From Oscillospiraceae bacterium (GTDB taxonomy: Bacteria > Bacillota > Clostridia > Oscillospirales > Oscillospiraceae), in the NCBI GenBank assembly GCA_017549125.1, contig JAFYVL010000072.1:1-54248 (forward strand): 54,248 nt of DNA, read 5' to 3'. The first letter of the stretch is position 1, and every line of letters begins with the position of its first letter. The notes under the pieces are model-generated. The model was given only the letters and a program-made list of their open reading frames with translations, did not search any database and had not been told where the DNA came from. The position numbers were made by a program, and so were the translations under genes. Shown here piece after piece: positions 1 to 54,248 of this stretch.

Positions 1-365
1 ATCGTCAAAACACAGGTTTTGATGATTGGCGGTTCGTTTTGCACCGCAAGTATTTCGATGCGTCATTGCGAGCCAGTGCGCACACTGGCGTGGCAATCCG
101 TTCTCCTAAAAAGCTTGCTACGCAAGGTGTTTTGACTTACTGCTTAGGCTCGATCCTGTTGCGGTGCCTGGCAGAATGTATGCCCGACGGAGCGGACACA
201 CATTCTGCTGACCGCTGCCACTCGCTCAGGTCGCTTTATCCGCCACTGGCGGCGCTCCCATCGCTCCCCGCTCAAGTATCCACATACACTTCGGGTTCGA
301 GTTGCTTGTCTTGACGGCTTTAGTGACCTCTGACAGTCTGTAAAAAAGGGTTTTTTGACAGACTG
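1..365. mobile_element. MITE-like interspersed repeat, copy 1 (left end outside window)
   Basis: Positions 1-135 match 38165-38299 almost base for base, and about 273-365 match 38322-38417, so this is a second copy of the element at 38143. It contains a long imperfect palindrome (65-97, ATTGC...GCAAT arms around GCCAGTG/CACTGGC). The right end carries a hairpin with CAGTCTGT and ACAGACTG arms (about 333-365). Between the shared parts lies a copy-specific middle of roughly 140 bases with its own hairpin, replacing about 20 bases in copy 2. No transposase is present; ORFs through it differ between copies and look spurious. By comparison with copy 2, about 22 bases of the left end lie before base 1. 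The right end abuts a terminator hairpin. Confidence 0.75.
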
Positions 366-394
366 AAGCTGTGGACGCAATGTCCACAGCTTTT
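366..394 (+). terminator. Rho-independent terminator hairpin at the repeat's right edge
   Basis: AAGCTGTGGAC and GTCCACAGCTT arms enclose a short loop and are followed by TTTTATTTTC. It directly follows the right end of the repeat element. By analogy with 38116-38443, it may be the right copy of a target-site duplication of the terminator of the gene before the window. Confidence 0.7.
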
Positions 395-464
395 ATTTTC
401 TTTCTCCCGGATTCCCTAGGAACAGCCATGAGTTGTGCCTATAATGGTTGTCCGGGGGGATACT

Positions 465-770
465 ATGTATTATGTGAAACGAAGTGTTTTGGTTGTGTTA
501 GGCTTATGCGGCAGCATACTGTCATTGGTGCTGTTGGTGGATAATTGTACTGTAGAAACCCAGGATCAAGTATCGATTACTTGGCTGCAAGCAGCTGAGC
601 AGGTGCGATCAGCGACTAGCCAATTGTTGCCAAAACTACAGACCATGTATGCTGAGAAACCAACCATAAACGATGCAATCTTAGTATGCAAAGAATGGAT
701 CAAGAATATCTGGGATTATTGGAAAACGGAGACCATGTCGGTCTCCGTTTTTACATTTATAGAACCTTAG
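465..770 (+). CDS. Small membrane-anchored protein, unknown
   Basis: This is a 101-codon ORF of no family I recognise. The ATG at 465 follows a GGGGGGA run by 4 bases. A TATAAT at 440-445 lies downstream of the alternative GTG at 435, so the ATG is preferred, although I see no good -35. Residues 7-25 are strongly hydrophobic after a Lys-Arg pair, suggesting one membrane anchor or an uncleaved signal; about 75 polar residues with two Cys follow. The reading frame runs through the terminator hairpin at 723-751, so residues 87-101 are encoded by terminator sequence. The stop overlaps the convergent ATPase gene by 14 bases. It is either a real fast-evolving small protein or a remnant of a longer gene whose stop was lost. 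Confidence 0.45.
723..751. terminator. Bidirectional terminator between convergent genes
   Basis: AAAACGGAGACC and GGTCTCCGTTTT arms enclose ATGTC, with an A-run on the left and a T-run on the right. It can end both the small plus-strand ORF and the minus-strand ABC operon. Confidence 0.8.
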
Positions 771-1479
771 ACAGGAAATCCCGCAATCTGGGATGCTGCG
801 GATTGGTGAAGACTTCTTCAGGCGTACCCTGTTCTACGATTTGTCCTTCGTCCATAAACAGAATGCGATTGCCGACCTCCCGGGCAAAACCCATTTCGTG
901 CGTTACCACGACCATGGTCATGCCTTCGTCAGCAAGTTCTTTCATAACGGCAAGAACTTCGCCAACCATTTCCGGGTCCAGTGCAGAGGTGGGTTCGTCA
1001 AAAAGCATAACCTTCGGGTTCATAGCCAAAGCCCGAATGATCGCGATACGCTGCTTTTGACCACCGGACAACTGGTTGGGATAAGCATTTGCTTTGTCCT
1101 CCAAACCAACGCGCTTTAAAAGCTGAATAGCCTTTTCGTTGGCTTCTTCCTTTGTCATCTGACCGGTACGAATGGGTGCCAGGGTAATGTTTTTTTGGAT
1201 GGTCATGTTGGGGAAAAGGTTGAAGTGCTGAAACACCATGCCCATATGACGGCGGATGCTGTCAATATCTACCTTAGGTGCCGTGATCTCGGTGCCTTCA
1301 AAATAGATGCTGCCTTCTGTGGGAAATTCCATGAGGTTCAAGCATCTCAAGAAAGTGGATTTTCCGGAACCGGAAGGCCCGATAATGACGACCTTTTCAC
1401 CGGGATATATATGCTCATCAATGTTTTTCAATACTTGATGATTCCCGAAGGATTTGCAAAGATTTTTAACGTCGATCAC
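757..1479 (-). CDS. Polar amino-acid ABC transporter, ATP-binding protein
   Basis: This 240-aa cytoplasmic ATPase powers amino-acid uptake with the adjacent permease and binding lipoprotein (GlnQ/HisP type). Visible motifs are Walker [10 protein letters not shown] (residues 34-42), Q-loop VFQHFNLFP (82-90), signature LSGGQKQR (137-144), Walker B VMLFDEP with catalytic Glu162, and switch His194. The length is typical for the family. The start is GTG, preceded by AAGGAGG with a 10-base spacer. It overlaps the end of the permease gene by 14 bases, so the two are probably translationally coupled. The substrate cannot be fixed from the ATPase; Gln, Glu, Arg and Cys systems all look alike here. Confidence 0.95.
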
Positions 1480-2197
1480 TTTGACGCAGCCTCCTTTCCA
1501 GAATGCCCAACAGCCAGGTGAACATCAAAACCAAAATCAGATAAATGAATGCGGTTCCGAGCAGAGGGTACATTTGTTCATAGGTTCGGGTCATAATTGC
1601 TTCTGCAAAATATACCAGCTCCTTACCGCCGATGATCTTGATCAGCGAAGTGTCCTTCAGCAGAATGATAAATTCATTACCTAAGGAAGGAAGAATTGCT
1701 TTAAACGCCTGGGGGATCACAATAAAACGCATGGTGTCGAAATAGTTTAAGCCCAGGGAACGGCCTGCCTCTGCCTGACCGGGATCCAAAGACATAAGTC
1801 CGCCGCGAATGATTTCGGCCACATATGCACCGGAGTTGATACCAAGTGTCAAAGCGCCCACAGCGGTATAATCGTTGCTGGTTTTAAATATAACCATGCC
1901 CATGATCAGCAGCTGCACCATCATGGGAGTGCCACGTATTACGGTTATGTAGATTTGACAAATGCCGTTAAAAAAGCCCAAGATAAAGCTTTTCTTTCCG
2001 GGACGCTGTTGGTCATGGGCGGTACGGATGATTGCGACAAGAACACCAAGAACGATACCGATTCCAAGGGCGATGGCAGTAACCATAAGGGTCGTTTGCA
2101 CACCTTCCAAATATTGCATCCAGCGATCATTCTTTATAAATGCAGTATAGAATTTACTGCTAAACTCTTCCCAGAATTCAGAAAACCACAATTTCAT
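1466..2197 (-). CDS. Amino-acid ABC transporter permease (HisM/GlnP family)
   Basis: This inner-membrane subunit has about five hydrophobic helices and a clear EAA loop ([10 protein letters not shown] followed by IVIPQA), the contact point for the ATPase. Start choice is uncertain. An in-frame ATG at 2224 gives 252 aa but has no ribosome binding site upstream. An AAAGGAGA sequence lies inside that extension, about 15 bases before the ATG at 2197, so I use 2197 (243 aa) despite the long spacer. It is followed by the ATPase gene with overlap. It is preceded by the binding-protein gene across a hairpin at 2231-2260, so its expression is probably lower than that of the binding protein. Confidence 0.9.
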
Positions 2198-2230
2198 ATA
2201 GGTTAGGTCCAATCTCCTTTCCATTTCATG

Positions 2231-2260
2231 AAAAAAGGGCGGTAGTGCCGCCCCTTTTTT
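2231..2260 (-). terminator. Intercistronic hairpin between binding protein and permease
   Basis: GGGCGG/CCGCCC stem with A and T runs on both sides, located between the lipoprotein stop and the permease start on the minus strand. It has the form of a partial terminator, which would give more binding-protein transcript than membrane subunits, as is known for many ABC importers. Confidence 0.7.
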
Positions 2261-2274
2261 AAAGCTTGATAGAA

Positions 2275-3045
2275 TTATTCGGCCTTGATGTACTTGTCGA
2301 TGATGGACTGTACAGTACCGTCCTCGATCAGCTCTGCCAATGCTTCGTTCACCTTATCTCTCAGCTCGGTGTTGTCTTTGGCAAAGCCAATGGCGTATTG
2401 CTCCTCGACCCAAGAGCCTTCCAGAATGGTCAGACCCTCGTTTGCGGCAACATACTCCTGAGCAGGTGCGCTGTCGATGATAACACAATCCACCTGACCG
2501 TTCAGCAGAGCCTTGACCGCAGTCATGCCGTTTTCGTAAGCGGTCACGCTGTCTTCACCATAACCGCCATTTTCGGGGGTGTCAGATGCATACAGATAGC
2601 CGGTGGTACCCATCTGCGTACCGATTTTCTTCTCGCCCAGATTATCCATGGTCACATCAGAACCTTCCTTGACGATAACGACCTGAATACCGGTTGCGTA
2701 GCTGTCAGAGAAGCACATGACCTTCTTCCGTTCATCAGTAACGGAGACGCCGGCCATGACCATGTCGGTCTTACCGTTCTGAGCTGCCTCCAAAGCAGCG
2801 GTAAAGCCCATGTCCTGGATCTCCAACTCAAGACCCAACTTATCAGCGATAGCCTGAGCGATCTCAACGTCGATGCCGATGAAATTACCGCTGTCGTCGG
2901 TCATCTCATAGGGAGGGAATGCTGCGTTGGTAGACATGATCAGCTTGCCCTCTTCCTTGAGCATACCGCGCTCCTCTTCCTGGCAACCGGCAAACATGCT
3001 GACGATCATCAGGGTAGCGAAGATCAATGCAAGAATCTTTTTCAT
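2275..3045 (-). CDS. Amino-acid ABC transporter substrate-binding lipoprotein
   Basis: This 256-aa extracellular lipoprotein captures an amino acid for the downstream permease and ATPase. Its signal peptide ends in a lipobox (MFAGC, lipidated Cys21). The mature part is a family 3 solute-binding protein (SBP_bac_3): GKLIMSTNAAFPPYE, GIDVEIAQAIADKLG, a GVSVTDERK segment with the Arg that usually contacts the ligand carboxylate, and a late VIIDSAPA segment. The start follows AAGGAG, and a consensus promoter lies upstream (3099-3127). It is first in a three-gene operon. The ligand is not predictable by eye. Confidence 0.94.
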   Translation of the reverse strand: MKKILALIFATLMIVSMFAGCQEEERGMLKEEGKLIMSTNAAFPPYEMTDDSGNFIGIDVEIAQAIADKLGLELEIQDMGFTAALEAAQNGKTDMVMAGVSVTDERKKVMCFSDSYATGIQVVIVKEGSDVTMDNLGEKKIGTQMGTTGYLYASDTPENGGYGEDSVTAYENGMTAVKALLNGQVDCVIIDSAPAQEYVAANEGLTILEGSWVEEQYAIGFAKDNTELRDKVNEALAELIEDGTVQSIIDKYIKAE

Positions 3046-3098
3046 AATGATTACTCCTTAAAAATGTACTCCGGAAAGCTCCGGGAAATTATGGGTGT

Positions 3099-3127
3099 AT
3101 TATATCGTGAAAAATATACATCGTCAA
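3099..3127 (-). promoter_or_regulatory. Sigma-A promoter of the amino-acid ABC operon
   Basis: On the minus strand TTGACG (3122-3127) is separated by 17 bases from a perfect TATAAT (3099-3104). The leader is only about 50 bases and contains a small CCGGA/TCCGG inverted repeat (3071-3084); there is no room for a T-box. Confidence 0.85.
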
Positions 3128-3220
3128 TAGTCAAAATACACAATTATCCCTATAAAAGCTTACTTTTGCGAATAATTATGCATAATGTTCTGTATAACTG
3201 CATATGCTGCTCTGTTATGC

Positions 3221-3249
3221 TGGACAAACGATGGTATATATGGTATAAC
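3221..3249 (+). promoter_or_regulatory. Sigma-A promoter of the MFS gene
   Basis: TGGACA (3221-3226), 17-base spacer, TATAAC (3244-3249). It lies downstream of the ATG at 3185 and so rules out that start in favour of the GTG at 3272. Confidence 0.75.
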
Positions 3250-3271
3250 CATTGAGAAAGAGGTGACGATT

Positions 3272-4420
3272 GTGGTACATTTGTTATTACTGATTATATA
3301 TCTTGCATTTATTAGTCTGGGATTGCCTGATGGATTGTTGGGTGCGGCATGGCCTGCCATCCATGTGGAAATGGGACTCAATGTTTCGGCTATGGGTTTG
3401 GTAAGCTTGATTGTTTCCGGTTGTACGGTCATAGCCAGCCTGTTCTCGGATCGTCTGACTCGACGTTTTCGTACCGGTAGGGTAACGGCCTGTAGCGTGA
3501 TGTTGACAGCTGCATCCCTGTTTGGCTTTGCATATTCCAATAATTTGTGGCTGCTTTGCTTATGGGCTGTGCCCTATGGTCTGGGTGCAGGTGGTGTGGA
3601 TGCTTGCCTTAATAATTATGTGGCAATCCATTATTCCGGCAAGCACATGAGCTGGCTCCATTGTATGTGGGGAATCGGTGCTTGCTCCGGTCCGTATATC
3701 ATGGGTATGGTCATGTCTGGCGGCTTCCATTGGAGCAATGGCTATTTGCTCATTGGTGGTTTTCAGACCGCTCTGGTCATCGCTCTGCTGTTTACCTTGC
3801 GCATCTGGAAAGGTGTTAACCAGGAAGATGCTCCTACCTCTGAACCCTTAACATTCCGTCAGGTGGTGGCCTTGCCCGGTGCGAAAGAAGTGTTTCTGGC
3901 CTTCTTCTGCTACTGCGCTCTGGAGCAGACCCTGGGGCAATGGGCAGGCAGTTACTTTTATGGATATCTGAACATGAGTATGGATATCTCCGCCAGCTTA
4001 GCTGCGATCTATTACCTGGGCATTACGGTAGGTAGATTGGTAAATGGATTTTTAACCATTCGATTCTCTGATCGCACATTGGTTCGTGGCGGTATGGTGG
4101 GAATCGGTCTTGGCATTGTGGTGATGCTTCTGCCTATGGGCTTATACGGTGCAGTGGCCGGTATTGTCCTGGTAGGTTTAGGCAGCGCTCCCATTTATCC
4201 TTGCATCATTCATTCCACCCCGGCCATCTTCGGAGAAGAACGCTCTCAGGCGGTGATAGGTATCGAGATGGCCAGTGCATATGTGGGTTTCTGTGTCATG
4301 CCACCGCTGTTTGGCTTGCTGGCTGATTTTGTGGGGATTTGGTGCTTGCCGCTGGTTCTGCTAGGGATCTTGTTTGTTATGTTTTTTAGCCATGAACGAG
4401 TGTATCTCAAAAGAAAATAA
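3272..4420 (+). CDS. MFS permease, fucose-permease-like (FucP/COG0738 type)
   Basis: This integral membrane transporter of 382 aa has about 12 hydrophobic helices. The first helix (LISLGLPDG type) and the loop SDRLTRRFRTGR, with basic residues between helices 2 and 3, are typical of the major facilitator superfamily. The PYGLGAGGVDACLNNY and WLHCMWGIG segments resemble the clostridial FucP-like subgroup, which exchanges sugars or small metabolites with protons. The open frame begins at 3185, but the promoter at 3221-3249 lies inside that extension. The GTG at 3272 has an AGAGGTG binding site 6 bases upstream and starts directly at the first membrane helix. It is monocistronic between the ABC operon promoter and the murC promoter. 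Substrate unknown. Confidence 0.85.
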   Translation: MVHLLLLIIYLAFISLGLPDGLLGAAWPAIHVEMGLNVSAMGLVSLIVSGCTVIASLFSDRLTRRFRTGRVTACSVMLTAASLFGFAYSNNLWLLCLWAVPYGLGAGGVDACLNNYVAIHYSGKHMSWLHCMWGIGACSGPYIMGMVMSGGFHWSNGYLLIGGFQTALVIALLFTLRIWKGVNQEDAPTSEPLTFRQVVALPGAKEVFLAFFCYCALEQTLGQWAGSYFYGYLNMSMDISASLAAIYYLGITVGRLVNGFLTIRFSDRTLVRGGMVGIGLGIVVMLLPMGLYGAVAGIVLVGLGSAPIYPCIIHSTPAIFGEERSQAVIGIEMASAYVGFCVMPPLFGLLADFVGIWCLPLVLLGILFVMFFSHERVYLKRK

Positions 4421-4457
4421 TGGCAGCTTTTTGGGTAAAATGCCGAGGTTTTTAAGG

Positions 4458-4486
4458 TTGTAAACTGCTGTTAAATCATGTATAAT
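4458..4486 (+). promoter_or_regulatory. Sigma-A promoter of murC-ddl-DUF1934
   Basis: TTGTAA (4458-4463), 17-base spacer, perfect TATAAT (4481-4486), about 37 bases before the murC start. Confidence 0.8.
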
Positions 4487-4523
4487 GGTCAAGATAAAAA
4501 TATAATTCGGAGGAGAATACCGA

Positions 4524-5882
4524 ATGGAAAATAGAAATTTAGAATTAAAGCAATTGTTGCAGCCCGGCAAGCGTGTGCATCTGGTGGGTATTGGCGGTGT
4601 TTCCATGCGTCCCTTGGGATTGGTCTTGCAGGGCATGGGTGTCCATGTTACCGGCTCTGATATGAATTCTTCCGTCTCTACAGATGAATTGATTGCAAAG
4701 GGCATCCATGTGGCCATTGGTCATCGTGAAGAGAATGTTGCCGGTGCGGATTGTATTATTCGTACCGCTGCTGCCCATAATGATAATCCCGAGGTTGCAG
4801 CAGCCCGCAGCATGGGTATTCCTATGTTTGAGCGTGCAGAGGCTTGGGGTGTGATCATGCAGGCTTATGAGAATGCTGTGTGCATTTCCGGCACTCATGG
4901 TAAGACCACCTGTACTTCCATGATGACCCATATCCTCATGGCTGCACAGAAAGATCCTACGGTTATGATCGGCGGCTATCTGCCCTTGCTGGGCGCAGGT
5001 CACCGTGTGGGCAATGGTGATACCATTGTTTTGGAGAGTTGTGAGTATTTTGATTCTTTCTTGAATTTCTACCCCTCTCTGGCCGTAATTCTGAACGTGG
5101 AAGCAGACCATCTTGACTACTTTAGCGATTTGCAGGATGTGGAGAAATCCTTCCGCAAGTTTGCATTGCTGTCCTCCGGTGGAGTGGTTGCCAATGGCGA
5201 TGATCCCCATGTGGTGGAAACCTTGATGGGTCTGGATTATATCAGCTTTGGTATCAGCAATAATAACCGCATTCATGGCGAGAACTATAGTGCCGATTGG
5301 CGTCATTTTGACGTAGTGTGTGATGGCCAGGTCTACTGCCATTTGGATCTGAAGGTGCTGGGTAAGCACAATGCTTGTAACGCATTGGGCGCAGCTGCAG
5401 CTGCATGGGTCATGGGTATTCCCGGTGATGCTGTGGCAGAGGGCTTGGCTACCTTTGGCGGTGCAGACCGTCGTTTGCAGTTCAAGGGAATGGTCAATGG
5501 AGCGATGCTCTATGATGACTATGCTCACCATCCCGACGAAATTGCCGCAACCATCGAGGCAGTTCGTACTATGGATCATAAGCGCTTGGTCATCGCATTC
5601 CAGCCCCATACCTATACCCGTACTAAGGCGCTGTTTAATGACTTTATTCGGGAACTGAAGAAGGCTGACCTGGTGCTGGTTGCAGAGATCTATGCGGCCA
5701 GAGAGCGTAATACTGTTGGTATTTCCTCTAAGGATCTGGTTCGTTTGATCCCCGGAAGTGAGTATTGTAAGGATCTGACAGAAGTGACACAGCGTTTGCA
5801 AGAGATTGCACAAGAGGGCGATGTGATTCTGACCGTGGGTGCCGGTGATATTTATCGTGCCGGTGAAGCACTTCTGAAATAA
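4524..5882 (+). CDS. murC: UDP-N-acetylmuramate--L-alanine ligase
   Basis: MurC adds L-Ala to UDP-MurNAc with ATP, the first step of peptidoglycan stem-peptide synthesis in the cytoplasm. The 452-aa protein shows the N-terminal nucleotide-sugar fold (VHLVGIGGVSM), the Mur ligase ATP loop GTHGKTT, the LESCEYFDSF metal-site segment, ADHLDYF, and the C-terminal YDDYAHHPDE and QPHTYTR motifs that mark MurC rather than MurD/E/F. A GGAGGAG binding site precedes the ATG. D-Ala-D-Ala ligase follows after 28 bases, so the operon supplies both the start and the terminal dipeptide of the stem peptide. Confidence 0.96.
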   Translation: MENRNLELKQLLQPGKRVHLVGIGGVSMRPLGLVLQGMGVHVTGSDMNSSVSTDELIAKGIHVAIGHREENVAGADCIIRTAAAHNDNPEVAAARSMGIPMFERAEAWGVIMQAYENAVCISGTHGKTTCTSMMTHILMAAQKDPTVMIGGYLPLLGAGHRVGNGDTIVLESCEYFDSFLNFYPSLAVILNVEADHLDYFSDLQDVEKSFRKFALLSSGGVVANGDDPHVVETLMGLDYISFGISNNNRIHGENYSADWRHFDVVCDGQVYCHLDLKVLGKHNACNALGAAAAAWVMGIPGDAVAEGLATFGGADRRLQFKGMVNGAMLYDDYAHHPDEIAATIEAVRTMDHKRLVIAFQPHTYTRTKALFNDFIRELKKADLVLVAEIYAARERNTVGISSKDLVRLIPGSEYCKDLTEVTQRLQEIAQEGDVILTVGAGDIYRAGEALLK

Positions 5883-5910
5883 CTTGCAAAGGAAAAGAGA
5901 GGCGATAGGA

Positions 5911-6981
5911 ATGAATAAGTTGAATGTATGTATCCTCTTCGGTGGTATCAGCCCCGAGCATGAGGTTTCTCTGCGTTCTGCGGAATCTGTTTTGAATAAT
6001 ATTTCCAAGGAAAGATATAATATTTTTCCTGTGGGCATCACCAAGGAAGGCCAGTGGTATCTGTTTGGCGGCAATGATTATTCTATGCTGCCCAACGGTA
6101 GCTGGTTGACCCATCCTGACAACTGTCCTGCGATGATTTCTCCGGTTCGCGGCCAGGGCTTGATATGTTTTAAGCAGGAAGGTGTTGTTAGCACACCTGT
6201 GGATGTGGTGTTCCCTGTACTTCATGGCGAGAATGGAGAGGACGGTGCAATGCAGGGTCTGTTACAGATGGCCGGCATTCCCTATGTAGGTCCTCATGTG
6301 GCAGAATCTGCCGTGTCCATGGATAAGACCTTGACCAAGCTGGTAGCAGACAGTGCTGGTGTTTCTCAAGCGGCATGGCATCTGGTTCGCAGCGAGGAAC
6401 TGAAGGGTCGTATGGAGTCTATCCTGGATGCCGTTGAAGCAAAATTTGCATACCCTGTGTTCATTAAGCCTGCAGGCACCGGTTCCTCTGTGGGTGTTTC
6501 TAAGGCAGCAAATCGTGAGCAGCTCCGTGAGGCTCTGCTGTCTGCCGGTAGCTTTGACAGTAAGATCCTGGTTGAGGAATTTATCCACGGCCGTGAGATC
6601 GAGGTTGCTGTTATGGGTAATGACAGTCCTGTGGCTTCTGTGTGCGGCGAGATCGACTCCGGCGCAGAATTCTATGACTACGAGACTAAGTATGTGACCG
6701 ATACTTCTGTAGCCTACATTCCTGCTCGTATTGATGAAGATGTGTCTGAACTGGTTCGTGAGCAGGCTGTGAAGATCTACAGTGCCATCGGCTGTAAGGG
6801 TCTGAGCCGTGTTGACTTCTTTGTTACCTTTGAGGGCAATCGTGTGGTGTTTAATGAGATCAATACCTTGCCGGGCTTCACATCCATTTCCATGTACCCC
6901 AAGCTGTTTGCGGCCAGCGGTATTCCTTATGACCAGCTGATCGATGAACTGTTGCAGCTTGCAATGGAGGCCTTCCGGTGA
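5911..6981 (+). CDS. ddl: D-alanine--D-alanine ligase
   Basis: This 356-aa ATP-grasp enzyme joins two D-Ala for the lipid II pentapeptide. Visible features are VCILFGGISPEHEVSL at the N terminus, VLHGENGEDGAMQG, the glycine loop TGSSVGVSKA, and the metal-binding NEINTLPGF near the end. The open frame can start at 5884, but the ATG at 5911 has AGAGG 8 bases upstream and gives the family's usual N terminus. By eye I cannot tell D-Ala-D-Ala from D-Ala-D-Lac specificity with certainty. The neighbouring VanW protein is not by itself evidence for vancomycin resistance. The stop overlaps the next GTG start by 4 bases. Confidence 0.94.
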   Translation: MNKLNVCILFGGISPEHEVSLRSAESVLNNISKERYNIFPVGITKEGQWYLFGGNDYSMLPNGSWLTHPDNCPAMISPVRGQGLICFKQEGVVSTPVDVVFPVLHGENGEDGAMQGLLQMAGIPYVGPHVAESAVSMDKTLTKLVADSAGVSQAAWHLVRSEELKGRMESILDAVEAKFAYPVFIKPAGTGSSVGVSKAANREQLREALLSAGSFDSKILVEEFIHGREIEVAVMGNDSPVASVCGEIDSGAEFYDYETKYVTDTSVAYIPARIDEDVSELVREQAVKIYSAIGCKGLSRVDFFVTFEGNRVVFNEINTLPGFTSISMYPKLFAASGIPYDQLIDELLQLAMEAFR

Positions 6982-7400
6982 AACAGAAGGTACTGCTTTC
7001 TATTCGAGGCGTACAATCCTACGCAGACCAGGAACCCGATGTGATCGAATTGGTGACAGAAGGCACTCTGGAAAAACTGGGAAATGGCTGGGAGATCTTG
7101 TATGAGGAAACAAAACTTACAGGCATGGAAGGTGTAACGACCAGCTTCCTGATCGAGCCTGATAAGATCGTTCTGACTCGTACCGGCAGTCTAAAATCTC
7201 AGATGATCTTCACCCTGGATAAGCCTCACGATTCCCTATACCAGATGGATTTCGGCGCGTTGATGATTACGGTCTGTGCTACCAAAATTCATACAGACTT
7301 GTCTGAGCGAGGTGGTACGGTGGATCTGGACTACCGGATCGAGATCGAGCAAAATTCCGCGGGTATGATTGAGTATCATTTGGATATGCGTCCTCTCTAA
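6978..7400 (+). CDS. DUF1934 domain protein (YwiB-like beta-barrel)
   Basis: This 140-aa protein of the DUF1934 family is a small predicted cytoplasmic calycin-like beta-barrel of unknown function. The alternating pattern of short strands (VLLSIRGVQ, WEILYEET, TSFLIEPDKIVLTR, QMIFTLDK, LDYRIEIEQ) fits. It starts with GTG inside the ddl stop region (4-base overlap), so it is translated with ddl as the last gene of the murC operon. A strong terminator follows 11 bases after the stop. Confidence 0.82.
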   Translation: MKQKVLLSIRGVQSYADQEPDVIELVTEGTLEKLGNGWEILYEETKLTGMEGVTTSFLIEPDKIVLTRTGSLKSQMIFTLDKPHDSLYQMDFGALMITVCATKIHTDLSERGGTVDLDYRIEIEQNSAGMIEYHLDMRPL

Positions 7401-7411
7401 ACTGTGAGATA

Positions 7412-7449
7412 AAACCCCAAACTGATCATTAGTCAGTTTGGGGTTTCTT
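7412..7449 (+). terminator. Terminator of murC-ddl-DUF1934
   Basis: AAACCCCAAACTGA and TCAGTTTGGGGTTT arms, followed by T-rich sequence. Confidence 0.85.
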
Positions 7450-7458
7450 ATTTGTTGT

Positions 7459-7497
7459 GCAAAATGAGCAGATACCTATTTGGTATCTGCTCATTTA
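7459..7497 (-). terminator. Terminator of the VanW gene
   Basis: AAATGAGCAGATACC/GGTATCTGCTCATTT, a 15-bp perfect stem (7462-7496) followed on the minus strand by TTTTGC. Confidence 0.85.
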
Positions 7498-7506
7498 AGC
7501 TATTCA

Positions 7507-9381
7507 TTATTCGCCACTATCGCCGCCGGCCTCCGGTGCAGGAGGTTGCGTTGCGGGAGGCTGGGTTGCAGGAGGTTGCGTTGCGGGAGGTTGTGTTGTG
7601 GGCGGAGTGGTCGGTTCTGTTGCGGGAGGCGTAGTGGGTTGTGTGGTAGGCGGTGTAGTGGGCTGCGTGGTAGGTGCCTCTGTGGGGTTAGTAGAAGGAG
7701 TAGTAGGTGTGGTCGTATTAGGCTTGGTGGGAGTAGTAGGATCGGCAGTTGTGGTAGAGTCTACGATCTTTACGATCACACGGTCACGCTTCTTATAGTT
7801 AGAAACGGCCTCTTCCTCTCTGGAAATCAGTTCCTTGGTGATCTTGTCGTACTTGCACTTGTAAGTAACGACCTTCTGTCCGGTGTAACCGGACTGCAGC
7901 TGAGAACCATCAGCGCGGCCACCAGCTTCCTTTTTGGTCATCTTCTTCTCTACAGTGCTGAAGGGATAATAACCCAGAACCTCGTATTCCATTTCTACAT
8001 AGTAATCCTTGGTGTCAGTACCCATAATGGAAACGGTGACAGTACCACCTTGAGCAGTAGCGTCAATACGGATGGGGAACTCGGTGTTGTTACGGATACG
8101 CAGCTCAGGACCGCCCCAGCTAACGGTAGCGTCCATACCCAAAGGCATGTAGGAAGAAACGTAGCTGTGGTTGGTACGAGATACGATCTCCAGGTCGGCG
8201 ATCAGTGCGCAGTAGTACAAAGAAGAGGATGCCTGGCAAATGCCGCCACCGTAAACAGAGACGGTTGCACCGTTTTCGTAGCCGTCAGCCTTCTTCCAGC
8301 CGCCGGCGCCGGTACGCTCGCCCAGGGTTGCATTATAGTCGAATAGTTCACCGGGGTTCAACACGATGCCATTGATCTTTTCACAGGACAGAGCCAGATT
8401 GACATCACGGGTGTTGGGCTGGCTACCAGACTTTGCAGTATAAGTGCCCAGAACATCCTGGAACAAGGCACCACCCAGAGAATCGGAGGTCTTGTTGGGC
8501 TTCAGAATCTCAAAGGGAATCACAACGGTGCTGTTGGGAGCAGCGTTGTTCAGCTTCTGAGTAACTTCTTCTACATCAAAACTAGCACCGTAAGCATGAG
8601 GAATCAGCTTGTTGGTCTTAGGATCGATAGATGCATCAACGGGTTCTGCACCATATTCCTTCAGAATAGCTTGCAGATCGGGCAATGCAATGGATGTTTT
8701 CTCGGGATTGTAGCTTACATTGAAGTTAGCTGCACGGTAGGCTTCCAGGACGGCATTGTACAGTGTGTCCATGTCGGTATTCTTGCCGGCTTTGCCAACC
8801 AGGAAGGTGATCTGCATGTCAGATTCACCGGTGGTCAGGTCATAAGAGCCGCTCACTTCGTATGTGGTGGGAGTGGCTTCTTCACTGTTTGTGGTAACCA
8901 CAGCTTCCAGCGCTGCGCGGATAGAAGCTTCGTTCAGGTTCAAATAGGGAATCAGATCTACCTGGTTGTTGTCGATGTTTCCGTCCAGAATATCATCTAC
9001 CAATTTTTCTGCATTCAGCTTTGCACCGGATACAGCAGGAGACAATTCGATAGTCTGCTCTCCAATGGTAAATACCAGTGTCTGGTTGGCATATTTGTCG
9101 CCCAGTTGGGTATCTACAACACTGATAGCATCCTTACGATTCATACCGGAAATATCCACACCGGCAACTGTTACATAGTCATCGATGGTCTTGGGTTTAA
9201 ACAGATCTGTACAGAAGTACAGCACTGCAAGTGTAGCGAAGATCAGAGCCATGACAACGCAGCAGATAATCAGACCGGTTTTGCTACCCTTACGGGCGTT
9301 TGCGCCGGTATTATTACCAGTGATGGCCTTAAAACTCTGTTCGATTTCGCTGAATTCTTTTTTCTCTTGATTATTTGCCAT
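7507..9381 (-). CDS. VanW-family cell-wall protein with Pro/Thr-rich tail
   Basis: This 624-aa protein has a cytoplasmic N terminus (about 34 residues), one membrane helix (35-57), a large extracellular part with two repeats of the peptidoglycan-binding 4 / YoaR type, and a VanW domain at about 345-460 (LFDYNATLGERTGAGG, GGGICQASSSLYYCAL, RTNHSYVSSYMPLG). The last 80 residues are a low-complexity tail of PTT, PPATQ and TTQP units. VanW domains occur in vancomycin gene clusters but are common in ordinary Clostridia and their role is unclear. The ATG at 9381 has GGAG 8 bases upstream, and the in-frame GTG at 9390 does not. It has its own promoter although it lies directly behind mfd. Confidence 0.88.
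   Translation of the reverse strand: MANNQEKKEFSEIEQSFKAITGNNTGANARKGSKTGLIICCVVMALIFATLAVLYFCTDLFKPKTIDDYVTVAGVDISGMNRKDAISVVDTQLGDKYANQTLVFTIGEQTIELSPAVSGAKLNAEKLVDDILDGNIDNNQVDLIPYLNLNEASIRAALEAVVTTNSEEATPTTYEVSGSYDLTTGESDMQITFLVGKAGKNTDMDTLYNAVLEAYRAANFNVSYNPEKTSIALPDLQAILKEYGAEPVDASIDPKTNKLIPHAYGASFDVEEVTQKLNNAAPNSTVVIPFEILKPNKTSDSLGGALFQDVLGTYTAKSGSQPNTRDVNLALSCEKINGIVLNPGELFDYNATLGERTGAGGWKKADGYENGATVSVYGGGICQASSSLYYCALIADLEIVSRTNHSYVSSYMPLGMDATVSWGGPELRIRNNTEFPIRIDATAQGGTVTVSIMGTDTKDYYVEMEYEVLGYYPFSTVEKKMTKKEAGGRADGSQLQSGYTGQKVVTYKCKYDKITKELISREEEAVSNYKKRDRVIVKIVDSTTTADPTTPTKPNTTTPTTPSTNPTEAPTTQPTTPPTTQPTTPPATEPTTPPTTQPPATQPPATQPPATQPPAPEAGGDSGE
7530..7700. repeat. Tandem DNA repeat coding for the Pro/Thr tail
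   Basis: Imperfect units such as GGAGGTTGCGTTGCGGGAGG and GTGGGTTGTGTGGTAGGCGG are iterated. On the minus strand they encode TQPTTPP and ATQPPATQ repeats of the VanW protein. Such tracts change length easily by slippage. Confidence 0.8.
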
Positions 9382-9415
9382 AGTTAACACTCCATTTCTG
9401 CGAAATAACGCATAT

Positions 9416-9443
9416 ATTGTAACATAAAATTGGATAAATGCAA
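9416..9443 (-). promoter_or_regulatory. Promoter of the VanW gene
   Basis: On the minus strand TTGCAT (9438-9443), 16-base spacer, TACAAT (9416-9421). It abuts the mfd stop codon; no terminator separates the two genes. Confidence 0.7.
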
Positions 9444-9444
9444 G

Positions 9445-12400
9445 TTACAATGTGTTTACAATTTTCTTGTAACGCTCGATGAACAATTTGGATTGACGAA
9501 GGCTGTCGATACCGGGTGCTAACCGCAGACGCAGAGTCGGTTCTTTTGCGGTAGCAACAAATTGAATACGATTTTTGTAGTCGGCTTCAGCGCATAGAGC
9601 GGTAATAGCCTCGAAATTCATGTTTATCAGTACAAATTGTACATCCGATGCTTTTTGACGGATTTCTGTAATACCAGCGGTTTGGGCATTGGCACGTAGC
9701 AGAGCAATCTCTACCAGATTCAGCACACCCTTAGGCGGCTCGCCGTAGCGGTCGATGATCTCATCCAGCAGATCGTCAGCGTCCTCTTGGTTGCGGATGG
9801 CGGCCATACGACGGTACAGATCCATGCGCTCCTCACCACGGGATACATAATCCTGATCCACATTGGCCGTAACATTAAGGTCTGCAGTACAGTCCGGTGC
9901 CTTGGGTTTTTCTCCTCGTTCTTCCAGAACTGCTTCGTCCAGAAGTTTCAAGTACATATCGTAGCCCACGGACATCATGTGACCGGATTGCTCAGCACCC
10001 AATAGGTTACCTGCACCACGAATCTCCAAATCTCGCATAGCGATCTTAAAGCCAGAACCAAACTCTGCAAAATCACGAATGGCAGAAAGTCGCTTGTCAG
10101 CGACCTCGGTTAAAGCCTTATCGGGACGATAGGTGAAATATGCATAGGCATGACGGGTGGAACGACCCACACGACCACGAAGCTGGTGCAGCTGACTTAG
10201 ACCGAAACGATCAGCATTTTCGATGATTAAAGTGTTTGCATTGGGAATGTCCAAGCCTGTTTCGATAATGGTGGTACATACTAAAACTTGAATATCGCCG
10301 TCTGCCATAGAATGCATCACATCCGCCAACCCATCTTCGCCCATTTGGCCGTGGGCCACAGCCACCGATAGGCCTGGGATTCGTTTCTTTAGGGCAGATG
10401 CACACCGCTCAATGGATTCTACACGGTTATGCAGATAATATACCTGGCCACCACGTTCGATCTCACGACGGATCGCATCGTCCAGTATAGCATTGCTATG
10501 CTCCATGACGAAGGTCTGTACCGGGTAACGGTCAGAAGGAGGCTCTTCGATGGTAGACATATCTCGAATACCGGACAAGGCCATATTCAAGGTGCGGGGG
10601 ATGGGGGTAGCAGATAGTGTCAATACATCCACACCCTTGGAAATTTCCTTCAGACGTTCCTTGTGGCTGACACCGAATCGTTGCTCTTCGTCTACGATCA
10701 GCAGACCCAGATCCTTAAATTCCACAGACTTCTGCAGAAGTTTGTGTGTGCCAATGACCAGATCTACCTGACCGGCACGCAGATTCTGTAACGTGCGTTT
10801 TTGTTGGGTGGGGGTACGAAAACGACAGAGCAGATCAATATTCACAGGGAAACCACGGAAGCGGGATACGGCGGTGTTGTAGTGCTGCTGTGCCAATACG
10901 GTAGTAGGTACCAGAATAGCCACTTGCTTGCCATCCATCACAGCCTTCATGACCGCACGCATGGCAACCTCTGTTTTGCCGAAGCCCACATCACCACAAA
11001 GTAGACGATCCATTGGTGTAGGAGATTCCATATCCGATTTGATCTCTGCAATACATCGCAGTTGATCGTCAGTTTCCGGATAGGGGAAATTATCTTCAAA
11101 TTCCTTTTGCCATGGGGAGTCTGCCGCAAAGGCAAAGCCTTCTTGTTTGCGACGGGCGGCATAAAGCTGGATGAGCTCAGCAGCCATGTCCTTGGCGGCT
11201 TTTCTGGCTTTGGTTTTGGTTTTTTGCCATGCATCTGAGCCGATCTTGTTCAGCTTTACATTGGCATCCTCGCCGCCACCACCGATATATTTGCTAACCA
11301 GATCCAATTGTGCCGCCGGCACAAAAAGGGTGTCGCTGCCTTGGTAAGCAATCTTGACGTAGTCTTTAACCACGCCGTCCATTTTAATCTGTTCCATAGC
11401 CACGAATCGGCCAATACCGTAATTTTCGTGAACCACCAGATCACCGGGAGACAGGTCTGTAAAGGAATTGAGTTTTTGACGATTGGTTGCGGATTTTTTA
11501 GCCTTCCGCTTAGGCTGGGGCTTTGCTACCAGCTGGCATTCTGTGATGATTGCCAGCTTAATACTGGGATATTCCATGCCGTATGGCAAAGATCCTTCGG
11601 TTAGCAGGATCTGTCCCGGATGGGGCATGGAAGTCAGAGGAATGCACAGGAAAGAGGAAAGGCCTCTTTCGTTGACCATTTGCTGCAACAGCTCGGCTCT
11701 TCTGCGGTTGCCGCACAATACCAGACAGGAAAACTCCATTTTTTGATAATGGGCCAGGTCAGATACTGCGGTTTCCAGGCTGCTGCCGTAACCGGGCAAT
11801 TGCATGGCAGACATAGGATATAGCTGTTTGGGCGGACAGGACTGCGGATAGGCAGCACCGCTGAAGGAATCCATATATACCACGGTACGGTTCTGCAGGC
11901 TGTCGCAGAAATCTTCCCATTGCCACACATAGTCACAAAGTTCGCCGGCAACAAGACCGCCTTGTAATAGGCTGTCCAGTTGCATACCCATTTCTTCTAC
12001 ACGGGTGCGAGCGGTTCTGTGAAGGCTGCTTTGATCGCACAATACCACAATGGCATCGTTAGGAATATAAGAACCTGCCGTGACAAATTCTTCATAAATC
12101 AATGCCATATATCTGTCAGAAGCGGCATTGGATAGGTTGTTTTCGTATTTTTCCAAATCCCTTTCCAGGGTTTTGATTAGATCTTCGTTAATATTTTTTC
12201 TTCTGCGCTGGCGAGCAATCAGATTGCGAATATCCCGGCACAAGCCCTCTAACCCATCCAGATGGAGACGAGGCTGGGTTTCGCCCACAGGAAGAATTGT
12301 GACGGTATCTACATTTTGCGTACGACGCTGGGTGCTGGGATCGAAATATCCCATGGTGTCCAACTCGTCTCCAAAGAATTCTGCGCGGATGGGTTGGTCA

Positions 12401-12957
12401 GCGGCAGGGGAGTATACATCCAAGATGCCTCCACGAACTGCAAACTGTCCCGGACCTTCCACCATGGCGCAACGGCTGTAGCCTGCACCGGTCAAGCGAT
12501 CCAACAGAGGATTCAGCGCATATTCCTTACCAACCTCCAGACGGAATGTAGCTTTGTGCAGAATCGCAGGCGGAATGGTGCGTTGACTCATAGCCTCCCA
12601 GGACATGATCTGCACAGAGGTCATGCCGTTAGATAGGTCATACAGTTGTCGCAGACGTTTCTGCTCCCATGCACGAGAAACCACAGCGGTATCGTAGAGA
12701 GTCAATTCACGGCTGGGCAGGACAGGGAATTCCTCAGCACAGAATGCTTTTAGTTCCTCCTGGATTCGTCTTGCAGCCATGTCATCTTGGCATAGAATCA
12801 CAATAGGACGCTCCGTATGCAAACGCAGACCGGCGATCATGTGGCTGCGATTGATTTGTCCAATACCGGTAATGGCTACAGGTTGCTGCCTGCTGATGCA
12901 ATCCAGCACACCACAGTATTCCGGCATGGTCTTTAGTACGGATAAAAGCTTTTCCAT
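9445..12957 (-). CDS. mfd: Transcription-repair coupling factor Mfd
   Basis: Mfd removes RNA polymerase stalled at DNA lesions and recruits UvrA. The 1170-aa protein has the full family layout. The N-terminal UvrB-like module includes AVRGGILDVYSP. An RNA polymerase-interacting CarD-like domain starts near residue 497 (LSPGDLVVHENYGIGRF). The RecG-like translocase follows with Walker A CGDVGFGKTE (about 656), DEEQRFGV, LSATPIPRTL, the QVYYLHNRVE segment and QLRGRVGRS. A C-terminal TRCF domain completes it. The frame is open to 13074, but that extension covers pth in another frame. The ATG at 12957 is preceded by TGAGGT and gives the usual N terminus. It follows pth in the conserved prs-pth-mfd order. 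Confidence 0.96.
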   Translation of the reverse strand: MEKLLSVLKTMPEYCGVLDCISRQQPVAITGIGQINRSHMIAGLRLHTERPIVILCQDDMAARRIQEELKAFCAEEFPVLPSRELTLYDTAVVSRAWEQKRLRQLYDLSNGMTSVQIMSWEAMSQRTIPPAILHKATFRLEVGKEYALNPLLDRLTGAGYSRCAMVEGPGQFAVRGGILDVYSPAADQPIRAEFFGDELDTMGYFDPSTQRRTQNVDTVTILPVGETQPRLHLDGLEGLCRDIRNLIARQRRRKNINEDLIKTLERDLEKYENNLSNAASDRYMALIYEEFVTAGSYIPNDAIVVLCDQSSLHRTARTRVEEMGMQLDSLLQGGLVAGELCDYVWQWEDFCDSLQNRTVVYMDSFSGAAYPQSCPPKQLYPMSAMQLPGYGSSLETAVSDLAHYQKMEFSCLVLCGNRRRAELLQQMVNERGLSSFLCIPLTSMPHPGQILLTEGSLPYGMEYPSIKLAIITECQLVAKPQPKRKAKKSATNRQKLNSFTDLSPGDLVVHENYGIGRFVAMEQIKMDGVVKDYVKIAYQGSDTLFVPAAQLDLVSKYIGGGGEDANVKLNKIGSDAWQKTKTKARKAAKDMAAELIQLYAARRKQEGFAFAADSPWQKEFEDNFPYPETDDQLRCIAEIKSDMESPTPMDRLLCGDVGFGKTEVAMRAVMKAVMDGKQVAILVPTTVLAQQHYNTAVSRFRGFPVNIDLLCRFRTPTQQKRTLQNLRAGQVDLVIGTHKLLQKSVEFKDLGLLIVDEEQRFGVSHKERLKEISKGVDVLTLSATPIPRTLNMALSGIRDMSTIEEPPSDRYPVQTFVMEHSNAILDDAIRREIERGGQVYYLHNRVESIERCASALKKRIPGLSVAVAHGQMGEDGLADVMHSMADGDIQVLVCTTIIETGLDIPNANTLIIENADRFGLSQLHQLRGRVGRSTRHAYAYFTYRPDKALTEVADKRLSAIRDFAEFGSGFKIAMRDLEIRGAGNLLGAEQSGHMMSVGYDMYLKLLDEAVLEERGEKPKAPDCTADLNVTANVDQDYVSRGEERMDLYRRMAAIRNQEDADDLLDEIIDRYGEPPKGVLNLVEIALLRANAQTAGITEIRQKASDVQFVLINMNFEAITALCAEADYKNRIQFVATAKEPTLRLRLAPGIDSLRQSKLFIERYKKIVNTL

Positions 12958-12995
12958 AAATACCTCACAATCAATTTTTGCTCCACGCAAGAACG

Positions 12996-13023
12996 CGGAA
13001 AGGGGGACAAGACCCCCTCTCCG
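12996..13023 (-). other. Intergenic hairpin between pth and mfd
   Basis: CGG-AGGGGG and CCCCCT-CCG arms form a GC-rich stem-loop in the 80-base gap. There is no T-run after it on the minus strand, so it is more likely a processing or stability element, or a remnant terminator, than an efficient terminator. Confidence 0.5.
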
Positions 13024-13036
13024 TGATTTTACAATA

Positions 13037-13633
13037 TTAGGGCTGACTACCGTTAAAACGATTGGCAGCCTCATAAATGCCCTTGTCTATGATGTATAGA
13101 CTGGCATCTGCAGAATTTTCTAATGCTACAGCCAGATCCTTCTCTTCAGCGGCGGAGAAATTGGATAGTACCCAATCTGCCAGATCCTGTTCCGGATGGG
13201 GTTTAGCACCTACACCGATCTTTACCCGGGGGAATTCCTGGCTGCCCAATTCTTGAATGATGGACTTGATACCGTTGTGACCGCCTGCAGATCCGTTTCC
13301 ACGGATGCGCAATCTGCCGGGCGGCAGAGAAATGTCATCAAACAGTACAATGATCCGCTGGGGAGGAATATTGTAGTAGGCACTTAGCTGTAATACCGAG
13401 CGACCGGACAGATTCATAAAGGTCTGGGGCTTAAGCAGGAACAACTTGCCCCCACCGTAATTTGCCTGTCCGTACAGACCTTGAAACTTGCCTTTATCGA
13501 TCTTGCAACCTAGTTTATCAGCGAGGATATCCAATGCACGGAAGCCACAGTTGTGACGGGTGCGTTCATATTGTTTGCCGGGGTTGCCGAGACCGACGAT
13601 CAGCCAGTTTTCGCCTTTGTTCTTACCAAACAT
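13037..13633 (-). CDS. pth: Peptidyl-tRNA hydrolase
   Basis: This 198-aa cytoplasmic enzyme releases peptides from prematurely dissociated peptidyl-tRNA. N-terminal VGLGNPGKQYERTRHNCGF contains the conserved Asn and the catalytic His. The segments LLKPQTFMNLSG, LFDDISLPPGRLRIR and GSAGGHNGIKSI are all diagnostic, and the length is normal. Its ATG overlaps the prs stop codon (TGATG), implying translational coupling; mfd follows after the hairpin at 12996-13023. Confidence 0.96.
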   Translation of the reverse strand: MFGKNKGENWLIVGLGNPGKQYERTRHNCGFRALDILADKLGCKIDKGKFQGLYGQANYGGGKLFLLKPQTFMNLSGRSVLQLSAYYNIPPQRIIVLFDDISLPPGRLRIRGNGSAGGHNGIKSIIQELGSQEFPRVKIGVGAKPHPEQDLADWVLSNFSAAEEKDLAVALENSADASLYIIDKGIYEAANRFNGSQP

Positions 13634-14595
13634 CAGAACAGATCAGCGATGGAAGTACCACCGTGGACGTGCTGGATAGCCCGTGCGAAGATAGGAGCAA
13701 CATCCAGCTGCTTGATCTTGGGACACAGGGTGTTATCCACAGGAATGGTGTTGTGAACAACCACTTCCTTGATGTAGCTGTTGGAGATACGCTCGAAAGC
13801 AGGACCGGACAGAACACCGTGGGTAGCGCAGGCGTAAACTTCCTTTGCGCCACCGACTTCTACCAGAGCGGCAGCTGCGTTGCACAGAGAACCTGCGGTG
13901 TCGATCATATCGTCATACAGAATGCAGGTTTTGCCACGGACATCACCAATGACATTCATGACTTCGCACTCGTTAGCCTTCTGACGACGCTTATCCACAA
14001 TAGCCAGACCCATGTGTACCTTAGCGGCAAATGCGCGGGCGCGAGCCACGGAGCCAACGTCAGGAGAGACAACGACGAACTGATCGTGGTCATATTCGTT
14101 CTCAGGGAACTTATTGAGGTAATACTGAACGAAGGTGGGATTGCCCAACAGATGATCCACAGGAATATCGAAGAAGCCCTGGATCTGAGAAGCATGCAGA
14201 TCCATGGTCAGAACACGGTCTGCACCGGCTGCGGTGAGCATATTGGCTACCAGCTTAGCGGAAATAGGATCACGGCTCTTAGCCTTACGATCCTGACGTG
14301 CATAACCGAAGTAGGGGATAACTGCAGTGATACGACCGGCAGATGCACGGCGGCATGCATCGATCATAACCAGCAGTTCCATCAGATGGTCGTTAACGGG
14401 CTTACAGGTGGACTGAACCAGGAAAACGTCAGCGCCACGGCAGGTCTCGTTCAGAGAAACGGAAATCTCGCCGTCAGCAAATTTCTTGACTACGCTGTTG
14501 CCAAGGCTGACACCCAGCTCCTTGCAAAGAGTCTGTGCGAAAACGGGGTTAGAGTTGCCACAGAAAACCTTGATGTTGTCACCATACGCTATCAT
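13633..14595 (-). CDS. prs: Ribose-phosphate pyrophosphokinase (PRPP synthetase)
   Basis: This 320-aa enzyme makes PRPP from ribose-5-phosphate and ATP for nucleotide, His, Trp and NAD synthesis. Motifs are FCGNSNPVFAQTLC, FADGEISV, the catalytic flexible-loop region YFGYARQDRKAKSRDPI, and the PRPP loop ILYDDMIDTAGSLCNA. The open frame extends to 14745, but that part is promoter and leader. The ATG at 14595 has AGGT 10 bases upstream and gives the family's N terminus. It heads the prs-pth-mfd unit. A perfect palindrome lies in its leader (14626-14643). The nearby xpt gene consumes PRPP. Confidence 0.95.
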   Translation of the reverse strand: MIAYGDNIKVFCGNSNPVFAQTLCKELGVSLGNSVVKKFADGEISVSLNETCRGADVFLVQSTCKPVNDHLMELLVMIDACRRASAGRITAVIPYFGYARQDRKAKSRDPISAKLVANMLTAAGADRVLTMDLHASQIQGFFDIPVDHLLGNPTFVQYYLNKFPENEYDHDQFVVVSPDVGSVARARAFAAKVHMGLAIVDKRRQKANECEVMNVIGDVRGKTCILYDDMIDTAGSLCNAAAALVEVGGAKEVYACATHGVLSGPAFERISNSYIKEVVVHNTIPVDNTLCPKIKQLDVAPIFARAIQHVHGGTSIADLF

Positions 14596-14625
14596 CTTAA
14601 GTATTACCTCGCTTTTCTTTTTCTG

Positions 14626-14643
14626 TTTGCGTTGGAACGCAAA
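14626..14643. promoter_or_regulatory. Perfect 18-bp palindrome in the prs leader (candidate operator)
   Basis: TTTGCGTT-GG-AACGCAAA lies between the prs promoter and start codon, at about +7 to +24 of the predicted transcript. The half-site TTTGCG resembles those of LacI-family regulators such as PurR, but the halves are in the opposite order to the classical E. coli PurR site. It is too short and GC-poor to be a terminator. Confidence 0.5.
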
Positions 14644-14656
14644 ATGATTCATATTT

Positions 14657-14686
14657 ATTATAGCACCAAACCGGTGAGAAATGCAA
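14657..14686 (-). promoter_or_regulatory. Promoter of prs-pth-mfd
   Basis: On the minus strand TTGCAT (14681-14686), 18-base spacer, perfect TATAAT (14657-14662). Confidence 0.75.
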
Positions 14687-14753
14687 CAACATTTCAAGAG
14701 AAATAACAACAAAAATCTCCTAAAAATCACCTGTGCTTTATGCAAAGCTACAA

Positions 14754-14789
14754 GAAAAAAGTTCCGGCTGCAAATTCAGCAGCCGGAAA
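14754..14789 (-). terminator. Terminator of xpt
   Basis: GTTCCGGCTGCTG and CAGCCGGAAC arms followed on the minus strand by six T. It lies 9 bases after the xpt stop. Confidence 0.88.
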
Positions 14790-14797
14790 CGAAAAAA

Positions 14798-15373
14798 TTA
14801 ACGGAATGTGATAGAACCGGATACAGGGTCCAGAGTGTCTACAATAGCCAGAGATTCTAACCGATAGCCCAGATTGCGGATACGGTGACCGCCTTCCTGG
14901 AAGCCCTTTTCCAGCGCAATACCCAGACCTTCTACTGTGGCATCAGCGGACTCTACCAGAGAGATCAAGCATTGCACAGCACCACCATTGGCCAGCAGAT
15001 CGTCAATGATCAGTACGTGGTCGTTGGCAGATAACAGCTTCTTAGCAACAATGACTGTGTCCTTGCTGGGATAAATAGAGGGATCTAGCTCTGCCATATA
15101 TACATCTTCATCGATTTTTTGAGAAGGTGTGCGCTTGGCAATGACCAGAGGTACACCAAATGCTTTGGCAACCGGGTAGGCTACAGGGATACCGGATGTC
15201 TCGATGGTCAGTACTTTGGTGATGGGGCAATCACGAAAACGGTTGTGAAATTCCTGACCTATTTGCTCCAAAAGGGCAATGTCCATCTGGTGATTCAGAA
15301 AGCTGTCCACGATCAGTACGTTCTCGGATTTTACGATGCCATCTTTCGCAATTCTTTCTTCCAAAAAGTTCAT
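14798..15373 (-). CDS. xpt: Xanthine phosphoribosyltransferase
   Basis: This 191-aa purine salvage enzyme converts xanthine and PRPP to XMP. The N terminus (IAKDGIVKSENVLIVDSFLNHQMD) and the LTIETSGIPVAY, KRTPSQKI and DDLLANGGA segments match the Xpt group, which is shorter than typical HPRTs; the DD of the last motif belongs to the PRPP loop. The ATG at 15373 follows AAGGAGG with an ideal spacer. The ORF is open to 15430, but the promoter lies inside that extension. The leader is only about 22 bases, so there is no purine riboswitch here, unlike many Firmicutes xpt genes. Confidence 0.92.
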   Translation of the reverse strand: MNFLEERIAKDGIVKSENVLIVDSFLNHQMDIALLEQIGQEFHNRFRDCPITKVLTIETSGIPVAYPVAKAFGVPLVIAKRTPSQKIDEDVYMAELDPSIYPSKDTVIVAKKLLSANDHVLIIDDLLANGGAVQCLISLVESADATVEGLGIALEKGFQEGGHRIRNLGYRLESLAIVDTLDPVSGSITFR

Positions 15374-15401
15374 AAGGCGCACCTCCTTGTATTCTAAAAA
15401 T

Positions 15402-15430
15402 ACTATAACACATAAATTTTCCTTTGTCAC
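15402..15430 (-). promoter_or_regulatory. Promoter of xpt
   Basis: On the minus strand GTGACA (15425-15430), 17-base spacer, TATAGT (15402-15407); divergent from the uvrA promoter. Confidence 0.7.
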
Positions 15431-15472
15431 CAGTTTTCTGCAATAACTGCGGAATTTGTTGTGAATTCGTAC

Positions 15473-15501
15473 TTGTGTAACCGTGTCTATCGTGGTATAA
15501 T
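15473..15501 (+). promoter_or_regulatory. Promoter of uvrA
   Basis: TTGTGT (15473-15478), 17-base spacer, perfect TATAAT (15496-15501). No obvious LexA/SOS box was seen around it. Confidence 0.75.
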
Positions 15502-15534
15502 ATAGGACACGAATTAAGAAAACAGGAGCATTTT

Positions 15535-18357
15535 ATGAACGATAAGATCATCATTCAAGGTGCAAGAGAGAATAATTTAAAGAATGTCAATTTGGAGATC
15601 CCCAGAGATAAACTGGTGGTCTTTACCGGCCTTTCCGGATCCGGAAAATCCAGCTTGGCTTTTGATACCATCTATGCAGAGGGCCAGCGTCGGTATGTGG
15701 AGAGTTTGAGTTCCTATGCCCGTCAGTTCTTGGGACAAATGGACAAGCCGGATGTGGATTCCATCGACGGTCTTTCTCCGGCAATTTCCATCGACCAGAA
15801 AACGACTTCTAAGAATCCCCGGTCTACGGTTGGTACAGTGACGGAGATCTACGATTATCTGCGTTTGTTGTGGGCTAGAGTGGGTGTACCCCATTGTCCC
15901 AAATGCGGTAAGGAGATTAGCCGCCAGACCATCGATCAGATTGTAGATCGCATTGAATCCATGGGCGAAGGCACTCGATTTATTGTGTTGTCACCTATTG
16001 TACGTGAGAAAAAGGGCGAGCATGTCAAAGTGTTTGAGGATGCCAGAAAATCCGGCTTTGCCAGAGTGCGGGTAGATGGTATTGTATATGATCTCAGCGA
16101 GCAGATCACCTGTGAAAAAAACAAGAAGCACACCATCGAGCTGGTGGTGGATCGTCTGGTGATTCGGCAAGGACAGCACCGCCGCTTGGCCGATTCCATT
16201 GAGACGGCTTGTGTCCATTCAGGAGGTCTGGTGACCATTGAACTGCCGGATATTAAAGAGGAAATGACCTTCTCCCAGAATTATGCCTGTGAGGATTGCG
16301 GTATCAGTTTGACAGAATTGGAGCCTCGTATGTTCTCCTTTAACAATCCTGCCGGCGCATGCCCAACTTGTACCGGTTTGGGCTTCCAGTTGGTGGCAGA
16401 TGCAGATTTGGTAATTCCGGATAAGGATAAATCCATTTTTGACGGAGCGATCCAGGCTTCCGGTTGGTCCAGCGCCAGAACGGATTCCATTTTCCGTATG
16501 TATTTTGAGGCGCTGGCACAGAAATACCATTTCTCCCTCACAGCGCCTGTCAAGACCTTGTCTGACGAGGTTATGGACGTCATTCTCTATGGCACAAAAG
16601 GGGAGAAACTGCGTATGACCTATAACCGTGGAAACGGTATGGGTGTTCTGGAGCAGCCCTTTGAGGGTATCTTGAATAATATCAGCCGTCGTTTCCGGGA
16701 AACCCAATCAGATGCAGCCCGGAAGGAGCTGGAAGAGTGCATGTCCACAGCACCCTGTCCCAGTTGCCACGGCGACCGTCTGTCGGATATTGCCCGTGCG
16801 GTGACCGTTGGCGGTATTGGCATTATGGACTTTTGTCGTATGCCCATCCGTAAAGCCATGGCTTTTATGGAAGAATTAAAACTGGAAGGTAATTTGGCAC
16901 TGATCGCAGAGCAGATCGTGCGAGAGATCAAATCCCGACTGCAGTTTTTGATGGATGTGGGTCTGCAATATCTGACCTTGTCCAGAGCGGCATCTACCTT
17001 GTCCGGCGGTGAGAGCCAGCGAATCCGTCTGGCAACCCAGATCGGTTCTTCGCTGATGGGTGTGCTGTATATTCTGGACGAGCCTTCCATTGGCTTACAC
17101 CAGAGGGATAATGATAAACTGTTGATGACGCTGCAGCGACTCCGTGATCTGGGCAATACGCTGATCGTGGTGGAACATGATGAAGATACCATGCGTGCGG
17201 CGGATTATATTGTAGATGTGGGTCCCGGTGCCGGTAGTCATGGCGGTGAGATCGTGGCATCCGGTAGCCTGGAGGATATTCTCAATGCACCCCAATCATT
17301 GACCGGTCAGTATCTGTCCGGTGAGAAGAAAATTCCGGTGCCAGCTACTCGCAGAACCGGTAATGGTCAATTCCTGACCGTGGAAGGTGCCACAGAAAAC
17401 AATCTGAAGGATGTAGATGTGCAAATCCCTTTGGGTACGCTCAGCTGTGTGACCGGAGTTTCCGGTTCCGGTAAATCCAGCCTTGTAGGGGAGGTTCTGA
17501 ATAAGACCTTGTTGGGTAAGCTGAATCATGCCAGAACCCGTCCCGGTGCATGCCGCTGTGTCTGCGGTATGGAACATTTAGATAAGGTCATTGATATTGA
17601 CCAAAGCCCCATCGGCAGAACGCCTCGTTCTAATCCTGCAACCTATACAGGTATTTTTAACGATATTCGTGACTTGTTTGCATCTACTGCAGATGCCAAA
17701 ATGCGTGGCTACGGCCCGGGTCGATTCTCCTTCAATGTGAAGGGCGGTCGTTGCGAGGCTTGTAATGGTGACGGTCTGGTGAAGATCGAGATGCACTTCC
17801 TGGCGGATGTGTATGTGCCGTGTGAGGTTTGTAAAGGACAGCGTTATAACCGTGAAACCCTGGAGGTTCAGTACAAGGGCAAGAATATTTCCCAGGTGCT
17901 GGATATGACCGCGGAGGAAGCGGTGGAGTTTTTTGAAAATCTGCCTAAGATCCACCGTAAAGCACAGACCCTGGTGGAGGTAGGCTTGGGTTATATTAAG
18001 CTGGGACAATCCAGTACGACCCTTTCCGGTGGTGAAGCCCAGAGAGTGAAACTGGCCACGGAACTGGCGCGTATCTCCACAGGTCGAACCATTTATATTT
18101 TGGATGAACCTACCACGGGATTGCATGCGGCGGATGTGCATAAATTGATCGACGTGCTGCAGAAATTAGTGGATGCAGGCAACACGGTGCTGGTGATCGA
18201 GCATAATCTGGATGTGATTAAAACCGCAGACCATATTATCGACTTGGGTCCCGAAGGCGGTGACCAGGGCGGATTTGTGGTGGCGCAGGGTACTCCGGAA
18301 CAGGTTGCACAAGTGCCGGAAAGCTACACCGGCCAGTATTTGAAGCGTTGCTTATAA
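15535..18357 (+). CDS. uvrA: Excinuclease ABC subunit UvrA
   Basis: This 940-aa DNA damage-recognition ATPase starts nucleotide excision repair and receives lesions from Mfd, encoded nearby. It has two ABC modules. The first has Walker [14 protein letters not shown] near residue 30, the [12 protein letters not shown] segment, and an [12 protein letters not shown] signature. The second has [10 protein letters not shown] and [12 protein letters not shown] with LDEPTTGLH. Zn-binding cysteine clusters are visible ([22 protein letters not shown], and [16 protein letters not shown] in the second half). The length is usual for UvrA. GGAG lies 8 bases before the ATG. It is monocistronic. Confidence 0.97.
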
Positions 18358-18387
18358 AAGAACCCGACCCATACAAATGGGTCGGGA
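18354..18387 (-). terminator. Terminator between convergent uvrA and the kinase-like gene
   Basis: CCCGACCCAT and ATGGGTCGGG arms (18363-18386). The T-rich side (TTCTTTTAT) is on the minus strand, so it mainly ends the kinase-like gene. Confidence 0.75.
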
Positions 18388-18393
18388 TCAGGG

Positions 18394-19404
18394 TCAATAT
18401 TCAGATATTTGTAGACAATCGGACAGTTCGGTGAGTACATGATCTCGTCCGCCCAGGTAATCGATCTTGATGCCGGGGGAACGAACAGATGTGCTACCTG
18501 CTGTGATGGCGATACTCATGGTGATGGATAAACCATCATCCTGCTTTTCTACAAAGATAGCACCGTTATGAGCAGAGGCGGCGGCTTGAATGAGAAGCAT
18601 ACCAAGGCCGATGCCGGTGCCTTGATCGTCGATACCGGGCTCGCGCTCATAGTGACTAAATAGCTTGTTGTTAATGATACTTCTGTCACTGCGACCGTTA
18701 TCCTTGACGATCAAACGTAAAAGGTTATCTTTTCTGGACAGGCTGACCTGGATTTGGCTGCTTTCTGCCTTGACAGAATTGGAGATCATATTCAAAATCG
18801 CACGTTCCAGCAATTCCTCGTCAATCATGCAGAACAGACTTGCAGTTAAGCCGGTGTATTGGATTTTGGTATTCAGACTATCTTCTCGAGCTATGATAGA
18901 CTCCATGAGCGAATCCATAAATGCGGCCACATCCACAAGTTGTAATTTCGGCTTGCGATTTATGCGGTATCGCTGTACATCAGACATATTGCTGACGATT
19001 CTGTGGAGTTGGTGCAGTGCTCGGTTTGCGGAGGGATTGGTCTCGTCGATCACCGACATCAGATTGGCTAGGGGAACGCGCAACTTTTGAGAAGCTAAAG
19101 CCAGCGCCTGCAAAGGTGCGGATTGCGCTTCCTTTTCCATAAGGAACAGATCCATTCCATCCAATTTCTGTACAGATGCTGGATGATCTAGCTCTCCGAT
19201 CGTAAGTGTCAGTTCCAGCTGACCGCCTTCAAATGCCTGGTATTGGGGCATCTGGGATTGCAGAAGTTCCGATAGCTCCATATCCGTTTGGATGTGATAC
19301 TTCTGTGCAAACTGGTTAACATGGACGATCTTGCCATCACAGACCACAAATGCAGGACGTTCCAGCGTTTCTAACAGGTGAACCACCATATTTGATAATT
19401 CCAT
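18394..19404 (-). CDS. Histidine-kinase-like protein lacking the phospho-acceptor His
   Basis: This 336-aa soluble protein has a PAS-like N-terminal half (about 15-90), a dimerisation helix resembling HisKA and a C-terminal HATPase domain. The usual S-H-E-L-R-x-P-L box reads SQKLRVPL, so Gln106 replaces the phosphorylated His. The N box (LNMISNSVKA) and G2 (GTGIGLGMLLIQAA) are present, while G1 reads DNGRS instead of DxGxG. The frame is open to 19551 with a hydrophobic stretch, but the ATG at 19404 has a perfect GGAGGG site and the extension overlaps radC, so I infer a cytoplasmic protein. It may bind ATP without autophosphorylation, acting as a phosphatase or scaffold, or be a decaying kinase. 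No response regulator gene is adjacent. Confidence 0.72.
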   Translation of the reverse strand: MELSNMVVHLLETLERPAFVVCDGKIVHVNQFAQKYHIQTDMELSELLQSQMPQYQAFEGGQLELTLTIGELDHPASVQKLDGMDLFLMEKEAQSAPLQALALASQKLRVPLANLMSVIDETNPSANRALHQLHRIVSNMSDVQRYRINRKPKLQLVDVAAFMDSLMESIIAREDSLNTKIQYTGLTASLFCMIDEELLERAILNMISNSVKAESSQIQVSLSRKDNLLRLIVKDNGRSDRSIINNKLFSHYEREPGIDDQGTGIGLGMLLIQAAASAHNGAIFVEKQDDGLSITMSIAITAGSTSVRSPGIKIDYLGGRDHVLTELSDCLQISEY

Positions 19405-19530
19405 GAGATCCCTCCTTAGCATAGGATGTACAGATTTTGCAAAATATTGCATCGACGGGTTTCGACGGATTCTTATTGTTATATTAACTGATATTGAGAC
19501 AAATAGCAAGAAAAATAAAAGAGGTGCTAT

Positions 19531-20214
19531 ATGGGTATACATGATGGACACCGCCAGCGGTTGCGTGAGCGGTTTCAGAAGGACGGTTTAGACAATTTTG
19601 ATGAGATCAATGTACTAGAGATTTTGCTGTTTTATATCATTCCCAGGCAGGATACCAATGAGGTAGCCCATAGATTATTGGATCGCTTTGGTTCTCTGGA
19701 AAATGTACTCGATGCCAAGCTGGAAGATCTGGTAACGGTAAAGGGAATTTCGGATAATGCAGCTACATATTTAACGCTGATCCGTGAGGTCAGCCGATAC
19801 TACCAGGTTCGTAAGGCAGACTTGGGTGAGCCGCTGAATACGGTGGAAGCCTATTGCAATGTACTTGTGCCTCAGTTCCTCGGTCGCAGAAACGAGATGG
19901 TCTATATGCTCTGTCTGGATGCGAAATCCAAAATGATCAGTTGCAATCTGGTAGGCGAGGGGAGTATTAACAGCGCGAATGTACCGGTTCGTAAGATTAT
20001 CGAAACGGCATTGGCAGCCAATGCAACCATGGTGGTGCTGGCACATAACCATCCCGGCGGTGTTGCTATACCCTCTGCAGAGGACATATATAGCACCAAA
20101 CATCTGGCGCAAGTATTGGACGCACTGGATATTCTTCTGTTGGATCATGTGGTGGTCGCAGATAATCAAGCAGTATCCATGGTCAGTTCCGGTCAGTATA
20201 AGCCCGAAATATAA
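19531..20214 (+). CDS. radC: RadC-family JAB/MPN-domain protein
   Basis: This 227-aa protein has an N-terminal helix-hairpin-helix-like part (residues 20-95: LEILLFYIIPRQDTNEVAHRLL, VKGISDNAA) and a C-terminal JAB metalloprotease-type domain with HNHPGG and a later conserved Asp (LLLDHVVV). RadC was named for DNA repair, but its biochemical role is unresolved. GAGGTG precedes the ATG at 19531. It is divergent from the kinase-like gene and followed by coaD after 17 bases, probably one transcript. Confidence 0.92.
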   Translation: MGIHDGHRQRLRERFQKDGLDNFDEINVLEILLFYIIPRQDTNEVAHRLLDRFGSLENVLDAKLEDLVTVKGISDNAATYLTLIREVSRYYQVRKADLGEPLNTVEAYCNVLVPQFLGRRNEMVYMLCLDAKSKMISCNLVGEGSINSANVPVRKIIETALAANATMVVLAHNHPGGVAIPSAEDIYSTKHLAQVLDALDILLLDHVVVADNQAVSMVSSGQYKPEI

Positions 20215-20231
20215 GAAAGGTGGATTTATAT

Positions 20232-20702
20232 ATGAATAAAGCAATCTATCCCGGATCTTTTGATCCGTTTACCAACGGACATCTGGATATTGTTAAAAAA
20301 TCTGCGGCATTATTTGACCAGGTGTATGTGGTGATTGGTGTCAATGGGGCAAAGAAACGAGCCTTTGCTGTGGATTCTATGCAGAAGGCCATGGAGAAGA
20401 CTCTAAAACGATTGGGGCTGGATAATTGTTGCGTATGCGTGCACGAGGGTCTGGTTGCAGAATTTGCTAAGAATAATGGTATTCAGTACATGATCCGCGG
20501 TTTGCGGAACAATATGGACTATAACTATGAGGAAAACATTGCGGTGGTCAATAAGTTGATCAACCCGGAATTGGAGTCCATTTTCCTGCGTGCGGAAAAT
20601 GCGGCATTGTCTTCTTCTATGGTGAAAGAACTCAATAGTTTTGGGCAGGATATTTCCCAGTACGTTCCTCAGGAAATCCTTTCTTGCATTCAAAATCTAT
20701 AA
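20232..20702 (+). CDS. coaD: Phosphopantetheine adenylyltransferase
   Basis: This 156-aa enzyme of coenzyme A synthesis makes dephospho-CoA from 4'-phosphopantetheine and ATP. The N-terminal PGSFDPFTNGHLD contains the nucleotidyltransferase T/HxGH-type motif, and SSSMVKEL matches the ISSTxVRE region near the end. The length is typical. I choose the ATG at 20232, preceded by AAGGTGG, over the in-frame ATG at 20220. It is followed by a terminator. Confidence 0.95.
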   Translation: MNKAIYPGSFDPFTNGHLDIVKKSAALFDQVYVVIGVNGAKKRAFAVDSMQKAMEKTLKRLGLDNCCVCVHEGLVAEFAKNNGIQYMIRGLRNNMDYNYEENIAVVNKLINPELESIFLRAENAALSSSMVKELNSFGQDISQYVPQEILSCIQNL

Positions 20703-20703
20703 A

Positions 20704-20740
20704 CAATACCACCGGCTTTAGAGTCGGTGGTATTTCATTT
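20704..20740 (+). terminator. Terminator of radC-coaD
   Basis: AATACCACCG and CGGTGGTATT arms with a 10-base loop, followed by TTCATTT. Confidence 0.85.
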
Positions 20741-20823
20741 GTTATAGTGCATAAAAATATCAGGATAAAATTGTTCAATCAAACGAAATGCGATGGGGTG
20801 CGGTTGGATTATATCGTTTTCAC

Positions 20824-20851
20824 TTGCAAAAATACGATTGATTAGTATAAT
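20824..20851 (+). promoter_or_regulatory. Promoter of giant exoprotein 1
   Basis: TTGCAA (20824-20829), 16-base spacer, TATAAT (20846-20851), about 43 bases before the start codon. Confidence 0.7.
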
Positions 20852-20894
20852 AATAGTGAAGAATTGTGTAGTTACATATGCAAGGAGGAAAATT

Positions 20895-23800
20895 ATGAAA
20901 AAAACATTGTTAGCATTGTTGCTGGCTTTGGTTGTGGTGGCAGGTTTTGTGCTCACCGCTACACCTGAAGTTAGCGCAGCAAATGACATTTCTCTTCTGT
21001 ATGATGACAGAAAAGATTTGTCTGAGCTGTTGGGTGTGAGTGTCACATCCGTAAAGATCACCAATCAAAATGTTACATCCAAAGCAGTAGGCTCTACTTC
21101 TAAGGATGCCAATGTTTTGATCTACGAAAATGGGGTTCTGTATGCAGTTGGCACCGGTACAGCGACCCTGACAGTAGACGGGAATGCTTATGCTGTTACC
21201 GTATCTCCTGCACCTATTTCTCTGTTTATGGTTACAGGCCATAGTGTGGGTGCTGGTCAGGAGGGTACTGCCAGCCAGTCCGTAGCTGTAGAAGCAGGAC
21301 AGGCATACAGCTCTTACTATGTTAAGAGCCTGGATACCACCAAGGTAGATGGCTATGGCCTGGGTTATGGCTCTGCTAAGCGTGCAGGTGTTGCCACTTC
21401 CAAGCAGTATGGCAGTACCGGCGATCTGGATGCCTTTGTTGCCGGCAAGGGTGGTACGGTTGGCGTAGGCTCTGCGTTTGCCGCAAAGTGGATTGAGCAA
21501 ACCGGTGAAAAGATCTGGGTGCTGAACGCAGCTGTTCCCGGTTCTTGTCTCAACGAGTGGAAGCCCGGTCATCCCGGTCACCACACCGGTACATCCGCCT
21601 ATGCTTATCCCTATTATGACAATGCGGTGGCTATGTATCAGTGTGCCCAGAAGATCTTGAAGAACGAGATCGCAGCCGGCCACTATACTCTCAGCCACAT
21701 GGGTATTGTGCAGTTCGTCGGTGCAAACTTTAGCGCCCGTTATCCTGACTTTACCCTGGATAGCCTGCTGCAGGACTATCATGATCTGTGGGATGGCTTT
21801 AAGGCTGCATTTACTATGGACGTAAACGGTGATGGCAAGACCGAAACCGTCGAGAAGCTGGCTTTGGTACCTTTCTGGAGTGCCAGCAGCCAGAACTATT
21901 CCGGCGATAAGGCAGCAGCATATTATATGTCTGCCAGCCAGGAATGGCCCGATGTATTTATTGTGTCTGATCTGTATCGCAACTGGGTAAAGGCTGCAGG
22001 CTTGTCTACTTTCCCTGCGATCAACTATGCCACCAACAGCGGTGAATCTGTACAGGTTCCTACCTCTGTGCAGCATACAAAGCAGGATGGTACCAGCGAT
22101 TGGAGCGTGTTCTGCGCTGCAGATAAGACCCACTTGAGCCAGGTGACTTATAATGCTGTTGGTTTTGACATTGGTCTGAATCTGTATAACTACTTCTACA
22201 AGAACATTTCTGCAACCGAGGCAGCGTTTAAGGACGTGTCCGGTAACGATCTGACAACTGCTTCTATTGGTGTTAAGAATCGTTTGAGCATTGTTCCTGT
22301 GGTGAAGGCTGTTTCCGGTAAGAATGTGACCCTGTCTGCGGAAGGTGCAGTATCCCTCAATGGTAACTGCATTGTTGGCAATGAGGTTGGTACCGGTACT
22401 GTGAAGATTCTGATTGGCGGTCAGGTGGCAGATACCCTGACTGTGACAGTTTCCAATGTGACTCATGTGGATCATTGTGCCTGTGGCGGCAATGCCAACG
22501 GCATGAAGAATCATACTTGCTCCACATTGTCCGGTTGGAGCGCATGGGGCGATACCGATGCGGAAAAGACTTCTTTCCCCACCACAGCAGGTAACTACTA
22601 CCTGGTCAGTGATATTACGGTAGGTACTGCACCCACTGTGTCTGCAAATGTGAATCTGTGTTTGAATGGCTTTAACATTACGGCATCCGTTCGTATCAAT
22701 GTAAAGGCGAATATCAGCATCACCGATTGCCGTGAGCAGAATAACTGGGGTACCTTCAAATCCACCAAGAGCGATAAGAACCTGGGCGGTCTGTTCTTCA
22801 TCTACGAAGGCAGCCGTAAGGTTAACTTCTACGGTGGTAATTTTGATGCCAGCGAAACTGCTATTTACCGTGGCGGTATTGCCCATATCGGTAACAACAG
22901 TAGCAGTAATGCAACTGTAAACGTTTATGCCGGTAACTTTAAGGGCGCAAATGTGGTTGCTAAGGCCGATGGTACTGCAACTGCTCGTGGTGGTTTGTTT
23001 ATCGTTACCACCGGCAGTACCCTGAATATGTATGGCGGCACCATGACCGGTGGCAGCACCGGCGAGAATGGTGGCGGTATCTACATCAACTCCGGTACGA
23101 CATTTAACATGTATGGCGGTACCATCTCCGGTGGTTCTTCTACCACCGATGGCGGTATTATTTACAATGCCGGTACTTTTAAGATGGAAGGCGGTACCAT
23201 CTCCGGTGGTAGCGCAAAGCAGGGCGGCAACGTCTATAACGCAAAGACTATGACCGTATCCGGCGGTACGATCTCCATGGGTGAGGCAAGTACCTACGGC
23301 GGTAATATTTGCGTCAGCAGTGCAGGTACTACTACCTATACCGGTGGTACTGTCTCTGGTGGTAAGGCTGCATCCGGTGGCGGTAATATCTGCGCACTGC
23401 CCGGTGCTACGGTCAATATTGGTCAGGCCAGCGGCAAGACCACCAAGATTGAAAACGGTATCGTAGGCGATGGCACCACCGGCAACGGCGGTAACATCTA
23501 CTGCGGTAAGAACAACACAACCTCTTCTGCTGTGACTGTTTCCGGTGGTACTGTTACCGGTGGTAAGGCAGAAAAAGGCGGCAATATTTACGCACAAAAC
23601 AATGTGGTTATCTCCGGTGGCACCACCCAAAATGGTGTTGCTATATCCGGTGGTAACATCTATGCTGCCGGAACATTCTCTGTCACCGGCGGTACCATTT
23701 CCGGTGGTCAGGCTGACAACGGCGGTAACATTTACAGCATTGGTAACTCCACCATTTCCGGTGGCGAGATCAAGAATGGTAAGGCTTCCGGTTGCGGTGG

Positions 23801-26800
23801 TAATATTTACCAGATTAACGACAAGGATGTTACCCTGACAATCAGTGGCGGTACCATCTCCGGTGGTAAGACCACAGCCACTACCGCAGATAATAAGGGC
23901 GGTAATATCTACATCCATGGCGAAAATGACAAGGAAGTAGGTAACGCGGTTATCAATGGCGGTACTATTACAGGCGGCATTGCCAACTTGGGTGGTAACA
24001 TCTATAACAATGGTACATTGACTATTAACGATGGTCTCATCACTTTGGGCGAGGCTAAGGGTTCCGGTGCATGTGCAGGTAACCTGTATGTGGGCATGGC
24101 TCGTAGTACAACCACCAAGGAAATTTATCCCAGCGTTCTGATGACTGGTGGTACCATCTCCGATGGTAAGGCTGCTTCTACCGGTGGTAATATCCAGTGC
24201 CACGCTGCCTTTACCATGACTGGCGGTTTGATCTCCGGCGGTAAATCTAACAGCTCTGCCGGTAATATTCGTTTGTTCCGTCCCGGTACATTTGTTCTGG
24301 ATGGCGGTACGATTGATGGCGGCGCGGCTGCTTCCAACGGCGGTGTATTCCAGGTCGTTGGCAATACTCCCACAACTTCTTATGAGCAGACAGCTGTTCT
24401 GACCATTAAGAGCGGTACCATCAATGGTGGCTCTGCTAAAAATGGTGGCGCAATTTCCCTGGAGCGTTTTGGTGTCCTGAACATGGAGGGTGGTACCATC
24501 AACGGCGGTACCGCTACCGAAAATGGCGGTGTCATCTACATCTACAGCCAATATGCTGACCGTGATGTAGTTGCCAATATTTCCGGCGGTGAGATCATCA
24601 ACGGCACTGCAGAACTGGGCGATGGTATTTACATTACTGCTGATGCTGATGCAAAGGTACCTGTGCTGACCGTCAGCAAGGATGCTTCGCTTAGCGGCAC
24701 TGGTGAAAACATTTATGTCAATAATGCATCTGATGTACAGGTTGTATTCAATCAGCTGTCCGGTGCAGACACATTGATTACTATGGATGCAGCCGATAAG
24801 GCAATGGCTTTTGCAACTGCTGATGCAGATTATAGCGGCTACATGCAGTGTGATGACGAGGCATATAAGGTCAGCTACGAAGACGGTGCGCTGTTCTTCC
24901 TGGAAGATAGCAGTGTTAAGGTGGCAGCTGTCTATGAAGGTCAGAATGAGCTTGGTAAGTATGCTACTTTGGAAGAGGCCATTGCAGCAGCCGGTAATGG
25001 CTATGTGAAGCTGCTGGTTGATGTGGAAACAGATTATGTACTTACCGGTACCGCATGGATTGATCTGAATGGTTTTGATCTGACAGGATTGACTGTCTCC
25101 GGTACTTTGTACGGCATGGATTCCACCACTTTGACCTATAATGGCGAAAATGTAGGTGTGCTGACCGCTACCGTCGTTGATGGCGGTCAGATCGTCGAGC
25201 ATTCCAAGAGCACCTCTGAACAGGTTGGCGGTATTTATCGCTACCTGACCATAGCAGGGGAGGATGGTACCTATACATTCCACCGCTTCTATGTAGGCAT
25301 TACCATGATGAGTATTGCACCTGCTCAGTACGGCATTGGCTATAAGGCTGAGTTCTATGGTGATGATGCTGTCAAGAATGCCTTGCAGCAAACTGATACA
25401 TTCGGCTATCAGCTGTGGATCGATGGCTATAATGCTGTTGTTCGTGATTATGATGCGGATCAGTTTGGTGTAAAGACCACATTGACTCTGCGTGTTTCTA
25501 ATTTCCTGGATCCTGCTAAGGATGACGCCTTCAATGAAGAGAGAGCCAACCTGAAGGTCAATGCTACTGTATTTATTACCCTGGCATCCGGTGAAATGAT
25601 TGAAACCGATGTTGTGGCATATTCCTTCAAGGAAATGACAGAATTGGCAACCAACCAGTATGAGGGCTATACTGCTGAAAAGCAGGAGGCTCTGGACCTG
25701 CTGGGTGCGCAATTTGAGTCCTTGATGTTCCAGTGGGCAATTCCTTTCATTCACCACGCAGGTGATGGCTGGATTGGTACTGATTCTATTCCTGACACCA
25801 CTGGCAAGTACTACCTGACTCAGGATATCAGCGTTTCTTCTACCTTGAAGATCGCACCGGATCAGGAAGTTACTCTGTGTCTGAATGGTCATAAGATCAC
25901 GGCATTTTCTCGTGTTTATTATGTTTCCGGTACGCTGAATATTTGCGATTGCTGCCATGCAAAGCCTGAGGCTGAGCAGGGTGCTATGATCGGCAACAGC
26001 ACCGGCACCATGGGTGCTATCCTGTATATGTACCACGGTGGTACATTCAACCTGTACAGCGGTAATCTGACCGCTACCAAGACCACCTATACCCAGGGCG
26101 CTGTCATTGTTATGGGCGGCGACGCCGATAAATATGACAATGAAAATGACCAGCTGCAGACATTCAATATGTACGGCGGTAAGATCTACGGTGGTAAAGC
26201 TACCTCCAACGGTGGTAATATTTCCAGCGTTCGCCCCTGCCAGATCAATATCTATGGCGGTGAGATCTCTGGCGGTACTGCCGGTGAGTACGGCGGAAAC
26301 ATCTACCTGAAGGGTACTGCAAGTAATAAGTCCGTGTTGAACATCTACGGCGGTACCATCTCCAGTGGTACATCCGGCAAGAATGGCGGTAACATTTATG
26401 GCGCAGATACCTGCCAGATCAATATCTATGGCGGCACCGTTGAAAATGGTACTACCTTGGCAAACGGTGGCAATATTGCCTTGAATTGCGATGATCTGCA
26501 CATGGAAGGCGGCGTGATCTCCGGTGGTAGTGCTGTATTTGGTGGTAACATTTTTGTTCCCGATACCGATAACACCCATCTGGGGCTTAATGGCGGTATC
26601 ATTACCGGTGGTAGAGCTGAAACCCATGGCGGTAACCTGTACCTGAGAAGCTTGGGTAAGACTTCTACTTATACCTTTAATAATGTAACCATTTCTGATG
26701 GCTACGCCAAGTGTGACGGCGGTAATATGTATATCTTCACCGATATGCTTTACGCCAACTACACAGAAGAAGAGTTCGATGTTCTGCTGAACAACTGTAC

Positions 26801-28736
26801 CGTTACCGGCGGTGAGGCAGGGGATATGGGCGACAGCATCTATGTGATGGAGGCTGACCTGACCATTTCCGGCAACTCTGTGATCCGTAATGAAAACGGT
26901 GAAAGCTTGTTCATTGGCACAGGTGAAACTGTGGAACTGAAGGATTTGGCATCCGGTGCTAAGATCTATGTTTCCATGGCTGTGCCCGGTACATTCACTG
27001 CGGATACTGCATACCTGAGCAATCTTTATGCAGACGATGCCTCTATGTATCTGGAAATCGTAGATGGCAATATTAAGCTGATCGACCAGACGATTCTGGC
27101 AAATGTACCGGAACTCAACGAATTTAGCGCTGGTTGGTACAGAGGTATCATTACACCTCAGGAGCCGATGCCTTTGGATGGCATGGGCAGCAACGATAAG
27201 CGTATGGAAAAGTGGGAGATCAAGACGCAGCTGGAAGCTGGCTTCACAGTCCTTGCTGACGAGACCGGTATTGAAAATGCCATTATGCTGGTTAGCGTGG
27301 ACACCTTGTTTATCCAGAAGGAATTGTCTGACAACCTGAGCCAGGCTATTTCTGATGCTACCGGTATCGCAAAGAACCGCATTTTCTATTCTGGCTCTCA
27401 TACTCATAGTGCAGTTGACCACGATGCAATTTTTGAGCAGACCAGAAATTATCTGGAAGACTTCTATGTCTACATGACCGACTACGCTGTGAAGGCTGTT
27501 GAGGATCTGGCACCTGCTACTATCCAGACCGCAGCCATCGATATTCTGGATGCTGAGGGTAATAGCTTGAATGCCTCTCGTCGTTTTATCGACGATGATG
27601 GCAATGCCTATTCCTCCGTTGATAATAAGACCACCTACGGTGATCCTAGCGGATTTGAAAGAGAGGCCGGCTCCGATCCCGAAATGCAGGTCATTCGCTT
27701 CAGCCGTACCGGCAAGGATGATGTGGTCATGTTCAACTATCAGGGTCACCCCTTCGGTTGGAATAGCTCCACCTACGGTCGTGTTTCCGCTGAAAACTGG
27801 AAGTACATCCGTGAAGCTCTGCAGGATAGTGTAGATGGCACCGTATGTACCTTCTTCATGGGTGCATCCGGCAACCAGGGTCATACCGATACCGCTATCC
27901 GTCAGAACATGGTTTCTGCTGTGGATCCCAGCATTACCTCTGCTTATGTCAGCAGTAGCACAACGGATTCTCTGATCGCAAACGGTAAGTTCGTGGCCAG
28001 CTATATCAAGTATGCTTTGGAGCATGCAACGGAAGTACAGCCCGGTGAATTGAAGGTAGTGAACCACACCGTTGAAATGGAGGATTACTATTTTACCAGT
28101 GCTGATCCTTACTACACCGGTAACGCAAACGATAAGCCTGACAGCTCTGCCTATAAAGCGATTGATTTTGATCTGAATGCTGTGTTGATTGCAGATTCTG
28201 TTGGTTTTATTACGGCTCCTTATGAGATGTTCCATGATAACGGAATTCAGATCAAGGACTTTGCTGAGGATCTGGGTATTGCTACCTGCTTTGTGCTGAC
28301 TAACTCCATGGGCGAGAATAAGTACATTGCTTCCTACAATGCCTTTGATAACGATACTACCGACGATAAATATACCAGCTTCGGTGTTCGTACCGGTCGT
28401 TTCGTATGGGGTACAGCAGAGGCGCTGATTGAAAACTATGCAGATATGCTGGCTCAGCTGAAGGGTGTTGCAACTCCCGATACCATTTATAAGACCATCC
28501 ATGTGGATGTGGTGGATCAGAACGGCAACCCTGTTCAGAATGTCATGATCGAGCTCATTGGCAATGGTGAGACTCGTAACTGCTCCAATGCTGACGGTAC
28601 TGTTGACTACTATATCTATAAGGACGGCACATTCGGTGTGAATGTTGTTAAGTGTCCTGCAGGTTACAGCTACAACGGCGGTGTTGTGGAATTTGGCGAT
28701 AACAATTCCGTCACCATTACTGTAACAGCTGAATAA
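20895..28736 (+). CDS. Giant secreted protein 1: SGNH esterase, two beta-helices, ceramidase-like domain
   Basis: 2613 aa with a Sec signal peptide (about 1-30). Order: Ig-like module shared with exoprotein 2 (27-105); SGNH/sialate-O-acetylesterase-like domain with Ser117 (TGHSVGAG), Gly216, Asn278, Asp410 and His413; Cys-containing linker; right-handed beta-helix (about 600-1250, some 18 GG-turn repeats); the shared module of unknown fold (about 1470-1615); second beta-helix (about 1690-2000); neutral-ceramidase-like domain from about 2068, with His2169/His2171 in GSHTHS and His2285 in YQGHPFGW; C-terminal prealbumin/SpaA-like domain (2533-2613). There is no LPXTG, dockerin or S-layer motif, so it is probably released or loosely wall-bound. 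AAGGAGG precedes the ATG at 20895, and the promoter rules out the upstream frame. Domain names are from motifs and need a profile search. Confidence 0.85.
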   Translation: MKKTLLALLLALVVVAGFVLTATPEVSAANDISLLYDDRKDLSELLGVSVTSVKITNQNVTSKAVGSTSKDANVLIYENGVLYAVGTGTATLTVDGNAYAVTVSPAPISLFMVTGHSVGAGQEGTASQSVAVEAGQAYSSYYVKSLDTTKVDGYGLGYGSAKRAGVATSKQYGSTGDLDAFVAGKGGTVGVGSAFAAKWIEQTGEKIWVLNAAVPGSCLNEWKPGHPGHHTGTSAYAYPYYDNAVAMYQCAQKILKNEIAAGHYTLSHMGIVQFVGANFSARYPDFTLDSLLQDYHDLWDGFKAAFTMDVNGDGKTETVEKLALVPFWSASSQNYSGDKAAAYYMSASQEWPDVFIVSDLYRNWVKAAGLSTFPAINYATNSGESVQVPTSVQHTKQDGTSDWSVFCAADKTHLSQVTYNAVGFDIGLNLYNYFYKNISATEAAFKDVSGNDLTTASIGVKNRLSIVPVVKAVSGKNVTLSAEGAVSLNGNCIVGNEVGTGTVKILIGGQVADTLTVTVSNVTHVDHCACGGNANGMKNHTCSTLSGWSAWGDTDAEKTSFPTTAGNYYLVSDITVGTAPTVSANVNLCLNGFNITASVRINVKANISITDCREQNNWGTFKSTKSDKNLGGLFFIYEGSRKVNFYGGNFDASETAIYRGGIAHIGNNSSSNATVNVYAGNFKGANVVAKADGTATARGGLFIVTTGSTLNMYGGTMTGGSTGENGGGIYINSGTTFNMYGGTISGGSSTTDGGIIYNAGTFKMEGGTISGGSAKQGGNVYNAKTMTVSGGTISMGEASTYGGNICVSSAGTTTYTGGTVSGGKAASGGGNICALPGATVNIGQASGKTTKIENGIVGDGTTGNGGNIYCGKNNTTSSAVTVSGGTVTGGKAEKGGNIYAQNNVVISGGTTQNGVAISGGNIYAAGTFSVTGGTISGGQADNGGNIYSIGNSTISGGEIKNGKASGCGGNIYQINDKDVTLTISGGTISGGKTTATTADNKGGNIYIHGENDKEVGNAVINGGTITGGIANLGGNIYNNGTLTINDGLITLGEAKGSGACAGNLYVGMARSTTTKEIYPSVLMTGGTISDGKAASTGGNIQCHAAFTMTGGLISGGKSNSSAGNIRLFRPGTFVLDGGTIDGGAAASNGGVFQVVGNTPTTSYEQTAVLTIKSGTINGGSAKNGGAISLERFGVLNMEGGTINGGTATENGGVIYIYSQYADRDVVANISGGEIINGTAELGDGIYITADADAKVPVLTVSKDASLSGTGENIYVNNASDVQVVFNQLSGADTLITMDAADKAMAFATADADYSGYMQCDDEAYKVSYEDGALFFLEDSSVKVAAVYEGQNELGKYATLEEAIAAAGNGYVKLLVDVETDYVLTGTAWIDLNGFDLTGLTVSGTLYGMDSTTLTYNGENVGVLTATVVDGGQIVEHSKSTSEQVGGIYRYLTIAGEDGTYTFHRFYVGITMMSIAPAQYGIGYKAEFYGDDAVKNALQQTDTFGYQLWIDGYNAVVRDYDADQFGVKTTLTLRVSNFLDPAKDDAFNEERANLKVNATVFITLASGEMIETDVVAYSFKEMTELATNQYEGYTAEKQEALDLLGAQFESLMFQWAIPFIHHAGDGWIGTDSIPDTTGKYYLTQDISVSSTLKIAPDQEVTLCLNGHKITAFSRVYYVSGTLNICDCCHAKPEAEQGAMIGNSTGTMGAILYMYHGGTFNLYSGNLTATKTTYTQGAVIVMGGDADKYDNENDQLQTFNMYGGKIYGGKATSNGGNISSVRPCQINIYGGEISGGTAGEYGGNIYLKGTASNKSVLNIYGGTISSGTSGKNGGNIYGADTCQINIYGGTVENGTTLANGGNIALNCDDLHMEGGVISGGSAVFGGNIFVPDTDNTHLGLNGGIITGGRAETHGGNLYLRSLGKTSTYTFNNVTISDGYAKCDGGNMYIFTDMLYANYTEEEFDVLLNNCTVTGGEAGDMGDSIYVMEADLTISGNSVIRNENGESLFIGTGETVELKDLASGAKIYVSMAVPGTFTADTAYLSNLYADDASMYLEIVDGNIKLIDQTILANVPELNEFSAGWYRGIITPQEPMPLDGMGSNDKRMEKWEIKTQLEAGFTVLADETGIENAIMLVSVDTLFIQKELSDNLSQAISDATGIAKNRIFYSGSHTHSAVDHDAIFEQTRNYLEDFYVYMTDYAVKAVEDLAPATIQTAAIDILDAEGNSLNASRRFIDDDGNAYSSVDNKTTYGDPSGFEREAGSDPEMQVIRFSRTGKDDVVMFNYQGHPFGWNSSTYGRVSAENWKYIREALQDSVDGTVCTFFMGASGNQGHTDTAIRQNMVSAVDPSITSAYVSSSTTDSLIANGKFVASYIKYALEHATEVQPGELKVVNHTVEMEDYYFTSADPYYTGNANDKPDSSAYKAIDFDLNAVLIADSVGFITAPYEMFHDNGIQIKDFAEDLGIATCFVLTNSMGENKYIASYNAFDNDTTDDKYTSFGVRTGRFVWGTAEALIENYADMLAQLKGVATPDTIYKTIHVDVVDQNGNPVQNVMIELIGNGETRNCSNADGTVDYYIYKDGTFGVNVVKCPAGYSYNGGVVEFGDNNSVTITVTAE
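23030..24620. repeat. Beta-helix coding repeats, array 1
   Basis: Degenerate repeats of about 60-90 bases centred on GGCGGTACCATCTCCGGTGG encode turns such as YGGTISGG, EGGTISGG and NGGTITGG, about 18 of them by eye. Unit length and sequence vary, so this is a protein repeat rather than a minisatellite. It is prone to recombination and assembly collapse. Confidence 0.85.
26160..26840. repeat. Beta-helix coding repeats, array 2
   Basis: A second, shorter series of about six GG turns (YGGKIYGG, YGGEISGG, YGGTISSG, EGGVISGG, NGGIITGG) separated from array 1 by the shared non-repeat module. Confidence 0.8.
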
Positions 28737-30419
<1,683 letters not shown>

Positions 30420-30427
30420 TCATACAA

Positions 30428-30464
30428 CAAAATGCTGCTGTTCAATTAGAACAGCAGCTTTTGT
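30428..30464. terminator. Bidirectional terminator of gdhA and the phosphohexomutase gene
   Basis: GCTGCTGTTC/GAACAGCAGC perfect 10-bp stem with AAAA on the left and TTTT on the right. Confidence 0.85.
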
Positions 30465-30465
30465 G

Positions 30466-31959
30466 TTATTCTTTTGCAAATGCCATCAGCTTAGCGGCAT
30501 CCAGCTTGTCGTAGTTCGCGATGAAGGTTGCCAGTTCCTTGGCAATGACTTTGGCACCGCCAATTTCGTTGCTTTCAATATTCAAAGGCAGCAGGGGATC
30601 GTGCAGGGACAGCCGGAGCAAGAACCAGCCGCTGCCAATATTTACACGCACACCCTCGTAATTGCTGGGAGCCAAGCTCCAGCCGGGTTGGGTCTGTGCA
30701 TATGCGGTCAGTTCGTCAATGACCTGCTGACCATAGGGTCTGAAATCCTCCAGCAGAATATTCATGCGGAATTCCAAACTCTCAGCAGGTTCTTCCAAAG
30801 ATGCAATGAGAGATTCCAGCGTGTAGCCCTCTTTTTTGCCACGAGCCAGTTCGATCAGCAGCTTTGTGACCAGATATGCGCCATCATCCAAGAAATAATT
30901 CTCCTTCAGCGCACCGTGACCGGAGGTTTCGATGGCCAGCTGGCTGTCCTGCCCTTGGTTGTTTAGTCGAATGGATTCGTTGATTACATTACGGTATCCA
31001 CGCTTGAAGCGGTGATGAATACCGCCCTTTTCCTGGATAAACTTGGCAAGACCAGTGGATGTAATGGAGTCGGTAACAATGGTTGTACCGGGATGCTCAC
31101 GCAGGAGGATCGCAGCCAGCATGGCAATAATGCGGTTTCTGTTCAGTTCACTGCCGTCAGAAAGCACAGCACCTGCTCTGTCTACGTCTGTATCGAAAAT
31201 GATACCCAAATCTGCCTTGGCATCTGCCACGGCCTCCGTGATCGCAGCCATGGCGGTTTTATCCTCGGGGTTGGGAATGTGGTTGGGGAAGCTACCGTCG
31301 GGATCTAAGTAACGGCTGCCTTCGGTGTTTGCACCCAGGGGCTGTAACACCTTCTCGGCGAAGAAACCACCGGCACCGTTACCGGCGTCTACGACGATTC
31401 GCATACCCTCCAAAGGCTTTTCAAGGCCTGTGGCGGCACGAATCTTATCTGCCAGGATCTTTGCGTATGTATCCATAAATTCGCCGTTGATCAGCTTGCC
31501 GCAGGGCAGGTCTGTGGTCTGGTCAGATTCTGCATAAGTTAGGATCTGCTTAATGTCCTCTTTTTCCAAACCGCCGTTTTCTGTGAAGAACTTAAAACCG
31601 TTCCGGTTAAAGGGCAGATGGCTGGCGGTGATCATCACAGTGCCGTCAAATTTGTAGCCCTCCGTTACAGTTGCCATAAACATGGCAGGGGTACTGGCCA
31701 TGCCGAAATCTGTGACTTGGATGCCTTGCTCTACCATGGCCTGGCAGATCCATCCGCACAGGGCAGGACCGGATAGACGGGAATCCCGACCCACAGCTAC
31801 TCGCAGATCGCCCTTGCCGGTTTTTTCTTTTAGCCACAGCGCAAAACCACGACCAATATCCTTACATACAGCCTCCGTCAGATTGACATTCTGTCCTTCG
31901 ATGCCCTCTAAAGCAACACCGCGAATGTCACTGCCGTTCTGCAGCTTCTTGTAATCCAT
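30466..31959 (-). CDS. Phosphoglucomutase/phosphomannomutase
   Basis: This 497-aa enzyme of the alpha-D-phosphohexomutase superfamily interconverts sugar 1- and 6-phosphates for cell-envelope precursors. It has the phosphoserine loop ITASHLPFNRNG (Leu where most members have Asn), the metal site FDTDVDRAG, the sugar-binding ETSGHGALKEN and a C-terminal phosphate-binding domain. AGGAGG precedes the ATG by 9 bases and a good promoter lies upstream (31990-32018). The order of metal and sugar loops is normal; glucose versus mannose preference cannot be told. Confidence 0.92.
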   Translation of the reverse strand: MDYKKLQNGSDIRGVALEGIEGQNVNLTEAVCKDIGRGFALWLKEKTGKGDLRVAVGRDSRLSGPALCGWICQAMVEQGIQVTDFGMASTPAMFMATVTEGYKFDGTVMITASHLPFNRNGFKFFTENGGLEKEDIKQILTYAESDQTTDLPCGKLINGEFMDTYAKILADKIRAATGLEKPLEGMRIVVDAGNGAGGFFAEKVLQPLGANTEGSRYLDPDGSFPNHIPNPEDKTAMAAITEAVADAKADLGIIFDTDVDRAGAVLSDGSELNRNRIIAMLAAILLREHPGTTIVTDSITSTGLAKFIQEKGGIHHRFKRGYRNVINESIRLNNQGQDSQLAIETSGHGALKENYFLDDGAYLVTKLLIELARGKKEGYTLESLIASLEEPAESLEFRMNILLEDFRPYGQQVIDELTAYAQTQPGWSLAPSNYEGVRVNIGSGWFLLRLSLHDPLLPLNIESNEIGGAKVIAKELATFIANYDKLDAAKLMAFAKE

Positions 31960-31989
31960 GTCAATAAGCCTCCTGACAAATTTTTTATT

Positions 31990-32018
31990 ATTGTACTATA
32001 TTTTTCTTGGAGAATCAA
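31990..32018 (-). promoter_or_regulatory. Promoter of the phosphohexomutase gene
   Basis: On the minus strand TTGATT (32013-32018), 17-base spacer, TACAAT (31990-31995). The -35 box overlaps the stop codon of the upstream AraC gene. Confidence 0.7.
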
Positions 32019-32812
32019 CGGATGATCTGTTCTTTTTCGTGTTTTTTTCTGTATTGTCCAGGGGTGACACCGGCAACCATTTTGAATTGACGAATCAGGT
32101 GATATTGATCGGTATAGCCCAAAGTCTCCGCAACATATTTTAGCGTCATTTCTGGATTGCTCAGCAACAGGACTTTCGCTCTGTCCACCTTGGCACAGAC
32201 CATGTCTTGATAGGGAGTTGTACCAAACATAATTCGATAAACAGCGTGAAACCGGGAGGTGCTTAGGGCAAGCATGTCCGCCAGTTGTGCAATGGTGTAG
32301 TTCTTTTCCGGATGCGACAGGATTCGGCGCCGCAGACCGGCAATATTGACCTCCAAGGATTTGGGGACAGACAGCAGGGCTGTGGGATTCTTATAAGAGC
32401 GATGCAGCCAAATAAAGAATTCTGTCACATAGGCATCCAGCAGCTGCTCCCGATAGGGTTCTTTAGAAAAAAACTCTGCCTCGATCCTGCGGACTTTTTC
32501 GGAAATCTGATCGTGATTGCCCGGGGAAAACGGTACGTTAACAGGAAGATCGAACATTTCCTCCAGCTTTTCATCGGCGGTACGTATATGCAGCCAATTA
32601 TGAATCAACGGTCCTTTGGAAAATAAATTATGCGCAATGTTGGGGGTCAGCAAAACACAATCTCCGGTCTTACATTCATAGGTTGTTTGCCCCAAAGTCA
32701 GTGTAACAGGGGAGAGATAATGGGCGAATATATAGTAATTTCGTCCATCCGGTCTGATAAGTGTATAGCCGGCATTTTTTGGAAAATCATGCCGTACGTC
32801 CTGTATTTCCAT
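32015..32812 (-). CDS. AraC-family regulator, divergent from exoprotein 2
   Basis: This 265-aa transcription factor has an N-terminal cupin-like ligand domain (about 15-150: YLSPVTLTLG, GDCVLLTPNIAHNL) and two C-terminal helix-turn-helix units (AQLADMLALSTSRFHAVYRIMFGTTPYQ and YVAETLGYTDQYHLIRQFKMVAGVTPGQYRK pattern). GAGGTGATTTCT precedes the ATG at 32812; the in-frame GTG at 32821 lies inside that binding site. The divergent arrangement with exoprotein 2 (135-base gap) makes it the likely regulator of that gene. The ligand is unknown and probably a sugar or host-derived compound. Confidence 0.88.
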   Translation of the reverse strand: MEIQDVRHDFPKNAGYTLIRPDGRNYYIFAHYLSPVTLTLGQTTYECKTGDCVLLTPNIAHNLFSKGPLIHNWLHIRTADEKLEEMFDLPVNVPFSPGNHDQISEKVRRIEAEFFSKEPYREQLLDAYVTEFFIWLHRSYKNPTALLSVPKSLEVNIAGLRRRILSHPEKNYTIAQLADMLALSTSRFHAVYRIMFGTTPYQDMVCAKVDRAKVLLLSNPEMTLKYVAETLGYTDQYHLIRQFKMVAGVTPGQYRKKHEKEQIIR

Positions 32813-32947
32813 AGAAATCACCTCAGTTTGATTGTATAGGTGGCAAGAGTTTTTGTCAATAAAATAAGATATTCAACCATTTACTTAATGCATATTTTTT
32901 GATACGATTGTAATGGAAAAATGTACACTTAGATAGGAGGAATATTC

Positions 32948-35900
32948 ATGAAACATATTACTCGTTTGTGTTTGCTGGTGCTGATGGTTCTGCTGGTGCA
33001 GTTTTTTGCGGTGCAGGCCATGGCGGGGGAGGCAATTCCTACCGTATATCTGGATGCGGTCAGCGGACAGGATACCAACGACGGTCTGACCGCGGATACC
33101 GCAGTCAAGACCTTGGATGCAGCCTATGGCAAGCTTTCTGCCAGAGGCAAAATCGTTCTGGTCACTGACTATACGATTACCATGACAGCAGAAAATCAGA
33201 CCATTACTACAAAATCCCATAGCTATGAGGTTATTTTGACCGGTCAAACTGCGGACACAAAGCTGACCGTAGCCACCACGATGAAAAACCTCTATCTGGG
33301 TTTACAGGGCCCCACAACATTTGAAAATATCACCGTAAATGTGGACGGCACCTCTAATGCCTGTATTTATGGCAACGGCGGTCATGTGAAGATCGGTAAT
33401 AATGTTAAGACAACCTCCACTACCAAGTTCAAGCTCAGCGCAGGTCCTCTGCGAACCGGCTATGTGGGTGATATGTCCCTGGAAGTAAACTCCGGTAACT
33501 GGCAGGATCTATGCGCCGGTGCTTATATGTATACCATGAACGGTAATGGCTCTCTGGTCATGAACGGCGGCTCCGTTGTGAATCTGGAGGTTACCTATAA
33601 CGGCAAGCATACCGGCGATGTGTCCATTACCATTAACGGAGGTACGATCACCAATCTCTATGGCGGTTCCCGTCATAAAAACGGTGTGCTCACCGGTGAT
33701 ATTACTGTGTATTGGTATGATGGTACCATCACGAATCTGGATATTGACGGCTTAGGTACGATCAACGGTACATCCAAGCTGGTTAAGCCGGAAGCAAAGG
33801 ATTTGGCGCTGCAATACGACGATCGCAAGGATCTGGCGAGCCTGGTGGGCTATACAGCTGGCAATGTGACCATTTCTAACGAGCAGGTTACATCCTGTCA
33901 AGTGGGTACGACTACCAAGGACGAGCATGTTATTATTTATGAAGATGGGAAGATCATTGCGACTGGTATCGGTACTGCAGATCTGAAGGTGGGCTCTGTG
34001 ACCCATAAGGTGACAGTAACACCTGCCACCATCTCCATGTTTATGATTACCGGCCACTCCGTGGGCGCAGGTGACGGCGGTGCTATCGGTCAATCCGTGC
34101 TGTGCGAGGCAGGCCAGGTGTACAGCAGCCACCGGCCCTATGCCATTACCTCCGGCGAGGGCGGCCTTGGCTACGGTTCTGCAGTTCGTGCGGGTTGTAA
34201 GGATAGCAGCGGTAATACCGTGGATATTTCCAATCAGCAGCATCTGGATGCTTTCACCGCTGAGGGCGTGGGTACCACCGGTGAAGGCAGTGCTTTTGGC
34301 TATCAATGGAACAAGCTTACCGGCGAAAAGGTTTGGATCTTGAACTTCGCCGTGGGTGGTTCTTGCCTGAATGAATGGCAGACCGGCGTCAAGGGTCATG
34401 CCACTTGGACCGAGTATCATTATGATACTGCGATCAAGTCTTTTAGTTATGCGCAAACTGTGGTGAAAAATGAAATTGCTGCCGGACACTACACATTTGG
34501 ACATATGGCAATGCTTTATCACAACGGTGTGAACTATTCCAACTATCCCGGCTGGACCTATGAAAAGATCGAAGCGGATTATGCCGCAATGTGGAACGGC
34601 TACAAAGCGGCCTTGGCTACCGATATGGATGGTGACGGCACAGAGGAGACTCTGGAGGGCTTGGGACTTGTGCCTTTCTATAATTTCCTTAACGAGTACG
34701 ATGATCATTTTGACAAGCCCGCAGGCTATTACATGGCATCTTCTGCAGAGTACCCCGATGTGTTCCTGGCTTCCAATGTTTACTTTAACTGGATGCGCCT
34801 GGAAGGCTTGTCTTCTTTCCCTGTGCCCAACTACTCTGTGCAGAACGGCAGTACCTTGAAAGTGCCTGACAGCATTGCCCACGAAGCAAATGGTGGCACC
34901 AGCACCAACAGCGTGTTCTGTAAGGCTGACAATATGCATCCCACCCAGGTGGTACACAATGCCACCGGTATGCAATTGGCAAACAGCATGTACAGCTATT
35001 TGCACGATGCTCACGAAACTACATCCTTGACCCTGCAGGATCAAGCTCATAACCCTGTGAGCCATTTGGATTTAGTCGTAGGGGAGAGTAAGCACCTGGT
35101 TGCTATGATCACTCCCAATTGCAAGGGCAATGTGACCTATGAGGCTCAGGGCGCTGTATCCATTCAATATCCCCTGCAGGTGGTTGGTAATGAAATCGGT
35201 ACAGGTACGATTATCGCCAGGGCAGGTGATACCATTCTGGCAACGGTGACCGTTACTGTCACAGAAAACACCCATGTCCATTGCCTTTGCGGCATGCAGG
35301 ATGCTTGCGTTGAGTCCGTAAGCTGGACAGCCTGGGGCGACGATGCTTACGAGCAGAATGTGCTGCCTTTCTTGTCCGGTAACTATTATCTGGCAGCGGA
35401 TATCACCGTTAACAAATCCATGCTTGCTGAGCCCGGGGAGACCATTCGCATCTGCTTGAACGGTCACACCATCAACACCGGCTCGGAGCGTGTTGCCAAT
35501 AATCAAGGCAATATGCTCATTACCGATTGCGCAGAGACCCAGGGCACTTTGACCAGCCAATATTCCAGCAAATATGCCCAGATCCTCTATAATTACAGCG
35601 GGGCACAGCTGGATATTTACGGTGGCAATCTGATGCCTGCCGGTCAATGCGAGTGGGGCGGTGCAATTTTGAACCACGGCACTACCAATGTGTACGGTGG
35701 TCATATCTACGGCGACACCAATGTGAAAAACACGCTGGAAGCCCGTGGCGGCGCGATCTATATCATTGCCGGACAGGTGAATCTGTATGGTGGCACCATT
35801 TATGGCGGCAATGCTACCAAGGGCGGCGCGATCTATATGGACAGCAGTAAGCTGGTCATCGACGGCGCAACCATTATTGGCGGCGAGGCCAGCATGGGCG

Positions 35901-36874
35901 GCAACATTTATGCAGACCATACCTCTGTGATCGAACTCAAGAGCGGTGCGATTACCCAGGGTTACGCCAGAAACCAGGGCGGTAACATCTATATGTACAC
36001 CTCTGCAAAGGATGGTGTGGGCCGCAATAGCAAGTTTACAGTATCCGGCGGTGAGATTTCCATGGGTACTGCGAAAGATCGTGGCGGCAATATCTTCGTA
36101 ACCACCGGTACCAGCGACCCCGGCGCTTGTAAGATCGAAGTGATTGGCGGTCAGATCTTGGGTGGCGAGGATAATATCATTCTGCGTAATAACGGACAGC
36201 TTCTGGTTCAGGGCGGTGTCATTACTGCAGATGGCTTTAGCGTACAGTTTGAAAAAAGCTCTGCGTCTGCACCTACCCCTTGTTTGACCCTGCAGGATAG
36301 CTTTACCTTAGGCACGGTGTATATGGAAGCTGCAGAAAAGGGACTGATTTGCCTGGCATCAGAAACGGTCAGCCCTGTAGTGCTCATGGGTACACCCAGC
36401 GTTCGTTTCTATGGCAGCGACGATACTCATGTTTTAGGTGCTGTGATCGACCGTCTTAGCTTGAGCCCTGCCGTGAGAGGCTTTGGCTATAAGGCATCCT
36501 TCCAAATGGATGAAGCTACAGAGAAAATGCTTACAAGCCAGGGCTATACCCTGTGGTTGGAGGGGGGCAATACTGTGACCCGCAATGCCCACGACATCCA
36601 AAATGAGATGACCCTGCGGCTGAAGAATATTGATATTCAAAACTATGGATCTGCCAAGGTTAGCGCAAAGGTCAGCATGCAGCTTGCTAACGGTCTGTGT
36701 GTGGAAAGCGAAACCGTCAACTACAGCATGCAGGATATGGTAGAGATGATCTCTGCGGATCTGACAAAGTATGATGCTACCCAGATTCAATCGGTTCAGA
36801 CCATGCTGGAGGGATATACCGCTGTTGAAAGCTGGAATATTCCCGAACTTCTGGCATGGAATCAGGAAATATAA
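32948..36874 (+). CDS. Giant secreted protein 2: SGNH esterase with beta-helix
   Basis: 1308 aa with a signal peptide (about 1-27). Order: N-terminal module A shared with exoprotein 3 (VYLDAVSGQDTNDGL, AVKTLDAAY; about 30-270), a DUF1565/beta-helix-like start; Ig-like module shared with exoprotein 1 (YDDRKDLASLVG; about 280-360); SGNH/acetylesterase-like domain with Ser371, Gly471, Asn529, Asp661 and His664 aligned to exoprotein 1; Cys-containing linker; beta-helix (about 795-1085); C-terminal shared module (about 1155-1308) ending in WNIPELLAW. No wall anchor is visible. AGGAGG lies 7 bases before the ATG. The LarA-like gene follows after 13 bases. It probably de-esterifies an extracellular glycan; the substrate is inferred only. 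Confidence 0.85.
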   Translation: MKHITRLCLLVLMVLLVQFFAVQAMAGEAIPTVYLDAVSGQDTNDGLTADTAVKTLDAAYGKLSARGKIVLVTDYTITMTAENQTITTKSHSYEVILTGQTADTKLTVATTMKNLYLGLQGPTTFENITVNVDGTSNACIYGNGGHVKIGNNVKTTSTTKFKLSAGPLRTGYVGDMSLEVNSGNWQDLCAGAYMYTMNGNGSLVMNGGSVVNLEVTYNGKHTGDVSITINGGTITNLYGGSRHKNGVLTGDITVYWYDGTITNLDIDGLGTINGTSKLVKPEAKDLALQYDDRKDLASLVGYTAGNVTISNEQVTSCQVGTTTKDEHVIIYEDGKIIATGIGTADLKVGSVTHKVTVTPATISMFMITGHSVGAGDGGAIGQSVLCEAGQVYSSHRPYAITSGEGGLGYGSAVRAGCKDSSGNTVDISNQQHLDAFTAEGVGTTGEGSAFGYQWNKLTGEKVWILNFAVGGSCLNEWQTGVKGHATWTEYHYDTAIKSFSYAQTVVKNEIAAGHYTFGHMAMLYHNGVNYSNYPGWTYEKIEADYAAMWNGYKAALATDMDGDGTEETLEGLGLVPFYNFLNEYDDHFDKPAGYYMASSAEYPDVFLASNVYFNWMRLEGLSSFPVPNYSVQNGSTLKVPDSIAHEANGGTSTNSVFCKADNMHPTQVVHNATGMQLANSMYSYLHDAHETTSLTLQDQAHNPVSHLDLVVGESKHLVAMITPNCKGNVTYEAQGAVSIQYPLQVVGNEIGTGTIIARAGDTILATVTVTVTENTHVHCLCGMQDACVESVSWTAWGDDAYEQNVLPFLSGNYYLAADITVNKSMLAEPGETIRICLNGHTINTGSERVANNQGNMLITDCAETQGTLTSQYSSKYAQILYNYSGAQLDIYGGNLMPAGQCEWGGAILNHGTTNVYGGHIYGDTNVKNTLEARGGAIYIIAGQVNLYGGTIYGGNATKGGAIYMDSSKLVIDGATIIGGEASMGGNIYADHTSVIELKSGAITQGYARNQGGNIYMYTSAKDGVGRNSKFTVSGGEISMGTAKDRGGNIFVTTGTSDPGACKIEVIGGQILGGEDNIILRNNGQLLVQGGVITADGFSVQFEKSSASAPTPCLTLQDSFTLGTVYMEAAEKGLICLASETVSPVVLMGTPSVRFYGSDDTHVLGAVIDRLSLSPAVRGFGYKASFQMDEATEKMLTSQGYTLWLEGGNTVTRNAHDIQNEMTLRLKNIDIQNYGSAKVSAKVSMQLANGLCVESETVNYSMQDMVEMISADLTKYDATQIQSVQTMLEGYTAVESWNIPELLAWNQEI

Positions 36875-36887
36875 TGGAAGTGTTTGT

Positions 36888-38114
36888 ATGAATGATACCA
36901 TTAGAAATTTATTATATGATGTGAAGCTGCCCAAGTTTGTGCGGATCAAGCAACAGTTTGATGCCACCTGTATTCCCAAGGAGCAGATTGCTCAAGTGGT
37001 CTATTCGCAGCTGTCTCAGCCTCAGATCGCTGAGAAAATCAAGCCGGGTATGTCCGTGTGTCTGACGTGCGGCAGCCGAGGCATTGATAATATTGTTGCC
37101 ATCACAAAAGCGGTTGTGGACTTCTGTATAGCACAGGGCGCCCATCCTTTTGCTATACCGGCTATGGGTAGCCACGGCGGTGCGACGGCCCAGGGCCAAT
37201 TAGATGTGTTAACATCCTTTGGTATTACAGAGGAAAGTATTGGTTGTCCCATTCGATCTTCTATGGAAACGGTCTGCATCGGTCATACCGATGAGGGACA
37301 CCCGGTGCATATTGACCGCTATGCAGCTGAGGCAGATGGTATCATTCTGATCAATCGTATCAAGCTGCACACATCCTTCCGTGGAGAGTACGAAAGCGGC
37401 CTCATGAAGATGATGGCCATTGGTTTAGGTAAGCAGAAGGGCGCGGAAACCTGTCATGCTGAGGGATTCCCAAGAATGCACCACATGGTTCCTTTGTTTG
37501 GTAAGGTGATTTTGGAAAATGCACCTGTGGCTTTTGGCTTGGGCATTCTGGAGAATGCCTTCGACAAAACCGCCCAATTGCACGCACTCACACCTGCGCA
37601 GATCATTACAGAAGAACCCAAACTTTTAAAGGTGGCGGCATCCTTGATGCCTTCCCTGGGATTTGAAAGCTGTGATGTGCTGGTTGTGGATGAGATCGGT
37701 AAAAACATTAGTGGCTGTGGCATGGATCCCAATATTTCCGGTGTGTTTGCGACTCCGGGAATGACTGGTGGTATCAGCGCCCAGAGACGGTGTATTCTGT
37801 CCTTGACAGAAGAGACCCATGGCAATGGTTATGGAATGGGTGCAGCAGATGTGGTGACCCAACGGCTCTATGACCAGCTGGATCTGGATATGGTTTATCC
37901 CAATTCCATTACATCCACTTCTCTGGGTTTTGCAAAAGTGCCTGTGATCGTGGATACAGAGGAGAATGCCATTAAGCTGTGCATTCGCACATGTCACCGG
38001 ATTGACAAGGACAATCCGCGTATTATCCGTATTAAAAACACATTGGAACTCAGCGAGTTTGAAATTTCGGAGGCTATGATCCCGGAAATGAAAGAGAATA
38101 TGGTAATCATCTAA
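36888..38114 (+). CDS. LarA-like (DUF2088) nickel-pincer racemase-type protein
   Basis: This 408-aa protein resembles the LarA family, whose founder racemises lactate with a nickel-pincer cofactor; other members act on other 2-hydroxyacids. Visible are the N-terminal DUF2088-type fold (LTCGSRGIDN), MGSHGGAT with His96, RIKLHTSFRGEYESGLMKM and GLGKQKGAETCH, where the Lys and His correspond roughly to cofactor-tethering and catalytic positions. No larB, larC or larE cofactor genes are in the window. The ATG at 36888 has GGAAG upstream, and the exoprotein 2 stop is 13 bases away, so they form an operon. Secreted esterase plus intracellular hydroxyacid enzyme suggests catabolism of a released product; this is inference. 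Confidence 0.8.
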   Translation: MNDTIRNLLYDVKLPKFVRIKQQFDATCIPKEQIAQVVYSQLSQPQIAEKIKPGMSVCLTCGSRGIDNIVAITKAVVDFCIAQGAHPFAIPAMGSHGGATAQGQLDVLTSFGITEESIGCPIRSSMETVCIGHTDEGHPVHIDRYAAEADGIILINRIKLHTSFRGEYESGLMKMMAIGLGKQKGAETCHAEGFPRMHHMVPLFGKVILENAPVAFGLGILENAFDKTAQLHALTPAQIITEEPKLLKVAASLMPSLGFESCDVLVVDEIGKNISGCGMDPNISGVFATPGMTGGISAQRRCILSLTEETHGNGYGMGAADVVTQRLYDQLDLDMVYPNSITSTSLGFAKVPVIVDTEENAIKLCIRTCHRIDKDNPRIIRIKNTLELSEFEISEAMIPEMKENMVII

Positions 38115-38115
38115 A

Positions 38116-38143
38116 GAACAGGGAGCCATCCGGCTCCCTGTTC
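38116..38143 (+). terminator. Terminator hairpin, left copy of the duplication
   Basis: GAACAGGGAGCC and GGCTCCCTGTTC arms directly after the LarA-like stop. The T-run expected after it is missing because repeat sequence starts at its edge; the T-rich flank (TTAATTTTCG) is found instead after the right copy at 38417-38443. Confidence 0.75.
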
Positions 38144-38417
38144 AGAGTGTCAAAAAAGCCGTCAATCGTCAAAACACAGGTTTTGATGATTGGCGGTTCG
38201 TTTTGCACCGCAAGTATTTCGATGCGTCATTGCGAGCCAGTGCGCACACTGGCGTGGCAATCCGTTCTCCTAAAATGCTTGCTACGCAAGGTGTTTTGAC
38301 TTGCTTCACAACTCGAACCTCTCGAGTATCCACATACACTTCGGGTTCGAGTTGCTTGCCTTGACGGCTTTATTGACCTCTGCCAGTCTGTCAAAAAAGA
38401 GTTTTTTCGACAGACTG
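38143..38417. mobile_element. MITE-like interspersed repeat, copy 2 (complete)
   Basis: About 274 bases of non-coding DNA. The ends are imperfect inverted repeats (CAGAGTGTCAAAAAA at the left, CAGTCTGTCGAAAAAA read inward from the right). A second inner pair is GTCAAAAAAGCCGTCAA against TTGACGGCTTTATTGAC. Inside lie the ATTGC...GCAAT palindrome (38229-38261) and a hairpin with AACTCGAACC and GGGTTCGAGTT arms. The right end is itself a hairpin (about 38384-38417). It is flanked by a 27-base direct repeat that is the whole terminator stem-loop, the signature of a target-site duplication. There is no transposase, so any mobility would be in trans. Copy 1 begins this window. Confidence 0.78.
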
Positions 38418-38443
38418 AACAGGGAGCCATCCGGCTCCCTGTT
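38417..38443. terminator. Terminator hairpin, right copy of the duplication
   Basis: 27-base exact repeat of 38116-38142, now next to the stop codon of the AraC gene at 38442. It keeps the original downstream T-rich flank of the plus-strand terminator. Confidence 0.75.
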
Positions 38444-39290
38444 AATTTTCGTTATAGGCTTTACGGAATGCGCTGGGGGAGATGCCGTAATGCTGCTTAA
38501 ATGTTCTGGAAAAATGGTCAACATCTGTGAATCCCACTCGTTCTGCAACTTGAGAGATGGAAAGATTGCCCCGATTCAATAGATTTCGTGCTTTTTGGAC
38601 ACGGAGCATATTCAGATATTCCACAACGGTCTTTCCGGAGTTGCGCTTGAATATGGCACATAAATAGTTGGGGTGCAGATGCACATGCTCGGCCAGCTCT
38701 GCAAGGGTGATTTTAGATCGATAATTCGCATCCATATACTGAATGCATGCGCGGGTTGCGTCGTGGCTTTTTTGCAGGTCTCGCTTCTGACTCATGGTTT
38801 TGCAGGCAGGCAAGATCTCCAGGCAAAAGGTGAGTAGAGCGATAAATTGCTGATTCTGATTACCCTCTATAATCTGTAAAATGGCTTCTTTGGCTTTTGA
38901 CGTTAATCCCTGCTCGGTAGTAAATTTATCTGGGATCATTAATGTGCCGGATTTTAGGGGTTCTACAAATGAAAGCTGAAAGAAATGATTATCTGGCATT
39001 TGGATCAAATCCATGGAAAATCGAATGCTCCAATACGTTCCATAGGCGGCAAGGGAACGGATTGCGTGGATTCGGCCTGTGGGAATCAAGCAGATTTCGC
39101 CTTCATTGAGAATAAAATTTCCGTTTTCACTGTATATTTCATAAGTGCCTTCCTGGGCATATAGCATTTCTGGCTCTGGGTGCCAGTGGATGTTTACGTA
39201 GCTTTCCATGATTCGACGAATCGGGTAGCTTGTGGCCTCAAGGGGAAAGGAAGGGTTGTTAAACTTTCGATAAATTCGAATAGGTTTCAT
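38442..39290 (-). CDS. AraC-family regulator, divergent from exoprotein 3
   Basis: This 282-aa regulator has an N-terminal cupin domain (NIHWHPEPEMLYAQEG, INEGE-like LNEGEICLIPTGRIHAI) and a C-terminal double helix-turn-helix (LAELAEHVHLHPNYLCAIFKR-type and VAERVGFTDVDHFSRTFKQHYG-type segments). The WHxEPE-like segment is typical of AraC sensors of sugars and plant or mucin glycans. GGAGG precedes the ATG at 39290. The divergent gap of 171 bases to exoprotein 3 holds two perfect inverted repeats, candidate operators. The stop codon overlaps the right terminator hairpin. Confidence 0.9.
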   Translation of the reverse strand: MKPIRIYRKFNNPSFPLEATSYPIRRIMESYVNIHWHPEPEMLYAQEGTYEIYSENGNFILNEGEICLIPTGRIHAIRSLAAYGTYWSIRFSMDLIQMPDNHFFQLSFVEPLKSGTLMIPDKFTTEQGLTSKAKEAILQIIEGNQNQQFIALLTFCLEILPACKTMSQKRDLQKSHDATRACIQYMDANYRSKITLAELAEHVHLHPNYLCAIFKRNSGKTVVEYLNMLRVQKARNLLNRGNLSISQVAERVGFTDVDHFSRTFKQHYGISPSAFRKAYNEN

Positions 39291-39351
39291 GCGCAACCTC
39301 CAATACTTAATAAAAAGCGGCTAAACCTTAAAAAAAGCCGTTGTTTACCTG

Positions 39352-39393
39352 ATTGTAACATATTACAATGTAAAAGACAAGATATATTCTTGT
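39352..39393. promoter_or_regulatory. Two inverted repeats in the AraC / exoprotein 3 divergent promoter region
   Basis: ATTGTAA-CATA-TTACAAT (39352-39369) and ACAAGA-TATAT-TCTTGT (39377-39393) are perfect dyads spaced within one to two helical turns. A third dyad, CGAATT-N6-AATTCG, lies nearer the exoprotein 3 start (39420-39437). They are plausible regulator binding sites. The octamer GATTGTAA also occurs upstream of exoprotein 2 (32906-32913). Confidence 0.55.
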
Positions 39394-39461
39394 ATTGTAA
39401 GTTTATTCCAAAATACATATCGAATTGTACGGAATTCGATAAAAATCAGGAGGAAAAAACC

Positions 39462-42400
39462 ATGAACAAGTTAAAGCTATTGCTTCCTGTTCTGCTGTTG
39501 GTTGCAATTTTATTTGCATTGCCTGTGGCAGCGGCAGGAGATGCGGAGACAATGACCGTTTATGTGGATCAGACCAATGGTCTGGATACCAATAACGGCT
39601 TGTCTGAAGCAACTGCAGTTAAGACGCTGGATGCGGCTTATGTGCTGTTAAACAACAGTCTTGCGAATGACGGTACCGGCACCATTGTGCTGGTCAGCGA
39701 TTATACCCATACCTTTGCTTCGCAGTATGAAAAAATCTCTACCTCTGTTACCAAGCATTCTTTTGAGGTGGTGATCACCGGTAAAACAGCGGCTACCAAG
39801 CTGCTTTTGAGCCGCACAGCCGGTACCGGCTATTTCTACATGACCGGTCCTACCACCTTCAAGAATTTGCACATGGGTCTGGCTTCGGGATGTAATCAGT
39901 ATACTATGTTCCAGGGTGCAGGTGTAAACGGCAAGTTTGTGATCGGCGAGGGCGTTACCACACCCAGCTCTGCAACCTTGCGTCCTTGTTTGAGCGCTGT
40001 ACCCAGCATTACTTCTGCCAACACAGAGAGCTATGCCGGTAAGGCTATTTATATGGAGATCAATTCCGGTGATTGGAAGAGTGTTTATGCAGGCGCATAT
40101 GCCCATGCTTGCCGCGGTAATGCGACCCTGGTTATGAATGGCGGTTCTGTGAATAAGATGTCTGCTATTTATAATAAGGTCTTTTCCGGCAATGTGAACT
40201 TTGTTTTGGCCGGTGGCACTATTGCTGAATTCTGCACCAGCGCTGCAAATGCTGCCGGTACTGTTACCGGAGATGTTACTACCACCATTAAGGGTATGTA
40301 TCCTAGCAAGATCTCTAACTATGGTGCGGTTAACGGCAATAAGTACATGGATCTGGAAAATGCCAATGTGGCGCTGCCTTCCGGCGCCCATACCTTCCGT
40401 AATGTATCTGGTGGTACTTTGACCATCGATCCTACATCCACCATTGCTGTGACCGGTTCTGTGACCGGCACAACCACCATTAACTTTGACGGCGATGCTG
40501 CTACCGGTATGGCCTATGTGTCTGCACCGGGGTCTACAGCGGACAATGCCTTTGTTTTTGATGGCACGACCGCTACTGTTGCTGTTAATAATGGTGTTAA
40601 GACCTGGACCACTGCCGGTGAGTATGTGTTCAAGGGCTTAGTTCTGACCGTTAATAACAGCAATTATAAGGTTACCTTGTACAGCGGCCTGTCCGGCTCT
40701 ACAAAAATCGAGCCTACAGAGGTTGTGACCGAGAATGGCTTGGTGAAGTATTACTTTGAGGGCTTGGCTGCAGGCAACTACCGTACCAATGTTTCCCGTA
40801 GCGGTTTCTATACCATCAACAAGGCTCGTGTATTCACTGCTGAACAGATGGCTACAGAAACTGTTATTGATGTGTCTACCGAAAAGCGCATCTTTGATGG
40901 CAGTTCTGTTGCTGATTACCAGGGTATCACCGTTAAGGAATTTACTGATGCTATGATGGCTATGCTGACCAATAAGGAGGCAGCCTGGTATCAAAATTAT
41001 TCTCAGTATTTGACCACTCCTGTATTTGCTGAGGGCAAGAAGCACCAGCAGACAACCCAGGAGGAGATGGAATCCTATATTGCCGGTCTGGACAAGCCCG
41101 ATGACAATATGTATGTTTACAGCATCGGTGAGTCTGCAGAGGGTAAGAATATTCCAATTGTGATCTTCTCTTTGACAGATCTTTCCGGAGCTGAGACTCT
41201 GGAAGAGGCTGCCGCTTTGATCCGTGAAAACAAAAAGCTGAATGTTCATTATCAAGCACAGGTTCACGGCAACGAGCCTGCCGGTGGTGAGGCAGCTTTG
41301 GCAACCATTGGCAGATTGAATTCAGACTACGGTGATCGTCTGCTGGAGAAGATGAACATTTATGTGATTCCTCGTCTGAATCCCGATGGTTCTTATGATT
41401 ATGTTCGTGTATTCCCCGGCAATGGACTCAACGGCAACCGTGATTATCTCATGGCGCGATCTGTAGAGATCCAGGCACAGCATTATGTGTATAACCTGTT
41501 TTTGCCTGAGCTGGCCATAGATGGACACGAATATACTGTTGACAATGGCAATAATAACCAGGCCTATAAGGACATGATGATGGCCGGTGGTTATAATGGC
41601 AACAGTGGTGAGGAATTCGTAAAGTTCACCGAGGACATGATCATGGGTGTGATCCCGGATCTGAAGGCGCAAGGCCTGGATTTTAGCTTCTACACCAATA
41701 TTACCAACAATGATTATAGCGTTTCCGGCACCATGTACGCAGGCCTGCGCGGCTCTGTGAGCTTCCTGCTGGAAAGCCGCGGTATTTCCTTCGGTAACCA
41801 TACCATGGATCGTCGCGTTATCTCCCATCTGGTTACCCTGGAGAACATTTTCGAGTATGCTTATACCAATACCGAGGATGTACGGGCTGTCTCCAATGCA
41901 GAGCGTCAGCGCATTATCAGCAATGGTTTGACCTATGAAGACACCGATACGCTGGTGGTTGCCCACAAGAAGGTCAGCGATGAGCGGCTGAACCATGTGA
42001 CCGATAAGTTCAGCTATTTGACCGGACAGAAGACCGGTACAATCGAGGTTGTGCCCACTAAGTATGTGGCAGATGTTACCCGTGTGCGTCCCACCGCTTA
42101 TGTGATTCCTGCGGGACAGGAATGGACACAGCAGGTTTTGGAACTGTTGGATCTGCATGGCATTTCCTATTCCTTCTACGAGGCCGGTACTGCCATCAAC
42201 CTGCAGAAATATCTGGGTACAACCGCCGGTGCAACCTTGAGCGAGGAACAGGTTGTTGTATTTGGCAAGGGCGCATATGTTATGACTATGAACCAGTCCA
42301 GCGCCTTGATTCTGACCTCCTTGATGGAGCCGGATCTGAAGAACGAGTATTTTGAGGAAACCGACAGCGGCAACACCAACATTTACGGTAATCTGGCGCA

Positions 42401-43922
42401 GCTGCAGGTCGTTCCCAACGATGGCGCAGGATTCCCCATTTACCGTTATATCCATGACCTGAATGCAGAAGGCAAGATTGATACCACCGAGGCTCCCAAG
42501 GTAGAATACAAGGTCTATATCCACAGCGAAAACGGTCTGGATACCAACGATGGCTACAGTGAGGAAACTGCCGCCAAGACCATCGACTATGCCTTTGCAC
42601 AGTTGAATGCCTTGATGGCCAATGCTCCCGAGGGCACAACCGGTACTGTGGTATTCCTGGATCTATACGAGCTGGGCGATAACGCCTATATTTTCCCCGC
42701 ACATGATTATCCCGTTGTTCTGACTTCTAAGACCGGAGCTGAGGGTCTGGCAAAGAAATATTTGAAGGACAATGCCTGGTTTGCTTTCAGCGGTGACGTG
42801 ACTCTGGATAACATGACCATCTGGCCCTCCGGCGGCAATGACTATTATTACATTTTTGCAAATGGTAACAATCTGACGGTAAATGCCAATGTCACAACTA
42901 AGGCAAGCTCCCAGGGTAAATATTTTACAATTTCTGCAGGTGCTTATGCTGATTCCTGGGTGAACGCCAACTCCGAAAATCCGTTACCTGTGTATAACAC
43001 ATTGGAGATCCTGGGTGGTACATGGAAGTATGTGTACGGCTCTAGCTACACTGGCAATGCAAAGGGCAATCCCCAGGTCATTGTGGAAAATGCCTCTATT
43101 TTGGGTTATATGCCCAGCTATGCAGCTACCACCAATGGTCATGTTACCATTACTATGAAAAATACTGTGGTTCGGGATGGCATGATCTATCTGGGCAATG
43201 CCAATAAGCGGAATTTGACTCATTCTACTGTGATCCTGCAGGAGGGTGTGGATGTTAAGACCATCTATACCGGTAGCCGTGATGCAGGCAATGTGAGCAA
43301 GAATGCTACTATTGTTGTGGATGGCGCAGATATGACCGGTATTGAGATCGTCCAGGGAGCAAAGAATGCCACTGGTACTGTAGGCAAGAACATTCTGGCC
43401 TATAAGAGCGGTACTATTGGCAAGATCGTCGGTTATGACGAGGTGCAGGTCTATGTAGACGGTCAGTTCTATGCCCTGAGCGCTGCCATGACAAATTTGA
43501 GCCTGGAGCCTGCAAAAACCGGCTTTGGCTACAAGGCAGCCTTTACCTGTGACGATGCCATTAAGAGCATGATCGTCAGCCAGGGCTTTAGCCTGTGGAT
43601 CACCGAGGATATTGTTGTAAACCGCAGTATGTCTGCTTTCCAGGCAAATATGACTCTGCGTTTGAAAAATTTCCTGATCGAGGAATATGGCTCCGCAAAG
43701 GTCAACGCCAAGGTTTATGTGGAACTGAGCAACGGTTTGATCATTGAAACTGAGGTCGTTTCCTACAGCATGCAGGATATGATCGAAATGATCGCAGCGG
43801 ATCTGCCCAGCTATACCGATGTGCAGATTCAGTCTGTTCAGAATATGCTGGCTGGATACCCTGTTGTTACCAGCTGGAATATTGAGAACCTGCTGGCTTG
43901 GACTCCTACAGAAGAAAACTAA
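39462..43922 (+). CDS. Giant secreted protein 3: M14 zinc carboxypeptidase with repeated accessory modules
   Basis: 1486 aa with a signal peptide (about 1-25). Order: module A copy 1 (VYVDQTNGLDTNNGL, AVKTLDAAY); beta-rich linker; M14 carboxypeptidase domain (about 490-810) with zinc ligands His602 and Glu605 (HGNEPAGG), NPDG at 640, substrate-type NRD, a third ligand candidate His689 (DGHEY) and catalytic Glu771 (LLESRG); an M14-associated extension with RPTAYVIP; module A copy 2 (VYIHSENGLDTNDG; from about 1014); C-terminal shared module (1343-1486) ending in WNIENLLAW. It should trim C-terminal residues from extracellular peptides or wall peptides. AGGAGG precedes the ATG at 39462; the upstream open frame runs through the regulator region and is not coding. 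Confidence 0.87.
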   Translation: MNKLKLLLPVLLLVAILFALPVAAAGDAETMTVYVDQTNGLDTNNGLSEATAVKTLDAAYVLLNNSLANDGTGTIVLVSDYTHTFASQYEKISTSVTKHSFEVVITGKTAATKLLLSRTAGTGYFYMTGPTTFKNLHMGLASGCNQYTMFQGAGVNGKFVIGEGVTTPSSATLRPCLSAVPSITSANTESYAGKAIYMEINSGDWKSVYAGAYAHACRGNATLVMNGGSVNKMSAIYNKVFSGNVNFVLAGGTIAEFCTSAANAAGTVTGDVTTTIKGMYPSKISNYGAVNGNKYMDLENANVALPSGAHTFRNVSGGTLTIDPTSTIAVTGSVTGTTTINFDGDAATGMAYVSAPGSTADNAFVFDGTTATVAVNNGVKTWTTAGEYVFKGLVLTVNNSNYKVTLYSGLSGSTKIEPTEVVTENGLVKYYFEGLAAGNYRTNVSRSGFYTINKARVFTAEQMATETVIDVSTEKRIFDGSSVADYQGITVKEFTDAMMAMLTNKEAAWYQNYSQYLTTPVFAEGKKHQQTTQEEMESYIAGLDKPDDNMYVYSIGESAEGKNIPIVIFSLTDLSGAETLEEAAALIRENKKLNVHYQAQVHGNEPAGGEAALATIGRLNSDYGDRLLEKMNIYVIPRLNPDGSYDYVRVFPGNGLNGNRDYLMARSVEIQAQHYVYNLFLPELAIDGHEYTVDNGNNNQAYKDMMMAGGYNGNSGEEFVKFTEDMIMGVIPDLKAQGLDFSFYTNITNNDYSVSGTMYAGLRGSVSFLLESRGISFGNHTMDRRVISHLVTLENIFEYAYTNTEDVRAVSNAERQRIISNGLTYEDTDTLVVAHKKVSDERLNHVTDKFSYLTGQKTGTIEVVPTKYVADVTRVRPTAYVIPAGQEWTQQVLELLDLHGISYSFYEAGTAINLQKYLGTTAGATLSEEQVVVFGKGAYVMTMNQSSALILTSLMEPDLKNEYFEETDSGNTNIYGNLAQLQVVPNDGAGFPIYRYIHDLNAEGKIDTTEAPKVEYKVYIHSENGLDTNDGYSEETAAKTIDYAFAQLNALMANAPEGTTGTVVFLDLYELGDNAYIFPAHDYPVVLTSKTGAEGLAKKYLKDNAWFAFSGDVTLDNMTIWPSGGNDYYYIFANGNNLTVNANVTTKASSQGKYFTISAGAYADSWVNANSENPLPVYNTLEILGGTWKYVYGSSYTGNAKGNPQVIVENASILGYMPSYAATTNGHVTITMKNTVVRDGMIYLGNANKRNLTHSTVILQEGVDVKTIYTGSRDAGNVSKNATIVVDGADMTGIEIVQGAKNATGTVGKNILAYKSGTIGKIVGYDEVQVYVDGQFYALSAAMTNLSLEPAKTGFGYKAAFTCDDAIKSMIVSQGFSLWITEDIVVNRSMSAFQANMTLRLKNFLIEEYGSAKVNAKVYVELSNGLIIETEVVSYSMQDMIEMIAADLPSYTDVQIQSVQNMLAGYPVVTSWNIENLLAWTPTEEN

Positions 43923-43931
43923 TCCCATAGT

Positions 43932-43962
43932 AAAAGCCCCAAACCAATCGGTTTGGGGCTTT
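43932..43962 (+). terminator. Terminator of exoprotein 3
   Basis: AAAGCCCCAAACC/GGTTTGGGGCTTT 13-bp stem; its last bases overlap the first 0A box of the next gene. Confidence 0.85.
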
Positions 43963-43978
43963 GTCGAAATTTGTCGAT
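43960..43978 (+). promoter_or_regulatory. Tandem Spo0A (0A) boxes
   Basis: TTTGTCGAA (43960-43968), identical to the usual 0A box core TGTCGAA, is followed after one base by TTTGTCGAT (43970-43978). They lie about 20 bases upstream of the -35 of the Spo0A-like gene, an activator-type position. Confidence 0.7.
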
Positions 43979-43998
43979 AAATAATGAGCCGTTCCTAG

Positions 43999-44027
43999 TT
44001 GAAAAAATGGGAGAAATATAGTATTCT
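43999..44027 (+). promoter_or_regulatory. Promoter of the Spo0A-like gene
   Basis: TTGAAA (43999-44004), 17-base spacer, TATTCT (44022-44027); leader about 15 bases. Confidence 0.65.
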
Positions 44028-44048
44028 TTAGGTCGTGGGGGTGATGCC

Positions 44049-44786
44049 GTGCCAAAGGTATATTTAATTGAAAGTGTTCCGATGATTTGCGAGAAATATA
44101 TAAAGGCGATGTCTGATAGCTGTGAGATTATGGTGTGTTCTCATGTGGATAATGCCCTGGAGGAAATTTTGTTATTCCGTCCGGATCTGCTGGTGCTGGA
44201 TATGTCCATGCCAAATTTGGACGCATTTGCCTTGGTGGATCACACCTATATGCTGGGAGTTCGCCCAAAGGTGCTGGCGAGCACATTGCTCCTTGGCGGT
44301 AGTCTGGAAGAGCGATTATACCGCTACGATATGGGAACGGTATTACTCAGACCCTTTACTGTTGACTTCTTAGCCAAAGCATCTATGGATATTCTTTTGG
44401 ATTTGGAAAATGATGAGCATTCGTCCTTGCGTCGAATTGCCAATAATCTTCTGCTGATGATGGGATTCCGTTTAGATCTGCAAGGATACCGATATCTGCT
44501 GGAGGCCGTGGTATTTGCCGCAGTACACATGGATTATAAGGTTACCGGAGAGTTATATCCATATGTAGCAAAGAGATGTGGCGTTAATTATGCAGTAGTT
44601 GAACGAGCCTGCCGCAGTTGCCTGGAAAAGGCATGGAAAAATCGGATTGAACGGGTATGGGATCTGTATTTCCCCAAGGGTCGCAACCATAGATCCCGCC
44701 CTATCTCTAATGGTGTATTTATCAAGAGAATGGGTTATGCCGTCTACGAGAGCTACAGTTATAGAAACAATCAACAAGCTGAATAA
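44049..44786 (+). CDS. Spo0A-like response regulator, degenerate receiver
   Basis: 245 aa: receiver domain (1-115) and a Spo0A C-terminal DNA-binding domain (about 128-235) recognisable by GYRYLLEAV, VTGELYPYVAKRCGVNYAVVERACRSCLEKAW and a late NGVFIKRMGY. The phospho-acceptor Asp51 is present in LVLDMSMPNLD, but the acidic pair is Glu8-Ser9 instead of Asp-Asp, and the Lys of the KPF motif is Arg101. It is shorter than typical Spo0A. The GTG start follows GGGGGTG. Tandem 0A boxes upstream suggest it is controlled by Spo0A or by itself. It may be the species' Spo0A or a paralogue tuning sporulation; the window cannot decide. Confidence 0.8.
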   Translation: MPKVYLIESVPMICEKYIKAMSDSCEIMVCSHVDNALEEILLFRPDLLVLDMSMPNLDAFALVDHTYMLGVRPKVLASTLLLGGSLEERLYRYDMGTVLLRPFTVDFLAKASMDILLDLENDEHSSLRRIANNLLLMMGFRLDLQGYRYLLEAVVFAAVHMDYKVTGELYPYVAKRCGVNYAVVERACRSCLEKAWKNRIERVWDLYFPKGRNHRSRPISNGVFIKRMGYAVYESYSYRNNQQAE

Positions 44787-44790
44787 TAAA

Positions 44791-44822
44791 CTTGACCCCA
44801 CCGATTGGTGGGGTTTCATTTA
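44791..44822. terminator. Terminator between the Spo0A-like and DUF1294 genes
   Basis: ACCCCACC/GGTGGGGT stem (44795-44814) with T-rich sequence on the plus side; convergent genes may share it. Confidence 0.75.
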
Positions 44823-45086
44823 TGCAAAAAACTTGTAAACCAGCAGAGCGATCTGACAGACAATGATCAGCGGCAGACCAATAGAGAATTTCTTGTGGCG
44901 GGTCTTGTGCCGAATGAGGATCATGGTAAACAAGATAGCAAAAGAGCCACCGAGAATGGCAATTGTGAACAGATTTACTTCTGAAATTCGGCTTAATCTT
45001 TTTCTGGCACGGGATTTATCAACAATCATAAGAAGCATGCCAAGTGCATTGATTATTATCAGGTACATAAAAGATAATGGTAGCAT
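44820..45086 (-). CDS. DUF1294 small membrane protein
   Basis: This 88-aa integral membrane protein has three predicted helices and the DUF1294 signature: a DKSRAR segment after helix 1 (usually DKxRA), ILGGS, and RHKTRHKKFSIGLP. The function of the family is unknown. The ATG at 45086 follows AAAAGGA. Divergent from the small lipoprotein gene with a 30-base gap, convergent with the Spo0A-like gene. Confidence 0.85.
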   Translation of the reverse strand: MLPLSFMYLIIINALGMLLMIVDKSRARKRLSRISEVNLFTIAILGGSFAILFTMILIRHKTRHKKFSIGLPLIIVCQIALLVYKFFA

Positions 45087-45116
45087 AAATAAAAATCCTT
45101 TTATGGAGGTAGTTTT

Positions 45117-45623
45117 GTGAAAAAATTGATGTATTTGTTGTGTTTGGTATTGTTGCTGGTGGGATGTAGTGCGGAGAAATCCTACGAGACCATGGGCACT
45201 CTGTCACCGGAACCAGAGAAGGCAGCGATGATGAATATCAAGCTGGAAGTGCCTGAGGATGCTGCTGCCCATGTGATGGGGACGGAGCAGGAAGGCAGGA
45301 TCTATTTTGGCGCAGATTACACCCTATGTATGCAGGTGATGTATGCCGGCGATCTCAATCAAACCTTGCAGGAATGTACAGGGTTTGAACGGGAACATCT
45401 GGATATTCTGGAAACCAAAACAGCCCTATATAAACGTTACGAGGCAGTATGGACAGGAGTAGGGGAAGGCGGTGACCAGCTGGGACGCATTGCAGTTCTG
45501 GATGACGGGAATTATCATTACGTCCTTACAGCAATGGCAGATGCGCAAAATGCAGGCAAGCTGAGCCAAACATGGCAACCTATTTTCCAATCTTTTGGAC
45601 TGCAGCCTAATAATGACGCATAG
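45117..45623 (+). CDS. Small lipoprotein of unknown family
   Basis: 168 aa with a short signal peptide and a lipobox (LLVGC, Cys17), so it is an extracellular membrane-anchored lipoprotein. The mature part (NIKLEVPEDAAAHVMG, GADYTLCMQVMYAGD, YHYVLTAMADA, WQPIFQSFGL) has an alternating strand pattern of a compact alpha/beta domain resembling small DUF lipoproteins, but I do not recognise the family. The start is GTG preceded by GGAGG with a 7-base spacer. The last 17 bases overlap the convergent WYL regulator gene; no separate terminator is visible. Confidence 0.75.
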   Translation: MKKLMYLLCLVLLLVGCSAEKSYETMGTLSPEPEKAAMMNIKLEVPEDAAAHVMGTEQEGRIYFGADYTLCMQVMYAGDLNQTLQECTGFEREHLDILETKTALYKRYEAVWTGVGEGGDQLGRIAVLDDGNYHYVLTAMADAQNAGKLSQTWQPIFQSFGLQPNNDA

Positions 45624-46584
45624 CGTCCAGGCAAAGTTGCTTGCATTGGTCGATCACCGATTGCGGGTGAAGGATGGTTGCCTTGTCACCGAACCCAATT
45701 ACCCAGCTTAGAAACATAGGGGATACCGCCACAGGTACAGTGACATTGAAATATTCGTCCCCATCGGGAATCACCATCATAGTTCTGCCGAACTTATCAA
45801 ACACAGCGTTTAATAAGCTGCGGTGGAAACGCATTTTTACAGTAACCGCATCGCCGGCGAACATCTGAAATCGTTTATTGGCGTGCTCAATCAGTGCCTT
45901 GCCGGTCAACTCCGGACAGGGAGTACGAGACTCGCTGGTGATCTGAATCTCCGCCATACGATCCACACGGTAGGAGGTGATGCCATGGCGATCGGATAAA
46001 GCCAGCAAATAGCAATTTTCGTTGTCCTGGCACAGGCCGTAGGGACTTGCAATATATTCTTTATCTCGATATGCTCTGTTACCCTTTAAATCCCAATCGA
46101 AATAACGGAACTGAATCTTTTTGTTTTGAGCGATGGCATCCTGGATACTGTCTACACTGTATAGGATAGTCTCGTTCATGCTCTTGACCCGCCCGGAAAC
46201 CACCACATGTCTGCTGATCAGGGATGCATCATGCTCATTGCATTGTTGGCAAAGTTTCTTGATTAGCTCGTGGGATTTCTTTTCTGTCAGGTATCGGCTG
46301 GATTGTACTGCGTCAATAAGAAGCTTCAATTCGGAAGGCTCAAAGATTCGGGAACCAATATAATATCCGCCGTTCTTGCCTGGAATGGTGATAATATCCA
46401 CACCGTAATCCTGCAAAGCACGAACATCAGAATAGATGGTTTTACGATCACAAGCAATACTATGATGGTAATCTAGCATGTGAATCAATTCTTGAGCCTT
46501 AATGGGATTATTTTCATGGGAGTTTTTCTCAAGATAATCCAGGATGTACAGAATCTTCAGTTTTTGATTTTCTGACTTTGGCAT
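45607..46584 (-). CDS. WYL-domain transcriptional regulator (YafY/DeoR-type)
   Basis: 325 aa: N-terminal helix-turn-helix (about 5-75: LKILYILDYLEKNS, LIHMLDYHHSIACDRKTIYSDVRALQDYGVDI) and a C-terminal WYL ligand-sensing domain (about 150-240: IQFRYFDWDLKGN, YIASPYGLCQDNENCYLLALS, RVDRM), followed by a WCX extension. Such proteins sense nucleic acid or nucleotide ligands and can regulate defence or stress genes. None is adjacent here, so the target is open. GGAGG precedes the ATG; promoter at 46614-46642. Confidence 0.88.
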   Translation of the reverse strand: MPKSENQKLKILYILDYLEKNSHENNPIKAQELIHMLDYHHSIACDRKTIYSDVRALQDYGVDIITIPGKNGGYYIGSRIFEPSELKLLIDAVQSSRYLTEKKSHELIKKLCQQCNEHDASLISRHVVVSGRVKSMNETILYSVDSIQDAIAQNKKIQFRYFDWDLKGNRAYRDKEYIASPYGLCQDNENCYLLALSDRHGITSYRVDRMAEIQITSESRTPCPELTGKALIEHANKRFQMFAGDAVTVKMRFHRSLLNAVFDKFGRTMMVIPDGDEYFNVTVPVAVSPMFLSWVIGFGDKATILHPQSVIDQCKQLCLDAMRHY

Positions 46585-46613
46585 AGAAAAACCTCCATTT
46601 CATAATTTTGCTA

Positions 46614-46642
46614 ATTATAACATAGATAGCACCTTTTGTGAA
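46614..46642 (-). promoter_or_regulatory. Promoter of the WYL regulator
   Basis: On the minus strand TTCACA (46637-46642), 17-base spacer, TATAAT (46614-46619). Confidence 0.7.
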
Positions 46643-46658
46643 TACCAATAATTGAGAT

Positions 46659-46687
46659 TTGATTTTTTTTTCAAAATATGGTATTGT
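46659..46687 (+). promoter_or_regulatory. Promoter of the FHA-FtsW / pbp operon
   Basis: TTGATT (46659-46664), 17-base T-rich spacer, TATTGT (46682-46687); divergent from the WYL promoter. Confidence 0.6.
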
Positions 46688-46710
46688 ATGGTACAAAGGA
46701 GGTGACCCCT

Positions 46711-48423
46711 ATGGGAAAGATAGAGGCTATGGCCACATTTACCAATGTGTATATTACCATTCTGCGTTGGATGCTTCCTGTGTTGGTGGCCATCCTGTTG
46801 GTACGTTGTATTCGCCCATTGTTATTCTTCCGCAGAGAGCCGGAGATCTGGGCGTGGCTTTGCTTGCCCGGAGATCGTAAGATCCCGGTGACTCATTGGG
46901 AGAGTGTCATTGGCAGACATCCTAAAAGTGATATTGTATTGAATGTTTCTACAATTTCCCGCACTCATGCGGTACTGACTCGGTACGATGACGGAAGCTG
47001 GACCATTTCTGATGCGGATTCTGCAAGTGGAATCCAGGTCAATGGTATCAAGAAAAAAATTGCGGCGATCACCCAGGAAGATACATTCACGCTGGGCGGT
47101 GTGACTATGCATATTAAGCCCATTTCCCGTCGGCAGGAGAAACGCCTGGCGCAGCTTCGTACCAAGGTTTCCACATTCTTCGGCAGTTTCTTCAATGTGA
47201 TTCTGCTGACAGCGATCCAGTTTTTCTGCGCCCTGGGCTTTTTGCTCACAGCGGAAGCTGGAGAGTTTACCTCGATCCTTATGGGGTTTGGTGGCATTAT
47301 CATTGCGGAATGGATTTTGCTCTTTTTCTATATTACCATTCGCAGAACAGCCTTTGAGGTGGAAACACTGGCATTTTTCTTATGTACCATGGGTATGTCT
47401 GCCATTGCAGCCGTTTGTCCTGGCGAAGCCATAAAGCAAGTGTTTGCTATGGGCTTGGGTATAGGGTTGTTCTTGACAGTAGGTTGGTCTTTGCGTGATT
47501 TGAACAGAGCCAAGATCATTCGCTACATTGCAGCAGTGGCAGGCATTGGTATGCTGGTGGCTACATTTATGTTTGGTACGGAGATTAAGGGCGCCCGTAA
47601 CTGGATCTTTATTGGGTCTTTTTCCTTCCAGCCTTCCGAACTGAGCAAGGTCTGTTTTGTGCTGGTTGGTGCATCTGCCTTGGAACGAATCGTGACCAAG
47701 CGGAATCTGTTTTTATTCATTGCCTATTCGGCTATGCTGGTAGGCTGTCTGGCACTTATGAACGATTTTGGTACAGCGCTGATCTTCTTTGGAGCGTTTC
47801 TTGTGATTGCATTTATGCGTTCCGGCTCTGTTGGAACGGTGGCGTTGGCTATTGCGGCATTGGTATTTGCAGGTGTTCTGGCCTTGAAGGTTGCGCCCCA
47901 TGCGCTGGATCGGTTCGATAATTGGCGACATATCTGGGAAGATCCGGATGGCAACGGCTGGCAGCAAACCAGTGGTTTGGTTGCCATGGCTTCTGGTGGC
48001 TTGCTGGGTCTTGGTCCTGGTCAGGGCTGGTTAGGCAATACTCGTGTATTCTCCCGGGATGCCGATATAGTCATTGCGACATTAGGCGAGGAATGGGGTC
48101 TGATCATGGTTATATTTATGATTCTGGCTGTGATCACGCTTGCTGTGTTCTCCATTCGTTGTGCCTCCGTAGGCAGAAGCAGCTTCTTTACCATTGGTAG
48201 CTGCGCTGCTGCTAGTATTTTGCTACTACAGGCCATCCTGAATGCCTTGGGTACGGTAGATGTGCTACCCTTTACCGGTGTGACCTTCCCGTTCTTGTCC
48301 AATGGTGGTTCCAGTATGATCTGTACCTGGGGTTTGCTAGCCTTTATTAAGGCGGCAGATACCCGACAAAATGCCAGCTTTGCAGTACGTATCAGCAAGC
48401 AAGGAGGGGATGAGGATGAATAG
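46711..48423 (+). CDS. FHA-domain fused to FtsW/RodA/SpoVE SEDS glycosyltransferase
   Basis: 570 aa. One membrane helix (about 14-36) leads to a cytoplasmic FHA domain (about 62-130: Gly68-Arg69, SDI, Ser83, His86, Asn111-Gly112), the phosphothreonine-binding fold. About ten helices of a SEDS peptidoglycan polymerase follow (NWIFIGSFSFQPSEL, NDFGTALIFFG, the GWQQTSGLVAMASGGLLGLGPG loop region, FPFLSNGGSS). SEDS proteins polymerise lipid II with a partner class B PBP, which is the next gene, overlapping by 8 bases. The FHA domain suggests recruitment by Ser/Thr kinase phosphorylation. AAGGAGG precedes the ATG at 46711. Division, elongation or spore cortex role cannot be separated. Confidence 0.9.
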   Translation: MGKIEAMATFTNVYITILRWMLPVLVAILLVRCIRPLLFFRREPEIWAWLCLPGDRKIPVTHWESVIGRHPKSDIVLNVSTISRTHAVLTRYDDGSWTISDADSASGIQVNGIKKKIAAITQEDTFTLGGVTMHIKPISRRQEKRLAQLRTKVSTFFGSFFNVILLTAIQFFCALGFLLTAEAGEFTSILMGFGGIIIAEWILLFFYITIRRTAFEVETLAFFLCTMGMSAIAAVCPGEAIKQVFAMGLGIGLFLTVGWSLRDLNRAKIIRYIAAVAGIGMLVATFMFGTEIKGARNWIFIGSFSFQPSELSKVCFVLVGASALERIVTKRNLFLFIAYSAMLVGCLALMNDFGTALIFFGAFLVIAFMRSGSVGTVALAIAALVFAGVLALKVAPHALDRFDNWRHIWEDPDGNGWQQTSGLVAMASGGLLGLGPGQGWLGNTRVFSRDADIVIATLGEEWGLIMVIFMILAVITLAVFSIRCASVGRSSFFTIGSCAAASILLLQAILNALGTVDVLPFTGVTFPFLSNGGSSMICTWGLLAFIKAADTRQNASFAVRISKQGGDEDE

Positions 48424-49801
48424 AATTGCAGCACGTGCATGGGTTGTGGCTATCCTCTCCGGCATCTTACTTGGAGGCTTCATCTTCTTTGTGGTGGAGT
48501 TTATGCAAAAGAGTTCCCAGTGGGTTTTGAGTGAGAACTCGCCCTTTGTGGATAATAATCAACAGTTGTCTGAAGAACAGCGTACACTGGATTATGGTAC
48601 AGTTGTAGACAGAGACAGCAGAATCCTTGTGAAGCTGGATGAAGGTCGTGTATATAGCCAGGATGCGGATATTCGCAAAACCTCCATTCACTGGATTGGC
48701 GGCAGAGATGGTAATATCTCTGCTCCGTTGCTGGCGGCATTTAAAAAAGAAATGCTGGCTTACAACACCTTAACCGGAACGTATAGCTATGGAGATTCTA
48801 GTCCTGTTACCAGGCTGACATTGTCATCCAAAGTTCAAAAGGTTGCATTGGAGGCGATGGGTAATTATAAGGGAACTGTAGCGGTCTATAATTATCAGAC
48901 CGGAGAACTGCTGTGTAGCGTGACTACACCCACTTTTGATCCCGATAATGTTCCTGCGGACCTGGAGACAAATCCCAGTACGGACGATGCCTATTATAAT
49001 AAATTCATCCAGTACCACTATACGCCCGGTTCGATTTTTAAGATCGTAACTTTGGCGGCGGCAATGGAAGAATTGGACGATTTAGATTCCATGGAATTCT
49101 CCTGCGCAGGTAGTTATACCATGGGTGTGGACAAGATTACCTGTACCGGTACGCACGGTAAGCAAAATATACAGGAGGCATTCCGCAATTCCTGTAACTG
49201 CGCATTTGCCCAACTGTCCGAGGTGCTGGGTACGCATACGCTGGCTAAGTATGTCGAACAATTTGGGATTACTAAAGCGATTACCTTTGATGGCATTACA
49301 ACGGCGGAAGGCCGTTTTGATACGGATGCTTCTGCGGTTAACGTTGCATGGAGTGCCATCGGTCAGTTCAATGATGAGATAAATCCCTGTGCATTCTTGA
49401 CATTTGTAGGTGCGATTGCCCGTGGTGGGCAAGGGTTGTCTCCTTATGTGATGGATAGAATCAGCGTAGGTGACAATGTGACCTACAGAGGTTCTGCAGA
49501 ACTCAACACCAGAATTATGACTCCTCGAACTGCTCAGCGGCTGCAGGAGTTTATGCGTAGTAATGTGGCAGATAAATACGGAGATTGGAATTTCCCGGGC
49601 TTGAAAGTTTGTGCAAAAACCGGCACCGGTGAGGTTGGTGGCAATAAGAAGCCCAATGCAATGCTTACAGGATTTGTAGCAGATGCACAGTATCCTCTGG
49701 CATTTATTGTCTGTGTAGAGGATGCTGGTTTCGGTCAATCCGTTTGTGTTCCTATTGCATCCAAGGTTTTGGCAAGCTGTAAGGAAGTAATGGACTCGTG
49801 A
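48416..49801 (+). CDS. Class B penicillin-binding protein (PbpA/FtsI-like transpeptidase)
   Basis: 461 aa: N-terminal membrane anchor (about 8-30), short pedestal and a transpeptidase domain with SIFK (nucleophile Ser206, Lys209), SCN (259-261) and KTG (401-403), all three active-site motifs intact. It cross-links glycan made by the preceding SEDS protein, whose stop it overlaps by 8 bases; the ATG at 48416 has AAGGAGG at ideal spacing. The small pedestal resembles the PbpA type that pairs with RodA rather than long FtsI/PBP2 proteins. It is located in the cytoplasmic membrane facing outward. Confidence 0.92.
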   Translation: MNRIAARAWVVAILSGILLGGFIFFVVEFMQKSSQWVLSENSPFVDNNQQLSEEQRTLDYGTVVDRDSRILVKLDEGRVYSQDADIRKTSIHWIGGRDGNISAPLLAAFKKEMLAYNTLTGTYSYGDSSPVTRLTLSSKVQKVALEAMGNYKGTVAVYNYQTGELLCSVTTPTFDPDNVPADLETNPSTDDAYYNKFIQYHYTPGSIFKIVTLAAAMEELDDLDSMEFSCAGSYTMGVDKITCTGTHGKQNIQEAFRNSCNCAFAQLSEVLGTHTLAKYVEQFGITKAITFDGITTAEGRFDTDASAVNVAWSAIGQFNDEINPCAFLTFVGAIARGGQGLSPYVMDRISVGDNVTYRGSAELNTRIMTPRTAQRLQEFMRSNVADKYGDWNFPGLKVCAKTGTGEVGGNKKPNAMLTGFVADAQYPLAFIVCVEDAGFGQSVCVPIASKVLASCKEVMDS

Positions 49802-49812
49802 TAATTTGAATT

Positions 49813-49847
49813 ACCCCCTGCATAGGATATATGCAGGGGGTGCTTTT
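49813..49847 (+). terminator. Hairpin terminator overlapping the next gene's ribosome binding site
   Basis: ACCCCCTGCAT and ATGCAGGGGGT arms followed by GCTTTTA. It ends the pbp operon. It also buries the GGGGG that would serve as binding site for the ATG at 49848. Confidence 0.7.
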
Positions 49848-50003
49848 ATGTGTCGGTATAATTTTCTCTGGGGCTGTTGCTTTATATCCTTTGGTGCGGG
49901 CATCTTGATGGGTCTTTGGCTTGACGGCGGTTTTTTTTGCTTTTGTTTTGCGTTGTTTATGATGATGCTGGGGTATTTTACCTTGAAAAACAAGCATGGA
50001 TAG
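49848..50003 (+). CDS. 51-aa membrane protein
   Basis: Very small protein with two hydrophobic helices separated by a short loop (FGAGILMGLWLDGGFF) and five Cys. Similar ~50-residue hydrophobic proteins with a GxGxLxGxWL pattern are common in Clostridia, but I know no function. The GGGGGTG binding site 7 bases before the ATG forms one arm of the terminator-like hairpin, so translation could depend on hairpin opening or on a longer read-through transcript. A sporulation-type promoter for the next gene starts just after its stop. Confidence 0.6.
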   Translation: MCRYNFLWGCCFISFGAGILMGLWLDGGFFCFCFALFMMMLGYFTLKNKHG

Positions 50004-50004
50004 C

Positions 50005-50031
50005 ATAAACCTGTCCCAAGGGGCATAGGTT
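50005..50031 (+). promoter_or_regulatory. Candidate sigma-E promoter of the SPOCS-LysM gene
   Basis: ATA (50005-50007), 16-base spacer, CATAGGTT (50024-50031), matching the sigma-E pattern ATA-N16-18-CATANNNT. The start codon is about 33 bases downstream, and no sigma-A promoter is visible. Confidence 0.5.
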
Positions 50032-50063
50032 TAATTAGGTCTGTGAAATAAGGAGTGAGTGGC

Positions 50064-51500
50064 ATGGAATTGCAATTTCAAAAAGAATGTCTGCCCTGTA
50101 TGCGGCAGGTGCTGGAGGATATACGTGACCAAGAATTGACACAGGAGATTCGTTTGTCTGAAGGCCAGCCGGATATTGGCAATGTGGTTGGTGTTTGGGG
50201 ACAGGTGTTGATCCGGGGAAAACAGTGGGAGGATGAACGGATTGGTGTTGGCGGTGGGGTACAAGCGTGGATCTTGTACAGCTGCGGGGAAACAGGTGCT
50301 TTACAAACGGTTTCTTGCTGGATGCCCTTTCACCAGGATTGGGATCTACCGGCAACCACCCGTGAAGGAAAAATATGGATCATGCCGGAGTTGCGGCAGA
50401 TGGATGCCAGGGGCATATCCGAACGAAAAATTATGGTTAGAGCCAATTTGAGCCTGCTGGCAAAGGTACTTTCTCCCTGGGAGGCAACAACATACAGCCC
50501 CATGCAAGTGCCGGAGGATGTCAATCTGAAAATACAAACAGAGCCTATGCTGATTCCTACAGAAATGGGAGAAAAATCCTTTGTATTGGATGAAGAAATT
50601 GCTGTTCCGCAAGATCAGCCACCGGTGGAGCAAATTATCCATGCATCTTTAGAGCCCCATATCAACGAAAGTAAGGTTATGGCAGGTAAATTGGTATTTC
50701 GGGGCGGAGCAGATCTGTGCGTTCTGTATGAGAACAATGGCGCATTGCATAAATTTTCTGTAGATTTACCCTTTGCGCAGTATGGTGAACTGGAAAATGA
50801 ATTCGATCCCGATGCCGAGGTCTGGATCTGTCCAATGTTGACCAGCTTTGAATTGGAGAGTGGTGAAAATCATACTCTGCGGCTCAAGGCTGGGATTACA
50901 GGTCAATACATGGTCTACGATTGTAGACGGCAACCCTTGGTTGTGGATGCCTATAGCACAACTCGCCGAGCAGAAATTCAAAACGACACCTTGGAATTAC
51001 CCGTGGTTTCGGATTATAAGCACTGGGAGATGGATATGGATTGGTCATGGAATCAAGAAGGAGATCCTATTGATGTAACCTTCTATAGCGACCATCCCAG
51101 AGAGGAAAGAGATGGTAGCCAGTTGAGCGGACGTTTCCAGGTGCTGTGGAAGGATGCAGAGGGTGTTGTACATACTAGTAGCCATAAATGGGAACAATTC
51201 CTACCGGAAAACGGTGTGTACATCTGCGGTGTGACGGATGTGTCTGCTCGCGGGGCTAGAGTGCGTCTCTGCCGGGCGAAAGAAGTCACAGAAGATGTGG
51301 AGATTATATCTGGCCTACGGCTTTCTGAGGCTGTTCAGAAAGATCCTAATCGTCCCAGCTTGATTTTGCGAAGAATGGGCAAAGACAGTCTGTGGGACTT
51401 GGCAAAACGCACCGGCTCTACGGTTGCATCTATTATGCAGGCAAATGGCCTGGAGACAGATCCGCAAACAGGTGATATGATCATGATCCCAATTCCATAA
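50064..51500 (+). CDS. SPOCS (DUF3794) and LysM protein, SipL-like spore morphogenesis factor
   Basis: 478 aa, no signal peptide. Beta-rich SPOCS/DUF3794-type domains occupy most of the protein (repeating patterns such as VVGVWGQVLIRG, KLVFRGGADLCVLYEN, LSGRFQVLWKDAEG). A LysM domain ends it (about 430-478: GKDSLWDLAKRTGSTVASIMQANGL pattern). In C. difficile, SipL has this SPOCS-LysM layout and binds SpoIVA on the forespore surface during coat assembly; that role is inferred here. AAGGAG precedes the ATG at 50064 by 8 bases. It is monocistronic with a candidate sigma-E promoter and a strong terminator. Confidence 0.82.
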   Translation: MELQFQKECLPCMRQVLEDIRDQELTQEIRLSEGQPDIGNVVGVWGQVLIRGKQWEDERIGVGGGVQAWILYSCGETGALQTVSCWMPFHQDWDLPATTREGKIWIMPELRQMDARGISERKIMVRANLSLLAKVLSPWEATTYSPMQVPEDVNLKIQTEPMLIPTEMGEKSFVLDEEIAVPQDQPPVEQIIHASLEPHINESKVMAGKLVFRGGADLCVLYENNGALHKFSVDLPFAQYGELENEFDPDAEVWICPMLTSFELESGENHTLRLKAGITGQYMVYDCRRQPLVVDAYSTTRRAEIQNDTLELPVVSDYKHWEMDMDWSWNQEGDPIDVTFYSDHPREERDGSQLSGRFQVLWKDAEGVVHTSSHKWEQFLPENGVYICGVTDVSARGARVRLCRAKEVTEDVEIISGLRLSEAVQKDPNRPSLILRRMGKDSLWDLAKRTGSTVASIMQANGLETDPQTGDMIMIPIP

Positions 51501-51503
51501 AAT

Positions 51504-51538
51504 AATCCGGGATGCAACGCGCATCCCGGATATTTTTA
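51504..51538. terminator. Bidirectional terminator between the SPOCS-LysM gene and ychF
   Basis: ATCCGGGATGC/GCATCCCGGAT stem with T-run on the plus side and TATTTTAT on the minus side. Confidence 0.85.
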
Positions 51539-52633
51539 TACGTTGAACAGGAAGTTGACGATGTCGCCATCCTTCATGATGTATTCTTTGCCTTCGCTGC
51601 GCACCAGACCCTTTGATTTTGCGTTGGCCATAGTGCCGCATTCCTTCATATCCTCAAAGGCAATGACCTCAGCACGGATAAAGCCACGCTCAAAATCGGT
51701 GTGGATCTTACCAGCTGCCTGGGGTGCTTTTGTACCCTTTTTGATGGTCCAGGCACGGCACTCATCGCTGCCGGCGGTGAGGAAGGAAATCAGACCCAAC
51801 AGAGCATAGGAACTGCGGATCAGCTTGTCCAAACCGGACTCATTCACACCCAGTTCTTCCATGAACATGGCCTTCTCGTCGGGGTCGTCCAGTTCGGCAA
51901 TGTCAGCTTCCAGCTTAGCGCAGATGGGAATCAGTTCGCTGCCTTCCTCGTCCGCCAATGCCTTCACAGCCATATAATGGCGGTTGTTTTCGGGCTCATT
52001 GATCTCAGACTCAGAGAGGTTACCCACATAGATGGTCTTCTTCAGAGTTAGCAGATCAGAGGTGCCGATCAGCGCCTTGTCATCGTCAGAGCAGTCAAAG
52101 GTACGAGCCAGCTTGCCTTCGTTGAGATGCTTGAGCAATTCGCCAAACAGCTCAACCTCGTGGACAAACTTCTTGTCGCCGCCCTTGCAGGCCTTCTGCG
52201 CTTTGTCAATACGACGCTCCACCATTTCCATATCTGCCATGACCAATTCCAGGTTGATGATCTCAATATCACGCAGAGGATCGGTGCTGCCTTCCACGTG
52301 GGTCACGTTGGAATCTTCAAAGCAACGAACCACATGCACAATGGCATCGGTGGTACGGATATTGCTCAGGAATTTGTTGCCCAGACCTTCGCCCTTGGAA
52401 GCACCTTTTACCAGACCGGCAATGTCAACGAACTCGATGACAGCGGGAGTGGTCTTCTTGGGAGTGTAGAAATCGCTGAGCCACTGCAGACGTTCATCGG
52501 GAACGGAAACCACACCTACGTTGGGGTCGATGGTGCAGAATGCATAGTTGTCGGCAGGAACACCTGCGTTGGTGATGGCATTAAACAGAGTAGACTTGCC
52601 CACGTTGGGCAGTCCCACAATACCGAGCTTCAT
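51536..52633 (-). CDS. ychF: Redox-regulated ATPase / ribosome-binding YchF
   Basis: This 365-aa Obg-family P-loop protein prefers ATP over GTP and binds ribosomes. It has P-loop GLPNVGKST at residue 7, a second motif FVDIAGLVKGASKGEGLGN, a coiled-coil insertion (about 130-200) and a C-terminal TGS domain (FLTAGSDECRAWTI; ending FLFNV). The length is exactly the family's. AAGGAG precedes the ATG; own promoter upstream. Confidence 0.97.
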   Translation of the reverse strand: MKLGIVGLPNVGKSTLFNAITNAGVPADNYAFCTIDPNVGVVSVPDERLQWLSDFYTPKKTTPAVIEFVDIAGLVKGASKGEGLGNKFLSNIRTTDAIVHVVRCFEDSNVTHVEGSTDPLRDIEIINLELVMADMEMVERRIDKAQKACKGGDKKFVHEVELFGELLKHLNEGKLARTFDCSDDDKALIGTSDLLTLKKTIYVGNLSESEINEPENNRHYMAVKALADEEGSELIPICAKLEADIAELDDPDEKAMFMEELGVNESGLDKLIRSSYALLGLISFLTAGSDECRAWTIKKGTKAPQAAGKIHTDFERGFIRAEVIAFEDMKECGTMANAKSKGLVRSEGKEYIMKDGDIVNFLFNV

Positions 52634-52666
52634 AAATAATTCTCCTTGGTTTCATATTTCTGCAAT

Positions 52667-52695
52667 ATTCTACCACATACCAACTAAATATTCAA
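52667..52695 (-). promoter_or_regulatory. Promoter of ychF
   Basis: On the minus strand TTGAAT (52690-52695), 17-base spacer, TAGAAT (52667-52672). Confidence 0.7.
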
Positions 52696-52725
52696 TCATT
52701 TATTTTACAATACAGGTATCTAGTG

Positions 52726-53508
52726 TTAACGACGGGTTGTTTTGTTTGCTAAGTCTCCGTAGACCGGTGTAGCCAAACCGAAACCGCCGGAAACCGTCAG
52801 GATTTGCCCGGTGGTATAGGCGGAAGCGTCGCTGGCAAAATAGCAGACGGCCTCTGCAATTTCCTCTGGCAGACCCATGCGACCTAAAGGGATGTGTCGC
52901 ATAAAGAGATTTCTGAAATCATCAGATAGATGTTTTTCTACCGCTTCCGTTGCGGTCATACCGGGAAGCACGGCATTGCACCGGATGTGGTGTTTAGCTT
53001 CCTGTACGGCGATCAGCTTTGTCAGATAATTGATAGCCGCTTTGCTGGTGCCATAGGCTACTTGAGAAATATCCGGCACGAGACCACCCACAGAGGAAAT
53101 ATTGATAATACTACCGCCGTTCTTAGTCATGTGTTTTACTGCAGCCTGGCTGGCCATAAACACGCTTCTAAGATTGAGCGTGACAGTGTCCAAAAAGATT
53201 TGGGCATCCGTATTTATGAAATCCAGATCCATTCCTGGATTGGATGTGCCAAAATTATTTACCAGCACATCGATGCGACCAGCATCCCAAACAACATCTT
53301 CTACCATAGAGGTGAAGGTTTTTGGGTTGGTAGCGTCGTTGTACACGCATTTCGTACCCTGCAGTGTATTGGCAATTTCCTGTGCCCGGGCTACATCCCG
53401 GGCAGCCATATAGACCTGTGCGCCCTCCATGGAACACTTTTTGACAATAGCAAGACCAATGCCACGGGTAGAGGCTGTTACCAGAATAACTTTATCTTTT
53501 AACCGCAT
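52726..53508 (-). CDS. Short-chain dehydrogenase resembling 7-alpha-hydroxysteroid dehydrogenase
   Basis: This 260-aa classical SDR has cofactor loop TASTRGIG (11-18), NNFG (84-87), catalytic Ser139, Tyr152 and Lys156 (YGTSK), and NAVLPGM. Arg37 in the YMAARD turn suggests NADP(H). The TASTRGIG loop, the GGLVPDIS segment before the catalytic Tyr and the late GGFGLATPVYGD recall clostridial 7-alpha-hydroxysteroid dehydrogenases, which oxidise the bile-acid 7-hydroxyl; this comparison is from memory. It lies one base after the MFS stop on the same strand, so it is the second gene of an operon. Alternatives are another hydroxysteroid or generic 3-oxoacyl-type SDR. Confidence 0.85.
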   Translation of the reverse strand: MRLKDKVILVTASTRGIGLAIVKKCSMEGAQVYMAARDVARAQEIANTLQGTKCVYNDATNPKTFTSMVEDVVWDAGRIDVLVNNFGTSNPGMDLDFINTDAQIFLDTVTLNLRSVFMASQAAVKHMTKNGGSIINISSVGGLVPDISQVAYGTSKAAINYLTKLIAVQEAKHHIRCNAVLPGMTATEAVEKHLSDDFRNLFMRHIPLGRMGLPEEIAEAVCYFASDASAYTTGQILTVSGGFGLATPVYGDLANKTTRR

Positions 53509-53509
53509 A

Positions 53510-54248
53510 TTAAATCTCCTTTATAGCTTTTCGTTTCGGCAGAAATGCAACGGCAATCATACCCAGCACCACACATAAAATCTCGCCAAGTGCCAAACTA
53601 TGCACTGACGCAACTGCCGCTGCAGCCTCTGCTGCGCCGCTGGAAATTCTGTCTGTAATTTGATTGGTAAACAGCGGGACAAACACAGCAACCCCAAATG
53701 GTGCCGCCAAGTCCCGGAACAATCCGTAAGTTCCCGTACCTGTGCCGGCTGCCTGGGGTGTCAAACCGGAAAGCACTACCTTCATAAAAATCGTGCCGTT
53801 TCCACCCAAACCGAAGCCTAATATTCCAAGGGAAGCCATCAGTAGAAGAACCGGTGTGGTTTCTGAAAACAGCAGCAAAAGGCCGCATCCGGTACCGGTA
53901 AACAACAAAGATCCAAGCAAGATTTTCTTGGGTTCAAATTTGTCCGCCAATGGGCCAAGAAGCACAGCACCCAAAGACATACCCACATACATAACAGAGA
54001 TCGCATAGCCGGATACAGCAGTATTGTTTGGCTGGGTGTAGTTCACGAACACGATGGTGTTGGTCATATTTGCCTGCATTAGTCCTTGGGTTAGAAACAG
54101 AGCAGCCACACTTAAAATAAAGGCACTTCGTTTTATGAAGCTGCCGGACAGAATTGGATGAGTAGCTTTTCGTTCTGTGAAAATCAGAGCAATTAGACCC
54201 ACGATTCCAGCGACCAATACAATCAGGAACTGCGCAGAGGTCCAGCCG
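53510..54248 (-). CDS. MFS transporter, DHA2 (14-helix) family, C-terminal part
   Basis: The gene continues beyond base 54248, where the frame is still open (GWTSAQFLIVLVAGIVG), so only the last ~245 residues are seen. These contain about seven helices, with the motif-A-like loop GPLADKFEPKKILLGS repeated in the second half and a long final helix, typical of drug:H+ antiporters of the DHA2 family. It is directly followed by the SDR gene, so the transporter may carry that enzyme's substrate or product. A TTG at 54217 is inside the protein and not its start. Confidence 0.85.
   Translation of the reverse strand, partial: GWTSAQFLIVLVAGIVGLIALIFTERKATHPILSGSFIKRSAFILSVAALFLTQGLMQANMTNTIVFVNYTQPNNTAVSGYAISVMYVGMSLGAVLLGPLADKFEPKKILLGSLLFTGTGCGLLLLFSETTPVLLLMASLGILGFGLGGNGTIFMKVVLSGLTPQAAGTGTGTYGLFRDLAAPFGVAVFVPLFTNQITDRISSGAAEAAAAVASVHSLALGEILCVVLGMIAVAFLPKRKAIKEI

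Follow-up and report, generated by a model that had tools for sequence, protein, structure and literature searches.

How secreted enzymes are attached decides how polymer-digesting anaerobes feed. In some bacteria exoenzymes are anchored by SLH domains, which are usually repeated within a protein. Three strains of Ruminococcus albus have 77, 51 and 102 copies of the module CBM37; the source describes it as attaching enzymes to bacterial cell-wall carbohydrates, and notes that R. flavefaciens orthologues of CBM37 enzymes often bear dockerins (PMC4081043).

We analyzed a window of 54,248 nucleotides (the whole stretch of DNA under study) in which three exoproteins share a block of about 150 residues, here named GYKA. 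Compared by description rather than by sequence, GYKA resembles CBM37 in that a single lineage-specific module recurs on tens of secreted enzymes. Some CBM37 copies are tandem, but no two-copy GYKA protein was detected, and GYKA carriers account for 15% of the assembly, the commonest among them being phosphoesterases and GDSL esterases. As in the cellulosome, each secreted enzyme has one common module (GYKA here, dockerin there), but the source assembly (G000) gave no dockerin or cohesin matches and GYKA measures about 150 aa. The likeness to SLH-anchored exoenzymes lies in several congeners being rich in SLH, some of it on giant frames; the difference is that G000 has one SLH match and GYKA is single per protein. 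No annotated CBM37 enzyme was present in eight stretches of pRUMAL01 (1-400000 of 420706), and a tblastn search of plasmids with one GYKA sequence gave no match. Literature searches on SIG476, Oscillospiraceae giant proteins and similar modules turned up no such module.

Layout and predicted domains of the three exoproteins

The three genes and their parts are as follows.

20895..28736, + strand: exoprotein 1, 2613 aa counted from the signal-peptide Met (ORF 20793-28736)
20967..22547, + strand: exoprotein 1, Ig-like domain, predicted SASA-type esterase (GHS 21237, D..H 22119) and second Ig-like domain; Ig-like by eye
22500..24902, + strand: exoprotein 1, helix 1, beta-helix-like, GGx[IVL] repeats, median spacing 13
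24903..25202 (limits approximate), + strand: exoprotein 1, "DLNG...YGMDS" half-module, often found 5' of GYKA
25260..25757, + strand: exoprotein 1, common module GYKA, internal (blastp and genome-wide search)
25761..27104, + strand: exoprotein 1, helix 2 (blastp and repeat count)
27105..28472, + strand: exoprotein 1, putative neutral-ceramidase-like domain (candidate zinc ligands: SHTHS, H, E and Y)
28473..28733, + strand: exoprotein 1, small C-terminal domain, CnaB/Ig-like by eye, 58% identity in the C22 paralogue
32948..36874, + strand: exoprotein 2, 1308 aa
33002..33724, + strand: exoprotein 2, module A (blastp)
33788..35335, + strand: exoprotein 2, Ig-like domain and predicted SASA-type esterase (GHS 34052, D..H 34925)
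35336..36217, + strand: exoprotein 2, helix-like repeats (blastp and repeat count)
36422..36871, + strand: exoprotein 2, common module GYKA, C-terminal (blastp and genome-wide search)
39462..43922, + strand: exoprotein 3, 1486 aa counted from the signal-peptide Met (ORF from 39180)
39510..40283, + strand: exoprotein 3, module A, first copy (blastp)
40977..42029 (limits approximate), + strand: exoprotein 3, predicted M14 zinc carboxypeptidase domain (HGNE 41265, H 41520, E 41769)
42507..43256, + strand: exoprotein 3, module A, second copy (blastp)
43464..43919, + strand: exoprotein 3, common module GYKA, C-terminal (blastp and genome-wide search)

The coordinates in the preliminary description are right: the signal peptide of exoprotein 1 begins at 20895 (by eye and by a simple rule), and that of exoprotein 3 at 39462, within the ORF from 39180. 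The shared blocks it reported are real by blastp. Module A of exoprotein 2 matched both copies in exoprotein 3 (residues 19-237 vs 111-351, 41%, E 2e-36; residues 33-247 vs 1112-1346, 26%, E 1e-15). A block covering the Ig-like region, the esterase and the start of the helix is common to exoproteins 1 and 2 (58-843 vs 281-1053, 42%, E 7e-158). GYKA aligned best between exoproteins 2 and 3 (1131-1304 vs 1403-1574, 51%, E 8e-47), with the copy in exoprotein 1 (about 1496-1651) at 31% to exoprotein 2 (E 4e-14) and 37% to exoprotein 3 (E 2e-17). The helices reported for exoproteins 1 and 2 also held up as helix-like repeats: helix 1, helix 2 and the exoprotein 2 helix contain 29, 12 and 11 GGx[IVL] motifs at median spacings of 13, 12 and 15.5, whereas 500 shuffles never gave more than 13, 7 and 6 motifs, respectively. 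A 2530-aa frame lies antisense to exoprotein 1 and is taken as a probable codon-usage artefact.

The esterases of exoproteins 1 and 2 are predicted to be SASA-type at the family level. SASA (PF03629) matched six of the eight members of the esterase alignment (best E 4e-7), the exoprotein 1 copy reaching only E 0.0053, under the Pfam cut-off. D312 and H315 are invariant in all eight, and the block I serine motif reads GHS in the window esterases and GQSNAEG in a homologue from the congener G031; we take this serine and the Asp-His pair to be the catalytic motifs of SASA esterases. The Ig-like and esterase module had been described as SGNH, a label that we replaced, PF13472 matching 31 places in the genome and none in the window; that the module is shared stands.

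In exoprotein 1, "ceramidase-like" denotes a predicted distant family homology to neutral ceramidase and not an activity. A four-member domain profile matched human neutral ceramidase (4wgk, E 7e-6), and PF04734 matched one of the four members (E 1.6e-6), the exoprotein 1 copy by itself being without any Pfam match. The H-T-H-type, H, E and Y positions, presumably zinc ligands (SHTHS, H, E and Y in exoprotein 1), are kept in all four. Exoprotein 3 is assigned an M14 carboxypeptidase domain from its match to PF00246 (E 8.4e-13, 49 bits against a cut-off of 21.6; best stretch at profile positions 2-106 of 286) and its HGNE, H and E residues, which we take to be the HxxE/H/E functional residues of that family. 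The differing catalytic sets described in the preliminary description remain, in the form of shared domains combined with a predicted SASA-type esterase, distant neutral-ceramidase-like domain or M14.

Spread of GYKA and its partner domains

Exoproteins 1 to 3 are members of a larger family of secreted proteins, about 70 in number and mostly giant, in an uncultured bacterium. GYKA was found in 70 distinct ORFs of G000, one per ORF and two in none, a spread that the preliminary description did not mention. The 67 ORFs without in-frame stops, which serve for the length total and the counts of partner domains (three with stops being left out), sum to 115,797 aa, or 15.2% of the assembly. As G000 is 71.5% complete, absences from it are provisional. 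GYKA had no convincing Pfam match among 65 of the 70 members (leaving aside three ORFs with in-frame stops and two fragments at contig ends): the widest family matched five of the 65 with a best E of 0.0085, and the lowest E of any family was 0.0048, in two members. Against PDB sequences the best E was 0.3, with nothing convincing.

Samples of genomes from the family, class and phylum gave no GYKA match except in the source genome itself. Oscillospiraceae MAG SIG476 (G033) was the sole other genome found with GYKA in number, giving 48 matches; all 45 retrieved ORFs (a count that includes C5 and C56 and leaves out C9, C36 and C48:48159) hold one copy. The module occurs in number in two genomes, has no convincing Pfam match and would stand where relatives have dockerins or SLH. 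Through it, dozens of giant proteins of one genome can be described together.

Grouping the carriers by Pfam revealed diverse catalytic partners: Metallophos in 19, GDSL_2 in 14, Laminin_G_3 in nine, GH123_cat in six and GH43 in three of the 67 ORFs, with GH78, GH88, alkaline phosphatase, endonuclease I, GDPD and M14 as further domains. By a simple rule, a cleavable signal peptide was present in 60 of 64 carriers with a hydrophobic start and in four of nine module-less proteins (Fisher p 0.0009). This comparison uses a convenience sample, in which, by eye, five proteins have an uncleaved membrane anchor and one a lipobox, and three of the nine have a cleavable signal yet no module; the rule is imperfect, having passed one anchored SIG476 protein. 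One uncut carrier (C12:1250), outside the 64, has no visible hydrophobic start or signal peptide. Neither an LPxTG motif nor a membrane segment occurs in the last 60 residues of the 63 carriers with a readable C-terminus.

The preliminary description had treated the three exoproteins as a set dedicated to mucin or host sphingolipid. Ceramidase-like, acetylesterase-like and carboxypeptidase domains are predicted in them, but these proteins are three of 70 carriers, their genes are dispersed with other genes on both strands in between, and separate AraC-type regulators adjoin exoproteins 2 and 3. A closed set is not supported, no result points to either substrate, and we regard such a dedicated role as very improbable.

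A possible attachment role for GYKA

We propose, with about even confidence, that GYKA is a lineage-specific attachment module that probably holds secreted enzymes at the cell surface. The carriers, secreted and mostly giant hydrolases and binding proteins, would form a genome-wide array of some 70 members. Each would be exported and its signal peptide cleaved, after which GYKA would bind a common surface component and keep unrelated catalytic domains on the producing cell, the job done by SLH or dockerins in other bacteria and by CBM37 in Ruminococcus albus. Both the surface binding and the partner are what we infer. If this is true, such a way of attaching enzymes has evolved more than once and may vary among species of one genus.

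Alternatively, GYKA may be a carbohydrate-binding module aiming enzymes at their substrate and not at the producing cell. LamG, F5/8-type and ricin-type binding domains occur among the carriers, as do polysaccharide-active enzymes, and the CBM37 source has that module itself binding many polysaccharides (PMC4081043). We nevertheless consider this unlikely, since one module type, in one detected copy each, is found on phosphoesterases, nucleases, a peptidase and glycosidases, whose substrates are unlike.

The position of GYKA varies. Among 61 usable ORFs (three with in-frame stops and six cut by contig or stretch ends omitted), it is C-terminal in 20, in the N-terminal third in 13 and internal in 28. 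This suits a binding domain, is unlike a sorting signal and counts against an attachment role. GYKA and the YGMDS half could also be a structural cap, or a folding or stability domain, of giant and often beta-helical proteins, attaching nothing. To the eye the YGMDS half looks like the end of a beta-helix, and in exoprotein 1 it comes after the helix. That helix, however, matches just some of the carriers, in many cases through the YGMDS part alone, and GYKA is sometimes in the N-terminal third; we think a cap quite improbable.

The absence of a dockerin or classical anchor reported for the three exoproteins was upheld. Whole-assembly profile searches of G000 (71.5% complete) gave no dockerin (PF00404) and no cohesin (PF00963), and the dockerin model matched no GYKA member in the whole-genome search. 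The one SLH (PF00395) match in all of G000 did not place the giant proteins in that family, exoproteins 1-3 having none at E 0.1. We also weighed whether GYKA docks, like a dockerin, onto an unrecognized scaffold protein. One GYKA per protein, and copies more alike within a genome than between G000 and SIG476, are what co-evolution with one partner predicts, but with no cohesin in the assembly we judge this improbable. SIG476 has four dockerin and seven cohesin matches alongside its GYKA proteins, which count against GYKA as an attachment module.

SLH matches were numerous in congeners: 84 in G028, 62 in G035, 43 in G024, at least 98 in G010 (98 of 157 candidates scored) and at least 94 in G025 (98 of 109 scored), some on frames of 2000-3000 aa. 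Dockerins numbered 20 in G010 and 11 in G031, where the esterase homologue lies inside a 4104-aa frame with a dockerin at its end. Of 82 congener frames, a number that includes shadow frames, only two matched outside the anchor, in the body of the protein, at 30% or more over 200 aa. Each did so at about 33%, and a single G000 protein was the target of both, so very few cases, and distant ones, speak for the same enzyme on another anchor. Genus-wide exclusivity of GYKA and SLH was not significant: by hand calculation, the two GYKA-rich and five SLH-rich genomes among 37, which do not overlap, would fail to do so by chance in about 74% of cases.

More tentatively, and well short of even confidence, GYKA may be a new surface-attachment module of a cohesin-free, cellulosome-like array (at least 15% of the assembly) in an uncultured species near SIG476, having arisen in one small lineage, at times been copied among enzymes, and drifted in each species to a version matching its own receptor.

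Counterparts in SIG476

Of the ten strongest orthologue pairs between G000 and SIG476, only three have a clearly different module, a count that lowered our confidence in the tentative reading above; the tree of reciprocal-best-hit pairs used 22 of 23, one pair being absent. The reciprocal best hits of exoproteins 1-3 are long frames of 1481, 1547 and 2156 aa. Decay in related strains, named beforehand as evidence against the original reading, was looked for in this one relative, where all three have these long-frame partners, but the exoprotein 1 partner matches at only 39% over 1314 aa. In that partner 308 aa remain 3' of GYKA, leaving no room for the ceramidase-like part at the same place. 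Some domain shuffling between the two species was also seen.

The exo proteins and their shared blocks

Three giant secreted proteins, exo1, exo2 and exo3, had been described from sequence as built from shared blocks. Self-comparison of the three confirmed this observation, and each of the named blocks was borne out. Their genes and immediate neighbours are as follows.

20895-28736: exo1 gene, product of 2613 aa with a signal peptide
20910-28502, minus strand: 2530-aa open frame antisense to exo1
32015-32821, minus strand: AraC-family regulator, adjoining exo2 and divergent from it
32948-36874: exo2 gene, product of 1308 aa with a signal peptide
36771-38114, plus strand: nickel-pincer-dependent isomerase (NCBIfam group 22), directly 3' of exo2, its listed ORF start overlapping the exo2 end
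38442-39296, minus strand: AraC-family regulator, adjoining exo3 and divergent from it
39462-43922: exo3 gene, product of 1486 aa with a signal peptide

The frame opposite exo1 is probably a codon-usage artefact. The exo genes do not form a single operon, as genes for a glutamate dehydrogenase, a phosphoglucomutase-type protein and the nickel-pincer isomerase intervene; RadC-, Spo0A-, FtsW/RodA- and SipL-type genes lie around them. The AraC-family genes are possible local regulators of exo2 and exo3, respectively.

Module A, present once in exo2 and twice in exo3, is nearly private to the window, which holds three of its five matches in the genome (G000); the remaining two are weak and partial. 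The Ig-like plus esterase unit of exo1 and exo2 had five matches in G000 and five in G033, the Oscillospiraceae MAG SIG476. Within the repeat regions, GGx[IVL] motifs (median spacing 13, 12 and 15.5) far exceeded those of shuffled sequences, a pattern that would fit beta-helices.

Among the catalytic domains, the M14 domain of exo3 gave a clear Pfam match. The esterase is a SASA-type carbohydrate esterase: PF03629 was matched by six of eight family members (best 4e-7), with the exo1 copy reaching only 0.0053, below Pfam's cut-off. A homologue in the congener G031 carries the motif GQSN. The exo1 domain at 27105-28472 appears to be distantly related to neutral ceramidase. Human neutral ceramidase (4wgk) matched a four-member profile of this domain with E 7e-6, its first half aligned, and PF04734 matched one paralogue at 1.6e-6 and gave no match to the exo1 copy alone. 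SHTHS, H, E and Y positions kept in all four domains are candidate zinc ligands. The label ceramidase-like carries no implication of ceramide activity.

The GYKA module across the genome

The main finding of the analysis is GYKA, the module of ~150 aa common to exo1-3. A profile of the three window copies gave 70 matches in 70 distinct ORFs of G000, and a profile built from 65 copies revealed no ORF in this genome with two. The preliminary description was too narrow in its three-protein scope, and the substrate it suggested, such as mucin or host sphingolipid, is unproven. The real object is an array across the genome, not a trio.

The 67 carriers without in-frame stops together comprise 115,797 aa, or 15.2% of the 2.29-Mb, 71.5%-complete assembly. 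Among the first 25 Pfam families listed per batch (up to 21 more family rows exist, and figures for rare families are at least those given), these carriers contained Metallophos (19), GDSL_2 (14), Laminin_G_3 (9), GH123 (6) and GH43 (3), with one or two cases each of GH78, GH88, alginate lyase, alkaline phosphatase, GDPD, endonuclease I, M14 and BNR. GYKA itself had no convincing Pfam family (none was matched by more than 5 of the 65 members, and the lowest E, 0.0048, belonged to a different family) and no match among PDB sequences (best E 0.3). Its position in 61 usable ORFs was C-terminal in 20, in the N-terminal third in 13 and internal in 28.

One carrier of 3134 aa (L057:2246-11647) combines GH123 with two metallophosphoesterase stretches. 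GDSL_2 (SGNH) occurs at 31 places in G000, many in frames of 1200-3500 aa and some paired or tripled per protein. In-frame stops were seen in three GYKA-bearing ORFs (C38:12652-13536, C54:7502-10147 and C56:535-2556), possibly decaying copies or assembly errors.

Of 60 genomes searched as relatives, G000 included, five contained GYKA, with 48 matches in SIG476 and one to two each in G014, G016 and G017. Outside G000, none was found in the class sample (391), the phylum sample (398) or the family sample (400), the last drawn without SIG476; such sampling can overlook carriers. Each of the 45 ORFs retrieved from SIG476 (45/45; 72,870 aa in sum) contained one copy, C-terminal in 28 of the 43 with readable ends.

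Probable surface attachment

The GYKA proteins constitute a genome-wide, lineage-restricted, module-tagged array of mostly giant exoproteins, most likely held at the cell surface. Attachment is suggested by the single detected copy on dissimilar enzymes, and by cleavable signal peptides in carriers with no other visible anchor. Of 64 carriers whose hydrophobic start could be recognised, a simple rule called the signal peptide cleavable in 60; that of exo2 is among the other four and looks ordinary by eye. A further carrier with an untruncated ORF, C12:1250, shows no such start. No LPxTG or membrane segment was found within the final 60 residues of 63 carriers. In comparison, four of nine proteins without GYKA (a convenience sample, 616-3088 aa) met the rule (p 0.0009 versus carriers), which also accepted one seemingly anchored SIG476 protein. 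By eye, these nine comprised five uncleaved membrane anchors, one lipobox and three cleavable signals. Proteins of 1989-3088 aa without GYKA, with an N-terminal membrane anchor seemingly uncleaved by eye, were noted in G000 on L140 (C22), L142 (C38), L144 (C26), L145 (C11) and L091 (C76).

Other attachment domains also bear on this reading. Profile matches in the G000 assembly numbered zero for dockerin, zero for cohesin and one for SLH, whereas some congeners had many SLH or dockerin matches, certain ones on frames of 2000-3000 aa. GYKA-rich and SLH-rich genomes do not overlap among 37, which is non-significant because just two and five genomes, respectively, fall into these groups. A swap of GYKA for dockerin, visible only between distant homologues, points the same way: a G031 frame with a dockerin end holds an esterase homologue, and two G031 dockerin proteins (2 of 82 congener frames, shadow frames counted in) match one G000 carrier (C42:17007) at ~33%. 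In G031, frames of 4104 and 965 aa on L130 (C12) have near-identical dockerins at their ends.

A parallel is known. According to one report, CBM37 is spread across tens of secreted enzymes in R. albus, many R. flavefaciens orthologues of which bear dockerins, and is said to fix enzymes onto bacterial cell-wall carbohydrates (PMC4081043). On present evidence, GYKA would act as CBM37 does, the comparison being one of role. The Oscillospiraceae proteins of ~40,000 residues noted in another report (PMC13104272) are a separate matter from the GYKA carriers.

Module exchange seen by comparison with SIG476

Outside GYKA, G000 and SIG476 yielded 23 reciprocal best pairs, several on weak or short matches, with the three window proteins included. 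The partner's GYKA was the nearest SIG476 module in 6 of 22 testable pairs, against an expectation of 1 in 45 for an unrelated pair. Among the ten strong pairs (bodies matching at 50% or more across 500 aa or more), it was nearest in four, within the nearest three in seven and clearly distant in three, and GYKA was less similar than the body in nine. In the three distant pairs, the third of which is that of exo2, bodies matched at 64%, 57% and 55% and modules at 32%, 31% and 32%, respectively. The nearest neighbour of a module came from its own genome in 88 of 110 cases (G000, 60 of 65; SIG476, 28 of 45), compared with a mean of 56 and a maximum of 82 in 2000 permutations. Duplication after the split would equally yield this likeness. 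GYKA exchange is thus shown in some proteins, not as a general rule. The shuffling proposed earlier was right in kind. The GYKA copies of C41:12442-18771 and C48:54018-58979, on two G000 contigs, are 96% identical, which points to copying or conversion in the recent past.
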